Shown: positions 1 to 64,000 of the stretch, one piece after another
Layout: each line of letters opens with the position of its first letter
Position numbering within the stretch: position 1 is the first letter of the stretch
Assembly (NCBI GenBank): GCA_001972305.1
Contig: BDDD01001754.1
Location: forward strand, 16,568-80,567
DNA from: Cephalotus follicularis
Taxonomy: Eukaryota > Streptophyta > Magnoliopsida > Oxalidales > Cephalotaceae
Length of the DNA stretch: 64,000 bases
Direction: 5' to 3'
Program-made: the position numbers and the translations under genes
Notes under the pieces: model-generated
Told to the model about the DNA's origin: nothing
The model's database searches: none
The model's input: only the letters and a program-made list of their open reading frames with translations

Positions 1-1056
1 ACAACATACGTGCAAGTCTATCCGGTTCACTAATGCCCACAAAGTGATCCTATGACTTGGAACAAGTTTGACATAAGGAATAAGGTAACCAGTCTCACAG
101 CCTCCATGCCAGGCATCCAACCTTTTGTCGGGGCATCACTAGTATAAGTAGGTAATTAAATAAACTACTTCAATTATGTGATAGAATACAAATGATATAG
201 CCATGACAAATTTAGCACACATCATATAGAATAAGATTGTTCTATACATGGTAAGATATAATATGACAACCCATCTAATGGCTTGTCGGGTCACTATATC
301 TAACAAATGTAGCCCAAGAGGCTAAAGTGGCAATAAGGTCCATGACGTGTGAAATGGACAAGTGACTGATTGAATGAACCGAAATGGATAAGTGACCGAC
401 TGTATGGACTGGAATGAATAAGTGATTGATCGAATGGACTGAAAAGTATAAGTGATTGACATAATGGATTTCGTATCAAATGGCGAATGACTGATTGATT
501 GATTGATTGAGTGAATGGTTTAGTGGATCCCAAGCTAGAACCTTCGGGGACTGGCTAATGGGTATTTGAGTGAATGATTGATCGTAGAATGGATTGACCG
601 AATGAATGATTGAATTAATAACCGAATGAATGATCGAATGATTTATTGGACGGTTAAGTGAATGAACGACTGATTAGAAAAGGGAAGTGGTTAACTACTT
701 ATATATGCTGTTATGGGACAGTATATATATTTAGTCAACCACTAGATGTTAACTATTTATATATATATTGGTATGGGATGATATATATATACCTAGTTAG
801 CTTCTAGATTCCTCGCAGAGTGCTAAGTGGATATAAATCGTATTGATATCGTACCATTATTGAATCATACTGATTGTTATGGATCATTATTAAACCGGGA
901 TCTTCAAGAGACTGGGAATGAATGGATTGATATCCAATGGATTGCTAATGAATGGATTGTGATTGGATGGATAGTTATTGAATGAATGAATGGATTGAAC
1001 GGTTACGGATTACACAGTTATGGAAGGGTTATTGTGTGATTACTGGATTAGCTATC
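1..1056. repeat. Degenerate GAATGATTGATCG-type repeat, unclassified element remnant
   Basis: No coding sequence is supportable here. From about 300 to 1050 the DNA is built of degenerate words such as gaatgaatgattgatcg. A block of about 60 bp around 690-755 (tatgggacagtatatatat) is repeated in diverged form at about 748-810. The same kind of sequence, on the same strand, recurs at about 19280-20000, so both are probably pieces of one repeat family. The last five bases (1052-1056, CTATC) are the left target-site duplication of S1. Before that insertion this stretch continued directly into the gypsy pol remnant at 7425. Confidence 0.55.
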
Positions 1057-2140
1057 TGTCACGCCCTGAACCGCGAGAGGGAACCCCCACGATCCGACAC
1101 GTGATATTCATTCCCTTTCAGTCCATTTAGTCATATAATTCATACTCCAAAAAGTGCTACAAATTTAAAACTTTAAACAATCGTATTACAACAGCGAAAT
1201 TAATCAATCCAAATAAAAACTAACTCTTAAAATCTCCCAAAATTTCGGCATGAAGTATTCGTTTATCGGACTAAACTCCCTGTAAAGAAAAACACATTTT
1301 ATATCTTGGGCTCAGCCCTCAACAACCACACTCCTGAAGGAGGAAACATCAGTTTATCACAATATGTGGACCCTTCCATGTCCTTTCCATCAACACACAT
1401 ATCATAAGCACTGCCACATGTCAGCAGGTCGGTAGTTGAATAAACATAACTATAACATCTTTATATTTGTCTCAAATACATAGGGTTCCTTTTCACAATC
1501 CTTATACATAACAAGCCTTATATTTCAATACATTTTAATCATAAACGTGAGGCCCCTTTTATACAACTCTTATATACAACACATATAAGCAAATCCAAAT
1601 ACAAGCAACTCCATATAAAATTGGCTAACAAAATCTGCTATAGAAAACCCGTCCTTCTCAGCTAACCTCACTGCAGTCCATCACCTGTGCCTGAGCCTGA
1701 CCCATTCCGCATACAGGGGAAATGGGTCAGCGACATAATGTCGAGTAGGTATACTATGTTATGCATGCAACAGTATAATAGTGATATGCATGTAACAGTA
1801 TATCAATGTATGTCATGTAGTGCATCAGCATAATGGTGATATGCGTGCAACAGTACAATATGTATGTATGGCATGTCGTGTGCATAAATGACAATTGCGG
1901 ACGGTGTCAGTATACCAACTGTCCCTAAGCAGTGGTATACTGAGCTGGTCCTAATCACATAAAAGGCCATAGGCCTGTAGACACTCCATAAACAATCAGT
2001 CATCATGCGTAGGGCCAAACAATCCATATGTCTGATTACTACTCTGCCCCTCCGGCCCGAGATAGTACTACCACCGACTACCTACCTTTTTGAGGTCGTA
2101 GCCGAGTGGGAAGAGATAACACTGATCACATCATGGCTAA

Positions 2141-2290
2141 GCCGTAAAAACGATCAGAGCCCATAAGTATAGTGGTAAAGCCGTAAAAACGGTCAGAACC
2201 CGTAGTATGTGGTAAAGCCGTAAAAACAGTCAGAACCCGTAGTATGTGGTAAAGCCGTAAAAACGGTCAAAACTCGTAGGCGCTAGTAAC
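2141..2290. repeat. 37-bp tandem repeat in the S1 LTR
   Basis: Four copies of a unit containing gccgtaaaaacggtcag start at about 2141, 2180, 2217 and 2254. The spacing is 39, 37 and 37 bp. The repeat lies in the downstream half of the minus-strand LTR and contains a short self-complementary stretch (ccgtaaaaacgg). Confidence 0.9.
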
Positions 2291-2689
2291 CTCCAGTGAT
2301 GATGTGATCGAACACCCATAATCCTCGCGACGGAAACATAGATTATGAATGGGTTATCTCATAGGTCTCAAACAATAATATATATCATAGTCGTACCTTG
2401 TAATACTCGTAACCCATAACATATATTCATTTAAAGGATAGGGACCATTTCATAAAGGATCTCATGTAATGACCCGAATTTTCATTAAAGATATTAATTA
2501 TGGAAAGATGATTGTTGTTGTGTAATTGGCAAATATTTCAAGGAACCCGTAGTATGACCCTACGCTCGGGGGGGTCGGGGGTTCCGCTCCTCGGTGAGCG
2601 GACGGGGGGTCCCGCTACCCGGATAGTGGGCAGGGGCTCGGGCGCAGCGCCCCCGGAAGAAAACAGAAATTGGTTATTCCTTTGGACTG

Positions 2690-2935
2690 GAAATTCTGGC
2701 TTAAGCGCCGACGGTTCCAGGTAAAGAGTCGACGCTTTGGAGGCAACCGACGACGCTCCAAATGTAAGCTTCGACGCTTTGAGATCAAGTATTGAAGTTG
2801 ACCTGGACAAGACTTAAAGCGGCGACGCTTTGTAGGAAAGCGTCAGCACTTTAGTCGGGATAGAAGTTGGAGAACTCAGGATAAGCCCGTGACCGGCGAC
2901 GCTTAGTGAGAAAGAGTCGACGCTTTGCCCTGTGT
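2690..2935. repeat. Motif array, AGCGGCGACGCTTTG flavour (S2 U3)
   Basis: Irregularly spaced copies of agtcgacgctttg, agcggcgacgctttg and decayed forms (cgacgacgctcc, ttcgacgctttgag) lie about 230-470 bp upstream of the LTR's TATA-like box. The 15-mer agcggcgacgctttg also occurs in the copia C5 LTR near 51537, although S2 is gypsy-like. Confidence 0.8.
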
Positions 2936-3160
2936 CAGGTGCAGAATTCTAGCTTTTTATCCCGTTTCGGAGGATTTAAATGGATTGTAGGACATGTGTC
3001 AAGCAAGGAATGAAAGACTTATAATATTTTGCTAGAAAAGGACAGGTGGCATCAGCTGGATGGAAGGAATTCCATCACATGGGCAACTAGGAGGCAAACT
3101 CACATGGGTGAGGTCATGGATGACACCATGCAAGCTTGGCCTCCAAGTTTCCCTTTTTCT

Positions 3161-3170
3161 TTATATATGT
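3161..3170 (+). promoter_or_regulatory. TATA-like box of S2 LTR
   Basis: The sequence ttatatatgt lies downstream of the motif array and upstream of a purine-rich leader. This is the arrangement expected for an LTR promoter. The call is positional inference only. Confidence 0.45.
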
Positions 3171-5331
3171 GTGCATTCTTAGCTGAACAAAGGTTAGTTT
3201 TCTGCTGAGTTTGGAGAGGAGATTTCGTGGGGGAGCAAGAGAGAAGGAGATCAAGTGAGGTAAGGAAATTCTATACCCATTTATGTCAAAGTTTCCTCTG
3301 TTTTACTTCCAAATTATGCAGCAGATGTTTTTATTCATATCTTGCTCATTTCTTGATGAACTTTCTAATGGTTTAATGTTTTGAAAACCTTAAGATGTCT
3401 ACTTTAACTGTTATGTTTTATGCATCTCAAAATTCTATTGAATTCTTGATGAAAAGCCTCGTTTGATTCTATTGCTTAGGTCCTGTTTTCAAAAGGAAAC
3501 TGCAACTTTAAAAATTCATTGCAGCTTCGTTTCTCAATGGACTTTTATGATTTTTATCTCTATGAATTCATTGAGATGTATACTTTAACTCTTATGTTTT
3601 AAGTTTTCCATGAAAGAGTTTATTTCTATATGAAATATTTATTTTAGTAAAGTTATACAAAACTATTTTATAATGGTTTTTGAGTTAATTACTCAAAGTG
3701 ATGAGAAATGTTTTATGAATTGGGAAAGGAAATGAAATGAAGGTTTCTATATGGAAAACCGGTTTTAGAAAGGTTTTGCAATGAAGTTTTATGAATGCTT
3801 TGAGCTGATCACTCAAGGTATTAAGGAAGATTTTATGAATGCATTTGAGTTAACTATTCAAATGAAGAGAAATGTTTTATGAATACATTTGAGTTAATTA
3901 CTCAAATGAAGAGAAATGTGTTATGCATGATTTGAGCTGGTCACTCAAAGTATAAGAAATGTTTTATGAAATGAATGAACAACTACTGGATTGCGATCCA
4001 GTGAGGATTAATCTCGTAAAGATTAATGAATGAACCAAGGGAAAGAATTCGAGATGGATTAATGTTAATGGAGCGTAAAGTGCTCGCGGACATGCATGTG
4101 ATGTAAGGATAGTAATCGGGGAGTGCACAATACCCCGGTGAAGCGGTGTGAAAGGGTTCATTAGAGGTTCACTACCATTAAGTTTTATGAAATGTTCCGT
4201 TTCATGAGATATGAACAGAAAAAGGGTTTTAAAGATGTTTTATTTATGAATGTGAAGAAAATGATTTTACTGATGTTTTCAAGTATGGCTGTGATACAAG
4301 CCAAAAGAAAGTATGATTGGAAAACGTTTTTGATTGTTTTCAAGTATGTCGGTGTTATACACCAGAAAATGCATGATTTTAGAAATGTTCCGATTTTATG
4401 AAAGTTATCAAAAAAGTGTATTTTGATAGTGAAACGTTCTGGTTTTTTAAAACTAGAAGATGATTTTCAAAGATATTTTGAAATGTATGATGTTGAAACG
4501 TTTTGATATAAATTATCAAAAATAACGGATTTCGATAACGTTTTATGACTATGATTCTTACTGGGCTCTTTAAAGCTCACTCCTTTCAATGTCTTATTTT
4601 CTAACAAATCTTCCGGGAAACGTTGAACGTGAAGTTGCGAGCTTTAGTGGAAGTTCCTAAAAGAAGTGTAAGGAAAGGAAGTATGTTATGCTATGATGTT
4701 TAGTACATCTGTTTTTAATATAGTGAGTTCATGTTTTCCGCTGTGTAATGTTTTATGATAAACGATGTATAGACGTTAAAGTAAGGAAATGAATGCTATA
4801 GGTTATGATGTTTTTATGTAAGATGATGATATCAAGAGTTATTGAACATACTTAAAAGTATGAGAAGTTAATGGTAATGGTGAGTATATGATTGTTTTAT
4901 GATGTAATAAGTTTATGTTTTTTTGCTGTGAAAGGTTACATGTTAAGTGATGTACAAATGCAAAGGTATTAAAAATGATCATGATAATGAGAATATGACA
5001 TTTTGAAATTGGTGTTCAAAGATGTAAGCATATGTGATCCTGTGAAATGATAAGCATATTGAATATGATATGAAATGGATCGTTAAATGATTAAACGATT
5101 TGATGGTTAATGGTTCACACACACATAACGCACCGACTCCTCGAGGCTCGCTTTGAGCTATTAGCGAACTCGGGTCGGGGGCGTTACATAGGATCCACAT
5201 CTGTCAAATCATATAAAGATCATTTCATAATCATAAGTCATTTTTCATATCCAATGGCCATTTCGTGTTCATAATCCGTTTTGTAATCAATTTTTCATAT
5301 ATCATTTGGTTGGTCCCTATCGAAGTTATAA

Positions 5332-5492
5332 TGAATGGAAAGGGAGTCCAAATGGGAGTATCCGCGCCCAGATATCCCAATGGAAGTACCTGACCATTTT
5401 GAAATCCATAAAACAATGGAGAGGACGTCCAAATAAGATATCCGCGTCTCGATATCCTAATGGAACTATCGTGACCATTTTGAAAACCATTT
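5332..5492. repeat. Two-copy tandem repeat, about 81 bp (S1 LTR)
   Basis: Two adjacent diverged copies share aatggaaaggg/aatggagagga, tatccgcg, gatatccyaatggaa and tgaccattttgaaa. They start near 5332 and 5413. No gene is present. Confidence 0.8.
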
Positions 5493-5689
5493 AGAAACCA
5501 TTTGCGTAAAACTCTTTTATTGAGAACTTTCCTTAAAACTTCACTTGAACATCGATTTAGAAATCAAATGTGACACAGAAGGATTCCATAGGTTACAAAG
5601 CCTTAGGGAGGCTTTCTATGGAATTCATTTGAAGATAAAACCATTTTGGATGGAAAACCATGTAAAACGGTGTGTTTGTGCTAAACAGG

Positions 5690-5995
5690 GCACTAAGCGT
5701 TGATGATTAACCCCGGGCGTCAACAGTTTTAAAAAGCACAATTATAAAGCGTCAACGGTTTGTTTTAAAGCATAAGGCGTCAACTGTTTGGTTTAACTCA
5801 TAAAAGCGTCGACAGTTTTAGAAAGCATAAGTATAAAACATCGACTACTCATTTTAAGACATGAAAGCGTCGACGAGTTTGGTTTAACTCATAAAAGCGT
5901 CGACAGTTTTAGAAAGCATAAGTATAAAACATCGACTACTCAGTTTAAGACATGAAAGCGTCGACGGGTTTGGTTTTGAAAGCATAAAGCGTCGA
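5690..5995. repeat. Motif array, GCGTCGACAGTTT flavour, with 91-bp tandem copies (S1 LTR)
   Basis: About ten copies of gcgtcgacagttt, gcgtcaacggttt, catcgactactc and gcgtcgacgagttt are present. Part of the array is a tandem duplication: taaaagcgtc starts at 5801 and again at 5892, a period of 91 bp. Variants differ mainly at the CpG positions. Confidence 0.85.
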
Positions 5996-6191
5996 CGGTT
6001 TTGATAGAAAATGTAGTTTGTGAAAGAGTTCGTAAATCAATGGAACTTTGTCCAAAACAGTTCAAAGCCCTTTTAAGATTCATCCCATAGCCCGTGAATT
6101 AAGAGAAGGCAAGAACTCATCTCCTCTAAATTCAATATCGAACCCTTATATCATATGCCATATGCAATATACATATCCATCCGTATACTCG

Positions 6192-6217
<26 letters not shown>
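6192..6217. repeat. (TA)n microsatellite
   Basis: An uninterrupted TA dinucleotide run of about 26 bp within the S1 LTR, of the kind expected to vary in length between individuals. Confidence 0.95.
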
Positions 6218-6223
<6 letters not shown>

Positions 6224-7424
6224 CAATCATGCATCCATACAAGTACAATTCGTACACATATCAATCCAAATAATCATTTAGAATGCATGAATGCAATGTA
6301 AGCAATAGTATAACCTACCTCGTAGCAACTGAGCTCATAAAGCTCGGAAATCCTCTATCCTTGATCGTTTCATTTATCCTTGATCGTTTCCTTTATCCTG
6401 CATGCACAACACATTTCCGTTACACTCTATGCAGGGAAACCAAGCACATCCGTCATCGGAGCTTCGACCAGTTTTCGGCCAACTCATTTAGCTCCGGCGA
6501 AACCCAAAAACAGGTTCCACATTGGACGATATGTTCAAAACCATCGGAGGCTCACCGTGACTCGCCGTGAAACGCGCTGTCACGGCCGGCCAGTGAGTTC
6601 AACTCACTGAGTTGACTCGCCGGTCAACCACAACTCCGGCTACCACCATAAAACGAATCACAATCATCAACTCTACACATTCTTGCCCTTAACTCGCCGA
6701 GACTCGGCGCTAAACGCATGGTCCAAGGCGACAGCGAGTTGGCTTCACTAAGTCAACTCATCAGTTTGAATCCGGCCGTTTCTGGCCGAATGGTGCCTCA
6801 ACAGTGGTCAAAACAGGTAGAGCTAGCCTTCTAGATGAAGACCAGCACCATCCGCGACGCTAGCCAGCGGCGAAACGCACGGCAGAGGCAAAAAAGTCAG
6901 GGAAAGAGAAGGGAAAAAGAAGGAAAAAGAGGAAGAGGAAGGAGGAGTTACCGTCCGGTGGAGGTCCTGGGCTGACCGCCGTGCTCTCCCGGTCAGGTGG
7001 CTGGCTCCGGCATCGTCTTCGGCGCCCTCTCTCCCTTTCTCTCCCGCTGTCTCTCCCTCTCTCTAATGCGTCTGGTTCTTTCTTTGCATGGGCGCCTTAT
7101 GCGCCCGTGTCTCACACTTGTTCCTTTAATTTTGCCTCTTCTTTAGTATTTACCTGCAAAAATACTAAGGCCTGGTTCCCGTTTAATCCAAAATTTGTGA
7201 TATTAATTATCCGAACGGGTATCAAAATAATCGCAATAAAAATGCGAACATAGGGCCTTATTGTCGATCATTAAAAATGAGCTTTATTAGTCATTTTGGG
7301 CCTTATGATTTGCGGCTCCAATACGCGATGCTTTTTATCGATTCGGGCTCCATCGGCTCAATACGGCCATACACTGTGTCAATATTAAAATAATTATTTA
7401 TAAAATTTCGAACGTTACACTATC

Positions 7425-8975
7425 TGCACGTTGTACGTACGTGGATTATGACAGGACGGTGTGACCTTCAATGTGCCAGAGCAGTCTCCGTTCCAGTCTT
7501 GGAACGCTAATCGAACCAAATGATATCTACTATGAAGACTCATAGACTCTTAAGGCAAAGTTGTAATACTTGCCTAGCGCATGTTATGGACAGTAGCAGA
7601 TAAGTACTGAAATGAGAGGATGTTCCGATGATTAGTGAATACCCGAACGTGCTCTAGAAGAACTAACGTCTCTACCTTCTGATAGAGATGTAGATTTTTC
7701 TACAGACTTGATACCGGAACAACACCTATATCGAATGGCTCCCCCTGAATTGAAGGAATTAAATGTGCAATTGCTGGAGTTACTCAATATAGGTTTCATC
7801 CGACCGAGTGTTCTCCATGTGAAGCACCGGTCTTGTTGTTAAAAAGAAGGATGGGTCATTGCGAAGGGACACCGATTATCGACAGCTCAATAAAGTGACT
7901 TTAAGAATAAATATTCGCTGTCGCATATCGATGAGTTATTTGATCGACTGAGAGGATCAACGGTGTTCTCTAAGCTGGGTCTAAAATCTGGATTTCATCA
8001 GCTCAGAGTCCGAAAGGAAAATATTCTGAAGACAATTTTTAGATCACAGTATGGACACTATGAATTTGTGGTTATGCCGTTTGGGGAGAGCAATGCCCCT
8101 GCTACATTTATGAGCTTGATGAATCGAGTGTTCAGTCTATATCTTGATCGCTTTATTGTAGTCTGCATTGATGATATTCTTGTGTACTCTAAAGTAATGG
8201 AAGAACATGGAGAATACATGCACTTGGTATTGCAAACTCTCAGAAATCATCAGTCATATGCCAAGTTCAGCAAATGTGAATTTTGGTTGTCAGAGGTAGC
8301 TTTTTTGGGTCATATCATATTCAGTGCCGGATTGGCAGTGGGTCCTTCAAAAAATTGAGACAATTAAAGACTGGAAATGACCAATGAATGTGATGAAAGT
8401 CCGAAACTTCTTAGGCTTGGCAGGATACTATCGTCGTTTTGTTGAAGGATTCTCACGTATGGCTACTCCTCTGACCCGATTGACGCAGAAGAATATAGTG
8501 TTTGAATGGAATGAACAGTGTGAATGGAGCTTCTAGGAGCTCAACCATCGTTTGACTTCTGTGCCAATTTTGGCTTCACCAAAATATAGTGAAGGTTTTA
8601 CTATACATAAGGATGCATCAGACAGTGTCTTGGGAAGTGTCTAGATGCAGAATGGAAAAGTGATCGCTTACGCCTCAAGGAAATTAAAGCCCCATGAAGG
8701 AAGTTAACCAACCCACAACCTGGTGTTGGCAAAAATAGTTATACTTTGCAGAAATGAAGGCACTACCTATATGGTGCAAGTTTGAGGTGTATGCCGATCA
8801 CAAAAGCTTGAAGTACCTGTTTTCACAGAAAGTTTTGAACATGAGACAGAGAAGATGGATGGAATTGCTCAATGACTACAATTGTATGATCCAATACCAT
8901 CTGAGCAAAGCTAATGTTATGGCAGATGCATTAAGTCGCCAATTAACGTGCTTAACGGTTTCTTATGTACAGGTA
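7425..8975 (+). pseudogene. G1: Ty3/gypsy pol remnant (protease end, RT, RNase H)
   Basis: This is a decayed chromovirus-type gypsy polyprotein. About 7440-7740 holds the protease-RT linker (LPSDRDVDFS, then MAPPELKEL). RT runs to about 8360 and RNase H to about 8940. The longest open piece (7963-8358) has [19 protein letters not shown] and the active-site box CIDD at 8164-8175, followed by the [15 protein letters not shown] thumb. The first catalytic aspartate of the IDLRSGYHQ box is lost (LGLKSGFHQ). Many stops and frameshifts follow (near 7843, 8358, 8536, 8643, 8707). RNase H motifs [10 protein letters not shown] and ADALSR are visible at 8754-8940. Integrase is absent because T1 begins there. 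It cannot encode active enzyme. Confidence 0.9.
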
Positions 8976-8989
8976 CGTTCAAATGTTAT

Positions 8990-9567
8990 TGGAAACTCAA
9001 TGTACGAATGTGATGTGGGGAATTATCTACTTAAAGCATGGCGCCACGTGCCCTTAGGAGAAGACGCCAGATGTCTTCTTAAGGCCTGGGCATGTGGCCA
9101 GGCATTATAAGTTCAAACCATTAGTGCGCCACTATCCCCGGGCGTTGCCAGCCCACAACAGAGGGCACATACGTACACGACACCACGTCCTAAAGGGAAA
9201 GAGCACCAAATTCGGCGGAGATAAGGGGAAATGCCCGGGATCCTCGGGTATTTTCCTTAGGGACAACCGTCAACTCTGAATTCCATGCTCTACAGTTACA
9301 TCCAAGGCCCATAAATACTAAAACCAATGACTTTATACAGGTCAGCCATTTTTACTCTCAAAAGAACCTTATTTTTTCTGTGCAGTGCCTAACTTGACCA
9401 TCGGAGTGTCCCCGGGAGAACAACCTCGTGGACCTTCAACCTTTTTGCTATATCTGTGCAGGCATACTTAACGAAATCATCTTCTCGGACATAGATTCAA
9501 GCGTTTCCATTAAAAAAATCAAAGCCCTTCACGTAGGGTATTGTTGAAGGAATGTTTTCTACATTAA
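8990..9567 (+). mobile_element. T1: probable 5' LTR of a Tat-type gypsy element
   Basis: A stretch of about 0.58 kb separates the end of G1 from a Tat-type primer site. It contains a TATA-like ccataaatactaaa at 9309 and ends near ttctacattaaca. The left boundary was not fixed: several TGT starts between 8980 and 9015 are possible and no second LTR exists in the window for comparison. There is no coding potential; short open frames here lack family motifs. Confidence 0.6.
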
Positions 9568-9592
9568 CAGTTGGCGTCTTCTGTGGGAAACG
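9568..9592 (+). promoter_or_regulatory. T1 primer binding site region
   Basis: The sequence gttggcgtcttctgtggga matches, with a few changes, the TTTGGCGCCGTCTGTGGGA signature that follows the 5' LTR in Tat/Retand-type gypsy elements. It fixes the plus orientation of T1. Confidence 0.65.
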
Positions 9593-11067
9593 CAGCAAAA
9601 ATCCATCAAGAATCGTGACTCCGAGAAAGAACATCAACAACCAGTTTGGAGCCACCAGCAGCCGACAACAGGAGATCCCACCTCCTCCTCTTGAAGCTGG
9701 TCAAATTGTGGCTCCGGAACAAGCTCCCGTCATTGGGGAGCAACTAAATCAGCTCCTCTAGGGAATGGAGTGCCTCACAAACTTATTGGTAACCAATCTA
9801 GCCAACCAGGGCTAGACTGGACCTACCTGAACAAACGACCGAGGACAAAGTGGTCTTGACAGGCCAATGGTGGAGATTGGACACCCCAAAGGTGCCAGGC
9901 GAAACCCGCTGAGGGGAGAGAGACTCCCCCCAAGGCGGTCAGGGGAGAATATTCCCCTGGGGAGGAGACCTGAGATCAATGCATCTCAGAGGGTAGAGTC
10001 CTCAACTGCCCAGGATTAGCCCAACGATCCTAGAAGAGTGCATCCTGAGCACCAGGCCATGGATGTGGATCCCCAAGGAGAAGACAGGGGGGTAGAGGAT
10101 GCACGAGCTCGATCCAATGCCCCACGCAGAACAGGAACGGTCTAGGGAAGCAGGGTAGACTGCACGACCACACTGGCCAGGGAGTCACAAGTCTCTAGCA
10201 GGGCCAGGAACATTGAGGATATGGAGCAATCAATGAATAGAAGGCTTGCTGAGATGGAGAGAAGGTTCCGAGGAGCGGAACAGAAGAGGGGACGTCTGTC
10301 AAAGGTACACAACATTAGTGCCCACCCCTTCACATCCGAGATCATGGCGGAGCGCATTCCCAGCGGATTCTGGCTCCTGAGTCTCGACAAATATGATGGG
10401 TCATGGATCCCATCCAACATATGTGCACCTACATTCAAACCATGTTGGGACACTAAGCCTCGAAGGATTCCTGGTAACATTGACTGGTGCAACCCTGTTA
10501 TGGTATTTCACCCTGGCTAAGAGTTCGGTGGAGAATTTCGATCAGTTTACGAAACTGTTCGTAACCAAGTTCCTCAACAGCACTACGCAGATAAGGAACT
10601 CTACCCATTTGATTAATGTGGTGTAGGGAAGAGACGAATCACTGAGGGACTACCTCACCAGGTTCAACAGGGAGTCTCTCACAGTGAAAGACCTGGAGCC
10701 GTCCTTTGCCATGGCAGAATTGAATAGTGGGCTGAGGAGCAACTCATCCTTCACTTTCTCCCTTTTGAAGAAACCCACGGTGGATATGGCAGACCTGCTG
10801 AGGAGGGCAGAGAAGTATGTTAATACCGAGGAGGAGATGGCAGCCAAGAAACAAAAAACACCCTGGTCAAACCATCAGGCGGAGAAAGGGGAGCATTCAT
10901 GAAATGCTCCCGGGAAGAAAGAGAAGAGGAAGGAGAGGTCTGAGCTATCCAAAGAATACCTCAGGCACAAACTCTCCAGGAGAGAGGACTCACCCAGGGG
11001 AGGGGCACCGATCCCGGCGTACAATAACTTTGCCCCCCTCCTGGACACACGCACCAGGATACTTGCG
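9593..11067 (+). pseudogene. T1: Tat-type gag remnant
   Basis: This region encoded the capsid part of a Tat-type Gag but is now in several frames. A proline-rich N-terminal stretch is at 9600-9761. The core starts about 10221 (MNRRLAEMERRFRG, then PFTSEIM and FWLLSLDKYDGS). It shifts frame near 10393-10450 and continues as TGATLLWYFTLAKSSVENFD and FTKLFVTKF at 10480-10600. A stop near 10624 is followed by ESLRDYLTRFNRE and ADLLRRAEKYVNTEEEM at 10640-10850. Its neighbour downstream is the protease frame of the same element. The region 9770-10200 between the two open pieces is purine-rich and G+C-richer than the copia DNA around it, with no intact frame. Confidence 0.85.
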
Positions 11068-12096
11068 GTGAAGAAGGACATGGTCCCCATCCAATGGCCT
11101 GCACCATTGAGGTCCCCAGCAGAGAAGAGGGACACAGAGAAATACTGCCGGTATCATCATGACCACGGGCATGCTACCGAGGAGTGCAGGCAATTGAAGA
11201 ATCAGATTGAGGACCTAATTCAGAAGGGGCACCTGCGCAAGTATGTGGACAGAGAGGCTTCCCAGGTAAGAAGAGAGCAAAAGAGAGAAGAGGCTCCTCG
11301 AAAACAGGAGGAGCAACAGCAACAGCTGCCCAAGGGATTTATTCACACCATCTCTGGGGGGGTCGCGTTTGATGGAGACCATAAGAATGCCAGAAAAGCC
11401 TATAGGAGGCAATCCCTCGCTGTGCAACAAATTCAGCACAGCAAAAGGCTGAGAACAGGAGGAGATGAGGAGGTGATATCCTTCTTGGAGGCAGACTATA
11501 AGGGAGTACGTCTCCCCCATGATGATCCAGTGGTGGTAACCCTTCAAGTGGCACTTTTCACTATGAAGAGGATTCTCATTGATAGCGGGAGCTTGGCCGA
11601 TATCCTGTACAAACACGCATTTGATCAGCTGAGGATACCGACCGACCAGCTAAAGCTCGTGAAGACCCCACTGGTTGGATTTGCAGGGGAGATGGTACAT
11701 CCTATGGGATCCATCGACCTGTCGGTGGTTGCAGGCATGACCCCACGCCAGACCCAGGTGGAGATGACGTTCCTGGTAGTGGACACACCAAGCCCTTACA
11801 ATGCCATAATAGGGCGACCAGGTCTGAACTTAATGGAGGCGATAGTGTCCACGAGACACTTATTGATGAAGTTCCCTACGAGGTTTAGCGTGGGGGAAGC
11901 AAGAGGAGATAAACAGGTGGCGAGGCAGTGCTACAAGACTGCGATTATGGATAAAGGGAAGAAAAAGGTACTTCCTATTGCAAATGTGGAGCTCAGAGGA
12001 GATGTGGAACCTGAGCGTCCACAGCCTGTTGAGGACGTGATCCAAATACCCCTGGAAGAGGGCAACACTGAAAGAGTGTTCCAAGTTGGCTCATAG
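11068..12096 (+). pseudogene. T1: gag C-terminus and aspartic protease, open for 342 codons
   Basis: This is the longest undisturbed T1 frame. Residues 26-60 hold the histidine/cysteine motif CRYHHDHGHATEECRQLK followed by LIQKGHLRKYV, typical of the Gag-protease junction in Tat elements. FIHTISGG is at 91-98. The protease active site is at 170-181 (LIDSGSLADIL; the family usually has D-N/S-G-S-S-A). The flap-side IIGRPGLN box is at 247-254, followed by the STRHLLMKFPT block. The enzyme would cleave the element's polyprotein. The upstream methionine is not a real start because the frame is a continuation of Gag. An in-frame TAG ends it, and the next segment is still in the same frame. Confidence 0.85.
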
Positions 12097-12528
12097 CTTG
12101 GAGATGTGGATAAGGGGGAATTAATAACATTCCTCCAAAATAACAGAGATGTGTTTGCCTGATTGGCAGAAGAGGTCCCTGGGATCAGCCCGAATGTAAT
12201 GGTTCACAAGCTAAGTGTGGATCCAATGAGACCTCCGACTAGGCAAAATAAGAGGAACTTTGCTCCTGAGAGGCAGCAGGCAATAGCTAAGGAGGTGAGT
12301 AAGCTATTGCAGGCAGGGTTCATAAGGGAAGTGCATTACTCAGACTGGCTGGCGAACCTAGTACTAGTAAAAAAAGCAAATGGCAAGTGGAGGTGTGCAT
12401 TGATTTCATAGACCTCAACAAAGCTTGTCCCAAGGATCACTTCCCCCTCCCAAAGATAAATCAGTTGGTGGATGCGACCTCAGGCTACAGAATGTTAAGC
12501 TTTTTGTATGCCTACTCTGGATACAACT
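12097..12528 (+). pseudogene. T1: N-terminal part of reverse transcriptase, truncated
   Basis: The frame continues from the protease across a TAG and then a TGA at the position of a normally conserved Trp (RDVFA then stop then LAEEVPGI, 12159). RT motifs follow: VDPMRPPTRQNKRNFAPER, FIREVHYSDWLANLVLVKK and NGKWR. A frameshift near 12400 leads to DLNKACPKDHFPLPKI and SGYRMLSF. At 12528 the RT stops inside the SGYN segment, before the catalytic YMDD-type box, where copia LTR C1 begins. RNase H and integrase of T1 are not seen in the window. Confidence 0.87.
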
Positions 12529-14373
12529 GTTAGAGATGAAGTGCTGCAAGCCAGTGATGAGCTTGTATTTACTTTATTTTGTATAAATGATTTATAAATT
12601 CAATAAAGATGTTTATGTTTTATGAATGGCTATGAGTTTGTTTCATTAATACATGCTTAATTAATTGTAAATGAATGTCCTGGAATAAAGTTAGAGAACC
12701 AAGTTCATGATGAGATCATGATGTGAGAGTTGGAATCTCGGTATACTTTATTTCGAATCTTCCTGGTCATAGGATTGACACTCAGGGCATGATCAATCCG
12801 GATAGACCAGCATGCACTGTCAGATTGGTAAGCAGTGGGTGACTGATCTCACACTCACTCACATGGACGATGCTATGACAACTACGTGGGTGCTCATTTA
12901 ATGAGTTCACTGAAGGTGACCGTTGATAGAATATATGTATGGAGTTTTACTTACATGTCAGACAGAATTCTAGTTTTACAGCAGTACATGTGGTCCTTGG
13001 ACATGAGCCGTCACTGGATGTCTTGTGCATAGGGTGTTGTGTTTTGATGATGCTTAAATACATATTCTATGAAGTGTATACAGACATTAGTTGGACATAG
13101 TACGCTTATGTATGGAGGCATGTGAACTGGCAACAATGAATCCATTGCTTCTAGTAAAAGAAGATTATGCTCAAGATGATTTTCGTTAGCAATTAAACGC
13201 CTGGCCAGGCTAGCCACGATATCAAGAGTGTGATATCATTGGTTGAATATTAGAGGGGCACCTCTAATATTATTTAGGCTAATGAAAGATAGTCACGAGG
13301 ATAGAGATTAAATTATTGGGATCTGACATAATCCGTACCCTAGATTTAATTAGAGCATTGTCAATGGAATGACTATACGTGCATGTACCTGTAAATAGTG
13401 GTTCGTGAATGATTCATATTACTTGGGGGTCGTTATGCATTGCTAGATTTCGATGTCGACCAGTAGGATGCCCGATATTAAATTGATAAATTAATCTTGG
13501 AAGAAAAAGAATTAAAAGAGTATTAATTTGATATATTGAAGAGAATAATTTTTATGAGATAATAAATATTTAATTGGATAAATTGTGAGCATCACAATTT
13601 AATCCTACGGCCAGCGTAATAGTGAACCCATAGGGTCACACACAATACGAGCATATATTTCTAACACGTGATGAGAAAAAAATAATTGGGATATTATTTC
13701 CTAATTATATTTAATAAGATTAAGTATATAAATATATAAATATATTTAATGAGATTAAATATATATACATATATATAAATATAATTAATGAGATTAATTA
13801 TCTATAATGAGATTAAGGAAAGTAGAAGTCAAAAAGGAGAGAAAAACTATTTAAGGAAGAATCCTGAATGTATTAGGAAACCCTAAGCGTGATATGATAA
13901 GAGTTTGTGTTCTAATATGATTGTCTAGCATCAAGTATATATAGAACACACCCCCCTTCCTATTAGTTGTTGTTGTTGGACAATTTTGTGCTCTCTCTTG
14001 GTGTCTTCTCTCCTGTCTCTCATATACAATCAAGAGTTGAAGGTTTGAGAAACCTGGTGTTAGAAATTGAAGTTTGGTGTGGATACCCTTGAGGCTTTCT
14101 ATACTTGGAAGCTAGAACCGTTTAATCCGTTCAACAAGTAGTTGTGCTTTTAGATGCAAGAAGACTCGTTGGAAGAAGGAAGGAGTCGCTCCAATCATGT
14201 GAGTAATTCCGCCTGCTCCTCCCTATTGTTATATATTTAACTATATATGTATGCTCAAAAGATCCTGGAAACGAACCATGTGGCTTGATATTCTTGAGAT
14301 GATCACACAATATATGTTTTAGGGTTTTATGCATCTATATATTTTATTGCTTAATCGCCATAAGGTTCCAACA
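12529..14373 (+). mobile_element. C1: 5' LTR of a Ty1/copia element
   Basis: It begins TGTTAGAGATGAAG and ends GTTCCAACA, followed by AAA and the initiator-Met primer site. Length is 1845 bp. A promoter-like TATATATAGAAC at about 13937 is followed by a T/C-rich leader. A short A/T-rich stretch with repeated ttaatgagatta words lies at 13720-13815. No coding sequence is present. It interrupts T1 RT. The matching 3' LTR is not in the window, so the target duplication cannot be tested. Confidence 0.88.
13935..13946 (+). promoter_or_regulatory. TATA box of C1 LTR
   Basis: The sequence tatatatagaac lies about 430 bp before the LTR end and just upstream of a pyrimidine-rich leader, as expected for the U3/R boundary. 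The call is made by position and sequence only. Confidence 0.55.
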
Positions 14374-14376
14374 AAT

Positions 14377-14391
14377 TGGTATCAGAGCCGG
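14377..14391 (+). promoter_or_regulatory. C1 primer binding site
   Basis: TTGGTATCAGAGCCGG is complementary to the 3' end of plant initiator methionine tRNA. It lies three bases after the LTR end and fixes the plus orientation. Confidence 0.9.
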
Positions 14392-14700
14392 ATTTGATGC
14401 ATATATATAGTTAGAAACATGTTTCTTGATGATATGCTTGAATTGTTTGGGTTTAATCCGTGAGACGGAAGCATGGATGCAAATTTGCGATTTGGAATTT
14501 TCTAAAGTCGTGTGAAAAGCGTCGATGCCTACGCGTTCATGAAAAGCGTTGACGCCTACGCGGGATACCACTGTCAAGAATCACACAAAGACGCACAAAG
14601 CGTCGACGCCCAAACACACCCAACGAAGAGCACATCAAACACACCCAACGAATCAAAGATGCTAGGACCTTTGTACTCGTCCTCACCAAGTTGATCAAAC
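14392..14700 (+). other. C1 leader with GCGTCGACGCC motifs; gag missing
   Basis: No gag reading frame follows the primer site. Instead, aaagcgtcgatgcc, aaagcgttgacgcc and aaagcgtcgacgcc occur between 14515 and 14612. A short duplication around caaacacacccaacgaa follows at 14611-14650. The sequence then changes to an unrelated minus-strand fragment, so C1 is cut off here. Confidence 0.6.
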
Positions 14701-15110
14701 TCAACCATATGGAGGCCACCTCTGGCTGAGTCTTCTTGAGAATGTTTTTACATATCAGAAAGCTGTTGTGCTACAAGATCACCCTTGGCTGGTAGAAGAT
14801 GTCCTTATGCTAATCAGAAGACAAATGCTACATGTCTGCCTCTTCCTTCAGCTGAGTCTTTTTTCTTTCAAACTTGGCCTTCTGATTAGCAAGATTCTCT
14901 AACCTTCTCCTCTCAGCCTCCTCCAAACTGCGGTGGAGCTCCTCTTCCACTTCATCCCTCTTAGCATTGCTGTCTTTTATGTCGGCCTCCTTGTCTTCCA
15001 ATGCCTTTTTGGCCTAATCTAACCTCATTTTCTTACTATTAGAAATTTCTCGGGCCTGGCCAAGTCCCTCTCCAACAAATCAGAGACATCGCATATGGCC
15101 TAAAAATATA
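14700..15110 (-). pseudogene. Coiled-coil protein fragment, origin unknown
   Basis: On the minus strand one frame reads a charged heptad-like stretch: AKKALEDKEADIKDSNAK, EVEEELHRSLEEAERRR and LANQKAKFERKKTQLKEEAD (about 15010 down to 14830). Stops interrupt both ends. No catalytic motif is visible. Coiled coils of this kind occur in plant transposon-related proteins and in ordinary host proteins, so I give no function. It is flanked by the C1 leader and C2 RNase H and has no promoter or partner. It could be a captured host fragment or the tail of a decayed element ORF. Confidence 0.45.
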
Positions 15111-15306
15111 AATTAGAAAAAATAAAGACATCAAGAAGAACGAATAGTTGGAAAATTTTTGGAGCATAAGGATGTTCAGTAAAATGTGCCAACAACAAGT
15201 TGGAACATAAGGTAGACCAATCGTGTCAGAGGAAGTTTCAGCCCGAGCTCGACGATCGACTGGGAGAACACATCCCTTGACGAAGAGTCAAGCGGTGATA
15301 GCGGTG
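15111..15306. other. Unassigned spacer
   Basis: A/T-rich DNA with no motif that I recognise. At 15292-15310 there is a short duplication (gcggtgatagcggtgatagc) exactly at the boundary with the RNase H fragment, which is probably a rejoining scar. Confidence 0.4.
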
Positions 15307-15665
15307 ATAGCGTTGTACAGCGGCTTCGTGAATATATCTGCAACTTGGTTCAAGGTGTCAATATATTCAAGGAAAATAGCACCATTTTCAACATGGTCTC
15401 TAATAAAATGATGTCTAATTTCAATATGCTTAGACTTAGAGTGTTGAACAGGATTTCTACTCAAGTTGATAGCACTAGTATTATCACATTTTATGCATAC
15501 ATTGCTAATGCTAATGCCGAAGTCACATAGTTGTTGCTTTAGCCACAAGACTTGTGCACAACAACTTACGGCCGCTACGTATTCGGCTTCGGTGGTTGAA
15601 AGAGCCACACTATTTTGTTTCTTGGAAAACCAAGACACTAAAGAATTTCCTAGAAATTGGCCCCC
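15307..15665 (-). pseudogene. C2: Ty1/copia RNase H fragment
   Basis: On the minus strand this encodes the C-terminal part of a copia polyprotein. It reads FLGNSLVSWFSKKQNSVALS, TTEAEYVAAVSCCAQVLW, IKCDNTSAINLSRNPVQHSK and HIEIRHHFIRDHV, then QVADIFTKPL. The glutamate of the EAEY box and the aspartates of CDNTSA and VADIF are kept, so the piece itself is well preserved. Both ends are abrupt. Upstream of QFLGNS it joins LTR-like DNA at about 15665. Downstream of FTKPL it ends in the gcggtgatag duplication. RNase H would degrade the RNA strand of the RNA-DNA hybrid during reverse transcription. Confidence 0.9.
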
Positions 15666-16686
15666 AAGGCCTCCCCTTGAGTATTTCACTAGGTATGCCC
15701 CAATCCGGGCTTGAAACTCCAACCAAGCTTCAACAACCTTCGCTCCAACCAAGCGAATACAAATTGCTCCAACCGAGCAAAACAAGAGACAACCTCTCTT
15801 GTTTATGTGTGAAATAAGTGTTTAAAGGTTTACAAATTCGCAACGAATTTGTTTACAATATAGCTCAATTCTAACAAAGCTTCTAGTATATAGGAAGTGT
15901 AAAGTTTAGAGCTTTGTAATGTGTGTTGTAGCTTTGATGTGTTCTCTTTTGATGTTTGAATGCTTTGGAATTGTACTTGAGATTACTAGAATGAATGTTC
16001 ACTTTGATTACAAGAGATGACCCCAAGAATGCTCCACTTTGGCATTTGTACTTGTGCTCCAACGGATCTATTTTTTAAAGTTCAGTTACAATCTAGTCTG
16101 CTGGATTTATACGGCAGTCAGCTGGATTTGATGGCGCGTATATTTGAATATAGCCGTTGGTGTTGGACAGTCGGCTGCTTCCTCTGGGCAGTCGGCTGGT
16201 GGACATGGCAGTCGACTGGTGCTCTGTTCCAGTCGGCTATTGGAGCTAGAAATGGGGCTTTTGGAAGTCACTGCCTGAATTTTCACAAATGTGGACAGTC
16301 GGCTGGATTCACTGGCAGTCGACTGGATCTTGTGGGTAGTCGACTGGTGCCCTGCTTCAGTCGGCTGTCTTGGCCTGGCAGTCGACTGCTCCCCTGTGGT
16401 AGTCGGCTGGATCATGTGTTCCTGCAATTTCTGGACTTGGTTGAAGAACCAGTCGGCTACACAACCTATGGCAGTCGACTACTCAACCTTGGCAGTCGGC
16501 TGGATTGCTTGGCAGTCGGCTGGATTGCCCTGTACCTGCAGAAATAGCCTTTTGCACATTTTGGACTTAAGATCAAGTGAGTATTTGAAGTTGTAACTCA
16601 GAGAATTATGCATACAAGGGTTATACGTTTGTTAATCATCAAAATAACATATGTAAATGCAATTAACGGGGTGGCAAAGGCCAACA
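15666..16686 (-). mobile_element. C2: copia LTR fragment related to the C6 LTR
   Basis: The right end reads ggggtggcaaaggccaaca, as does the C6 LTR end at 46903 (ggggtggcaaaaagccaaca). The two also share ccaacggatctatttttaa upstream of a GGCAGTCGACTG array, so this is the same LTR family in the minus orientation. The left end is truncated where it meets RNase H. Immediately to the right, at 16687, the broken G2 LTR begins. There is no gene inside. Confidence 0.8.
16075..16530. repeat. Motif array, GGCAGTCGACTGG flavour (C2 LTR)
   Basis: About 18 irregular copies of cagtcggctgg and cagtcgactgg are spread through the U3 part of the LTR, spaced roughly 15-40 bp. The long open frames on both strands here are products of the repeat, not genes. 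Confidence 0.9.
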
Positions 16687-16734
16687 CTATTGGTTTTGAG
16701 ACATGTTGAAGGAACCGTGTTTTGGTTCTCTTGA

Positions 16735-17035
16735 CCGTCGACGCTTAGGAAAGAAGCGTCGACACTATGGATTGTTATACGGAGAATGAGTCCTGATTCG
16801 CGATAAACGTCGACGCTTACAGAAAATGTCGATGCCATGATTTGTTGTATGTGAGAATGGACACGTGTGCCATTGACGCCTGAGGTTCCTACCTCAGAGC
16901 ATCGACGCCAAAGGAATGAGATGTTGACGCGTAAAGTTTCTGGTTGGAAGAATTGACGCTAAGAGTTAAGCGGCGACGCTTAAGTGTCTGGGATGAACAT
17001 TAACGCCTATATGGTGTATGTTGACGCGAATAGAG
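16735..17035. repeat. Motif array, GCGTCGACGCY flavour (G2 5' LTR)
   Basis: Copies include gaccgtcgacgcttagg, agcgtcgacactatgg, aacgtcgacgctta, atgtcgatgcc and gcatcgacgcc. The counterpart in the 3' LTR is at 22876-23170, and the two copies differ mostly at CpG/TpG/CpA positions. Confidence 0.85.
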
Positions 17036-17574
17036 ACCGTTTGCATTATTGAGCATATGTTCGCATTGCATACAATTGTTGATTGAGCTATCACCTGTTT
17101 TCTAAATGTTCTTCATTTTAGAAGTGTATAAATGGTTTATTAAATCATTGTTATATAGAAAATGTTTTCCAAAAGGATTGTTATATATATTGACAAATAT
17201 ATATGTTGCAAGTATTTATATCTATAAATTACTTCAAGTGTTTGAAGGGAAGTGTATTGTTGCAAGTATTTTATGAAGCATAATTTACTTGGGAAATGGA
17301 GTGTTATATATATATTTTTGACAAATATATATATGTTGTAAGTATGTATACTTTTAAACGTTTTGGAAACGAACTGCAATGTTTTGAACGAGATGTTTTG
17401 ATCAAGTATTTATTTTATAAATTACTTGAGTGGTATTGTGTGTGCTGTGATTGCACTGTTATCGTGATTGTGAATAGTGTTGGTACTTAGCCACCGTGCT
17501 AGTATCGTTTACCGTGTATTGATTGTTGTTACTTAGCCACTGTCCTAGTAACGTGGATGTTATTGATTGATTAT

Positions 17575-17960
17575 GAGCTTTCCTAGCACCACGGGACGGT
17601 TAGCTACGCGCTTTCCTAGCTCGGGGCTGGTTAGCATCTTTGTGTTGTTGAGCTTTCCTAGCACCACGGGACGGTTAGCTACGCGCTTTCCTAGCTCGGG
17701 GCCGGTTAGCATCTTTGGATTGTTGAGCTTTCCTAGCACCATGAGACGGTTAGTTGTGCGCTTTCCTAGCTCGGGGCCGGTTAGCATCATTGACGGATGG
17801 TCGAGCTATTCCTAGCCATGTGCCGGTTAGCCTGTGAGCTTTCCTGGCCCTGGACGGTTAGAATCGACATGGGGCGAGCTTTCCCAGCTTGGGGCCAGAT
17901 AGCCGTGAGCTTTTCTGGCCTGGGACGGTTAGGGTCGCTTCGTAGTGGTTGGTCCTTTGG
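17575..17960. repeat. 75-bp tandem array (GAGCTTTCCTAGC...CGGTTAGC)
   Basis: Three good copies start at 17575, 17650 and 17725, followed by shorter decayed copies to about 17960. Each unit holds two related half-units ending cggttagc. The array is open on both strands only because 75 is a multiple of three. Confidence 0.92.
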
Positions 17961-18694
17961 ACGTGTTTGATTGATTGTTTGATCGAGCTTTCCCCGCCTA
18001 CGTGCCGGTTAGCATCGATATGTGATACTACCAACCTTCGGGTGGTAGATATCGGACTCGGACTGGATTGTTGGCCCGTTGAGGCATAACTGATGGTTTT
18101 TTCGGTCCTTTAAGGACATGTTTGTGATTGGTCCGCTGAGGACATGACCGTGATTGTGTTGATGTAGCCCTAACGGGTTGCACCTTTACTGTGAATATGC
18201 ATATATTGATACATATATGTATATATTGATATATACCGTACTGCATCACTGTGCATTCATACATGACATGCATTATCATTGAAACCGAACTGTATTTATA
18301 CTTAGCCGAGTGAGGACAAAGGCTAACCCCCTACAATTTCAGATTGATTTCAGGTTGATGCAGCGGACTGTTACCGTTGAGCTCCGTGGAGCGAATGGAG
18401 TTTTATGTTGTTTTTACTTTTGAGAAATGTTAATGGGTCATTGTAATAAATGAATCGATGAATCGATGTATATTGTTCACGCTCCGTTTGTGGGCAGTTA
18501 ACTTTGATGATGTTTATTGTTGTAGCATGTAGTATGGGATGCATGTTACGTTATAATTCGGCTTATATTTAAATGCTTCCGCAAGTTGTTAATGGATATG
18601 GAAAGTTTTAAATTTATGGTAAATTGCATAATCCGGATTTATATGTTGATTGCCACCACTATATATGTTGTTTGTGAAACGGGGCGTGACAAAG

Positions 18695-18706
18695 TGGTAT
18701 CAGAGC
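18695..18706 (+). promoter_or_regulatory. G2 primer binding site
   Basis: TGGTATCAGAGC, complementary to initiator methionine tRNA, lies three bases after the 5' LTR end at 18691. Confidence 0.9.
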
Positions 18707-18803
18707 ATATATCCATTTATATGCTTAGCTTGGATAAGTTCCTTGGCAATTAACGATTGTTTCCTCGAGACGAACAATGACATCTTTCCTTATAGGAAAC
18801 AAA

Positions 18804-19045
18804 ATGGACGGAAGGAGAAGACGCGGAAGGCCTTGAGCCGTTAATGAAAATGTTCCTGAGGGAGTAAATGACAGAACAGACCCTATGAGCCGTGTAGCGG
18901 ATTACTTCAAGCAGCAGATGGCTGCGAATGCAGTAAACATGGAGGATGTGTGTCGATTGTACGCACAAGCATAGCCACAGTACATGGTTCCAAACCATGT
19001 TGCGCGGCATGATGGAAACCATTTTGGGAGAGCCTGATATGAATG
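18804..19045 (+). pseudogene. G2: gag N-terminal remnant
   Basis: About 100 bp after the primer site a frame starts MDGRRRRGRP. It continues past a TGA as DPMSRVADYFKQQMAANAV and NMEDVCRLYAQA, then a TAG and VPNHVARHDG. An arginine-rich start and an amphipathic stretch at this place are typical for gypsy Gag N-termini in plants. The frame dissolves at about 19045, where a gcgtcgacgcc-like word (gacgtcgacgcctaagg) begins unrelated DNA. No later gag, protease or pol is present in this element. Confidence 0.65.
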
Positions 19046-21460
19046 TAGATACCTATAGTGATGACGTCGACGCCTAAGGGATAGTGTTGACGCCAATAGC
19101 CTTGTTTTGGTGAAACTGCCCAGTTTTGCATGGATTTTGATTTCGATTGAGATCAGGCTAATGTTTAAGCCTCCGAAATAGCGCCTAAGGCTGCTGAGCA
19201 GTCTAGACTTTCCCGGAAGGCTGACCTCGAGACGGCAGACATCCCAAAATCCTGCGGGATATATCGAATGAAGTGACAATGAGGACTTTGAAGTTCGAAA
19301 TGGTCAAGAGACCAACCGAATGAGCCATAATGGCTAAGTGACCCACCGAACAAGCCGTGATGGCTAAATGGTCGATCGAATAGGCCAAAAGGCATAAGTG
19401 TTGTCAGAAAAGTTTCCGTATCGAATATTGGTCGATCGGAATAGAATATGAATGGTCATTGTGAATGGCTAGTGTGTCATCATGGATCGTATTGTATCGT
19501 TATCGATCGCATCGTATCGGAATGGACCGTTGTTGAACGGTTGGTGATCAAATGTACCGTTATTGGACGGATAGTGATCGTTTGAACCGTTGTTGAGCGG
19601 TTGGCGATCGTAAGAATCGTTGTTGGAGGGATAGGGATCGTTTGAACCGTTGTTGAGTGGTTAGTGATTGTATGAACCGTTATTGAATGGATGGTGATCG
19701 TTTGAACCGTTATTGAGCGGTTAATGATAGAATGGGTCGTTATCGATCGGATAGTGGTCGAATGGACTGCTATCGAATAGATGGGCATTACATGGATGCT
19801 CGAACTAGATTGCGAATGAACTGATAGGGCGGACAACTACTTATATGTGCTGGTATGGGACAGTATATATATTTAGTCGACCGTTAGATGTCAACTACAT
19901 ATGTTGTTAGCCTCTAGATTCCTAGTAGAGTGAACGGATATTGACCGTAAACGGCTGTGGGCCGTAAACGGATATGAATTGTGAATGGATATGGACCGTA
20001 AACGGCTATGGACCGTAAACGGATGTGAAATGAAATGGATAGAGCACAATCATGGATTGATACGGGACGAAATGCCCCGGATGATGGTATATGGTAGAGT
20101 TACTGATGACGTATTGTGTTATGACTTGTATAAATGTGAAATGACATTGTTCACATTGCTTATGCTATATACGCATCTCACATGATTGACATTTTATATA
20201 TATCTGCTACACCTCTGCATACATTCATTGCATTTGTATATTGTACACAGCCATTGGCTGCTGACCGTTTCATTGAAATGAAGTGGGTCAGGTTCAGGTT
20301 CAGATGGCAGTTACAGTGATTAGTCAAGACAAGCGCATGGTAAGAAATTTCGTTTCTCCAGCCTATCTTGTGTTATATGAATAAAGTAAGGGAACTGATC
20401 TTTTAAGGCTTGTTATTGTACATTATATGACCTGCCGACTTGTGGCAGTGCGAGAATATAAATGTGTGTTGATGTATTGGACCTGCTGGCATGTGGCAGT
20501 GCATAAATTGATCGGTGTATGATATTGTTGGATATGATCAGACCCATCATTTGAGGTTTTGACGTGATTATCCTTCGCATGCGTATGGTATTATTGGATA
20601 TGATCAAGCCCATCATAGAGCGTATTGAAAGGATTGTTCTTTGCATGCAAATGATATATTTGATTTAGTGGAGATGTAGTCTGGTGTGGGCGGAGCTCCA
20701 GCATATAGATTGTGATGAGATATGAGGGTTAAACCCCAAAACATATAAACTGTGGTTTATCAGGTGGCATGGAGTACGATAAACGAATACTTCATGCCAA
20801 AATTTCGAGAAATTCTAAGAGTATGATTTTATGGATCCATCACTTGAGATATTATAATGATGATTCGGATCTAAATTGTGGTTGTTGAGGGCTGAGCCCA
20901 ATTGTGAACTGTTGGTTCATCCTGAGGGAGTGTGAATATATAAATTGTGTTTTCCTTACAGGAGGCATAGTCCTGTAAACGAATACTTCATGCCCAATTT
21001 TCGGGAGATTATAAGAGTTGAAATGTATTCAACTGATTATTCCGCTGACATGATGTGATTGTTTAAAGTTCTAGCTTATAGCACTTTTGAGTATGATTGA
21101 TGTATGACTGTTGCGGAACTGTGCTGGATATGCCAGTGTAGGATCCTTACTGTTGGGAGATTGAAAGTGATTAACTGAATAAGTGCTAATTGGAGTTATT
21201 TGGAGTTGCGGAATAATAATGGGTAATGTGTTGGGTTCTTGGAGACCTAGTGATATGGATAGGGTATGGTTACAGATTGAACGGATACAGATCGTGCGGT
21301 TACGGAACGTGCGGTCATAAGCAATATGGTTATGGATCGTATGCTTATGAATTGTTTGATGTGGATGAGCTGTGGTTGCAAGCCACTTAGAACGTGAGGG
21401 AGAAGTGAACGCATTCTACCTTCACATGTTTAATATAGGGAATCTCGGGACGAGATTTCT
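19046..21460 (+). other. G2 interior, noncoding patchwork
   Basis: No family-specific protein motif occurs here. About 19280-20000 resembles the degenerate repeat at 1-1056. About 20220-21110 resembles, in opposite orientation, the 3' half of the S1 LTR: both contain gctgacc...tgggtcaggytcagg, ttgagggctgagccca and cgataaacgaatacttcatg. The last of these occurs twice, at about 20778 and 20978. The rest, 21110-21460, is unassigned. The interior of only 2.8 kb cannot support transposition. Confidence 0.6.
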
Positions 21461-21475
21461 TTAAGGAGGGGAGGA
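21461..21475 (+). promoter_or_regulatory. G2 polypurine tract
   Basis: ttaaggaggggagga immediately precedes the 3' LTR start TGTAACGCC. The upstream words gggacgagatttcttt are also typical of the end of chromovirus-type gypsy interiors. Confidence 0.88.
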
Positions 21476-23732
21476 TGTAACGCCCCGAATTTCATAAATA
21501 ATTATTATGAAATTGGTGCGTGTACGATCGTAATAAAATCGATAGAGCCCGGAGTAATAAAAAGGCATTACGCATTTAAGTCGTAATTGTGTTAGCCAAA
21601 ACGGCTAATAAAGCCTATTTTTAATGCGCGCCAATAAAGCCCAAATGTTCGCAATATTATTGCGATTATTTTGGTGGTCGTTTGGATAATTTAATTCGTG
21701 GAAAAATCGGGACCCAGACCTTAGTATTTTTCCAGTAAATACTAAAGGGGGAAGCATTTTGCATAAAGGGAAGGAGAAAGGACACGGGCGCATCACGCGA
21801 CCGTGCAAAGGAAACAGGCAGCGGGCGCTCTGTGCGCCCGCGCCAGAGAGATGGTGAGAGAGATTGGGAGAGAGATCGGAGCAGAGGGAGAGAGAGCGCG
21901 CTGGAGCCAGCCACCGGACCGGGAGAGCACGGCGGTCAGCCCAGGGCCTCCAACTGACGGTAACCTCCTCCACTTCTTCTCTTTTTCTCTTCTTTTTCTT
22001 CTCCTTTGCCGCCACTGTCGCGCCTTTTCCCGGCGTTTCCCGGCGCCGTTAGCATCGCGGGTGGGGTGGGTTTTGGTGTAGAGGGCCCGCTCTTCCCATT
22101 TCCACCACCGGTGAGGCGTGATTTGGCCGGAATCGGCCGGAATGATTGACTGAGTCGACTCAGCTAGTCGACTCACTGTCGCCTGAGACGGCGCGTTCGG
22201 CGCCGAGTCTTGGCGAGTCACGGGCAGTGACGTGTAGGACTGGTAAATGTGTGGCGTTTTTGGGTGGTGATCGGACCTGTGGAGGTCCGAAGAGTTGACT
22301 CAGTGAGTCGCAACTCATTGCCGGCCGTGGCGCGGCGTTCGGCACCGATTCTCGGCGAGTCTTGACCGGTTTTGTGTAGACCGTTCAATGCGGAACCCGT
22401 TGATGGGTGTTTCGCCGCCTGGTTGTGTCGGTCGGAATCCGGCCGGCGTTTCGGCGACGGAAATGTTTTGTGTGTCGAACATAACGGAAATGTGTTGTAT
22501 GTGCAGTGTGTAAGCGGCAATTGGATTCGGCAGTGAGGAACTGATCAATTGGCAAGAACCGGCTTCGGTTCAACGGTTTCTGGAAAAGGTTCGGCAATTG
22601 AACGTGCATCTCGACTGTACGGTTGTTACTGCTGTAACAGGTAGGGGAAGCTATACATGCAAGTTTGAGTTCAATAATATTGTATTGCCATTGATGAAAT
22701 GCATGGTTTGCGGATTGTGAATTGTGTGACTGTGATTCTGTTAGGGTTGCTATGAATAGTTAACCTGTAATGCATATTGCGTTTTACAATGATTGCGGAT
22801 TGAATGGCATGTGTTTTATGATTGAGTCCTATTGGTTTTGGGACGTGTTGAAGGAACCGTGTTTTGGTTCGCTTGACCGTTGACGCTTAGGAAAGAAGCG
22901 TCGACACTATGGATTATTATACGGAGAATGAGTCCTAATTCGCGATAAACGTCGACGCTTACAGAAAACGTCGACGCCATGATTTGTTGTATGTGAGAAT
23001 GGACACGTGTGCCGCTGACGCCTGAGGTTCCTACCTCAGAGCATTGACGCCAAAGGGATGAGATGTTGACGCGTAAAGTTTCTGGTTGGAAGCATTGAGG
23101 CTAAGAGTTAAGCGGCAACGCTTAAGTGACTGGGTTGAACATTAACGCCTATATGGTGTATGTTGACGCGAATAGAGCCCGTTTGCATTATTGAGCATAT
23201 GTTCGCATTGCATACAATTGTTGATTGAGCTATCACCTGTTTTCTAAAATGTTCTTCATTTTAGAAGTGTATAAATGGTTTATTAAATCATTGTTATATG
23301 GAAAAGTATGTTTTCCAAAAGGATTGTTATATATATTGACAAATATATATGTTGCAAGTATTTATATATATAAATTACTTGAAGTGTTTGAAGGGAAGTG
23401 TATTGTTGCAAGTATTTTATGAAGCATAATTTACTTGGGAAATGGAGTGTTATATATATATTTTTGACAAATATATAGTCATTGTAATAAATGAATCGAT
23501 GAATCGATGTATATTGTTCACGCTCCGTTTGTGGGCAGTTAACTTTGATGATGTTTATTGTTGTAGCATGTAGTATGGGATGCATGTTATGTTATAATTC
23601 GGCTTATATTTAAATGCTTCCGCAAGTTGTTAATGGATATGGAAAGTTTTAAATTTATGGTAAATTGCATATGCCGGATTTATATGTTGATTGCCACCAC
23701 TATATATGTTGTTTGTGAAATGGGGCGTGACA
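21476..23732 (+). mobile_element. G2: 3' LTR with an internal deletion
   Basis: It begins TGTAACGCCCCGAATTTC and ends TGGGGCGTGACA. It keeps the U3 start and a GC-rich leader (about 21780-22620) containing gagtcgactcag words and a splice-donor-like aggtagggg near 22640. A motif array follows at 22876-23170. At about 23478 the sequence jumps from gacaaatatata to gtcattgtaataaatg, skipping about 1.1 kb present in the 5' LTR. The right flank is copia C3 gag, so G2 inserted there. The open frames in the leader lack any recognisable protein. Confidence 0.9.
22876..23170. repeat. Motif array, GCGTCGACGCY flavour (G2 3' LTR)
   Basis: This is the counterpart of 16735-17035, with words such as gaccgttgacgcttagg, aacgtcgacgcc and gcattgacgcc. 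It lies upstream of the deletion junction. Confidence 0.85.
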
Positions 23733-24046
23733 TTCTTCTAGCGATGGTTCATTAAGGTTTTTTGCTTCTTCAATGGTGGTCACTTTTGGCATCCAACTCT
23801 TGAGTAAACACCTAATAATCTTTCTCATAAATTCATTATTATAATATTTTTAATCAAGCGCTTGCAAAAAATTTATAATGTTAGTAAAATAAATATACAT
23901 GCTTGATATAGATTCATTTTCATGCATACAAACATTCATATTCTCTTGTGAGCATATTTATCGTAACATCCTTCACTTGATTAGTACATTCATAGATTAC
24001 TTCAAGTCTACCCATATTTCTTTGGTGGTAGAGTATGAAGACACTC
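23733..24046 (-). pseudogene. C3: copia gag, C-terminal part of the split copy
   Basis: The minus strand encodes a UBN2/copia-type capsid segment: EIWVDLEVIYEGTNQVKDV, then TNIINFLQALD, RKIIRCLLKSWMPKVTTI and EEAKNLNEPSLE. It aligns with C5 gag around 52700-52990. Internal stops (for example after ECLYA) show it is dead. The N-terminal half lies 17.5 kb away at 41606-41913. The two are separated by S3 and its CACTC target duplication, which falls inside gag. Its downstream side is cut by G2. Confidence 0.88.
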
Positions 24047-24189
24047 TATAACACCCAGAATTTCCATTTAATGTATTACTGGAAATTCCTTTGTGACTAA
24101 ATGATGAATTAATGAGAATTATGGATTCAGCTCATGGAGTTGGATTTAGAATGGGAAGTTTTAAGGAATATGGTGTTGGAAAAGAAAAA

Positions 24190-24400
24190 GGGCGCTTGCG
24201 CGTCAAAGCCAAGAGATGGCATCGACGCCAAGGAACAATGGGAGCTTCTTGCCTTAAGGCGTCAATGCCAAGAGATGGCATCAACGCCATCGATTGGGGA
24301 AACAAGAAGGTGAGTGTTAACGCGGTTCGCAGAACCTGTTAGCGCCAAGGAATGCAGTCAACGCGTCGACGCGCATCGTGAACGTTGACGCCAAAACTGT
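24190..24400. repeat. Motif array, GCGTCAACGCC flavour (S3, first part)
   Basis: Copies include gcatcgacgcc, gcgtcaatgcc, gcatcaacgcc, gcgtcgacgcg and acgttgacgcc. Further copies in the same LTR occur at 24925-25075, 36978-37345 and 40072-40190, on the far sides of A1 and S4. Confidence 0.85.
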
Positions 24401-25104
24401 CGGTGGTATAAGACAAAACGCTGACAGAAGATGCGTAAAGGACAAGAGGGAGATACTTTATCTCTTCCCCATGCTTGGCAGTGACATAGAGAGAAGGGAG
24501 AGTGGCTGGTGAAGTCACATCAGCCGAGAGAAGAAGGAGAGGGAAAGAGAGGGAGAGCCACACTCTCCATGGTTGAACGGGTGTAAAAGCTTGAAGGCTA
24601 AGGAATCGAGAGCTCGAACTTCGAGTTGCGGTACCGGACCAAGGAACGCGAAGCCATTGGTCAGTGGAACTCAAAGAAGTGGACTTCGATTCCTAACTTG
24701 GGATCTAAGGTAGGGATTATATACTTGTATTTTGAGTTCAAAAATAGTGAATGTTCATTTGGTAAACTGCATGAGTGTTGGATTGTGACTATGCATGTTA
24801 AGGTATTGTAATAACCTATATGCATGGCGAGATTGGAGTGAAAATGGATTGATTGCATGTGTTGTATGCATGATTCTTGCTGGATTTGGCACACTGGTGC
24901 GTTAAAAATGTTGTTCTGGTTTGACAGACGTCGAAGCCTAAGTGATTGACGTTAACGCTTAAGTGATTGACGTTAACGCCATGACTGGAAATAGTCATGT
25001 TTTGCACTATTGGGATGATTTACGTTGACGCCTACATACACATTGACGTCTATAATGCACGTTAACGCCACACCGGATCAGTGAAGGTTGTTCTATAGGG
25101 ACCT

Positions 25105-26659
25105 TGATGGGTGTCGTTAGACCGAATCAAAATTACCCTAATCTAACAATTTAGCAAGTGGAAGTAGGGATCGTTCCCACGAAGAGCTGAAAGGAGATGC
25201 TATAAAATAAACTTAGGATGCAACTAAACAAAAATAACGAATACGAAATTAATTTTATCTAAGTTAACAATGCAAATAAAATGAATTGAAAAGAGGATTG
25301 GTGTTGAATTAAACTAATTTAATGAAAAACTAAATAATTCAAATTAAATATCTAACGTAAACTAACAAAATAAATAAATAAGAAAAATAATATGAAACAG
25401 CAATCCCGTAGATGTGAGAATCCCCGCATGTATATATATATTCAATTTCATGGCACAAGTTTCACTTTAGCGCAGAAAATTACCGAATTAACCTAGGTAC
25501 AACCTATCCTGTCAAACCTTGATACTCTCAAAAGGTTGATTGGTTAAAAGGTCTTTGATTAATACAGCAAACTAGTGATTTAGCCTAGCTACAACCTATC
25601 TTGTCACACCTTGATACTCTCAAAAGGTTGATTGGTTAAAGGCTATCATTGGTTCAATCACATAAAAAAGTATCGCATGATATAGATGAAATAATGCTAC
25701 TAACAATAAATCATCAAAACAGATTTTATATATTAAAAATTCTTCTCATCAATGTTGTCACTACACTAACAAGAAAAAGTGTCTCACAAACATGCAATTA
25801 AACTTGAAACCAAAACTGAAATATATATATAATATGGGTTCATCTACATCTAGGGATTAAAATACTTAGCCGGACATGACGATGATGGTGACAATATTCT
25901 TCAATGAATTCTCCATCTTCCACCTCCCTACTGCCGGCTGCCTGCGTCTCTCGCTTTTTATTTGCGTTGCTGCCCTCTTTTCTACTTCGCTTTATGCAGT
26001 ATATATATATATGCCCACAGCCGACAAAAGACCTAAGACAATTTATTAAAACGTGGAGTGTATTTGGTGCATCATGGACTCGTGTCTGCATGGGCTTGAA
26101 TTGCTGAATTGAGGCTTGATGTATGTGGCGTTGAATTGTGCCTGCATGGGTTGGGCTGTGCAGGCGGCGTGTGTTGATTGGGTGCATGGCTTATGGATTG
26201 ATTGCATGCATGGCTGGCTTGACACAATGATGATGTATGGGCTGAATGGTGAGACGGAAAAGGATTGAGATATGCATGGTTGATGTCAGCATGATGTCAG
26301 CCATAGGCTTTAATGATTCAACATTTGTTTTCTTGCAATATCTCTTCGTCGAAGCTTCAGAATGAACTGGCCCAAGAACTAAAAGTGTTCCAAATAATTT
26401 TATGAACAAAATGAGCTCAATATTCAATATCTTCTGAGCTTTAAATTTTGACTTCTCTCGCTTAAGTGGGTGCACTTTTTAGCCGATTGTTGACTTCAAA
26501 CCACTTTAACTCGAAAAGTAACGTTTAGCTTCGTTTTCTCTTTTTTCGCAATAATCAACATAATACCTGAAAATCAAATAAACATTACCACAGTAGACTA
26601 TTCCAAACATAAAAATATAATAAATATATCATTAAAATCACACATTTTTATGCTTATCA
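25105..26659 (-). mobile_element. A1: 3' LTR
   Basis: It is 1555 bp long with termini TGATAAGCATAAAAATG (minus strand start, 26659) and CACCCATCA (minus strand end, 25105). A tandem pair of about 110 bp (actctcaaaaggttgattgg) lies at 25520-25650. A short TA run near 26000 lies close to a TATA-like box. The stretch 25536-26659 is repeated at 35711-36832. No genes. Confidence 0.9.
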
Positions 26660-26690
26660 AATACCCCCATACTTACATTTTGCTTGTCTT
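26660..26690 (-). promoter_or_regulatory. A1 polypurine tract
   Basis: On the minus strand gtaagtatgggggtatt runs directly into the LTR start TGATAAGC at 26659. A purine tract with a G-run of this kind precedes the 3' LTR in Athila elements. Confidence 0.8.
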
Positions 26691-28295
26691 CGAGCAAACA
26701 AAATGGAAAGTTAAGAATACGAAAACAAAAACAAAAATATAAATAGCAAACACAAACAAAAACCTAACTCACTTTCGTAGGAATCACGATTGCATTTAGC
26801 GGATGCAACAAGCCTTTAAACCACTAGGTGGCCCTAGTGGACGAGTTTTGTCTCGTGAGTGTTTTCCAAGTGAATAAACACACAAAATTCAGTTCATCAA
26901 AAATTTGATAATAGGTTAAATGTATCTCTACTTAAATATTCATAGAACACCCCCATACTTGAATTTTATTATCTCGTTCCAAGTTCTAGAATCAAAACAC
27001 ATCTCAATTAAGGAGATTTCATAGATATTTCTATTATTCCAAAATATATAAACCAATCAAAATATGCATTCTTAGCAACATAAAATCTTAGTTCGGAGTC
27101 GGACAAAAAACTTTAGCACTTACACATATTTTCTTTTTTTTTCTTTTTTATCTTCTTTTTTTTCATTCTTCCACTCTTTTCCATATGAAATGTCATGGAT
27201 TGAGCAAACACCAGACACTCAAAGTACTAAGTAGCTTCAGATTTTTTTTAATTATTAATTCGTGTCCACTACCGTTGGTTTGAATGACATGGATGGAGCA
27301 AACACCAGACACCCAAATTACTAAGTAGCTTCGGATTTTACAAACTTAAATTCGTGCAATGTCTAGATCTCTCAAGCTTTCTATAAAACTCATGTAGCGA
27401 GCTTTCGACCAGTTACTGTCAAACCAGTTGGTTTTAAGGAACTAGGTGTAAAACACCCCTCGGATTTAATTACTCGAATCAAATAGGCTACAGACCAAGA
27501 CTGAATTCAAAGAGGTAAAATATGCTTTATTCTTTTTTTTTCTTTTTTTTTATTTACATATATATGTAAGAACATCCATTCATCGTCCTTCTCCTCACTA
27601 AAATTTATGAAACTTTGAAAACATACAAGACGGTCTTTTATTAATTATTTTCATTTATTTTTCGCATAAACTCCTACCTTGAGATATATTTCTTTTCTTT
27701 TCCTCGAAAACGAAAATTTTATTATTTCTCCTATGGGGTTTTCTATTATTTCTAAGCATATCAACATTTATGAAACTTTGAAAACATACAATACGGTCTT
27801 TTATTAATTATTTTCATTTATTTTTCGCATAAACTCCTACCTTGAGATATATTTCTTTTCTTTTCCTCGAAAACGAAAATTTTATTATTTCTCCTATGGG
27901 GTTTTCTATTATTTCTAAACATATCAACATTTATTCCTGCTTTCAAAATAAAAATGAACAACGGTACTAAACCCCCCATACTTAAACGATGCATTGTCCT
28001 CAATGCAATGAAACACAAATATAAAAATAACAATAAATGAGCGAAAATAATCAAACAATGCCAATAAATAAAAGAACAATGGGGTAGGATTTACCGAATA
28101 TTATCATAGAACTCGAAATATTCTATCGGTGCAGCTAAAAATTTTGAACATTATCAATCCGCACTTAAATTACCTACAAAAACAAAAACAAAAACGTAAA
28201 AGAAACGAGATACATAAATAAAACAAAAATAGTGGGTTGCCTCCCACTAAGCGCTTTACTTTAACGTCTTTGGCTAGACTCAGCTGGTGTGGATA
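26691..28295 (-). other. A1 3' noncoding region with tandem duplications
   Basis: A long A/T-rich stretch with no protein motif, as usual between pol and the 3' LTR of Athila elements. gagcaaacaccagacac is duplicated at about 27203 and 27297. A unit of 163 bp starting atgaaactttgaaaacatac is at 27607 and again at 27770. The minus-strand word aaagcgcttagtgggaggc (28250-28228) is a hallmark that follows pol in Athila elements. Confidence 0.75.
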
Positions 28296-28685
28296 TCAAA
28301 GTGGAGTGTAGACAGGATCAATCAGGTCAACAGACTCAATGATCTGTCCGACAATAATTCCATCCATATATGGTTTCAAACGCGACCCATGGACGTTAAA
28401 TGTGTCTTTAAAACCTGTCCAAGCAAACTCAAAAATACCAGGTGAAAGCACAGTTTGAACAATATAAATTGCATCCCAAAAATATTTCCACCAATAAAAT
28501 CCATCAATAGAACCATAACATTTAAGTGCATCAACACAATGGGAGAAAACAACTTTTACAATATAAGAACCATCCCAACAAGAATTCCACCAGTAAAAAC
28601 TGTCAAAAATGCAATCTACCAAATTACTAGTCTCCCAATCCCAAAGAATATTCACAATTTCAAATGAGGTGGAACAATGACCCAT
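28296..28685 (-). pseudogene. A1: C-terminal remnant of pol (integrase tail)
   Basis: The open minus-strand frame ends FNVHGSRLKPYMDG, then SVDLIDPVYTPL. This matches the F-VNG-RLKPY block that closes Athila/gypsy polyproteins. In front of it a GPY/F-like stretch appears twice: FYWWNSCWDGSYIVKVV and FYWWKYFWDAIYIVQTV, which suggests a local duplication. Everything from RT to the integrase core, normally about 3 kb, is missing between this piece and the protease frame. No function is possible. Confidence 0.7.
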
Positions 28686-28708
28686 GAATGAATTACAAAT
28701 AAATTCTT

Positions 28709-31274
28709 TTAATTCAAATTCAGAGACTTTTCTATGAATGGTTTATGCCAAGATGTGGGCAATGGACCCTCTGATTCTAATGGTTGTGGACCTAACACCT
28801 CAAAGATATCTCCTTTTTCAATCTCCTCAAATTCCCTCATACACTCACTGATGATTTCATCAAATTCACGTTCCCTATCCAAGATGGATTCAATAAACCC
28901 ATTATCTGGCCACTTCAAAAATTCCTGTTGAATTGCATCCTCATCCTCTATTTCCTTCAAGTATTCAATGAAGTTGCTATCAAACTCTATGTCAAAGGAA
29001 GTTTGGTCAGGCGTGGCAATTTTGTGAGTGTAATGGGATAGATGATCCCATTCGCTATCCGATGTTGGCTCATTGATCTTATTTTCTAGCCATGCTAACT
29101 CTGCTTCATTTTCTAACCACTGTGTGTCAATTCTATCAGGAGTCGAGTGTATCAAAGGAGAATCCAACAGGGCATTAATCTCGACAGTGTCTGAATCTGC
29201 CTCACAATCATCGTCAACGAAACTCCGAGGATATGTCCTATCTATACTATCTATGGCAAAACAAGCCTCCTCACCTTGAGGTCCTAGGGCTGCATTGAAG
29301 ATGTTCAGTCTCAACTTCTTATTACCAAAGGATATGTCCATAGCTCCAGATCAATAATTTATGCATGCATTTGCTGTTGCTAAGAAAGGACGACCTAAGA
29401 TAATTGATTGTGCCTTCCCAATCGCAAGTGTTTCCATATAAAGCACAAGGAAATCCACTAGAAAATAAAGCTCATCTACTTTCACTAGCACGTCCTCAAT
29501 GAATCCCTTCGGAATTTCGAAAGATCTATCAGCAAGTTGAAGGGTTACCTCAGCGGGTTTCAATTCTCCAAATCCGAAATGGTCATAAACTGAGCTAGGG
29601 AGGATGTTAACGCTAGCCCCTAAATCAAGGAGTGCTCTCTATATAAGTAAATTTCCAATCTTGCAAGATATTAGAGGAGCTCCAGGATCTTTTAGTTTAG
29701 GTGGCAACTTGTTAGAAAGCACTACGCTCACCTGCTTTGTCAGATGGACCGTTTTTGGAATGTACGTTTTCAGCTTAGGCTTCGTGGTGCATAAGTCCTT
29801 TAAGAACTTGGCATAAGCTGGAACTTGTCGTATCGCATCTAAGAGAGGAAGGTTGATTTGGACTTGTTTGAACAGTTCCATCATCTCGTCCATTCTTGCT
29901 AACTTTTTACCAAACAGAGGAACTAAAGACGGAGATCGCAAACACTCGGGGAAAGGTGCTTTAGGTGTGGCAAAGGTAATGTCTTTTTCGGTCACCTTTT
30001 GTTCATTTTCTTTAGACGTGGATGCTTTAGTGACTTCCGTTTCATATTGGCCAATGGTCTCTTTCTCACCACTCTCGGAGGACACACTCTCTTCAGGATT
30101 CTTTTCATGAATCGGATTAGGATTTGAGATAGTTTCTTGCGTTCCTTCGATTACTCGACCACTTCTCAAGGTAGTAATTGCTTGGGCTTGTTCTACGTAG
30201 GAACACTGTCCAGCCTGATTTCTCAGATTTCTTACCACTTGACTTGGTAGGTGGCTTTCTTCTCTCTTTCTCATCATATCAGCTAGTTGTCCTATTTGCG
30301 TTTCCAATTTGGAGATGGATTGGGTATGGGAGTGAATGATCTGATCATATTTCTGGATATTCTTGTTAATCCCATCGAAAGCAAATAGTACCTTATCTAA
30401 TTTATCTTCAACTGACGAGGGCATTTGAGGTGAAAAATTCGATTGTTGCACATATTTATAGGCATTTTGATATGGAAGGGAATTATCTTGCCTATAAGGA
30501 AGATTGTGGCTCGTATTGGGCTGCTTCCATGCGAAGTTGGGGTGATTCCCCCATCCCAGGTTATACGTGTTGGAATATGGATCATTCCCCGGTCTAGAGA
30601 ATCCTTGTATTGCTTGTGCTTGTTCTTGAATAAAATCCGGATAATGCACAGCAAGCGGGCAATCACTCATATAATGTGTTGGGCTGGCACATAAAGTGCA
30701 AGCCTCTTGTGCAATGGAAGTCTGAGTAGATTGTGTAGGAAGCATCCCTATAGTAAGCACTTTATCTAATTTCTGAGATAGGATGTCCACCTTGGCATTG
30801 ATAGTCTCAAATTGGCTAACCTCATATATGCCTCCTTTCTTTTGAGTACCCATCACAGAGGACTCTATTCTGGATGATAAATGGTGTAAAGAGTTCTCTC
30901 TAAGGGCCTCAGACAATTGCCAAGCTTCGTCTTCACTTTTATGCATGAATGTACATCCATAAGAAGCATCCACCATCTATCTATTTTGTGCGGTCAGTCC
31001 ATCATAGAAGCATTGGACTAACTGCCATTTAGGAACAGCATGATAGGGACATTTTCGAATGAGGTCCTTTAATCTTTCCCATGACTCATGGAACCACTCA
31101 CCATCTTGTTGCGAAAAGCTAGTGAGAGCTCGTCTTATTTGGTTGGTTCGACCTATGGGAAAATATTTCTTGAGGAACAATTGTTGTAATTGTGCCCACG
31201 TGGTAATGATTATGGAGTCTAAGGAATGTAACCATTGTTTAGCTCTATCTTTCAATGAGAATGGAAATAAGATT
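28709..31274 (-). pseudogene. A1: gag-protease reading frame with three nonsense codons
   Basis: One minus-strand frame runs the whole length, broken only by stops at 30977-30979 (TAG), 29639-29641 (TAG) and 29351-29353 (TGA). Order: Gag core FPFSLKDRAKQWLHSL and FLKKYFPIGRTNQIRR (31270-31130), ESWERLKDLIRKCPYH, a zinc knuckle CTLCASPTHYMSDC near 30690, a Q-rich linker, and the FKQVQINLPLLDAI and AYAKFLKDLCT blocks near 29880-29790. The retropepsin active site is DLGASVNIL near 29610, with IILGRPFLATANA near 29380. The acidic 210-codon tail after the protease ends in a stop. The N-terminus is cut at 31274 by C4. The lack of frameshifts suggests relatively recent decay. Confidence 0.92.
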
Positions 31275-32348
31275 TGTTGACGATTTAGTCTCAATCCTTG
31301 TTTTGATGATAACATATTTGCATTTCACAAGTCTACTTAATGTGCAAGGAATTACAAGATCTATATCAAAGCATTATACCATCTGCAGAAGAAGACATCG
31401 ACTTTCAAAGAAAAACATCGACGTCCGTACAGAAAGACATCGACGCCTTCCAAGAAGACATCGACGCCTTTCATGCCAGAAGTTACAGGTCAATTTCACA
31501 AGAAGACATCGACTTCTAAAGGCAAAGACATCGACGTCCGTACGAAAGAAGTCGATCCCTAACTCAAAGACATCGACATCTTTAGGTGCCAAAGTTACAG
31601 GACATTTTCGTGCAAAGACATCGACGCTTATCAGTAAAGACATCGACGTCCGTACGAAAGACATCGACGCCTTTCAATGGACATCGACGCCTTTCGAGAG
31701 AAACCTGCATTTCCTAGAAAATACATCGACTCCCACAGAAGAAGTCGACGAGATGTTCAAAGTGTCAATACCTGGAGATTTCCCAGAAAAGACATCGACG
31801 CCTTTTAAAAAGACATCGACGTCTTTTTAAATGAACAAGACCCGGGAAACCTGGAACGACTAGTTCAAGCACTACAACGGCTATCAGCTAAAAAGACATC
31901 GACGCCTTTTGAAAGAAGTCGACGTCTTTATACCAGCAGAGACAATAATCAAAGATTGCAACTACACATTTATTAATCAAAAGCTTCCACAAATCATGCA
32001 ACGGCTACAAACCTTTTATGGCTATAAAAGGAAGATTAAAACCTCAGAGAAGAAGTGAAGAATATCATACATACAAACATCAAGCAAAACAAACATACAA
32101 AGATCAAATCAAATTCAAAGTTCCTTTCAAAAAGATTTCTCTTCACACTTCAAGCTATTTTCTTGTTCTCACTGAATTGAGCAATTATATCTTGTAATAT
32201 CCAACCTTGTGAGAGGTTTAGTTACAAACACTACACTTTATACTTTGATTGTAATAGGGGAGTGAACCCTAGTGAATTTGGGGAGTGAACCTAAAAAGAG
32301 TTGTAAGTGATTGAGGTCAATCACAAAGGTGTACCGAATAGCACCCGG
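31275..32348 (+). mobile_element. C4: copia 5' LTR, truncated at its 3' end
   Basis: It begins TGTTGACGATTTAGTCTC and matches the 3' LTR at 35005-35710 with five mismatches in about 706 bp. A motif array fills 31378-31935. The TATA box ggctataaaagg is at about 32020. The transcribed part includes ggggagtgaaccctag and tgattgaggtcaatcac, which also occur in C5. At about 32348 the LTR joins gag directly: the LTR end, primer site and first third of gag are deleted. The long plus-strand and minus-strand open frames across the array are repeat products. Confidence 0.9.
31378..31935. repeat. Motif array, AAAGACATCGACGTCTTT flavour (C4 5' LTR)
   Basis: About 20 copies of gacatcgacgcc, gacatcgacgtcc, gacatcgacgtcttt and gaagtcgacg occur in 560 bp. 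The last copy lies about 95 bp before the TATA box. Confidence 0.95.
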
Positions 32349-33413
32349 GCAAGCAAGCTTGAAGAAATTATATGCTACGAGTGCAATAAACCGGGGCACT
32401 ACAAAAGTGATTGCCCTCACCTCAAGAAGAAGGACATTTTGAAGAAGAAGAAGAATGCTATGATTGCAACTTGGGATGATAGTGATGAATCCAGCTCGGA
32501 TGAAGACACAAACGAAGAGGTGGCTCAAATAGCATTGATGGCTTAGGAGGATCAAGAAGAAGAAGAAAATGATGAGGTAACTTATAACGAACTTGTCTTA
32601 TTAGTAGAAAAATATAGTTCTATGATTGCTTCTTTGAAGAAAAAGGTTAAGTCATTGACATATGAAAATGATGAACTAAAATTGGCTAAGGAAGAAACCT
32701 CAAATGAAATTGAGGTAGACCTCATTGAAAATGAAATAGCTTATCTTGTAAAGGAAAACAAAAATCTCAAGGAGGAGATAGACGCCTTAAAGAAAACCTT
32801 TTCAAAGTTCTCTAATAGTAGTGAGAAGTTTGAAAAACTTCTTGGGATGCAAAGATGCGTATTTGATAAAGCGGGACTAGGATTTGAAGAAATGAATAAT
32901 GTCAAGCTTTATCAAACATTCTTTGATAGGAAGGAGAAAATTGAAAAGGAAAAGGTTGAAAAGGATAAAATTAAAAAGAAAACGTTGTGTGATTATTGTG
33001 GTAAAATAGGACACACTTCATTTACTTACTTCCATAAGAAAAATGCCATGTTTAGGAAGAACTTGATTAGATCATGCAATTTTTGTGGAAAACATGGACA
33101 CACACACTCACAATGTTATCATAGGAGAAATGCCATGAGAAAGAAAAATATCATGTGTACACATTGTGGTAAATATGGTCATGCATTTTCATCTTGTTTT
33201 CATAGAAGAAATAATGTGCATAAAAGACATATAGTTGTATCTTGCAATGTTTGTGGTAACAATAACCATACTTCATCTTCATGTTTTTATAAACAAAATG
33301 CATTGCATAACTTGAACCCTTTTAGGACTAAAAGGAGTTGGGTTCCCAAAGGAACCAATTTGACTAACCCCAAAGGACCCAAAGTTTGTTGGGTACCTCA
33401 AACAAAAACCTGA
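32349..33413 (+). pseudogene. C4: copia gag C-terminal half with five CCHC knuckles
   Basis: One frame with a single nonsense TAG at 32544-32546. It starts inside the first zinc knuckle block CYECNKPGHYKSDC (about 32370), followed by an acidic ATWDDSDESSSDED stretch. A coiled coil follows (about 32600-32830, with [18 protein letters not shown]) and the conserved QRCVFDKAGLGFEEMNNV block. Then come four more knuckle-like units about 20 residues apart: CDYCGKIGHTSFTY (last Cys lost), CNFCGKHGHTHSQC, CTHCGKYGHAFSSC and CNVCGNNNHTSSSC. It ends GPKVCWVPQTKT and a TGA. Gag packages the element RNA. The N-terminal capsid is deleted. Confidence 0.9.
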
Positions 33414-33727
33414 ATTTTGTGCTTGTAGGTGTGCTTGAAGGCATTATCCAAGAAGACACAATGGTACTTGGATAGTGGATGCTCCAAGCATATGACGGGT
33501 GACAAGAGCCTCTTCGTAAAGTATGAATCAAAAGAAGGAGGAGATGTAACTTTCGGAGACAATGCAAAAGGGAAAATCAAAGGTATTGGCTCTATAGGTA
33601 ATCTCAAAACTTCTATTCATAATGTGCTATTCGTTGATGGACTTAAGCACAATCTATTAAGCATAAGTCAATTATGTGACAAAGATTGTAAGGTCATTTT
33701 TGAAAAGGACCTATGCAAAGTCATATC
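33414..33727 (+). pseudogene. C4: copia protease and pre-integrase start, truncated
   Basis: After the gag TGA and a TAG in the same frame, pol starts CLKALSKKTQWYLDSGCSKH. The aspartic protease active site is DSG, followed by MTGDKSLF, VTFGDNAKGKIKGIGSIG and LKHNLLSISQLCDKDCKVIF. At about 33727, after CKVIS, the frame changes abruptly into ORF3. Integrase, RT and RNase H are therefore deleted, so C4 cannot move by itself. Confidence 0.9.
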
Positions 33728-34365
33728 TCCTCATGCTCAAGACAATGGTAAGAGCATTCTCACAAAAGAAATCCGTACTCCCTTTCGGATCCATTCTTAC
33801 CAAAGTCTTCCAACACTTTCATATTCGGCTAGAAGGAGAGATTGCAACAAAGTTAAAGAAAGAAGACACGTACAACAAGAGTACCCTGAATCGGATGGGG
33901 TGGAAGAAACAGGAAGGTATCTGGACCTATTGCCCCAAAGTGGATCAAGGGCCTAGGGTTGCTATTCAAGAGCAAGAAGAAAATCCCCCTTGGGAAACTC
34001 AAGCTCAAGGAGAACCTGCCCCTGCTCAGCCTCATGCTCAAAGCTCCTCATCCACCACTGATTATGACAGGTTGACGGAGTTCATACGATCTCAACTTGC
34101 TTCCATGCAAGCCTCGCTTGATGGTAAATTTAAGCAAATCAACACGCGACTCAGTAGATTGGAGGGAGATCATAAAATACTTCATTCCGAATACGAACAT
34201 GTTGATGACACCGTCTACTACGATCTAAGAGTCATTAAGAGGTGTCTTAAAAGAATGGAATGTAAGCTTGCCGACTCCAAGACTATCGATCGTTGCGAAG
34301 AGACTTCGGGCGATGAAGGCAATGAATCCTCCGATTCCGATACCCCTGCTGCTGCTGCTGAATGA
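33728..34365 (+). pseudogene. C4: C-terminal half of ORF3
   Basis: The open frame reads LMLKTMVRAFSQKKSVLPFG, then LEGEIATKLKKEDTYNKS and MGWKKQEGIWTYCP. These have direct counterparts in C7 ORF3 on the other strand (62420-62180). A linker rich in Q, P and S follows, then a coiled coil (SSTTDYDRLTEFIRSQLASM and following) and an acidic end SDSDTPAAAAE. ORF3 occupies the position of the env-like gene of SIRE-type copia elements, between pol and the polypurine tract. Its role is unknown. The upstream half, with its own start and promoter region, is deleted here. Confidence 0.8.
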
Positions 34366-35004
34366 TCTTGACTGTTTGTTGTTGTTTTTGTTGTTGTTTT
34401 AATGAACCTTGATGTTCATTTGTATTTCCTTTATGAAATTCTTGTTTGTAAAAGACAAAGTTGTTAATATTTTTATGATATTAATGAAATGTTTATGTGT
34501 TCATGGATTTGTGTTTATGAAATGATGTTGTGAATTAATGTTTATGTTTTTGATTATGTTGAATGAATGAGTTTATGATATAATATGTTGCATAAATGTG
34601 GTTTCTTATATTCATTGCCGACACTTTGATATTTTTATGCATAATGCCTATACTCACTCTTTTCACCCCTGCTTCTATTAAGGGGGAGCTAATGTTTTCT
34701 GCCTTTTTGTAGTACTTTTTGATGCTATACAAAAAAGGGGGAGAATAAGCTCAAAATATGTATGTTAGTATCAAAGGGGGAGAATAGGGCTTAAACTCAA
34801 AAGTTAATGTTAACTTGGGGAAAAGGCTCACATATTGGAGAAATTGTTCAAGGAAGCAAAACTTATCAGTTATTTGAATATTGCACACTCAATATGATCC
34901 TTGCAAGATATCTCTATTTTATATTCACTTATATTTTTAAATTGGTATTTCTTATAATTTATGCCTTTTGAGCAAATTTTTGTCATCATCAAAAAGGGGG
35001 AGAT
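34366..35004 (+). other. C4 3' region with four polypurine-tract-like boxes
   Basis: After ORF3 comes A/T-rich noncoding DNA containing aagggggagct (34679), aaaaaagggggagaataa (34731), aaagggggagaatagg (34776) and, directly before the LTR, aaaaagggggagat (34990). The last is the functional primer site for plus-strand DNA. The others are upstream echoes, seen also in C6 and C7. Confidence 0.85.
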
Positions 35005-35710
35005 TGTTGACGATTTAGTCTCAATCCTTGTTTTGATGATAACATATTTGCATTTCACAAGTCTACTTAATGTGCAAGGAATTACAAGATCTATATCAAA
35101 GCATTATACCATCTGCAGAAGAAGACATCGACTTTCAAAGAAAAACATCGACGTCCGTACAGAAAGACATCGACGCCTTCCAAGAAGACATCGACGCCTT
35201 TCATGCCAGAAGTTACAGGTCAATTTCACAAGAAGACATCGACTTCTAAAGGCAAAGACATCGACGTCCGTACGAAAGAAGTTGATCCCTAACTCAAAGA
35301 CATCGACGTCTTTAGGTGCCAAAGTTACAGGACATTTTCGTGCAAAGACATCGAGGCTTATCAGTAAAGACATCGACGTCCGTACGAAAGACATCGACGC
35401 CTTTCAATGGACATCGACGCCTTTCTAGAGAAACCTGCATTTCCCAGAAAATACATCGACTCCCACAGAAGAAGTCGACGAGATGTTCAAAGTGTCAATA
35501 CCTGGAGATTTCCCAGAAAAGACATCGACGCCTTTTAAAAAGACATCGACGTCTTTTTAAATGAACAAGACCCGGGAAACCTGGAACGACTAGTTCAAGC
35601 ACTACAACGGCTATCAGCTAAAAAGACATCGACGCCTTTTGAAAGAAGTCGACGTCTTTATACCAGCAGAGACAATAATCAAAGATTGCAACTACACATT
35701 TATTAATCAA
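35005..35710 (+). mobile_element. C4: 3' LTR, truncated
   Basis: It begins TGTTGACGATTTAGTCTC after the polypurine tract and follows the 5' LTR to tattaatcaa at 35710. There it joins the A1 LTR inside ttgattggttaaag. About 370 bp or more of this LTR, including TATA and R, is missing. The five differences from the 5' LTR include two CpG transitions. The motif array is at 35108-35665. Confidence 0.92.
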
Positions 35711-36832
35711 TTGATTGGTTAAAGGGTGTCTTTGATTAACACAGCAAACTAGTGATTTAGCCTAGCTACAACCTATCCTGTCACACCTTGATACTCTCAA
35801 AAGGTTGATTGGTTAAAGGCTGTCATTGGTTCAATCACATAAAAAAGTATAACATGATATAGATAAAATAATGCTACTAACAATAAATCATCAAAATAGA
35901 TTTTATATATTAAAAATTCTTCTCATCAATGTTGTCACTACACTAACAAGAAAAAGTGTCTCACAAACATGCAATTAAACTTGAAACCAAAACTGAAATA
36001 TATATATAACATGGGTTCAACTACATCTACGGATTAAAATACTTAGCCGAACATGACGATGATGGTGACAATATTCTTCAATGAATTCTCCATCTTCTCC
36101 ACCTCCCTACTATCGGTTGCCTGCGTCTCTCGCTTTTTATTTGCGTTGCTGCCCTCTTTTCTACTTCTCTTTTTGCAGTATATATATATATATATGCCCA
36201 CAGCCGACAAAAGACCTAAGACAATTTATTAAAAGGTGGACTGTATTTGGTGCATTATGGACTCGTGTTTGCATGGGCTTGAATTGCTGAATTGAGGCTT
36301 GATGTATGTGGCGTTGAATTGTGCCTGCATGGGTTGGGCTGTGCAGGCGGCGTGTGTTGATTGGGTGCATGGCTTATGGATTGATTGCATGCATGGCCGG
36401 CTTGACACAATGATGATGCATGGGTTGAATGGTGAGGCGGCAAAGGATTGAGATATGCATGGTTGATGTCAGCCATAGGCTTTAATGATTCAACATTTGT
36501 TTTCTTGCAATATCTCTTCGTCGGAGCTTCAGAATGAACCGGCCCAAGAACTAAAAGTGTTCCAAATAATTTTATGAATAAAACGAACCCAATATTCAAT
36601 ATCTTTTGAGCTTTAAATTTTGACTTCTCTCGCTTAAGTGGGTCCACTCTTTAGCCGATTGTTGACTTCAAACCACTTTAACTCGAAAAGTAACGTTTTA
36701 GCTTCATTTTCTCTTTTTCCTCAATAATCAACATAATACCTGAAAATCAAATAAACAACACCATAGTAGACTATTCCAAACATAAAAATATAATAAATAT
36801 ATCATTAAAATCACACATTTTTATGCTTATCA
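35711..36832 (-). mobile_element. A1: 5' LTR remnant
   Basis: It corresponds to 25536-26659 of the A1 3' LTR and ends with the same tgcttatca before the target duplication GACCT. It lacks the other 430 bp of the LTR, the primer site and the gag start, lost at the junction with C4. Confidence 0.9.
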
Positions 36833-37362
36833 GACCTTGACATGTTTTGGATATATAACATGCATATCGTGTAAGGTCGTGCATATATTGCTTGCATTGG
36901 ATTGTTGGATTCATGCTTGCTTGGGTCGAATAAATGATCTGTGTGATTGTTGCTGGAAATAATGCATGAACCCAGTATTCACGTTAACGCCTATAGGATA
37001 CACGTTAACGCCATGTTGAAATGATCGATATTTTGGCTTCTTGGCATTTGATTCTCGTCGACGCCAATAGTGACATTGATGCATAAGGTTCATACCTTAA
37101 TGCGTCGACGCTAAGGGGAAGTGTTAACGCTTAAGGGTTCTACCTTAATGCGTGGGCGTCTAGAGGTAACGTTGACGCCAATGGTACACGTTGACGCGTA
37201 AGGTTCCTACCTAACGCATCAATGCTAACGTGAAGTGTTAACGCGTAAGGCTTTCAAGCTACACGTCGACGCCGTTGATATACGTTGATGCCTAAAGGAC
37301 TGTTGTGAGTGATAAGCATGGTATGCACATTGACGCTTGAAGATATCGTTTTGCATGTCAAC

Positions 37363-40071
37363 TATAACACCCAGTGTTTTTTTTACGGTAATATTTCATT
37401 TTAAGATGTAATCTTATACTTGAATTAATGAAAATGTTGGAGATTTCGGCCTCAAAGATGTTTCCAAACCCTAAATATTGTTTTGGGGGAAGAAATGTGT
37501 GTGTTAAACCAAAACGGCGCAGTTTTGGGACCATCGCGTCGATGTCTTTGGAAAGACGTCGACGCCTATGGGAACCAAGATGCACGTGAATGCATGTACA
37601 TGCACGTCGATGTAGGGTGAAGACATCGACACCCTCTTATGAAAGAGGAAAAGACATCGACGTCTAAGGAAAGACATCGACGTCTTTGAAAAGAACATCT
37701 GTCACGTTATACACTGACAGAATAACATGCAATGGGGAAACTTTTGAGGCATCATCCAGGCATCTTGACATGTACAATGTGACGTGTTGATCATGCTGGT
37801 GTGTTGCCAGGAATGCTCCAAAACGTGTCCTTGACATGGTGCATGCAAGAGGATATGCCATCTTCATCTACAACCTGCAGAAGGGAAAGGAAAAAGAGCC
37901 AAAAACAGGAAGGAGGGGGGAGAGCACAGGTGTGTGTGGATGCATGTGAAACAAGAGAGAAGGGGAGGACTCATGCCAGCATAAAACACCTCTTCCTTCC
38001 CCTCTTTCTCAGCTAAACACAATGAGAAAAGAGACAGAACGGAGAAAGAGAGAGAGAAGGTAGAACCACCATTGTTGAGCACTTGGAGCTTGGACCTTGG
38101 AGCTCCTGGGATTGCAACTTGGGCGAGTTGGAGCTACTGTGAGCAACCCTTGGAACACAAAGAGGTGGACTTTCCAGTTCCTAACTTGGAACAACAAGGT
38201 AGGGGAAAGTGATGATTCTTATACATGCATTTTGAGTTTTAAGATAATGAATGCCATGGGTGAATTGCATGTTAATGGATGAATTGTAATCTCTAGACTT
38301 GTTGTGATGACTACTATGATGTACGGAGTGAACATGCATGTGCAAATTACATGAATATTCGAACTGGTTTGTGTAATGGATGATTTGGGTAATGACCTGG
38401 TGTGTTAAAACTACGGAAATGACGTTCTGCACTGAATAGACGTCGACGTCTACATAAAGACGTCGATGTCTTCATGTGTGAATGTGAAAGACATCGATGT
38501 TTGAGTAAAAACATCGACGCCTTTTCTGGGTATTCATAGAACAGTAGTGTTTACTGTAGATGGTGAATTGGCCACTTGTGGTTACATGTTTATTTATGGA
38601 TTGATGTTCTGGTTACATATCCTGATAACCAGTAGCATGTCTTACGCCTTGAGAGAGTGAGTTTCACTTATACGAGGGTTTAGGGGCCGAATTCTTCCCT
38701 CTAGAATCAAGATTCGCGAACTGATACCTCCTGGTATCATAAAGACATCGACGTCTTTGGAAAAGCATTGACGTTTTTGGTCCAAAAATGCCTGGGAATA
38801 ACTGTACGAGATGCTGGTGCCTTAGGGTAAAGACGCCTACGCCCTGGGAATAAGCATCGACGCTTATTCTCCTGTTTGGAAAAATCTCACTCGGATGGGA
38901 CCCGCTAGACCCGAAACGACTCTAGAAATGATCCTAGTTGCATTCTGAGCATATGTTTGCATTATTACTGAACTGTGAATTGCATTATGGTTGATTGCTA
39001 AAAAAAGTGTTAACCATTTTGAAAAGCTCGTATGATTGTTATAATCATTATTGTACGAAAATGTATATTTGTCAATATATGAATATATATATTTTCAAAA
39101 TGACTGGGGAAAGTATTTTCCAAGGACGGAGAAATGTTTTAAAGGATTGGTTATACAATCAAAATGTATTGTTTTAAGTTTTATAACTCATCACAACCTG
39201 AGAACGGAGTAATATATTTCAAACGAATATATTTGATCAAGTAGTTATATTTTATTGCTTGACTTGTACTGTACGATGTTTGTGCTTGTTGATTATTAGC
39301 CGCTGTGCTAATAACCTGTTGATTGTTTGGCCGTCGTGCTAAGCAACCTGTACGGAGGACTTGCTCCAAACCATTCGCAAACGGGGATGGGGTAAGAGTG
39401 CATGACGTTGGGGCCAGGAGGTGGCGACGGTCATGACGACTTGTTTGTCTGGTTCCTTTGGGACATACTTACTGCTTGTGTTGATGTAGCCTTATGAGGT
39501 TATACCTGTACTGTGAACATGCATATATTTACATATGCATATTTTGCGATATGTATATACTGCGATATATATATATATATTGTACTGCATCATAATGCAT
39601 TCATTCATGATACTCATTATCATATACCTCGAACTGCATTTATGAGTTTATTCACTTAGCCGAGTGAGGACAAAGGCTAACCCCTACTGTAACAGATTGA
39701 TGGAGTGGGATATGATATGGAGCACGCAAGGAGACTTAAGGAGAAGACTGAGTTGTTTCTCTTATTTTATGTACTGGATCAAATAAACAATGACTATGTT
39801 AATTGGATTATTGTAACGTGGTTTATTTTATCATCCTGTACTGTTTTATCACGCTCCGTTATGGGCGATCGACATGATGTTGGGTTTTATATAAACTTGT
39901 TGGGTATCACATAGTATGGGATGCGTGATACATATTTAAATTCAGCTTATTTCATGTTATTGCTTCCGTTATTGAAGGTTTTGTTTATACGTATTATCGC
40001 ATAAGCTGAATTATGTTGTGTTGATTGCCTTACCTCTTTAATGATGTCCTCTGGGAAAACGGGGTGTGACA
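37363..40071 (+). mobile_element. S4: solo LTR nested in S3, same family type
   Basis: It starts TATAACACCCAGTG, ends AACGGGGTGTGACA and is flanked by TCAAC on both sides (37358-37362 and 40072-40076). Length is 2709 bp with no interior. Motif arrays lie at 37535-37690, 38435-38525 and 38735-38880. A purine-rich leader and splice-donor-like aaggtagggg (38197) occupy 37900-38210. The tail has the shared cttagccgagtgaggacaaa and catcatgcatt-type modules. A short TA run is at 39557-39580. No gene is present; frames around 37800-38080 are leader sequence. Confidence 0.92.
37535..38880. repeat. Motif arrays, GACATCGACGTCTTT flavour (S4)
   Basis: Three clusters contain gcgtcgatgtctttgg, agacgtcgacgcc, aaagacatcgacgtcttt, gacgtcgatgtcttc and agcatcgacgctta. 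The flavour is the one seen in copia C4 and C7 although S4 is gypsy-like. Confidence 0.85.
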
Positions 40072-40574
40072 TCAACGCCTAGGTTATGCGTTGACACCAC
40101 AAGGATTGTTTATACGTTAACGCCATATATACACGTTGACGCAATGGATGCACGTTGATGCCTTTTATGCACGTCGACGCCTTTAGGTGCTGTTTATGCA
40201 TAAGTGATTGTTAAGTGATTGTTTAATGATTGTTGATCCTTGAATTGCATATTGTTATCGTTAGAGATGTTTATATCTATCAAGTATTCTCAAATACTAG
40301 TGTTTAAGTGTTTCAAGGATTTCAACAACTTAGTGCTATAAGCACCATTTATTGTTAGTGTTATGAAGTATTTTACACATAAATACTACTGTTCATGTGT
40401 TTTCCCGAAAGGGCAAGTGAAAGTGTTTAAGTGTTCAAGTGGTTCTCTGGCAATGAGGACAAGTGATAAGTGATAAGTGAAAGTGTTTTATGCCATTGTG
40501 CTAAAAGTGTTTTATTGTTTTCTCTACCAAGAGCAACTTGTTACATTACATTATATATGTACTTTTGAGTGATT

Positions 40575-41000
40575 GATTCAGAGGTTACTAAACGTTGTGC
40601 GGAAGTAACCGGGTCACTGAACGCTGTGCGGAAGTGACAGGGTGTTAAATGCTATGCAGAAGCATCCCTGAATGACTGATTGATTGATTGAGTGTTGTCC
40701 ATGTGACATGATCGATTCAGAGGTTACTAAACATTTTGCGGAAGTAACCAGGTCACTAAACGCTGTGCGGAAGTGACAGGTTGTTAAACGTTGTGCGGAA
40801 GCATCCCTGGATGATTGATTGAGTGAGTGAGTGGATTGTTGTCCTACGTGACATGATCGATTCAGCGGTTACTAAACGCTGTGCGGAAGTAACTGGGTCA
40901 CTAAACACTGTGCGAAAGTGACAGGGTGTTAAACGCTGTGCGGAAGCATCCCTGGATGATTGATTGATTGAGTGAGTGAGTGATTGTTGTCATTGTGACT
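40575..41000. repeat. 140-bp tandem repeat (S3 LTR)
   Basis: Three copies start gattcag at about 40575, 40714 and 40859. Each contains two or three sub-units of the type actaaacgctgtgcggaagt, followed by a gattgattgagtg stretch. No coding potential is supported. Confidence 0.9.
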
Positions 41001-41605
41001 TGATTGAGTGAGTGATTGATTGTTGTCATTGTGACTTGAATGAGTGAGTGATTGTTGATGTCCTTTGCAACATGATTGAATGATCATTGTCTTGGTGACA
41101 TGATTGATGGATGTAGCCACTTGGCATGGTTGCGTATCTATTGACCGATATACATATATATGTGTATAGTGATTTATCGTGTGTTACATCACGAATGCTT
41201 TTATTACATGGCTTTTGCTGTATTTGACCCCAAGTGCAATTATATTTTCTCTACTTAGCCTGTGGTTTGGCTAACCCCTTACAATTTCAGATTGAAGTGA
41301 AGGATCGCACGAGCTGCAGAAGCCGTAACTTGGAGAGCTTCTATTTGTTTGACTAAGGTTGTTAAATGTATTGTAATGATCACGCTTCGTTGTGTTGTAT
41401 TTACATTCCTGATATGTAAAATATAACTTGTATTATTATGAGTTAAGCATGTAGTATAGGCTGCATGCGAATACCTTTACGTAATCCAGTATTATTGATT
41501 GCTTCCGCTAAAGTTTAATTTTATTGGACTTTTATAAATGCTGGATTAACTGATAGCCATGCCATGTTATTTATATGGAAAGTGAAAATGGGGTGTGACA
41601 CACTC

Positions 41606-41913
41606 TATTGAATTCAATTGAGTTCAAGGCACAAATAATAACATGTTTGGCTTTAACATTCAATTGAATTTTTTTTATAGTCATCATCATTAAATAAATT
41701 TCTATGTTTAAGAGTTCGACCACCTTCACTAGTAGTAGTAGTAGGTAAATAATGTCCATTAATAATAATATCTCAAAGTTTAAAATCAAGAGCTTGAATA
41801 AATATAGTCATCTTATCTTTCCAATGACTATAGTTACTATCATCACAATAAGGAGGTTTAGAGATGAACATACTTTCACAATTATTTATGTTCATATCCA
41901 TAACGATCTTTTA
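41606..41913 (-). pseudogene. C3: copia gag, N-terminal part of the split copy
   Basis: The minus-strand frame begins at about 41913 MDMNINNCESMFISKPPYCD, then NYSHWKDKMTIFIQALDFKL. A TGA stands in place of the conserved Trp, as also in C5 gag at 52500. It continues to a frame-shifted VKAKHVIICALNSIEFNRV and stops at the S3 target duplication. The continuation is at 24046-23733. Gag of this family has a UBN2-like capsid. Confidence 0.88.
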
Positions 41914-41941
41914 TACCTTTAACAATTAAGAATAATAAGGT

Positions 41942-41958
41942 AATCCGCTCTTATACCA
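41942..41958 (-). promoter_or_regulatory. C3 primer binding site
   Basis: The minus strand reads ATTGGTATAAGAGCGG, one base different from the initiator-Met tRNA site TGGTATCAGAGCGG, directly after the LTR end at 41961. Confidence 0.85.
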
Positions 41959-41960
41959 AT

Positions 41961-42785
41961 TGAAAGAATAAACCAGAGGGGGGAAGGGGAAGGGATGGTG
42001 AATTGTATATTCTATGGATATATGAATTTTTTTTTTATTTTATCAAAGTAAACAATGAAGATAAGAAAGATAAGATTAGAGAATGGAAACAAACTCAAAA
42101 ATCAAAGCAATATAGCATCTAACAATCACATAAACAGTAAATTAAATAAGGAGTTTAAGGATAAAGAGATGCAAACATAATTTATAGTGGTTCGGTCAAT
42201 CGCTTTACTTACGTCCACTCCGCAAGGATGTCCCTTGAGATTTCACTAGTATTCCTCCCGAATACAATCCTCGATTTGAGTTCCGGGTGCAAATCGAAAC
42301 ACCTTAACTCCTTAGTCATTCACCCAATCACTAAAATTCCACACCTAGAGATTTTCAAGAGTACATCACTCTTGATTATAAACTCATAAGTTTTTAGTAA
42401 CTTGTCACAATGAAAAAGATCTCACAATAGGTCAGGTAATTAAAGTAAAGCTCACTTTTATCATTCAGAATACAATATAATAAAATGTAGGATCTTTTGA
42501 GTGATTAAGCTATTTTTGAGAAAAACTCTGAGAAAATGATTTAAAGCTTTTGATATGATGTTTCTGCATGTTGCTTGTTGTTAGAATTCATCCAGGAAAA
42601 ATTAGCCTTATAATCGTTACGAGCATGTAGAAGAATCTCAAAATTTTAGCTTTTTTTTTTGTCAAGTAGCCGTTTCTTGAAATCAACTCCAAGACGTCGA
42701 CTTTATTCTTCAAAACAGCGATTTTATTCTGACGTGGCTTGTGAACGATGAATATAGATACCTCTCGAACAAGCAATTATATAAA
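41961..42785 (-). mobile_element. C3: copia 5' LTR, partial
   Basis: The plus-strand left end TGAAAGAATAAACC next to the primer site, followed by a C/G-run (gaggggggaagggg) and gtggttcggtcaatcgc, matches the layout of the C7 LTR at 60083. Only one motif word (aagacgtcgacttt, 42691) is present. The right end is not a clean terminus; it fades at about 42785. Confidence 0.7.
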
Positions 42786-43040
42786 AGAAGAGAAGAAAAT
42801 AGTAAATTAACAGAATACAAGATTTGTCCTGGTTCACCCAATCTAGGGCTACATCCAGCAACAGGAGTTTCACTATATTGATCAATAGTCTCCTCACTTC
42901 TCGCTCTTGTTACAAGCTTTCACACAATATAAGAGAATATATAGGCGAAGAAACCCTAATAGTTTCTTATCATGTGGCTATTCATGGGCCAAGCCCAAAA
43001 CACAAAAGGACTAAAGAAATAGAATTTCAAGTCCAATTTT
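42786..43040 (-). mobile_element. Fragment of another copia-like LTR
   Basis: Contains gtcctggttcacccaatc and ctcttgttacaagctttcac, phrases like the transcribed part of copia LTRs, and a TATA-like tatataggcg (42937). Neither end is resolved. No coding sequence. Confidence 0.35.
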
Positions 43041-43706
43041 GATATGCCAAAAAATAGAATTTCTGTAAGTGGTAGTATTTTAGTAAGATCTTTGATATGC
43101 TTATGTGATGTCGATGATTGCAGTATAAGTTTTGCTAATTTGATGACTGTTAAAGATCCTTTGTACTGTTTAAAGTTCTGGTATGGTTGAGATTTTGATA
43201 TGAAAATTGAAGTTCTAGATGATGGAAATACTATGAGTTCTAGTGATATGTTATGAATAATGACATGATTCTCTTGATGAGAGCAAGTTATAGATTTCAG
43301 CAATCTCTGTATGTTTATAAATCTGGTGATGTTGAAGATTGTAGTGTAAATTCTGATCAAATGTCTGTTAAGGATCTGTATTCCTGACTTAAAGCCTTGA
43401 CAAGATCTGATTAGTGAATGAAATTGAGGTTTCTGATTGATAAAATCTTGCGAGTCAAGATACCTTGTGAATCATGCTTGGTGAAAAACTTTCCAGGTTC
43501 TGGTGTCAAAATCTGATAGTGATGTGTGAATAGTTCTGATGCGAGTAATAGCGATAGTTGAAAGTTTTTGGTGATCTGATTTCTGTTTTGAGGAAAAGTT
43601 GTTATAAAGTCGATCATTCTGTTTTATCTTATGAGGCAAGTGCTAGACTCTTTTCAACCTTTGGAGTTCTGGGAATTTTGGGGACGAAATTCTGTTAAGG
43701 GGGATA
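43041..43706 (+). other. G3: gypsy 3' internal region and polypurine tract
   Basis: A/T-rich DNA with recurrent ttctgat/ttctggt words and no recognisable protein. It ends gggaattttggggacgaaat, tctgttaagggggatatg, the classical gypsy ending in front of a 3' LTR (polypurine tract 43694-43706). Confidence 0.75.
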
Positions 43707-43710
43707 TGTT

Positions 43711-44046
43711 TGTGACATCCGTGTTTCAGTAGTCTGTGTCTGTGAGCCTACGTGGCTTTTTGTCTGTCTGTCTAGCTGTTGGTCTGTTTTTTAGCTTTCA
43801 TGACATATGCATCATGACATTAATAAATTTTTGTGATTTATTCTGATGATTTTTCTGCATAACAAATAAATGTTCTTTATTATAAATGAAATGATGTTTT
43901 ACTGAAAAGACTACTGAATTCGGAAAATAGGCAAAGTGGTATGTCCTAAACATCCAATTTCTGTCCGTATCGGTTAAATTCTGGACAAAACCCAATCTGT
44001 TATGGTTAAATATATATATATATGGAAAAAATGCCATTTTTATCTC

Positions 44047-44077
<31 letters not shown>

Positions 44078-45702
44078 GCCCTCTCTGCCGCCGGCGTCAC
44101 AACCAAACTGACGCCGACAAAGGTATCGGCGTGATCGCCGTCACCTCCTGAGTGCACCAGACCCCACCTCCGCACCGGCAAACGACCACAGCGCGCGCCA
44201 CGAGCTCTTCTCTCTCCGCCTCTATTTTGCGTCGATCCACCGTCTCTAGTGATCGTCATGGCAAGGCGAGTCCAGATTCGGCATCCTGGCATCACAGCGG
44301 TTCGAAAGCGACCAGCCCCGACCCATGGCAACGCCGGCAGTGCAGATTGGCGGCGAAGTCAGCCGCGGTCAACGGGCCCATTCCGGCCAGATGCGGCGGC
44401 GCCATGACCAATGCGCCCCAGATCCGTGACCTCCATCCATCGGCACACCAGACCCGGCCTTTTCTGCTGCTGACCGGGGACCGTACGTGGCTGACACGAG
44501 CTGGTCAGCCTCCGACACGTGAGCCCACTCGCCGGCAGCCTCCGATAGCGCGTTCAGATGCTTCCAGCTTTCTGGCTCCATTTTCTGCATGGAGGTGATC
44601 CGTTCCAGTTCCGTTCGGAGATTTCAGCTCTAAGCTCCGTTCCATCCGATTTCGATAAACACTGAACTCTGTTCTGTTGATTCTGCTTTCCATTGAATTC
44701 TGAAATTCTGTATCTGTTTCTGTGGTAATAAGAACTTGAATTGTGTAATCAACTCAAAATTGGTTAACCTGGATGACCACTTGGACTTGTTTTAATGATT
44801 TCGAAAAAGTGTTTAATTAAAGGTTTAAACGAGGTTTTTAACAATCAGACTTCTGTTGCTGTTGACCACATAAGTCTATTATAGTTTTCTGACATCTGCC
44901 TGCATTTCATTGCATAAAGCATTTTATGTCATAATATGTGTTTGAGTTCTGATAGTCTGTTGTCTGTCTGTCTATTGGTAGAGGATCCTGCCTTTGAGGT
45001 CGACCATGGAAGCGATCAGTCGAGGGACTTGCTCGTCTGTTCTGTGAGTGGAACGCCTTTCTTTAACTTTTTTACTCTGAAGTTCTTTTAAATGGTTTGA
45101 ATGTTTAAGCGTGTTCGCTTAATTATTTTTGTATCTGAATGAACTTGGTTTTTGTTCATTTCTGAAATCTGTTAAAGTTTTAATGTTTGAAACTTTCTTT
45201 TAAATGATTTCAAATGCTCGCACGATGGTAGTCATAATATGACGCTATTTTTAGTTATATCTTTATTTGATAAGAAAATTATTTTTGTATCTGTTTAAAT
45301 CTATTTTAAGTCTGTTTGAATCTATTTAAGTCTATTTGAAATCTGTTTTTAATCTATTTTGATGGCATTGATGGTTTTATGTATCTGTTTAAATTTGTTT
45401 AAAAATCTGTTCTGAGACATTGGAAATTTTCTGTATCTACTGAATCTGTTTAAATATATTTTGATGCATGGTGATCTCGGTATTGTATTAGTTACATATC
45501 GGATGCCCATGAGAGGCTTTGTCAACACATGTATGACCTTCTGCTGATGCTTTGACACGACGGTGTCATTGCCACTAATTCTGCTGGACGTTCGGCCCAA
45601 CAGGGCCCAGGCGTCAACCTTACCTAGTAGAGCCATTGCATCTTTATATATTTTATCATGTTTAAACTCTGTTAAATACTATTTATATCCGAGTTTTCTG
45701 AT
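43711..45702 (+). mobile_element. G3: 3' LTR of a gypsy element, right end lost
   Basis: It begins TGTGACATCCGTG after the polypurine tract. A TATA run (ttaaatatatatatatatgg, 44005-44025) is followed by a CT-rich then GC-rich leader at 44055-44640. That leader is of the same design as the leaders in S1 and G2 but a different sequence. An open frame of 148 codons at 44152-44598 lies in this leader and shows no protein family motif. Downstream is T-rich with ctgtttaaatctgttt words. No LTR end is visible before copia C5 begins at 45703. Confidence 0.75.
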
Positions 45703-45799
45703 TATTGACATTTATGTCTCAATCCGAGTTTTGATTATAACATATTTGTATTTAACAAAGTTTCTTTTTGTGCAAGTTAAGATAAAATGGTGCAAAGTC
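45703..45799 (+). mobile_element. C5: first 97 bp of the 5' LTR
   Basis: tattgacatttatgtctcaa resembles the C4 and C7 LTR starts (TGTTGACATTT then AGTCTCAATCC). It reads on through aacatatttgtatttaac and gtgcaagttaag. At 45800 copia C6 begins. The rest of the LTR probably resumes at 51340. The link is inferred from the LTR start and the continued plus orientation. Confidence 0.55.
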
Positions 45800-46903
45800 T
45801 GAAATGACCTATATGGCAACCTCAAATAACAAAATGTATGCGGTAATTACAATTTAAACTATGAATATAGACAATCACACAAGAACAAATAAATTAAAGA
45901 GTTAAGGGATAGAGAGTGTGCAAACGAATTTATAGTGGTTCGGCAAAATCCGTACCTACGTCCACTTTCTCAAGAACCCCTTGAGTTTCCACTAGAATCC
46001 ACTAGCAACCTTTGATTTTCGGCTTACGGGTGCAAATCAAAGAAAACCACCTTACACTTGATTTTGGGTTCCGGGTGCAAATCAATCAAACACCTTACAA
46101 GGGTTCACTCCCTCTATTACAAAGAATGATAAAAGTGATTTGTGTTGTGTTTACAATAACCTCTCAAAGGTTGGATATGAAAGTGCTAGCTTAGTTACAA
46201 GCTTTGGATATTGATTTGAAAGATGTAGAATAGCTCTAGTGTTGCTTGGAAGGAATGTGTATTTGCTTGATATCTCTTGATATGTCCCTTTTGTAAAAAT
46301 ACCACATTCTTCCTTATAGAGATCTTCCAACGGATCTATTTTTAAGCAATCAGACCAAATCCAGTCGGCTGGATTTTCCTTGCAATCGGCTGGTAAATTG
46401 TTGTGCATTTGTAATTATAGCCGTTGGAGGGAGGCAGTCGGCCGTATGCCTTGGCAGTCGACTGATGCTCTGTTCCAGTCGGCTGTCTGAGCTAGAAATT
46501 CGATTTCAGAAGCTACTGGTTGAAATGTGCATCTCTTGGCAGTCGGCTGGGAAGCCTTGGCAGTCGACTGGATTGTCACGGCAGTCGACTGGAGCTCTGA
46601 GGCAGTCGGTTGGCTGGAGTGCAAATGCAGGTTCTGGGTTTGTTTGAAGGTCCAGTCGGCTAGTCATACTTGGGCAGTCGACTACACAACCTCAACAGTC
46701 GGCTGGTTTGTCATGGCAGTCGACTGGATTGCCTGTTTCTGTAATTTAAAACCTTTGCAACACTTTCAACATTACAACCAAGTGAGTATATGAATTTGTA
46801 TGATATCAAAACATGCATACAAGTATTTCTTGATTGTTACTTGTTTGTTAATCATCGAAACATAAGCTTTAAACACAATTAAAGGGGTGGCAAAAAGCCA
46901 ACA
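45800..46903 (-). mobile_element. C6: 3' LTR
   Basis: Plus-strand left end TGAAATGACC and right end AAAAGCCAACA; on the minus strand the right end follows a polypurine tract. Length is 1104 bp. A GGCAGTCGACTGG array fills 46360-46735. On the minus strand it is followed after about 45 bp by a TATA-like ctctataagg (46322). Related to the C2 LTR. Confidence 0.85.
46360..46735. repeat. Motif array, GGCAGTCGACTGG flavour (C6 LTR)
   Basis: About 14 copies of cagtcggctgg, ggcagtcgactgg and variants occur at irregular spacing in U3. The same words recur at 48778-48857, just upstream of ORF3 of the same element. Confidence 0.92.
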
Positions 46904-47552
46904 ATCTCCCCCTTTTTGATGATTGACAAAACAAGCCTAATATTGCATGATTTTGACATTTAACTTACTGAAATTAACTCAACTACAATTTATCAAGTCT
47001 TAAGCATTTGTCCAAGAGATTTAGCAACAATTCTCCCCCTTTTTGTATGCATAGTCTCAAAAAGACAATATAAAAGCAATGTATACCTAAGCAATTTACC
47101 ATACCTAAGCAATTTACCAATGCAATACTCAATTTTACCAATGTAATACTAATCTATCAATACCAATCTATCAATGCAATACCAATAATCATCTCCCCCT
47201 TTTTGTCAAGCAACAAAAAGTTCAAAGAAACTCCCCCTTAATCACAGCACATATTTAAATTTTTAATAAAGTGCTTGAGCATCAAAATATGTTTTTAGAG
47301 AAAGCATACACAAATTCAATATGTGGAGAGAAAGTAAAGTAATGGCAAGCATAAACTCATTCACTTCATCAACACACTAAAAGCTTCATTACATAAATAA
47401 CAATGCAAATTCATTACATAAATAACAATGCAAATTCATTACATAAATTTCAAAGTCATAAAACACCAAGTTTTTCAAACACAAACTACAAAGTTCTTTA
47501 GCAAGTTCATCACACATTACAAAAAGAAAATATGATATGCATAAGATGTTGC
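46904..47552 (-). other. C6 3' region with four polypurine-tract-like boxes
   Basis: The plus strand shows tctccccctttttgatg at 46905 (next to the LTR), tctccccctttttgtatg at 47033, tctccccctttttgtc at 47191 and ctcccccttaatc at 47231. The rest is A/T-rich with a short repeat (aataacaatgcaaattcattac) near 47395-47450. No gene. Confidence 0.85.
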
Positions 47553-48662
47553 TCAAGATGATCCGGGATGTGGTTGTTGAGGGAAGGCATTTTGGAGCAT
47601 TTGGATCACTTGGGCCATTTGTGCATCTTGCGAATCTAGGCGATCATAAATTTGATCCACCCTTCCTTGAATGTATTCCATCTTCTCTTGTAGCGACTCC
47701 ATGGTTGGCCGACTACTACCACTCCCGCTTCCTCCAACACTTGGCCTCACTTCGAATCTATCTCCGTCATCATCTTCTTCCTCTTCTTCCCCGACATCTC
47801 TCCCAATATCTATAACTGGTTCCCTTACCGGTGCTCTTCCTGCAGCTTGTATCTTTACCCAAAGACTATCTTCAAACTTAATATTACAATTCCTTAAACC
47901 GGCTTTATTGATCAATTGTTTGGATTTCGGTTTGACATTGTGTTCATCATTAAGGTCAATGTCTAGGGTAGCTAGAATCCTACTTAAAAGCATAGGATAT
48001 GGGAGGTGATGGGGTATTGACAAAATATGGTTAACAATAAGGTATGGGAGATTGACAAGGGTTCCATTCTTTATGCAAGCTACTAATTTTAGGTCTCGCT
48101 CGGATGGGAGGGTATGCGAGCCTTCTCTTGGAAACAAAGTGTTGGTAACTAGCAATAAAAGAATACGAGTAGCTATGGGCAAATGGCTACTAGTGACAGT
48201 CATAATAGGATTGACATTGGACCGTTCTAGGCAAATTTCCAATGCATCGGATTTTTCGATATCGTTAAAGTGTGTGATACCGGTGCATGGAATTCCTAGG
48301 GTTTCACCTATGAATTCAGGGGTTATTTCAACAGTAACCCCAAGAACAAAAGATTCGGCAACATAATTGGAGGATTTTTCAAGGTTAGCATAAAAAAATT
48401 TCACTATCTTAGGGTAAATGGGGTGAGATGAACACAAATAATCAAACCATCCTAATTGTTCAAGCCATGGTCTAATGGATGCAATATTGGAAGTTAAAAT
48501 CTCCCTATCTAACCATTTCTCATGATGTAATTTGACAGAATTTAGAGTAAAGTTATACCTCTCCTCATTTTCTTTGGAGAGAAATAGGTCACCATCATAA
48601 TCCATCCTTGCACTTGAGCTTCCTTGTTTGGTTCCCGCACTTTTTCTCTTCCTTGATGCCAT
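47553..48662 (-). CDS. C6: intact ORF3, putative plant transposon-type protein
   Basis: An uninterrupted 369-residue protein. The start is ATG at 48662 (MASRKRKSAGTKQ, basic, possibly nuclear-targeting), preceded by a pyrimidine-rich leader and a TATA-like box. Residues about 25-270 form a folded domain with WLDREILTSNIA, LGWFDYLC, YPKIVKFFYANLEKSSNYVA, GETLGIPCTGI, NTLFPREGSHTLPS and LPYLIVNHI. These are landmarks of the 'putative plant transposon protein' family found in many plant repeats. Residues 292-301 are acidic (EEEEEDDDGD), 309-320 Gly/Ser-rich, 321-357 a probable coiled coil, and the tail is Q/P-rich. It sits where SIRE-type copia elements carry an env-like ORF. I see no signal peptide or membrane segment. 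Function unknown; it may be the best preserved gene of the window. Family name is from memory. Confidence 0.85.
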   Translation of the reverse strand: MASRKRKSAGTKQGSSSARMDYDGDLFLSKENEERYNFTLNSVKLHHEKWLDREILTSNIASIRPWLEQLGWFDYLCSSHPIYPKIVKFFYANLEKSSNYVAESFVLGVTVEITPEFIGETLGIPCTGITHFNDIEKSDALEICLERSNVNPIMTVTSSHLPIATRILLLLVTNTLFPREGSHTLPSERDLKLVACIKNGTLVNLPYLIVNHILSIPHHLPYPMLLSRILATLDIDLNDEHNVKPKSKQLINKAGLRNCNIKFEDSLWVKIQAAGRAPVREPVIDIGRDVGEEEEEDDDGDRFEVRPSVGGSGSGSSRPTMESLQEKMEYIQGRVDQIYDRLDSQDAQMAQVIQMLQNAFPQQPHPGSS

Positions 48663-48860
48663 AGATGATAGAGGGACAAAATTTTTGGCGATTTTTAGGG
48701 TTTGGCAGTGTTTTTGGGAAAGAAAGTTGTGAGAGAGAAGGAGAAAATCGCGTTTTATAAAATCTGTTCTGTGTAAAAACAGTCAACTGGTGTCATTGGA
48801 CAGTCGACTGGATCACAGACAGTCGACTGGACCAGGACACCAGTCGGCTGGAAGCTGCAG
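48663..48860 (-). promoter_or_regulatory. Putative internal promoter of C6 ORF3 with GTCGACTGG array
   Basis: Reading the minus strand: four motif copies (ccagccgactgg, ccagtcgactg twice, ccagttgactg; 48857-48778), a TATA-like attttataaaacg at about 48752-48764, a pyrimidine-rich ctccttctctctcac, then about 90 bp of leader to the ATG at 48662. The motif is the one in the element's own LTR. Promoter activity is inferred from layout. Confidence 0.6.
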
Positions 48861-49140
48861 AAATTGAATTTGGCAGATTGGAGTCTTTTCTTTGATCCGA
48901 AGAAATCATAGTCAGCTATTATTAATTAATAGTAACTTAGATATTTGAGCATTTTGATATGATTGAGTTGAAAACTCAAATTTTTGATGCAAGACATGAT
49001 TTAGAAACTAATATACAACCAATCATATAATTGCATTCAAAAATTCGTAAATCATATAGGCATACCAACAACATGTCATGTACAAAACCAAAAAAACACT
49101 TACTACACATGTGCTCACTGGTCATATTTATATCTTGATG
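48861..49140 (-). other. C6 spacer between gag end and ORF3 promoter
   Basis: A/T-rich, no protein motif. Pol would normally lie here but is absent: only the first codons after the gag stop resemble a pol start (gtgctcaaaggaaatggtac near 49165). Confidence 0.6.
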
Positions 49141-49540
49141 TTCCATAGTACCATTTCCTTTGAGCACTCCTACAAAGTAAGAAATTTAAACTTTTGGTAC
49201 CCAAATAAATTTGGGTCCTTGAGCGTTAGTCACGAAAGTTCCTTTCGGAACCCAAATTCTCCTAGTTTTACCAATGTTCTTTCTATAAACGCATGAAGTA
49301 GATACATGTCCTAATCTACCACAATAATTGCAAGACATTTTTGGTTCACTTTTCTTAACAAAAAAATTCTTAAAATGTTTGACATTCTTCATTTCTTCGT
49401 AGCCGAGACCGGCTTTGTCAAACACACACCTTTGAAGTCCTAACAAATTATCCAACTTGTCACTACTATTAGAAAATTTAGAAAATGTTTTCTTCAAAGC
49501 ATCAATTTCAATTTTTAGCTTTTCATTTTCTTCCAAAATG
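49141..49540 (-). pseudogene. C6: gag C-terminal part with one zinc knuckle
   Basis: The minus-strand frame reads [58 protein letters not shown] and one knuckle CNYCGRLGHVSTSC, then RIWVPKGTFVTNAQGPKF and WVPKV stop. C4 and C5 have four knuckles in this stretch, so this copy has a shortened knuckle array. The N-terminal side is cut at 49540, where the plus-strand gypsy G4 begins inside the coiled-coil segment. Confidence 0.88.
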
Positions 49541-51006
49541 TCCCTGATGAACGACGTGTTCCGACCGTATTTGGATCAATTCGTGGTGGTATTCATAGAT
49601 GATATATTGGTGTTCTCAAGGAGTGAGGAAGAGCACGTCTATCATCTGAGGGTAGTTTTGCAGACTCTTCGAGAGCATAAGTTGTATGCTAAGTTTGGCA
49701 AGTGCGAGTTTTGGCTCGACCATGTGATCTTCTTAGGTCACATTGTGTCTGGAGAGGGTTTGGCGGTGGATCCGTCGAAGACCGAGGTGGTGCGAGATTG
49801 GCCGCGTCCGAGAAATGTGACAGAGGTACGTAGTTTCCTTGGTTTGGCGGGATACTATCGGAGGTTCATCCAGAACTTTTCGAGGATAGCAGTACCTTTG
49901 ACAAGGCTAACTCAGAAGAAAACCTTGTTTGTTTGGGATGATGACTGTGAAACCAGTTTTTGTGATCTGAAGGATCGGCCGATCTCCGCTCCTGTTCTGG
50001 CATTACCTGAGGGTAATGAGGGCTTTACCGTGTACAGTGATACTTCGGGCAAGGGCCTGGGTTGCGTGTTGATGCAACGAGGCGGGGTGATCGCTTATGC
50101 TTCGCGAAAGCTGAAGCCATATGAAGAGAACTATCCGACTCATGATCTCGAGCTAGCAGCTATCGTTTTTGCTCTTCAGAAATGGAGACATTACCTGTAT
50201 GGAGCACAGTTTGAGATCTTCACCGATCACAAGAGCCTGAGGTACTTGTTCAGTCAGGATGATTTGAATATGAGGCAACGTCGTTGGGTTGAGTTCTTTA
50301 ATGACTACGACTGCAGTATCCAATACCATCCAGGGAAGGCGAACGTTGTCGCCGATGCCCTAAGCCGTAAGGCCATGGTTGCCAATGCCATGGTGTCTCA
50401 GTGGAAGTTGTTGAAGGACTTCCAAGAATGGTCTCCATTCAATCAGTCACCGGGGATCTTTCTAGCCAACATGCGGGTAGAGCCAGTGTTACTGCATCAC
50501 ATCAAAGATGCACAACCGCGTGATCCGGAGTTGCAACGGATTCGAGAGAATCTGGATTCGGAGTCTGATTTTAGAGTACATGATGATGGTATCATGAGAT
50601 ATCGGGGACGTGTGTGTCTTCCGAACGAACTAGGGTTGAAGAGTAGGTTACTTCACGGGGCTCATAAATCCCTGTACAGTATACATCCTGGTAGCACCAA
50701 GATGTATCTAGACATGAAGAAGTGTTACTGGTGGCCCGGCATGAAGCGGGAGATCGCCGAGTATGTGGCAAAGTGTTTGACTTGCCAGACAGTTAAGGCC
50801 GAGCATCAGAGACCGGCAGGTTTGCTGCAGCCCCTACCGATTCCAGAGTGGAAGTGGGAGCATGTTACGATGGATTTTGTTTCGGGTTTTCCTTTGACTC
50901 GGAACCGCCATAATGCAGTAAGGGTAATTGTGGATCGACTCACGAAGTCAGCTCACTTTTTGCCTACTCATGTTTCTGACTCTGCGAGCAAGTTGGCTCG
51001 GTTGTA
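49541..51006 (+). pseudogene. G4: gypsy pol fragment, RT end to integrase core start
   Basis: A long clean frame enters RT at [18 protein letters not shown]. The active box FIDDILVFS is intact, followed by [14 protein letters not shown] and [19 protein letters not shown]. RNase H shows [44 protein letters not shown] and [11 protein letters not shown]. Integrase begins with the H-H-C-C zinc finger ([26 protein letters not shown]) and the first core aspartate in [10 protein letters not shown]. It stops after [12 protein letters not shown], where LTR-like DNA begins, so the second D and the E of the core are missing. This is the best preserved gypsy enzyme segment in the window. It is chromovirus-like, but the chromodomain is lost. 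Confidence 0.93.
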
Positions 51007-51339
51007 GACTGTGATGTGGCGGAGTTTAGGCTTTAAGTATTTTGTAAAGCATTGTAGCGAACATGTTGTACTTTGGTTTATGTACTAATGTTTATCGTGG
51101 ATTTTGTATCGACCTTTGGATCATGCTCCGCTTGTGGGCTTTTTAACTATGTTTTACCGTGGATGTTGTGGGAATCATGCGGTATGGGACGCATGGTTCC
51201 GCTTGTTTTCAGCTTATATATAAATGCTTACACAAGTTTGATGTCTGTTTAAAAGTTTTAAATTTTATCGTTCTCTATATAAGCTGGATATCTGTTAAAT
51301 TGTCATGTCGTATGTTGTTAATGCAAGCGGGGTGTGACA
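51007..51339 (+). mobile_element. G4: 3' end of its LTR
   Basis: After the integrase break, the sequence carries the gypsy tail module (catgctccgcttgtgggc, ggtatgggacgcatgg, cagcttatatataaatgc) and ends AGCGGGGTGTGACA. The deletion therefore removed the end of pol and most of the 3' LTR. Confidence 0.85.
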
Positions 51340-52310
51340 CAAGCACTCGACATCAGCGGTTAAAAACAGAGACTTTTGGGGTAATTATAATTGCTCAAAG
51401 CGGCGATGCTCAACACAAACCGTCAACGCTTTGAGGGAAACCGTCGACTCCAAATTCAAGACCGTCAGCGCTTGGAACAGAACTTTCAAATTCAAATATC
51501 CAACGGATACATAAGCGGCAACGCTTTGAGGAACAGCGGCGACGCTTTGCGTGCGGGGAACAAATTTCTGACAACATTTTTAATGCACCATTTATTGAAG
51601 GAACAAGTCTCAAGACAAAAATACAACTTCCTAGACTGAAGTTACAACTTCCAAGGCTGAAGGAACAACTTTCAAGATAGAAAGCATCAACTCCCAAGGT
51701 CCAAACATTATTGCTATTAAATGAAATTTAGCTACAAAGAAGAAGAACACTAGAAATTAGAAATAAGAACAAGAACATTCAAGCAAGTGGCAATCAAGAG
51801 CAAAATCCAACACTTTCATATCATCATCAAGAAGTCTTTTCAAGATTAATTTTTATTGTTGAGAGCAATCAAATTTCTTGTAATCAAAATAGCCATACCA
51901 AACCTTTGAGAGGTTACACAAAACACTTATCATTTTTGTAATCCACACTTAGGGGAGTGAACCCTAAAGTGAAGAAAGGGGAGTGAACCCTTGTGATTGA
52001 GGCCAATCACAAAACATTGTAAAGGTGCACCGAATAGCCCCTGTAAAGATATTCAGAGATTGTGTTCGGGTGGAACACTAGTGAAAACTCAAGGAGGACC
52101 TTGGGAAAGTGGACATAGGCACGATCTTTGCCAAACCACTATAAATTGTGTTTGCATCTCTCTAACCCTTTTCTCCGTAATTACTTTATTTATTTTATTG
52201 ATGATTGCCTATTTGATTTGTGTTCATTACTTAACTTGATTAAATCCGAAAAAGTTAATAAAATTAGTTAATACTACAATTCACCCCCCCCCCCCCCCGT
52301 AGTATATTTA
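51340..52310 (+). mobile_element. C5: 5' LTR, main part
   Basis: It continues the LTR started at 45703. A motif array lies at 51400-51560, then a purine-rich transcribed part with aggggagtgaaccctaaag and gtgattgaggccaatcac (shared with C4), and ggaccttgggaaagtggac. The end is caattca plus a run of 15 C (52284-52298) and gtagtatattta before the primer site. SIRE-type LTRs typically end in such a C-run. No coding. Confidence 0.85.
51400..51560. repeat. Motif array, AGCGGCGACGCTTTG flavour (C5 LTR)
   Basis: Copies include agcggcgatgctc, accgtcaacgctttgag, accgtcgactcc, agcggcaacgctttgag and agcggcgacgctttgcg. The last shares 15 bases with the gypsy-like S2 array at 2818. Confidence 0.85.
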
Positions 52311-52311
52311 A

Positions 52312-52323
52312 TTGGTATCAGAG
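52312..52323 (+). promoter_or_regulatory. C5 primer binding site
   Basis: ttggtatcagag, the initiator-Met tRNA site, directly after the LTR end. Confidence 0.9.
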
Positions 52324-52373
52324 AGCTAGGTTAGCTTATAATTCTTAATTGCTAGAGCTTTTAACGATCTAGA

Positions 52374-54327
52374 ATGACAATGAACATGAACAACGGAGAG
52401 ATTCAAAACATCTCTAAACCCCCATTTTTCGATGGAGACAATTATAGCCATTGGAAGGCAAAAATGACAATATTTAGTCAATCCCTAGATTATAACTTAT
52501 GAGACCTCATTGTTGACAGTCCAAATCTTCTTATTATTAGGAGTGAAAATGGGGATGTTCTTCCTAAGCCTAGGAATACTTATAATGATTATGATAGGAG
52601 AAGAATACAAATGAATGCAAAAGCTAAGCATGTAATTATTGTGCCATAAACTCTAGTGAATTTAATAGAGTCTCATCTTGTAATTCCGCTAAAGAAATAT
52701 GGGATAGACTCGAAGTCACCTACGAAGGTACAAACCAAGTAAAAGATGCTAAAAGAAGCATGCTAGTTCACGACTATGAATTGTTCTCAATGAATGAAGA
52801 TAGGGACATTAAATCCATGTTTACTAGATTTACTAACATTATCAATGCTTTGCAATCTCTTGATACAACATATTCTAATAGTGAATTGGTGAGAAAAATA
52901 CTTAGGTGCTTGCCAAGATCGTGGATGCCCAAGGTCACCGCAATCGAAGAGGCAAAGAATCTAAGCATCCTTCCCTTGGAGGATCTACTAGGGTCACTAA
53001 TGACCCATGATCTAACTATGCAAAAGAGAGTCGATGATGAAGAGAATGAGAAAAAGAAAAAAAATGTGGTAGCCCTAAAATCATCAGAAATTGATGATTC
53101 CGATGATGATGAAAATGATGATGATGATGAAGACCTTGCTCTCTTCACAAGAAAGTTCAAGAAGTTCCTTGCCAACAAAAAAAAGTTTGGTGGAAAACCA
53201 AACAAGAAATTTCATCAAAAGGGAGAGTCAAGCAAAAAGGAAGAAGTCGTATGCTACGAATGCAAGAGGCCTGGGCATTACAAGAGCGATTTCCCCCGAC
53301 TAAAGAAGAAGGAATTCATAAAGAAGAAGAAATCAATGGTCGCTACTTGGGATGATAGCGACGAATCAAGCTCAGATGAGGACCCTCGGGAACAAGTTGT
53401 TCAATTGGCATTGATGGCCTACGAGGAAGAAGATAAGGAAAATGAAGAGGTAACTTACGATGAACTTATTATTATGTGTGAGAAATATAATTCTATGATT
53501 GCTTCTCCAAAGAAAAATGTCAAAACTTTAACAAGTGAAAATGATGAACTAAAAACAATTGATTTGACTAAGGAAATCAACTCTAAGGATGTAGAAATAG
53601 ACTTTCTAGAAAATAAAGTAGCTCATTTAGAAGAAGAAAATAAAAATCTTAAGGTTGAAGTAGATGCCTTAAAGAAAACCTTTTCAAAATTCTCTAGTAG
53701 TAGTGAAAAGCTAGAAAACCTCTTAAGAATGCAAAGGTGTGTCTTTGACAAAGCGGGACTAGGATACGAAGAAATGAATAATGTAAAACATTATCAAAAT
53801 TTCTTTGAAAGGAAAGAAACGATAGAAAAGAATAAAGTAGAAAAAATTCCTATCAAGAAGAAAGTTGTGAAAATTACTTGTGAGTATTGTGGTAAGATAG
53901 GACATATATCTTCTTCGTGTTATCATAAAAGAAATGCCATGATTAAGAGAAATGATATTAATTCTTGTGATTACTGTGGTAAATATGGACATGTATCAAC
54001 CTCATGCTTTCACAAGAAAAATGCTATGAACATGAAAATTGCAAATACTTCTATATTCATTGTGGTAAATTCGGACATAGATCATCGTTGTGCTTCTATA
54101 AGAAAATTGTCATGCATAATAGAAATTTCGTGAATAAAGGAAAAATAAATGTCTCATGTAATAATTGTGGTAAACTAAGACACGTTTCTACCGCATGCTT
54201 TTATAAAGTAAATATCATGCATGATTCAAACTTTATTAGAATTAAGAAAAATTGGGTTCCTAAAGGAACCATCGTGACTAACCCCAAGGGACCCAAAATT
54301 AGTTGGGTACCTCAAACAAAAACCTGA
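52374..54327 (+). pseudogene. C5: copia gag with five zinc knuckles, near complete
   Basis: Start ATG at 52374 (MTMNMNNGEIQNISKPPFFD). The UBN2-like capsid runs to about 52990 (NYSHWKAKMTIFSQSLDYNL, SMFTRFTNIINALQSLD, RSWMPKVTAIEEAKNLS). A TGA at 52500-52502 replaces the conserved Trp, a 1-bp shift is near 52648, and another shift is near 54030. An acidic DSDDDENDDDDED stretch precedes knuckle 1 (CYECKRPGHYKSDF, last Cys lost). Then come ATWDDSDESSSDED, a coiled coil and the QRCVFDKAGLGYEEMNNV block. Knuckles 2-5 are CEYCGKIGHISSSC, CDYCGKYGHVSTSC, HCGKFGHRSSLC (shifted) and CNNCGKLRHVSTAC. It ends PKISWVPQTKT and TGA. Length, about 640 codons, is long for a copia Gag because of the knuckle array. 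Confidence 0.9.
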
Positions 54328-54339
54328 ATTTATTTTTGT

Positions 54340-56160
54340 AGATGTGCTTGAAGGCAATATCCAAGAAAACGCAATGGTACTTGGATAGTGGATGCTCCAA
54401 GCATATGACTGGTGACAAAAGTCTTTTTGTCAACTATGAGTCAAAGTAATGGGGAGTTGTTACTTTTGGAGATAATGCTAAAGGAAATATTATGGGTTTC
54501 GGCTCCATAGGTAACGCTCAAACCTCTATTCATAATGTATTATATGTGAATGGGCTAAAACACAATCTCTTGAGCATAAGTCAATTATGTGACAAGGATT
54601 GTAAAGTCACTTTCAAAAAAGATATGTGTAGAGTAATAGACATTAATAATGATCAAACTAGGTTCATAGGACATAGACAAGGAAATGTATATATTGTAGA
54701 TTTAAATGACCTACAAAACTTTAAATGTTTAGTTTCCATAAATGAGGATAGTTGGCTATGGCATAGAAGTTTATGTCATGTAGGAATGACAAATATTACA
54801 AAGATTTTAAAACATGAATTAGTTAAGGGTCTTCCCAAACTTAGCTTTGAAAAGGATAAAATTTATGACGCATGTCAACAAGGAAAACAAACTAGGGCAT
54901 CCTTTAAGAGTAAAGACATAGTCTCTACATCTAGGCCATTGCAACTCTTACACATAGATTTATTTGGTCCTATAGATATTAGAAGTCTATGTGGTAAATC
55001 TTATGCCATGGTCATAGTCGATGATTATTCTAGATATACATGGACTATTTTTCTTGCCCACACAAGTGAAGCCTTTAAAGAGTTTTCAAGCTTTTGTAAA
55101 ATTGTTCAAAAAGAAAAAGACACTTCTATTTTTAAAATTAGAAGTGATCATGGAAAGGAATTTTAAAATCATCTGTTTGAAAACTTTTGTAATGAAAATG
55201 GTTTTTCACATGAGTTCTCTACTCCTAAAATACCTCAACAAAATTGGGTTGTTGAAAGAAAAAATAGAACTCTACAAGAAATGTGTAGAACACTTTTAAA
55301 TGAAAATAATTTGCCAAAATATTTTTGGGCAGAAGCGATAAATACTTCGTGTTATATCCTAAATCATATATCGATAAGGCCAATTCTCAAAAAGACTCCA
55401 TATGAATTATGGAGGGGGAGAAAGCCTAACATTAGTTACTTTCATGCATTCAGATGCAAATGCTTTATCCACAACAACGGGAAGGACCATCTCAGTAAGT
55501 TTGACTCTAAAGTCGACGAAGGTATCTTTCTTGGTTATTCAACTTCTAGTAGAGCTTATAGATGCTTTAATAAAAGAACCTTACTTGTTGAAGAGTCTAT
55601 GCATGTTGTATTTGATGAAACGAACCCGAAACTTCCAAAAGAAGTTATCAATGTTGACTCTTTAGATTTTATAGAAAATAAAATTGATGAACTAAATCTA
55701 GGTGATAACAAGAAAGAGGAATCTATAAATGAAGAAACACATCAAAGCTATCAAGAAGCTTTACACAATAACACTTTGAAGGTAGTAAGAGGTCACCCCC
55801 ACGAAACTATCTCAGGTAATCCTAGATTAGGAGTAACTACTAGGTCTAGCTTAAATCATAATTATATTGCTTTTTTATCTCAAGTAGAACCTAGAAATAT
55901 AGAAGATGCCGAAAAAGACGAAAATTGGATAAATGTTATGCAATAGGAACTTAATCAATTTGAGCGAAATAACGTATGGAACCTAGTACCTAGACTGAAT
56001 GACCAAAACATAATTTGTACTAAATGGGTATTTCGCAATCAAGTAGATGATCAAGGAATAGTAATTAGAAACAAAGCTAGACTAGTTGCTAAGGGATATT
56101 CCCAAGAAGAGGGAATTGACTTCGATGAATCGTATGCTCCCGTAGCTAGGCTAGAATCAA
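54340..56160 (+). pseudogene. C5: copia pol, protease to RT start
   Basis: Not in the gag frame. Protease WYLDSGCSKHMTGDKSLF is at 54375, with a TAA near 54448. Pre-integrase is LKHNLLSISQLCDKDCKVTF. The integrase zinc finger is WLWHRSLCHVGMTNI through CQQGKQ. Core aspartates lie in HIDLFGPI (about 54950) and RSDHGKEF (about 55140), followed at once by TAA. The core glutamate is in VVERKNRTLQEM after a frame change. The C-terminal part (ELWRGRKPNISYFHAFRCKC, FLGYSTSSRAYRCFNKRT) runs to TAG at about 55944. RT begins [20 protein letters not shown] and [15 protein letters not shown]. At 56160, in ARLES, solo LTR S5 interrupts; RT resumes at 59319. Confidence 0.92.
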
Positions 56161-59100
56161 TGTAACACCCCCCGAACGGAGGGAGTCGTCACGGGTCCTA
56201 ATCCTAGACTATTCATAACCGATCTTATAACATGGCTCAATTTTATTCCTTTTTATCAATTTATTAACTTAGCATATATTCCTATTTAACTATAAATCAA
56301 GGTTTGCCTTTATTCTTACTATCAAATTATTAACTTATCTTTAATTCAAATTGCGTGATGGTCTAAAACTTAATATTCAAAATCTAAAACATTGTCTAAT
56401 ACTTTATTCATAATATGAAACTTAAGCATAAACCAAAACTGAAATATAATCCAAAGTTATAAACTGAAAGACATAATATTGCTCAAATAAGGGTCCTAAC
56501 ATGACCATAATATAACTAAACATAAATGGTTCCATCTCCTACGTGATCCTTAAACATAGGTGACATCTCGCTCATCACACATTGCCCAGATGCTGTCCCA
56601 GAATACCTGCCTCATGGAAACAAAAACGCGGCTGAGCAAACCTCAGTACGGATATAGAATCATAAAACATAAAACGGTAATTTTAAAAGATAGAAAATAC
56701 CTGAATCTTCAAATATCATATACTTTATGCATAAATAAATTAACATTATTTTTAAAAAGCGAAGGTAAATAGACATACAATCAATTCAAAACGAATATCT
56801 AATTTTAAAAGCGTTATTCAATTTAAAAACATAAGCCAAGTTCAAAACAGTATCTAAATCAAACGTCAAGTTACTTTAACATCAACCAAGTTAAAGATTT
56901 TAAAATAAAAACTTATCCGATTCCATAATCTCATCATAGAGATCCAAACATATCACAGAGACTTATCCGATTCCGATATCTCATTCCAGAGATCCAAAGC
57001 GCATACACATATGCGAAGTTGCAAGGGGTTTGCAAGGCCCACATGCCAAACGGAAAGACGTGTACGGCACTACGCAATCAATCCCCAAAATCCGAATCCT
57101 TAACATAACAAAAACTAGAGTATACCCATACGCCTCTATCACAAAATCGGATCCATAAGTCCACCTCATGGGACTTATTCAAAACAAAGAGAGACGCCGT
57201 AGTCGAATCACACTGCTACGGAAGTGTCACGTCCCCGTGCCAGGCCCACGACGTGCCTATGGTACCTCCATAGGTAGGAAATATCTCTGTGTATATCTTT
57301 ATTTCAAAAACATGGTTTTATTTCTAAAAACAATTTAAAAACGTAAACGTATTTTCTAAACATTTTCTGGACATAGCAAAATCATTACGTAACATCAACT
57401 CATTTATTTTCCACTATAAAGAGATGATCATTTCATAACATATCGTAAAAACATAACCAAGTCTATAAAACGAGATCATAGATTAAAACTGATTTTAGTT
57501 TGATAAATAGATAGCCAAAGAACGATAGAAATCCGTACATTATTTATAAAGTAAAACTATCTTTTTACTATAAAAACAGTAGGAGGGTGTCAAGGAACGA
57601 AACATCCGTACGTTATTCATAAAAATATAAAACTGAATTTGTTTAGATAAAACCGAAGGAGATATCGAAGAACGAAAAATCCGTACATTATTCATAAAGT
57701 AAAATTAACATTTTTACTCTAATAAAATCAATATGAGCTCCAAAGAAAGAATGATCCGTACCTTAAGCGATCACAAAAATAGCTTTACGAATTGATCAAC
57801 AATTTAAAAGTCCCTCGAAGCACAAAAATCTAAAAGGTGCAATATCATTCATATAAGGATTCAATTATCACTCCCAAACATCAAACAGTAACTTAATAGT
57901 GTTTAAAACAGACTCCAAATCATTAGACGGACAAACGGATTACAAAACTTGAAACCAGAAAATTCGCTGGACAATTCCAGTCGACTGTATCAAGATCCAG
58001 TCGGCTACTCAAAGGTGGCAGTCGACTGTGTGGCATAGGCAGCCGACTATTCATACTAGGTTGAATCCAGTCGACTGTTTAATGGGTGGCAGTCGACTGT
58101 TTAATGGGTGGCAGTCGACTGTGCAAGGCAAAACAACTGACTGTTTCAATAGGCAGTCGACTGTTCTGGCGACAGAACAGCAAAAACAGCAGTTTCAATT
58201 CCAATCTTCTGTCAAAACCGTTTTTACTACATTACTAGATGATTTTAAACACTTATATAGGTCTTATGTGACTTAACCGTGGCATTTAAACATCCAGAAT
58301 CAAAAAGTTCAGGCAGTTGGTGATCACACTTTTAAAGAGAAGCAAGTTCCAATTCTTTATATGCATAACTTATGTGATCAATTTCTGTCATATACCAATT
58401 TCTAGTTTCAATATCTGTTTATAACCATTACTAGACACCTCAGGGCTTGCTAACAATCTCATAAACATTAACCAAACATACATGGCAAGAATTAATAAGA
58501 AAACACACTAGCAACCTATATGAACATGCATTGGATATTATAAACGAAAATTCACCGCTAAACCATATCAATAGAGTAAAACAAACCTGGTATGATGATC
58601 AAAGGAGAACAAAACGAATTCCAATCTTGCAGGTTCGGGTCTTAGGCACAATGACACAATGGAGGCACAAACAAGGAGCATATATCATATATAACCAAGA
58701 AATAAGGCAATTTAGGTTATGATAAGCCAAAAAGGAATCCAAATTCTGATATAATGTGGAAAGGGGGCATAATTTCGGGATTTGAGGGAGAGGAAGAAGG
58801 AAAGAAATTAGTTTTGTGAGAGGGAGAAGGAAGAAAACGGGAAAGGGAGGGAAGAAAAGGGAAAAATAAGTTTTTAACCAAAAATACAATTTTTGTTTCT
58901 TAATAAGATAATTTTGCCAATAATAATAATAATAAAACTGATTTAAACTAATTTACAATACAATAAAATTAATTCAATTAATTTTACTTATTCACGTACA
59001 TAGTCCAACCAATATTCAACAGCCCGAAATTAACGTCTTTAAGCCTAAAACATAAAAGCCCAAATTAATAATTCAAAAACTGATTTTAAAATACAAAACA

Positions 59101-59313
59101 ATTAACTTTTATTTTTCCATAATCCTTATTATCTTATTTTATCAAAAGCCCAAAGGTTATAATATTTAGCCTAAGACATAAAAGCCTAAAAATTATATCA
59201 TATAGTCCAAACACAAGAGTCCAAAATTTAACATAGGCCAACATAATATAACAAAGTGAAATAAAATCAAATAAAGATCCAAAAATATGCAGGTGAACGA
59301 ACGGGGTATTACA
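56161..59313 (-). mobile_element. S5: solo LTR in C5 RT
   Basis: Plus-strand termini TGTAACACCCCCCGAACG and CGAACGGGGTATTACA, flanked by ATCAA on both sides (56156-56160 and 59314-59318), a perfect duplication. Length 3153 bp, no interior. The minus strand is favoured because a pyrimidine-rich leader (58890-58780) and a GCTCAGCC-type tail (near 56630) read that way. A GTCGACTG array is at 57970-58165. 57290-57760 has repeats of aaaatccgtacatta type. No gene: short frames have no motifs. Confidence 0.9.
57970..58165. repeat. Motif array, GGCAGTCGACTG flavour (S5)
   Basis: About eight copies: ccagtcgactgt, ccagtcggctac, ggcagtcgactgtg, ggcagccgactatt and others, with a short tandem repeat gtttaatgggtggcagtcgact. 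The same words are found in copia C2 and C6, although S5 is gypsy-like. Confidence 0.88.
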
Positions 59314-60082
59314 ATCAATACGCATGTTACTTGCATATGCATCCTTTAAGGATTTCACTCTTTTTCAAATGGATATTAAAAGTGCTTTCTTAAATGGTGT
59401 AATAAAGGAGGAAGTATATGTAGAACAACCTCCCAGGTTTGAAAACCCTCATTTGCCAAACCATGTCTTTAAACTTTCTAAAACTCTATATGGTTTGAAA
59501 CAAGCTCCTAGAGCTTGGTATGAAAATTTAAGTGGTTATTTGTTTGAAAATGGTTTTAAAAGAGGAACAATAGATATTACACTCTTTACGAAAACTTGTA
59601 ATAAAGAAATTTTAATTGTCCAAATTTATGTTGATGATATCATTTTTGGGTCTACTAATAAAAATTTGTGCAAGAATTTTGCTAAGATTATGTAGGACGA
59701 ATTTGAAATGAGCATGATGGGAGAGCTCAAATATTTCCTAGGACTTCAAGTCAAACAAACAAAAGATGGAATCTTCATCAACCAATCAAAGTATGTCAAA
59801 GACTTACTCAAAAGATTTGGGATGGAGAACTCCAAAAAGAGTAAGACTCCTATGAGCACAACTACGAAGCTAGATAAGGACGAGCAAGGTAAACCTATCG
59901 ACCAAAAACTTTATAGAAGCATGATAGGTTCATTGCTCTATTTAACGGCTAGTAGACCAGATATTTTGTTTAGTGTTTGTCTATGTGCTAGATTTCAAGC
60001 TTCACCTAGAGAATCACATTTGCATGCAGTAAAAAGAATTTTTAAATACTTAGCTTACACACCAACCTTAGGCCTTTGGTAC
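59314..60082 (+). pseudogene. C5: copia RT continued, to the start of RNase H
   Basis: After the ATCAA duplication, RT continues: DFTLFQMDIKSAFLNG (first catalytic Asp kept), EEVYVEQPPRFENP, LYGLKQAPRAWYENL and the active box YVDD at 59627-59638 (IYVDDIIFGS). One TAG is near 59693, then FEMSMMGELKYFLGLQVKQ, YVKDLLKRFGMENSK, SMIGSLLYLTASRPDILFSV and HLHAVKRIFKYL. It breaks off at GLWY, 60082, where C7 begins. Catalytic residues are intact, so the enzyme died mainly by interruption. RNase H would be beyond C7, outside the window. Confidence 0.94.
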
Positions 60083-61411
60083 TGAAATAAAATAATTGCT
60101 CTCGCAAAATACAAGAGGGGGGGTGAATTGAATAATAGAGCAATAACAAACAAATAAAAAATTTAAAGTAAAAAGAGTAGGGATAGAAAGATTCTCTGTT
60201 TTTAGAGTGGTTCGGCTAACTCTTGCCTACGTCCACTTTTCCCAAGGGAGCTCCTTGAGTTTCTACTAGCTCGAATTGATTAAGGAAGCAATTCGTTACA
60301 CCTCACAGTTTTGTGATTGACCTCAATCACTAGACCTTGACCTCAAGACCTTTAGAGGATTCACTCTCCTCTTTTACAAGTGTTTGTAAGGTGTTTACAA
60401 TGTAACCTCTCAGTAGGTTTGGCTTACAATAAAGAACAAGAGAAAATTACAGAAAGAAACTTCAGAAAAAATAAAACTTTGAAGCTAAGAGCACTTTGAA
60501 CTTTGTATAATGTAACTTTGCTTGATTGCTTGTGTTCTTTGTTTCTTGATGTTTTCTGAAGCCTTGAACCCTCATTTATATAGCCAAACAATCCATGTAT
60601 CCGTTGCTTAAATCATGGAGATTTTGAATTGAAAAACTGATGATTTGCTGTAAACTCTGTTATGTAGTCGTTGGAGCAAAGCCGTCGATGTCTTTGATAA
60701 GCGTCGATGCCTTTACCAGTTAACTAGCCGTTGCGAGCATCCAGGGCGTAATTGTTGTCGAAAGACGTCGTTGTCTATAAATGGCGTCGATGTCTTTTCT
60801 AGAGTTGTCGCCAGTCTTTGAAGATGTGAGCAACACATCGATGTCTTTCATGGGCGTCGATGTTCTTTCTGGAAACACAAAAGTTATGAGCAACACATCG
60901 ATGTCTTTTTAAAGGTATCGATGTCTTTTGATTGGACGTCGGTGTCTTCATAGAAATGGATCGATGCTTTTCTTCAAAAATGACCTGTAACTTTTTGGCA
61001 TAAACGCATCGATGTCTTTGTAAAGGGATCGATGTCTTTGAGTTAAACAGTCGATGTCTTCTCTAAAATAGATCGATGTCTTTGAATGAAAATTGCCTGT
61101 AACTTTCTAGGATAAAGACGTTGATGTCTTCTCTAAAAGGGATCGATGTCTTTAGTGAAAATTGACCTGTAACTTTAGGGGCTAAGGACGTCGATGTCTT
61201 TGGAGAAAAGGATCGATGTCTTTCATGAATAACCACCTATAACTCCTGGTTCATTAAAGGCATCGATGTCTTCCTTCAATGGCGTCGATGTCTTTTATGT
61301 AAAATGTCTTTTTGCCTTTTGTGAGATTGAAATTATCTTGCACATAAAATAAACTTGTTAAAAAGCAAATATGTTATCATCAAAACTAGGATTGAGACTA
61401 AAATGTCAACA
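60083..61411 (-). mobile_element. C7: copia 3' LTR
   Basis: Plus-strand left end TGAAATAAAATAATTGC and right end AAATGTCAACA; length 1329 bp. On the minus strand it starts TGTTGACATTTTAGTCTC, like C4, contains the array at 60680-61310 and a TATA box gctatataaatg (60571-60582), and ends with a C-run (ccccccctcttg, 60125-60113). It is inserted in C5 pol after GLWY. Confidence 0.92.
60680..61310. repeat. Motif array, GCGTCGATGTCTTT flavour (C7 LTR)
   Basis: More than 20 copies of gcgtcgatgtcttt, gatcgatgtctttg, gacgtcgatgtctttg and similar. The minus strand reads aaagacatcgacgcc, the flavour of C4. The same flavour recurs upstream of ORF3 of this element at 63290-63465. Confidence 0.93.
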
Positions 61412-61759
61412 ATCTCCCCGTTTTTTATGATGACAAAAATTTGCGCATAAACTTACTAAATTTGTAGAATTTCATTTATAAAGCTATCTCCCCCTTTTTT
61501 TGATAGCATCAAAAAGACAAAGACAAAAGTAAGCTCCCCCTTAAGAGTAGAGGGATGTGACACATGACATCATAAGAACAATATACCATCAAGATTCAAA
61601 ACATCATAATAATAAAAAAAAATATTCAAAGTATAGCAAACTCAGAACATAAACATTAGTTTTCATAAAAACAATACAAACACTTTTTCAAAGTACACAT
61701 TATAACACTTGTTCAAATTACAAAACATAAATCGTTAAAATTACATAACACAAACACGA
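61412..61759 (-). other. C7 3' region with polypurine-tract-like boxes
   Basis: The plus strand shows atctccccgttttttatg at 61411 (next to the LTR), atctcccccttttttttgat at 61485 and gctcccccttaag at 61533. The rest is A/T-rich noncoding. Confidence 0.8.
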
Positions 61760-63099
61760 TCAAGATTCAGAGTGAGCAGATTCATCTCCAGAAGTGTCTT
61801 CGCAGTTGTCAATTGTTTTTGATTCGGCAAGCTTTCGTTCTAGACGTTTGAGACGTCTCTTGGTGACATGTAGATCATAGTATATCGTGTCTTCAATCGT
61901 CTCAAAATCGGTGTGAATTGTCTTGTGATCTTTCTCCAAGAGATCAAGTAGAGAGTTAAGAGAACTAAACTTGCCATCGATTGACACTTCCATTGAATCT
62001 AATCGGACATTTAGAGCATCAAAGCGAGAACTCATAAACTCAACTAGTCGATCATACTCAGAGGTAGAAGTGGAACCACGAGTATGAGAAGGAGGATGAG
62101 AAGGAGTAGCTTCTTGACCAGTTTCTTGAACTTCCCACGCAGGTATTTCATCTTGCTCCTCTCGGTTGATTCTCTGACTTTGATCACTTCTTGGACAGTA
62201 AGTCCAATTCCCTTCTTGCTTCTTCCAACCCATTCAATTCAGAGTGCTTTTGTTGTAGGTGTCTTCCTTTTTCAATTTCGTTCCAATCTCCCCCTCAAGA
62301 TGAACTTCATGGTAACGGAAGATTATGGTTAAAATGCAACCAAAAGGAAGGACATATTTCTTTTGGGTAAAAGCACGGACCATAGTATGGAGCATAATCA
62401 ATGGATAGCAAAATTCGATTTTGGTAATGATGCACCACATTAAAAATGCTTGCATCCTAGTAAGTTTTGCATATCCACCACCGGTAGGAAGTAGCTGGTG
62501 AACAATAAGATGGTGTAAGAGACGATGATCGACAGAAAGTCTATTTGTACAAAGAGCCATATTATGATGAATATTTGGATCATTTGGGTAAATGATTGAC
62601 AAAATGTCATTTGGGTGGAATCCCTCAACTTCTGGCCACTTCTTGTATTCGAAAATATACAAGCCGGTGTGAGGAATATGAAGGATCGAGGCAAGAATCC
62701 TAGCATCTAGAAAGATTCTTTGGCCTTTAACAGTGGAAGACGGGGCGAATTCTTCATGTGGACTTGAAACAATACGTAAATTCATATAAAACTCTTTGAC
62801 AAGCTTAACATAAAATAATCTTGGATTTGCACAAGGGGAAGAAGATGCAAATTATCCAGCCAAGAAACGAAAGCAAATTCATTTGAACAAAAAGATAAGT
62901 CTATGTTCCTACCTCCCATTACTCTTTTATCAACAAAAATAGCACTTTGGAGGGGAACGATTTCCTCGGATTCGGAATCCGATTCAAAAGCAGGATCGGG
63001 AGAAGGTTCCCGAATATTAAGCTTCCGTTTTGAAGCAGGTTTCTCTTGCTTGGAGGAGCAAGCAGCCCTCTTTTTACTAGCACGTTTTGTCTTAGTCAT
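61760..63099 (-). pseudogene. C7: ORF3, nearly full length, one frameshift and one stop
   Basis: The likely start is MTKTKRASKKRAACSSKQ at 63099 (basic, as in C6 ORF3). The N-terminal part has PSPDPAFESDSESEE and then FAFVSWLDNL. A frameshift near 62830 precedes the VKEFYMNL block. The domain continues: FLDARILASILHIPHTGLYI, ALCTNRLSVDHRLLHHLIVH, GGYAKLTRMQAFLMWCIITK and LEGEIGTKLKKEDTYNKSTL. A TGA at 62234-62236 stands where C4 ORF3 has Arg, then MGWKKQEGNWTYCP, a linker, a coiled coil (YDRLVEFMSSRFDALNVRL and following) and an acidic end DTSGDESAHSES. It resembles C4 ORF3 closely and C6 ORF3 only in layout. Function unknown. Confidence 0.85.
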
Positions 63100-63468
63100 T
63101 TTATCGAACAGTTGGAGTGCACAACACAAAATATAAAAACTGGAAGAAACAGAGATTGGAGTACAGACACTGAATTTAGATGACCAGAGAAGAAGGAGTA
63201 GAGTATGTATTTTAAAGGCTATAAAGATTTTTTAGAAGAAAAAAATTGCAGAAAAATCGTCCTAGAAGTGTAAAGGTGAGATAAAAAAAATGTGGTCGAT
63301 GTGTTTTTATGAGAAGTCGATGACTGATAGAAAGACGTTGATGTGATTTAAAAAAGCGTCGACGTGTTCTTTAAAAACTCAATGAAAAGCATCGATGTGG
63401 AATAAGAGGAAACGAAGCGTTTTGGAAAACATCGACATATTTTTAAAGAGATCGACGTGTTTTGTAAA
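63100..63468 (-). promoter_or_regulatory. Putative internal promoter of C7 ORF3 with ATCGACGTG array
   Basis: On the minus strand: about eight motif copies (acacgtcgatc, atgtcgatg, acacgtcgacgc, acatcaacg, acatcgaccac; 63465-63290), then a T-rich stretch, a TATA-like ctttataggc/tttaaaatac region at about 63200-63225 and a pyrimidine-rich leader of roughly 100 bp to the ATG at 63099. The layout repeats that of C6. Activity is inferred only. Confidence 0.5.
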
Positions 63469-64000
63469 TGTCACACCCGTTTCCTACCGAGACGGATGTG
63501 ACAATCACGTGGTAAGCCTCCTTCTGAAAACCACCACGTGATATCTTGAAACCTAAAATTTCTTTAAAAACAATGTCATCAAAAGAAAAGCTAAGCTTTC
63601 TAAAAACTTGAAAATTTTTCTAACTCTTAAATTTTTACGAAAATCGGGCATGTAGTATCCGTTTATCGGACTATGCCCCCTGTAAAGAAAAACACAATTC
63701 ATATCCACACTCCCGAAGGAGGAATCAGCAGTTTTAAAATGGGTTGGGCTCAGCCTCAACCATATCATCAAAGCAAGAAGCATAAATATATAGGGCTCGG
63801 CCTTTTAAAAGCAAAACCATAAAAGAAAAACCGTTTATATAAAAACATAAATAAATGCATAAATTAAATGTTGATGTAGTTATGCTATGCATGTGTTGAA
63901 ACCCTGGTAGCATGCCTTGCCCTCGTGGTCCATCATCCACTGAACAGATCTAACAATCATCTTGCCTCTATCTGGAAGGGGAAAGAAAAAGGAGGGGGTT
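63469..64000 (-). mobile_element. S6: end of a gypsy LTR, S1-related, running out of the window
   Basis: The plus strand begins TGTCACACCCGTTTCC. It contains cgggcatgtagtatccgttt, atcggactatgccccctgta and actcccgaaggaggaatc, the same modules as S1 at 1240-1350 in the same orientation. It is therefore the 3' end of a minus-strand LTR. The outermost 35 bp form an inverted repeat (tgtcacacccgtttc and gacggatgtgaca). It interrupts C7 upstream of ORF3. No coding sequence. Confidence 0.8.

Follow-up and report, generated by a model that had tools for sequence, protein, structure and literature searches.

Palindromic box arrays of matching flavour in copia and gypsy-type LTRs of Cephalotus follicularis, accompanied by clades of an envelope-position gene

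Palindromic "RM boxes" of copia Sireviruses have been known since 2010, from a study that compared Ty1/copia elements and in which 12 of 13 published motifs have a CGG-CCG core, Tnd-1 being an exception; in its available parts, that description left open the role of the ENV-like gene and the binder of the boxes, for which no single factor could be named (Bousios et al., 2010; PMC2829016). Extra genes between pol and the 3' LTR have also been described in other retrotransposons, namely the T32-like ORF of sunflower Athila, TRP28 of Retand and gene23 of Grande, whose products are predicted to be nuclear or DNA-binding and for which a regulatory role has been suggested (PMC11728184, PMC11963269, PMC7264820). 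The sunflower Athila protein, which has partial T32 similarity, is predicted to be nuclear, with an NLS (PMC11728184). Binding of element-encoded proteins to arrays of sites has been measured for the VANC proteins of VANDAL elements (PMC5735166, PMC10398659). In the carnivorous pitcher plant Cephalotus follicularis, we find that two unrelated kinds of retrotransposon share rows of palindromic boxes and that the version of box tracks the version of an extra protein encoded by one of them, pointing to a private switch that the second kind may have come to exploit.

We analyzed a 64,000-nt stretch of this genome (the window), for which a preliminary description had reported three flavours of an array with a GTCGAC core. 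Each flavour was recovered at or close to the positions reported there, and GTCGAC does occur, but the common feature is a wider, roughly palindromic, TCGA-centred box, with core variants that include ATCGAT in flavour B, TCGG in C and GGCGAC in A. With at most one mismatch to the 10-bp cores, the window contains 35 flavour A, 67 flavour B and 41 flavour C matches, against means of 0.65, 3.65 and 1.95, respectively, in 20 shuffles. Adding a fourth flavour, D (the gypsy box ACGTTGACGC), and merging overlaps gives 176 boxes, 163 of which fall in 20 clusters of at least three boxes (Table 1). The arrays are phased: among 143 neighbour distances of up to 130 bp in the window, 79 are 19-22 bp, and none are 5-17 or 23-26 bp.

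Two of the box patterns are abundant across the genome, with 37,431 exact copies of AAAGACATCGACGTCTTT versus 161 of its reversed control, and 23,564 of CCAGTCGACTGCCA versus 99. Clusters were present in 14 of 20 sampled 10-kb stretches; 26 of the 30 clusters found there are of a single flavour, four combine A with D or B, and none combine C, while 88 of 155 neighbour distances are again 19-22 bp. First-look searches returned 6757 candidates for the gypsy-type family S2 and 7146 for S4, and the 40 scored in each case comprised the family's own window copy and 39 others, at 91-93% (S2) and 90-95% (S4). All ten fetched copies of each of S2, S4 and S5 contain boxes: three to five A boxes per copy in S2, five to six boxes, mostly B, in S4, and six to nine boxes, exclusively C, in S5. 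The LTR families are thus numerous and the arrays extend beyond a few degenerate copies, a concern that the preliminary description had raised.

Table 1. Box arrays, LTRs and T32 genes in the window, in order of position.
Feature	Position	Strand	Evidence
Gypsy-type LTR S2, ends TGTAATGACCC...GTTACA, high-copy family	2465..5188	+	LTR ends
Flavour A array of S2 (5 strict boxes), ahead of a TATA-like site near 3168	2726..2923	+	
S1 gypsy-type LTR (begins near 7424, minus), array of A-like flavour	5717..5998	-	
C2 Sirevirus-like LTR array, flavour C, 15 boxes	16115..16522	-	
A/D array of gypsy-type LTR S3a, whose end and PBS are at 18695	16735..17027	+	
A/D array of gypsy-type LTR S3b, which starts at 21476 with a polypurine tract directly ahead	22877..23169	+	
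S6 gypsy-type LTR, two arrays (A/D; D plus one B match)	24219..25068	+	
C4 Sirevirus-like 5' LTR array, flavour B, 15 boxes, TATAAA about 100 bp downstream	31395..31905	+	
C4 T32 gene, C-terminal part (clade B)	33667..34362	+	HMM E 1.1e-59; 59% to C7 copy
C4 3' LTR array, flavour B, 15 boxes	35125..35635	+	
Gypsy-type array, flavour D with A-like boxes	36981..37336	+	
S4 solo LTR, Ty3/gypsy family, target duplication TCAAC	37363..40071	+	
S4 first array, flavour B (5 B, 1 A-like)	37536..37683	+	
S4 second array, flavour B (6 B, 1 A-like)	38440..38863	+	
C6 Sirevirus-like 3' LTR array, flavour C, 13 boxes	46362..46726	-	
C6 T32 gene (clade C, 369 aa), sense strand, ahead of 3' LTR	47553..48662	-	PF20167 E 1.9e-23
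Upstream of C6 T32, four flavour C boxes in phase, then TATAAA ahead of the ATG	48780..48850	-	
Flavour A array of C5 Sirevirus-like LTR, 3 boxes under strict matching and more under looser	51396..51550	+	
S5 solo LTR, gypsy-type, target duplication ATCAA	56161..59313	-	
S5 array, flavour C, 8 boxes	57978..58163	-	
C7 Sirevirus-like 3' LTR array, flavour B (18 B, 1 A match)	60682..61291	-	
C7 T32 gene remnant (clade B), broken frame	61763..63105	-	
Seven TCGA-centred boxes (loose; 5 strict: 4 B, 1 A) upstream of C7 T32	63290..63460	-	

The copia elements C2, C4, C5, C6 and C7 look like Sireviruses. C2 and C6 are a related pair, as are C4 and C7, so the copia elements are probably a single lineage with three box types; their reverse-transcriptase pieces are broken. 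The Sirevirus polypurine tract (PPT) octamer AGGGGGAG, followed by AT and the TG of the LTR, is exact in C4 (34995) and C6 (46906) and at the junctions of the C5-type copies L058 and L059; the terminal tract of C7 is one change from the octamer, L060 has two upstream octamers and none at the LTR junction, and C2, where the junction is not kept, falls outside this comparison. Linker copies of the PPT also precede the 3' LTR (four in C4, four in C6, two in C7). The gag of C5 matches PF14223 and PF00098, with a bZIP match at sub-threshold level, and a C-rich signal lies near the LTR end in C5 (52284, 15 C) and C7 (60117, 7 G on the plus strand); the C2, C4 and C6 pieces contain no runs of six or more C. 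As is typical of Sireviruses, palindromic boxes occur both in the LTR and ahead of the gene at the ENV position, and a TATA match lies downstream of the LTR array in C2, C4 and C7, the same pattern finding none in C5 or C6.

Assignment of the gypsy-type LTRs draws on several features. A gypsy pol lies beside the 3' LTR of the S4 family, with a PPT adjoining the LTR, in one of four upstream stretches (L099), and its residues 308-508 are 77.6% identical to the gypsy pol of the window. In the S5 family copy L071, the polypurine tract AAGGGGGGAAGGA precedes the LTR start, and tblastn gave no pol match. S2 is provisionally classed by its LTR ends and length; the window copy has no clear target duplication and no linked pol, and no PPT-linked pol was present in four upstream stretches. 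The array of S1 is spaced at about 30 and 60 bp rather than 21. We presume a likeness of these elements to the Tekay lineage of Ty3/gypsy and use that name for the likeness only. The flavour D array that ends at 37336 seems to resume at 40114-40180, past the S4 insertion.

The flavour pairing between unrelated copia and gypsy-type families that the preliminary description had proposed is borne out by an unsupervised comparison of five copia and seven gypsy-type LTR pieces. Excluding low-complexity sequence, the two groups have 61 12-mers in common, versus a mean of 13.5 and a maximum of 23 in 30 shuffles, and under strict string matching 39 of the 61 contain a box core. Box 12-mers link C5 to S2 (and S3b), C4 and C7 to S4, and C2 and C6 to S5, with a single exception, a link between C7 and S5. 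Within several of these families, the boxes outlast the spacers: identity is 112/121 in boxes and 143/233 in spacers between C2 and C6 (p 6e-11), 125/150 and 204/327 between C4 and C7 (p 3e-6), and 713/760 and 757/1001 in the S5 family (p 2e-26). This is not the case in the S2 (462/500 vs 1372/1480) and S4 (570/600 vs 842/875) families, where boxes are conserved no better than spacers.

Behind the boxes lies a gene for PF20167 ("Transposase_32", hereafter T32); the C6 protein scores 83.7 bits against a curated cut-off of 45, and at E up to 1 PF20167 is matched by all 33 members of a T32 set (A1). LTR flavours A, B and C are accompanied by three T32 clades with 20-30% identity between them; independent lineages are only these three, the copies inside each being closely related. 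By eye, B boxes occur in the LTRs of six of six clade-B elements (from the listed boxes) and C boxes in five of six clade-C elements, the sixth having no boxes in range. All three fetched flavour-A elements have the third clade, identified by an HMM built from A1 (E 4e-36 to 3e-40) and 20-30% identical to clades B and C, together with A boxes in the LTR and upstream of T32.

Boxes upstream of T32 also match the flavour of the clade, less cleanly for B. Both T32 genes in the window that keep their start have boxes upstream. Seven of eight clade-C loci have four C boxes at about -187, -166, -147 and -126, L035 having none, and the three clade-A loci have 2, 2 and 3 strict boxes, or 5, 6 and 6 at up to 4/14 mismatches, a raw count without shuffle baseline; between these boxes and the LTR there is no loose A-box match. 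A TATA box lies directly downstream of the boxes at clade-A and clade-C genes, and a TATA site match was found at none of the eight clade-B genes. All eight clade-B loci have at least one strict box, yet these are variants, with 12 of 20 labelled A and 8 labelled B, and by 9-mers are nearest to B LTRs; we therefore lower slightly the probability of our best explanation. Overall, 14 of 15 T32-upstream regions (all except L034) are closest in 9-mers to the LTR class of their own clade, a pattern that disappears once boxes are masked. We found no T32 partner for flavour D, and detected no T32 in the box-bearing Ty3/gypsy families, whose elements were read in part.

The T32 protein has a basic N-terminus and a C-terminal coiled coil, the sole part modelled near pLDDT 80; both structure models are poor overall (mean pLDDT 36.8 and 46.6). 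No DNA-binding domain is among the matches listed by sequence scans against Pfam and PDB, and DUF1985, the VANC domain, is not among the 25 listed of 29 Pfam families matched by the 33 T32 members at E up to 1.

The explanation we favour, at just short of an even chance, is that T32 regulates by binding DNA, much as VANC does, with the boxes as its sites, and that gypsy families may use it in trans. The boxes would be protein-binding sites inside promoter regions, each near-palindromic and two DNA turns from the next, to which T32, encoded by Sirevirus copia elements between pol and the 3' LTR (the "envelope" position), would bind as a coiled-coil oligomer. With arrays in the LTR, the main promoter, and just upstream of the T32 gene, a likely internal promoter, T32 would boost expression both of itself and of the whole element, whether by activation or, like VANC, by countering silencing. 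Joint diversification of T32 clades and boxes would yield separate private channels A, B and C, and Ty3/gypsy families with arrays of the same flavour may depend on the copia protein in trans. More tentatively, and with the balance leaning against so broad a claim, Sirevirus envelope-position genes may in general encode not envelope proteins but fast-diversifying, sequence-specific DNA-binding regulators that target two-turn-phased palindromes in their own LTR and promoter, with Ty3/gypsy families that evolved matching sites exploiting the channels to form two-superfamily trans-regulatory guilds A, B and C.

The preliminary description had raised the possibility of one host DNA-binding protein, which is disfavoured since the three box types go with three element-encoded T32 clades. 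A family of host transcription or silencing factors, to which Sireviruses and gypsy elements adapted separately and with T32 merely driven by a like promoter, is somewhat unlikely, though it has points in its favour. Repeated activator sites are common in LTR promoters, and a database comparison of RM boxes gave sites of stress-related factors (Bousios et al., PMC2829016). With host factors, gypsy elements could share the boxes without borrowing a protein from another element, and one host factor per channel would likewise account for the occurrence of the same boxes both in the LTR and ahead of T32. However, several proteins with one core, one two-turn arrangement and differing arms would be required, and we know of no such plant protein family; nor would host factors lead one to expect LTR flavour to go with T32 clade, as it does in three of three lineages. 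The palindromes might instead work as RNA, through folded transcripts for packaging or as small-RNA triggers, as discussed for maize Sirevirus LTRs, whose palindrome-rich regions have been termed small-RNA mapping hotspots (PMC5311732). The arrays do fold better than shuffles (z -5.5 in C4, -3.3 in C6 and -5.8 in S5), but such scores are uninformative because palindrome arrays of any kind fold well, and pairing needs neither two-turn B-DNA spacing nor boxes just upstream of TATA at clade-A and clade-C T32 genes; we consider this reading improbable.

Past recombination or template switching may have moved a U3 block between copia and gypsy elements, the remainder having since decayed. S5 and C2 do have a few bases beyond the box in common (CAAGATCCAGTCG), and the TCGG and CTA variants occur in both S5 and C2/C6. 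A recent swap of whole U3 blocks, which the preliminary description had named as a possible source, is contradicted by self-BLAST of the window (E 1e-8, at least 60 bp), which lists no copia-gypsy match across the arrays, and by 12-mer sharing that consists mostly of boxes. Even an older transfer would have to occur at least three times with the boxes alone retained, which implies selection, and we give it little credence. Ordinary, functionless minisatellite growth would fit the lack of excess box conservation in the S2 and S4 families; it is already hard to hold given the excess in C2/C6, C4/C7 and S5, the same flavour in unrelated elements and the boxes at T32 promoters, and we regard it as very improbable.

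Under the T32 explanation, three protein clades matched to three box types are directly testable with purified proteins. Use of these sites by gypsy families would mean a trans-acting factor common to different superfamilies, a kind of inter-element parasitism that could shape which families expand in a genome. Self-encoded anti-silencing would also extend from one group of DNA transposons, the VANDALs, to abundant plant retrotransposons, and T32 would be a source of related DNA-binding proteins with differing specificity.

The copia half of these observations is already known in kind, although the preliminary description knew of no described system: the published RM boxes are likewise palindromic, many per LTR and upstream of TATA, and further copies precede the ENV-like gene, where 77 of the 79 linker boxes lie (Bousios et al., 2010; PMC2829016). 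Unlike their CGG-CCG core, the boxes here have a TCGA core with three arm types (A, B and C), a centre also seen in the published Vitis CGGTCGACCG and Tnd-1 ACAATCGATTGT boxes, and two-turn phasing, the T32 clade match and presence in Ty3/gypsy LTRs go beyond the published account as available (PMC2829016). The literature searched contained no report of high-copy gypsy-type LTR families bearing the same box flavours, or of a PF20167 gene behind boxes with clades tracking LTR flavours A, B and C. The extra genes of Athila, Retand and Grande occupy the same position as T32, those of Retand and Grande being antisense whereas T32 here is sense, and the available parts of these reports yielded no proposal of binding sites (PMC11728184, PMC11963269, PMC7264820). 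VANC differs from T32 in having DUF1985 and, for VANC21, a non-palindromic motif (YAGTATTAY), and its binding has been measured whereas that of T32 is proposed from sequence (PMC5735166, PMC10398659). Nevertheless, similarly to VANDAL/VANC, an element-encoded protein family is accompanied by dense arrays of sites in non-coding parts of the same elements, and sites and proteins diversify together (PMC5735166, PMC10398659).

Boxes, our term for near-palindromic motifs centred on TCGA, form LTR arrays of three flavours (A, B and C) in the window where the preliminary description had placed them, and its proposal that each flavour is common to a copia and a gypsy-type LTR was borne out by shared 12-mers found with no motif supplied, which pair C5 with S2, C2 and C6 with S5, and C4 and C7 with S4 (C and S denoting copia and gypsy-type elements or LTRs, respectively). 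Copia and gypsy-type LTR pieces have 61 12-mers in common (shuffles: mean 13.5, maximum 23); box 12-mers of C5 also match S3b, and one crossing box 12-mer links C7 with S5. One-mismatch cores exceeded their numbers in 20 dinucleotide shuffles for all three flavours, with 35 versus a shuffle mean of 0.65 for A, 67 versus 3.65 for B and 41 versus 1.95 for C, and the window holds 23 TCGA-centred perfect 10-bp palindromes versus a shuffle mean of 2.65. After merging, and with a gypsy-type flavour D added, 176 boxes were counted, 163 in 20 clusters of at least three boxes each and 13 as strays. Among neighbour distances of up to 130 bp, 79 of 143 measure 19–22 bp and none 5–17 or 23–26 bp, so that most neighbours lie two DNA turns apart; the S1 array, spaced at about 30 and 60 bp, departs from this rule.

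The box arrays are real and genome-wide. In the window's own assembly (1.577 Gb), where the window lies on contig C1754, AAAGACATCGACGTCTTT occurs at 37,431 exact places versus 161 for its reversed control, and CCAGTCGACTGCCA at 23,564 versus 99. A genome sample of 20 10-kb stretches, chosen by hand and blind to content from contigs 57 to 1497 rather than by a random generator (9218 of 200,000 bases masked), yielded 211 boxes, 183 of them clustered, with clusters in 14 of the 20 stretches; 26 of 30 clusters are of a single flavour, and A is mixed with D or B in four. Neighbours in this sample are 19–22 bp apart in 88 of 155 cases, and perfect 10-bp palindromes make up 12.9% of TCGA sites versus 0.9–3.1% for 12 other cores. 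First-look candidates numbered 5209 for the S5 family, 7790 for C5, 7146 for S4 and 6757 for S2, with 40 scored each. All 10 fetched copies of each gypsy-type family carry boxes (6–9 C boxes per copy in S5, 5–6 boxes, mostly B, in S4, and 3–5 A boxes in S2), and on these counts we rejected the reading that the arrays survive in a few degenerate copies. Exchange of whole blocks between copia and gypsy elements was likewise considered and rejected, as self-BLAST of the window (E 1e-8, at least 60 bp) listed no copia–gypsy match over the arrays and the 12-mers in common are mostly boxes.

The copia elements look like Sireviruses in having the junction AGGGGGAG-AT-TG, further copies of this tract within the linker, gag domains and, for two of the elements, a C-rich signal. 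C2 is related to C6 and C4 to C7, so a single lineage bearing three types of box probably accounts for all five copia LTRs. Both S4 and S5 are solo LTRs flanked by target duplications of 5 bp. The S4 family belongs to Ty3/gypsy: in front of the 3′ LTR of one copy (L099) lies a polypurine tract and, about 1 kb upstream of it, a gypsy pol 77.6% identical to that of the window. A polypurine tract without a pol match precedes the LTR of an S5 copy (L071), and S2 is tentatively assigned to gypsy by its LTR ends and length. L071 holds a second such LTR start, as if the LTR unit were in tandem (see table).

Boxes are better conserved than spacers in three comparisons, with p values that are rough, given the non-independence of positions and the tendency of aligners to match boxes: C2 and C6 are identical at 112 of 121 box versus 143 of 233 array-spacer positions (p 6e-11), C4 and C7 at 125 of 150 versus 204 of 327 (p 3e-6), and the S5 family at 713 of 760 versus 757 of 1001 (p 2e-26). 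Copies of S2 (462 of 500 versus 1372 of 1480) and S4 (570 of 600 versus 842 of 875), being more alike, show no such difference. The tests on gypsy families used 10 of the 40 scored copies of each family, most of them ranked among the first 17 of its list.

Three copia elements of the window carry an extra sense-strand gene before the 3′ LTR, its start kept in C6 and C7 and its C-terminal part in C4, whose product (hereafter T32) matches PF20167, Transposase_32. Boxes lie just upstream of both T32 starts in the window: four C boxes in C6, with TATAAA between boxes and ATG, and seven loose boxes in C7, five of them strict (four B, one A). We surveyed eight clade-C and eight clade-B T32 loci, selected from lists of 111 and 95 places, respectively. 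In seven of the eight clade-C genes, C boxes stand at four positions (about -187, -166, -147 and -126), with a TATA match near -97; the eighth, L035, has neither. At L035, B boxes occur 550–857 bp upstream of T32, perhaps from a neighbouring LTR fused to the gene. Every clade-B gene has at least one strict upstream box, the 20 strict labels dividing into 12 A and 8 B, and none of the eight has a TATA match; six clade-B genes inspected with a looser core have eight listed cores apiece, mostly phased boxes of the pattern AAA..ACGTCGAC..CTTTT.

Own-LTR flavour was compared for 12 of these 16 loci (no LTR was fetched for L032, L037, L040 and L045). The LTR contains B boxes in all six clade-B elements, with only three each for L047 and L048, whereas five of the six clade-C elements have C boxes there and L052 has none in range. 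If boxes and T32 are linked, Sireviruses of flavour A would be expected to carry a T32 of their own, a prediction set before it was checked. C5 is cut off before the T32 position in the window; three C5-type elements, chosen from scored LTR hits by a partner LTR about 8.7 kb away, all encode T32 (HMM E 3.6e-36 to 2.9e-40), with 20–30% identity to clades B and C. These clade-A genes are preceded by 2, 2 and 3 strict A boxes, followed by a TATA-like site, and A boxes recur in the LTR. When as many as 4 mismatches in 14 are tolerated, a count made without a shuffle control, there are 5, 6 and 6 upstream A boxes, with pairs 21 bp apart, and within the fetched 3.6 kb such matches are confined to the T32 upstream region and the LTR. 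In a 9-mer test of 15 regions (10 of the 12 upstream/LTR pairs, the three clade-A elements and two from the window; the pair L030/L052 was left out for having no LTR boxes in range, and the pair L035/L057 for having no upstream boxes), 14 T32-upstream regions have more 9-mers in common with LTRs of their own clade's class than with the other classes. The mean number of core-bearing 9-mers in common is 6.1, 7.7 and 7.3 along the diagonal versus 0.1–2.5 off it, and masking the boxes abolishes the diagonal. As copies within each clade are close relatives, the independent lineages number three.

T32 has a basic N-terminal stretch and, at its C-terminal end, a predicted coiled coil (residues 321–359), the only part of the structure models near pLDDT 80 (mean 36.8 with 33 sequences, 46.6 with 116); a PDB sequence search gave weak coiled-coil matches only (best E 0.035). 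All 120 protein matches listed, of 296, are from Cephalotus follicularis (best 92% identical), and a search aimed at other species likewise gave only Cephalotus proteins among the 120 of 149 matches listed. None of 52 pattern matches in viral contigs was confirmed as a relative of T32, and a single box-pattern match in an unrelated contig was taken as chance. Two queries of the Cephalotus assembly gave 13,256 and 15,268 first-look T32 candidates (111 and 95 scored); with T32 so numerous, many of the gene models annotated as putative plant transposon proteins, perhaps most, may belong to retrotransposons.

Further observations are tabulated. Boxes may occur in LTR elements beyond Sireviruses and the S families, as at the A-like boxes near a primer-binding site. 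A copia or T32 partner for flavour D has not been found so far. The S4 target duplication, TCAAC, falls in an apparent D box, a single case of a possible link between insertion and D box.

Additional features and their positions (window coordinates unless a contig is named)
Feature	Position	Remark
Flavour D boxes (ACGTTGACGC / ACGTTAACGC)	24949-25068, 36981-37336, 40114-40180	several gypsy-type LTRs
Three A-like boxes	14519-14610	just 3′ of another LTR element's primer-binding site (14377)
S4 solo LTR with its target duplication	37350-37363, 40071-40083	within flavour D array
GTAGGG, splice-donor-like site	22640, 24710, 38195	common to gypsy-type LTRs; box array further downstream (by eye)
Two S5-type polypurine tract and LTR starts (L071)	C367:52900-56800	about 3.56 kb apart

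The boxes, found both within LTRs and next to T32 genes, aligned along one face of the helix and sometimes immediately preceding a TATA site, look like protein-binding arrays. Their binder would be expected to exist in related versions, one per flavour, and T32, which is element-encoded and whose versions follow the LTR flavours, would be a candidate. T32, perhaps oligomerising through its predicted coiled coil, would bind the boxes and activate or un-silence its element, and gypsy families with the same boxes would profit in trans; judged from sequence, we consider this nearly an even call. More tentatively, T32 may constitute a family of Sirevirus DNA-binding regulators, with Ty3/gypsy families using matching sites as trans-regulatory guilds A, B and C. 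The mixed strict A and B labels upstream of clade-B T32 led us to rate both readings slightly lower. No T32 was found in eight 1.6-kb stretches before S2 and S4 LTRs, among which L099 is the one clear gypsy 3′ end, nor in the S5-type L071, each stretch covering part of an element.

The preliminary description knew of no comparable system; the copia half is known in kind from Bousios et al. (2010; PMC2829016). Among the open-licence PMC papers listed by literature searches, none mentions in its title or the opening of its abstract that gypsy LTRs hold such boxes, that the boxes correspond to a protein of the element, or that T32 binds them; what is new is the association of flavour with T32 clade, together with the occurrence of the boxes in gypsy elements. 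In sunflower, an Athila protein resembling T32 is predicted to be nuclear (PMC11728184). The role proposed for T32 would resemble that of VANC, which activates or un-silences VANDAL transposons (PMC5735166).
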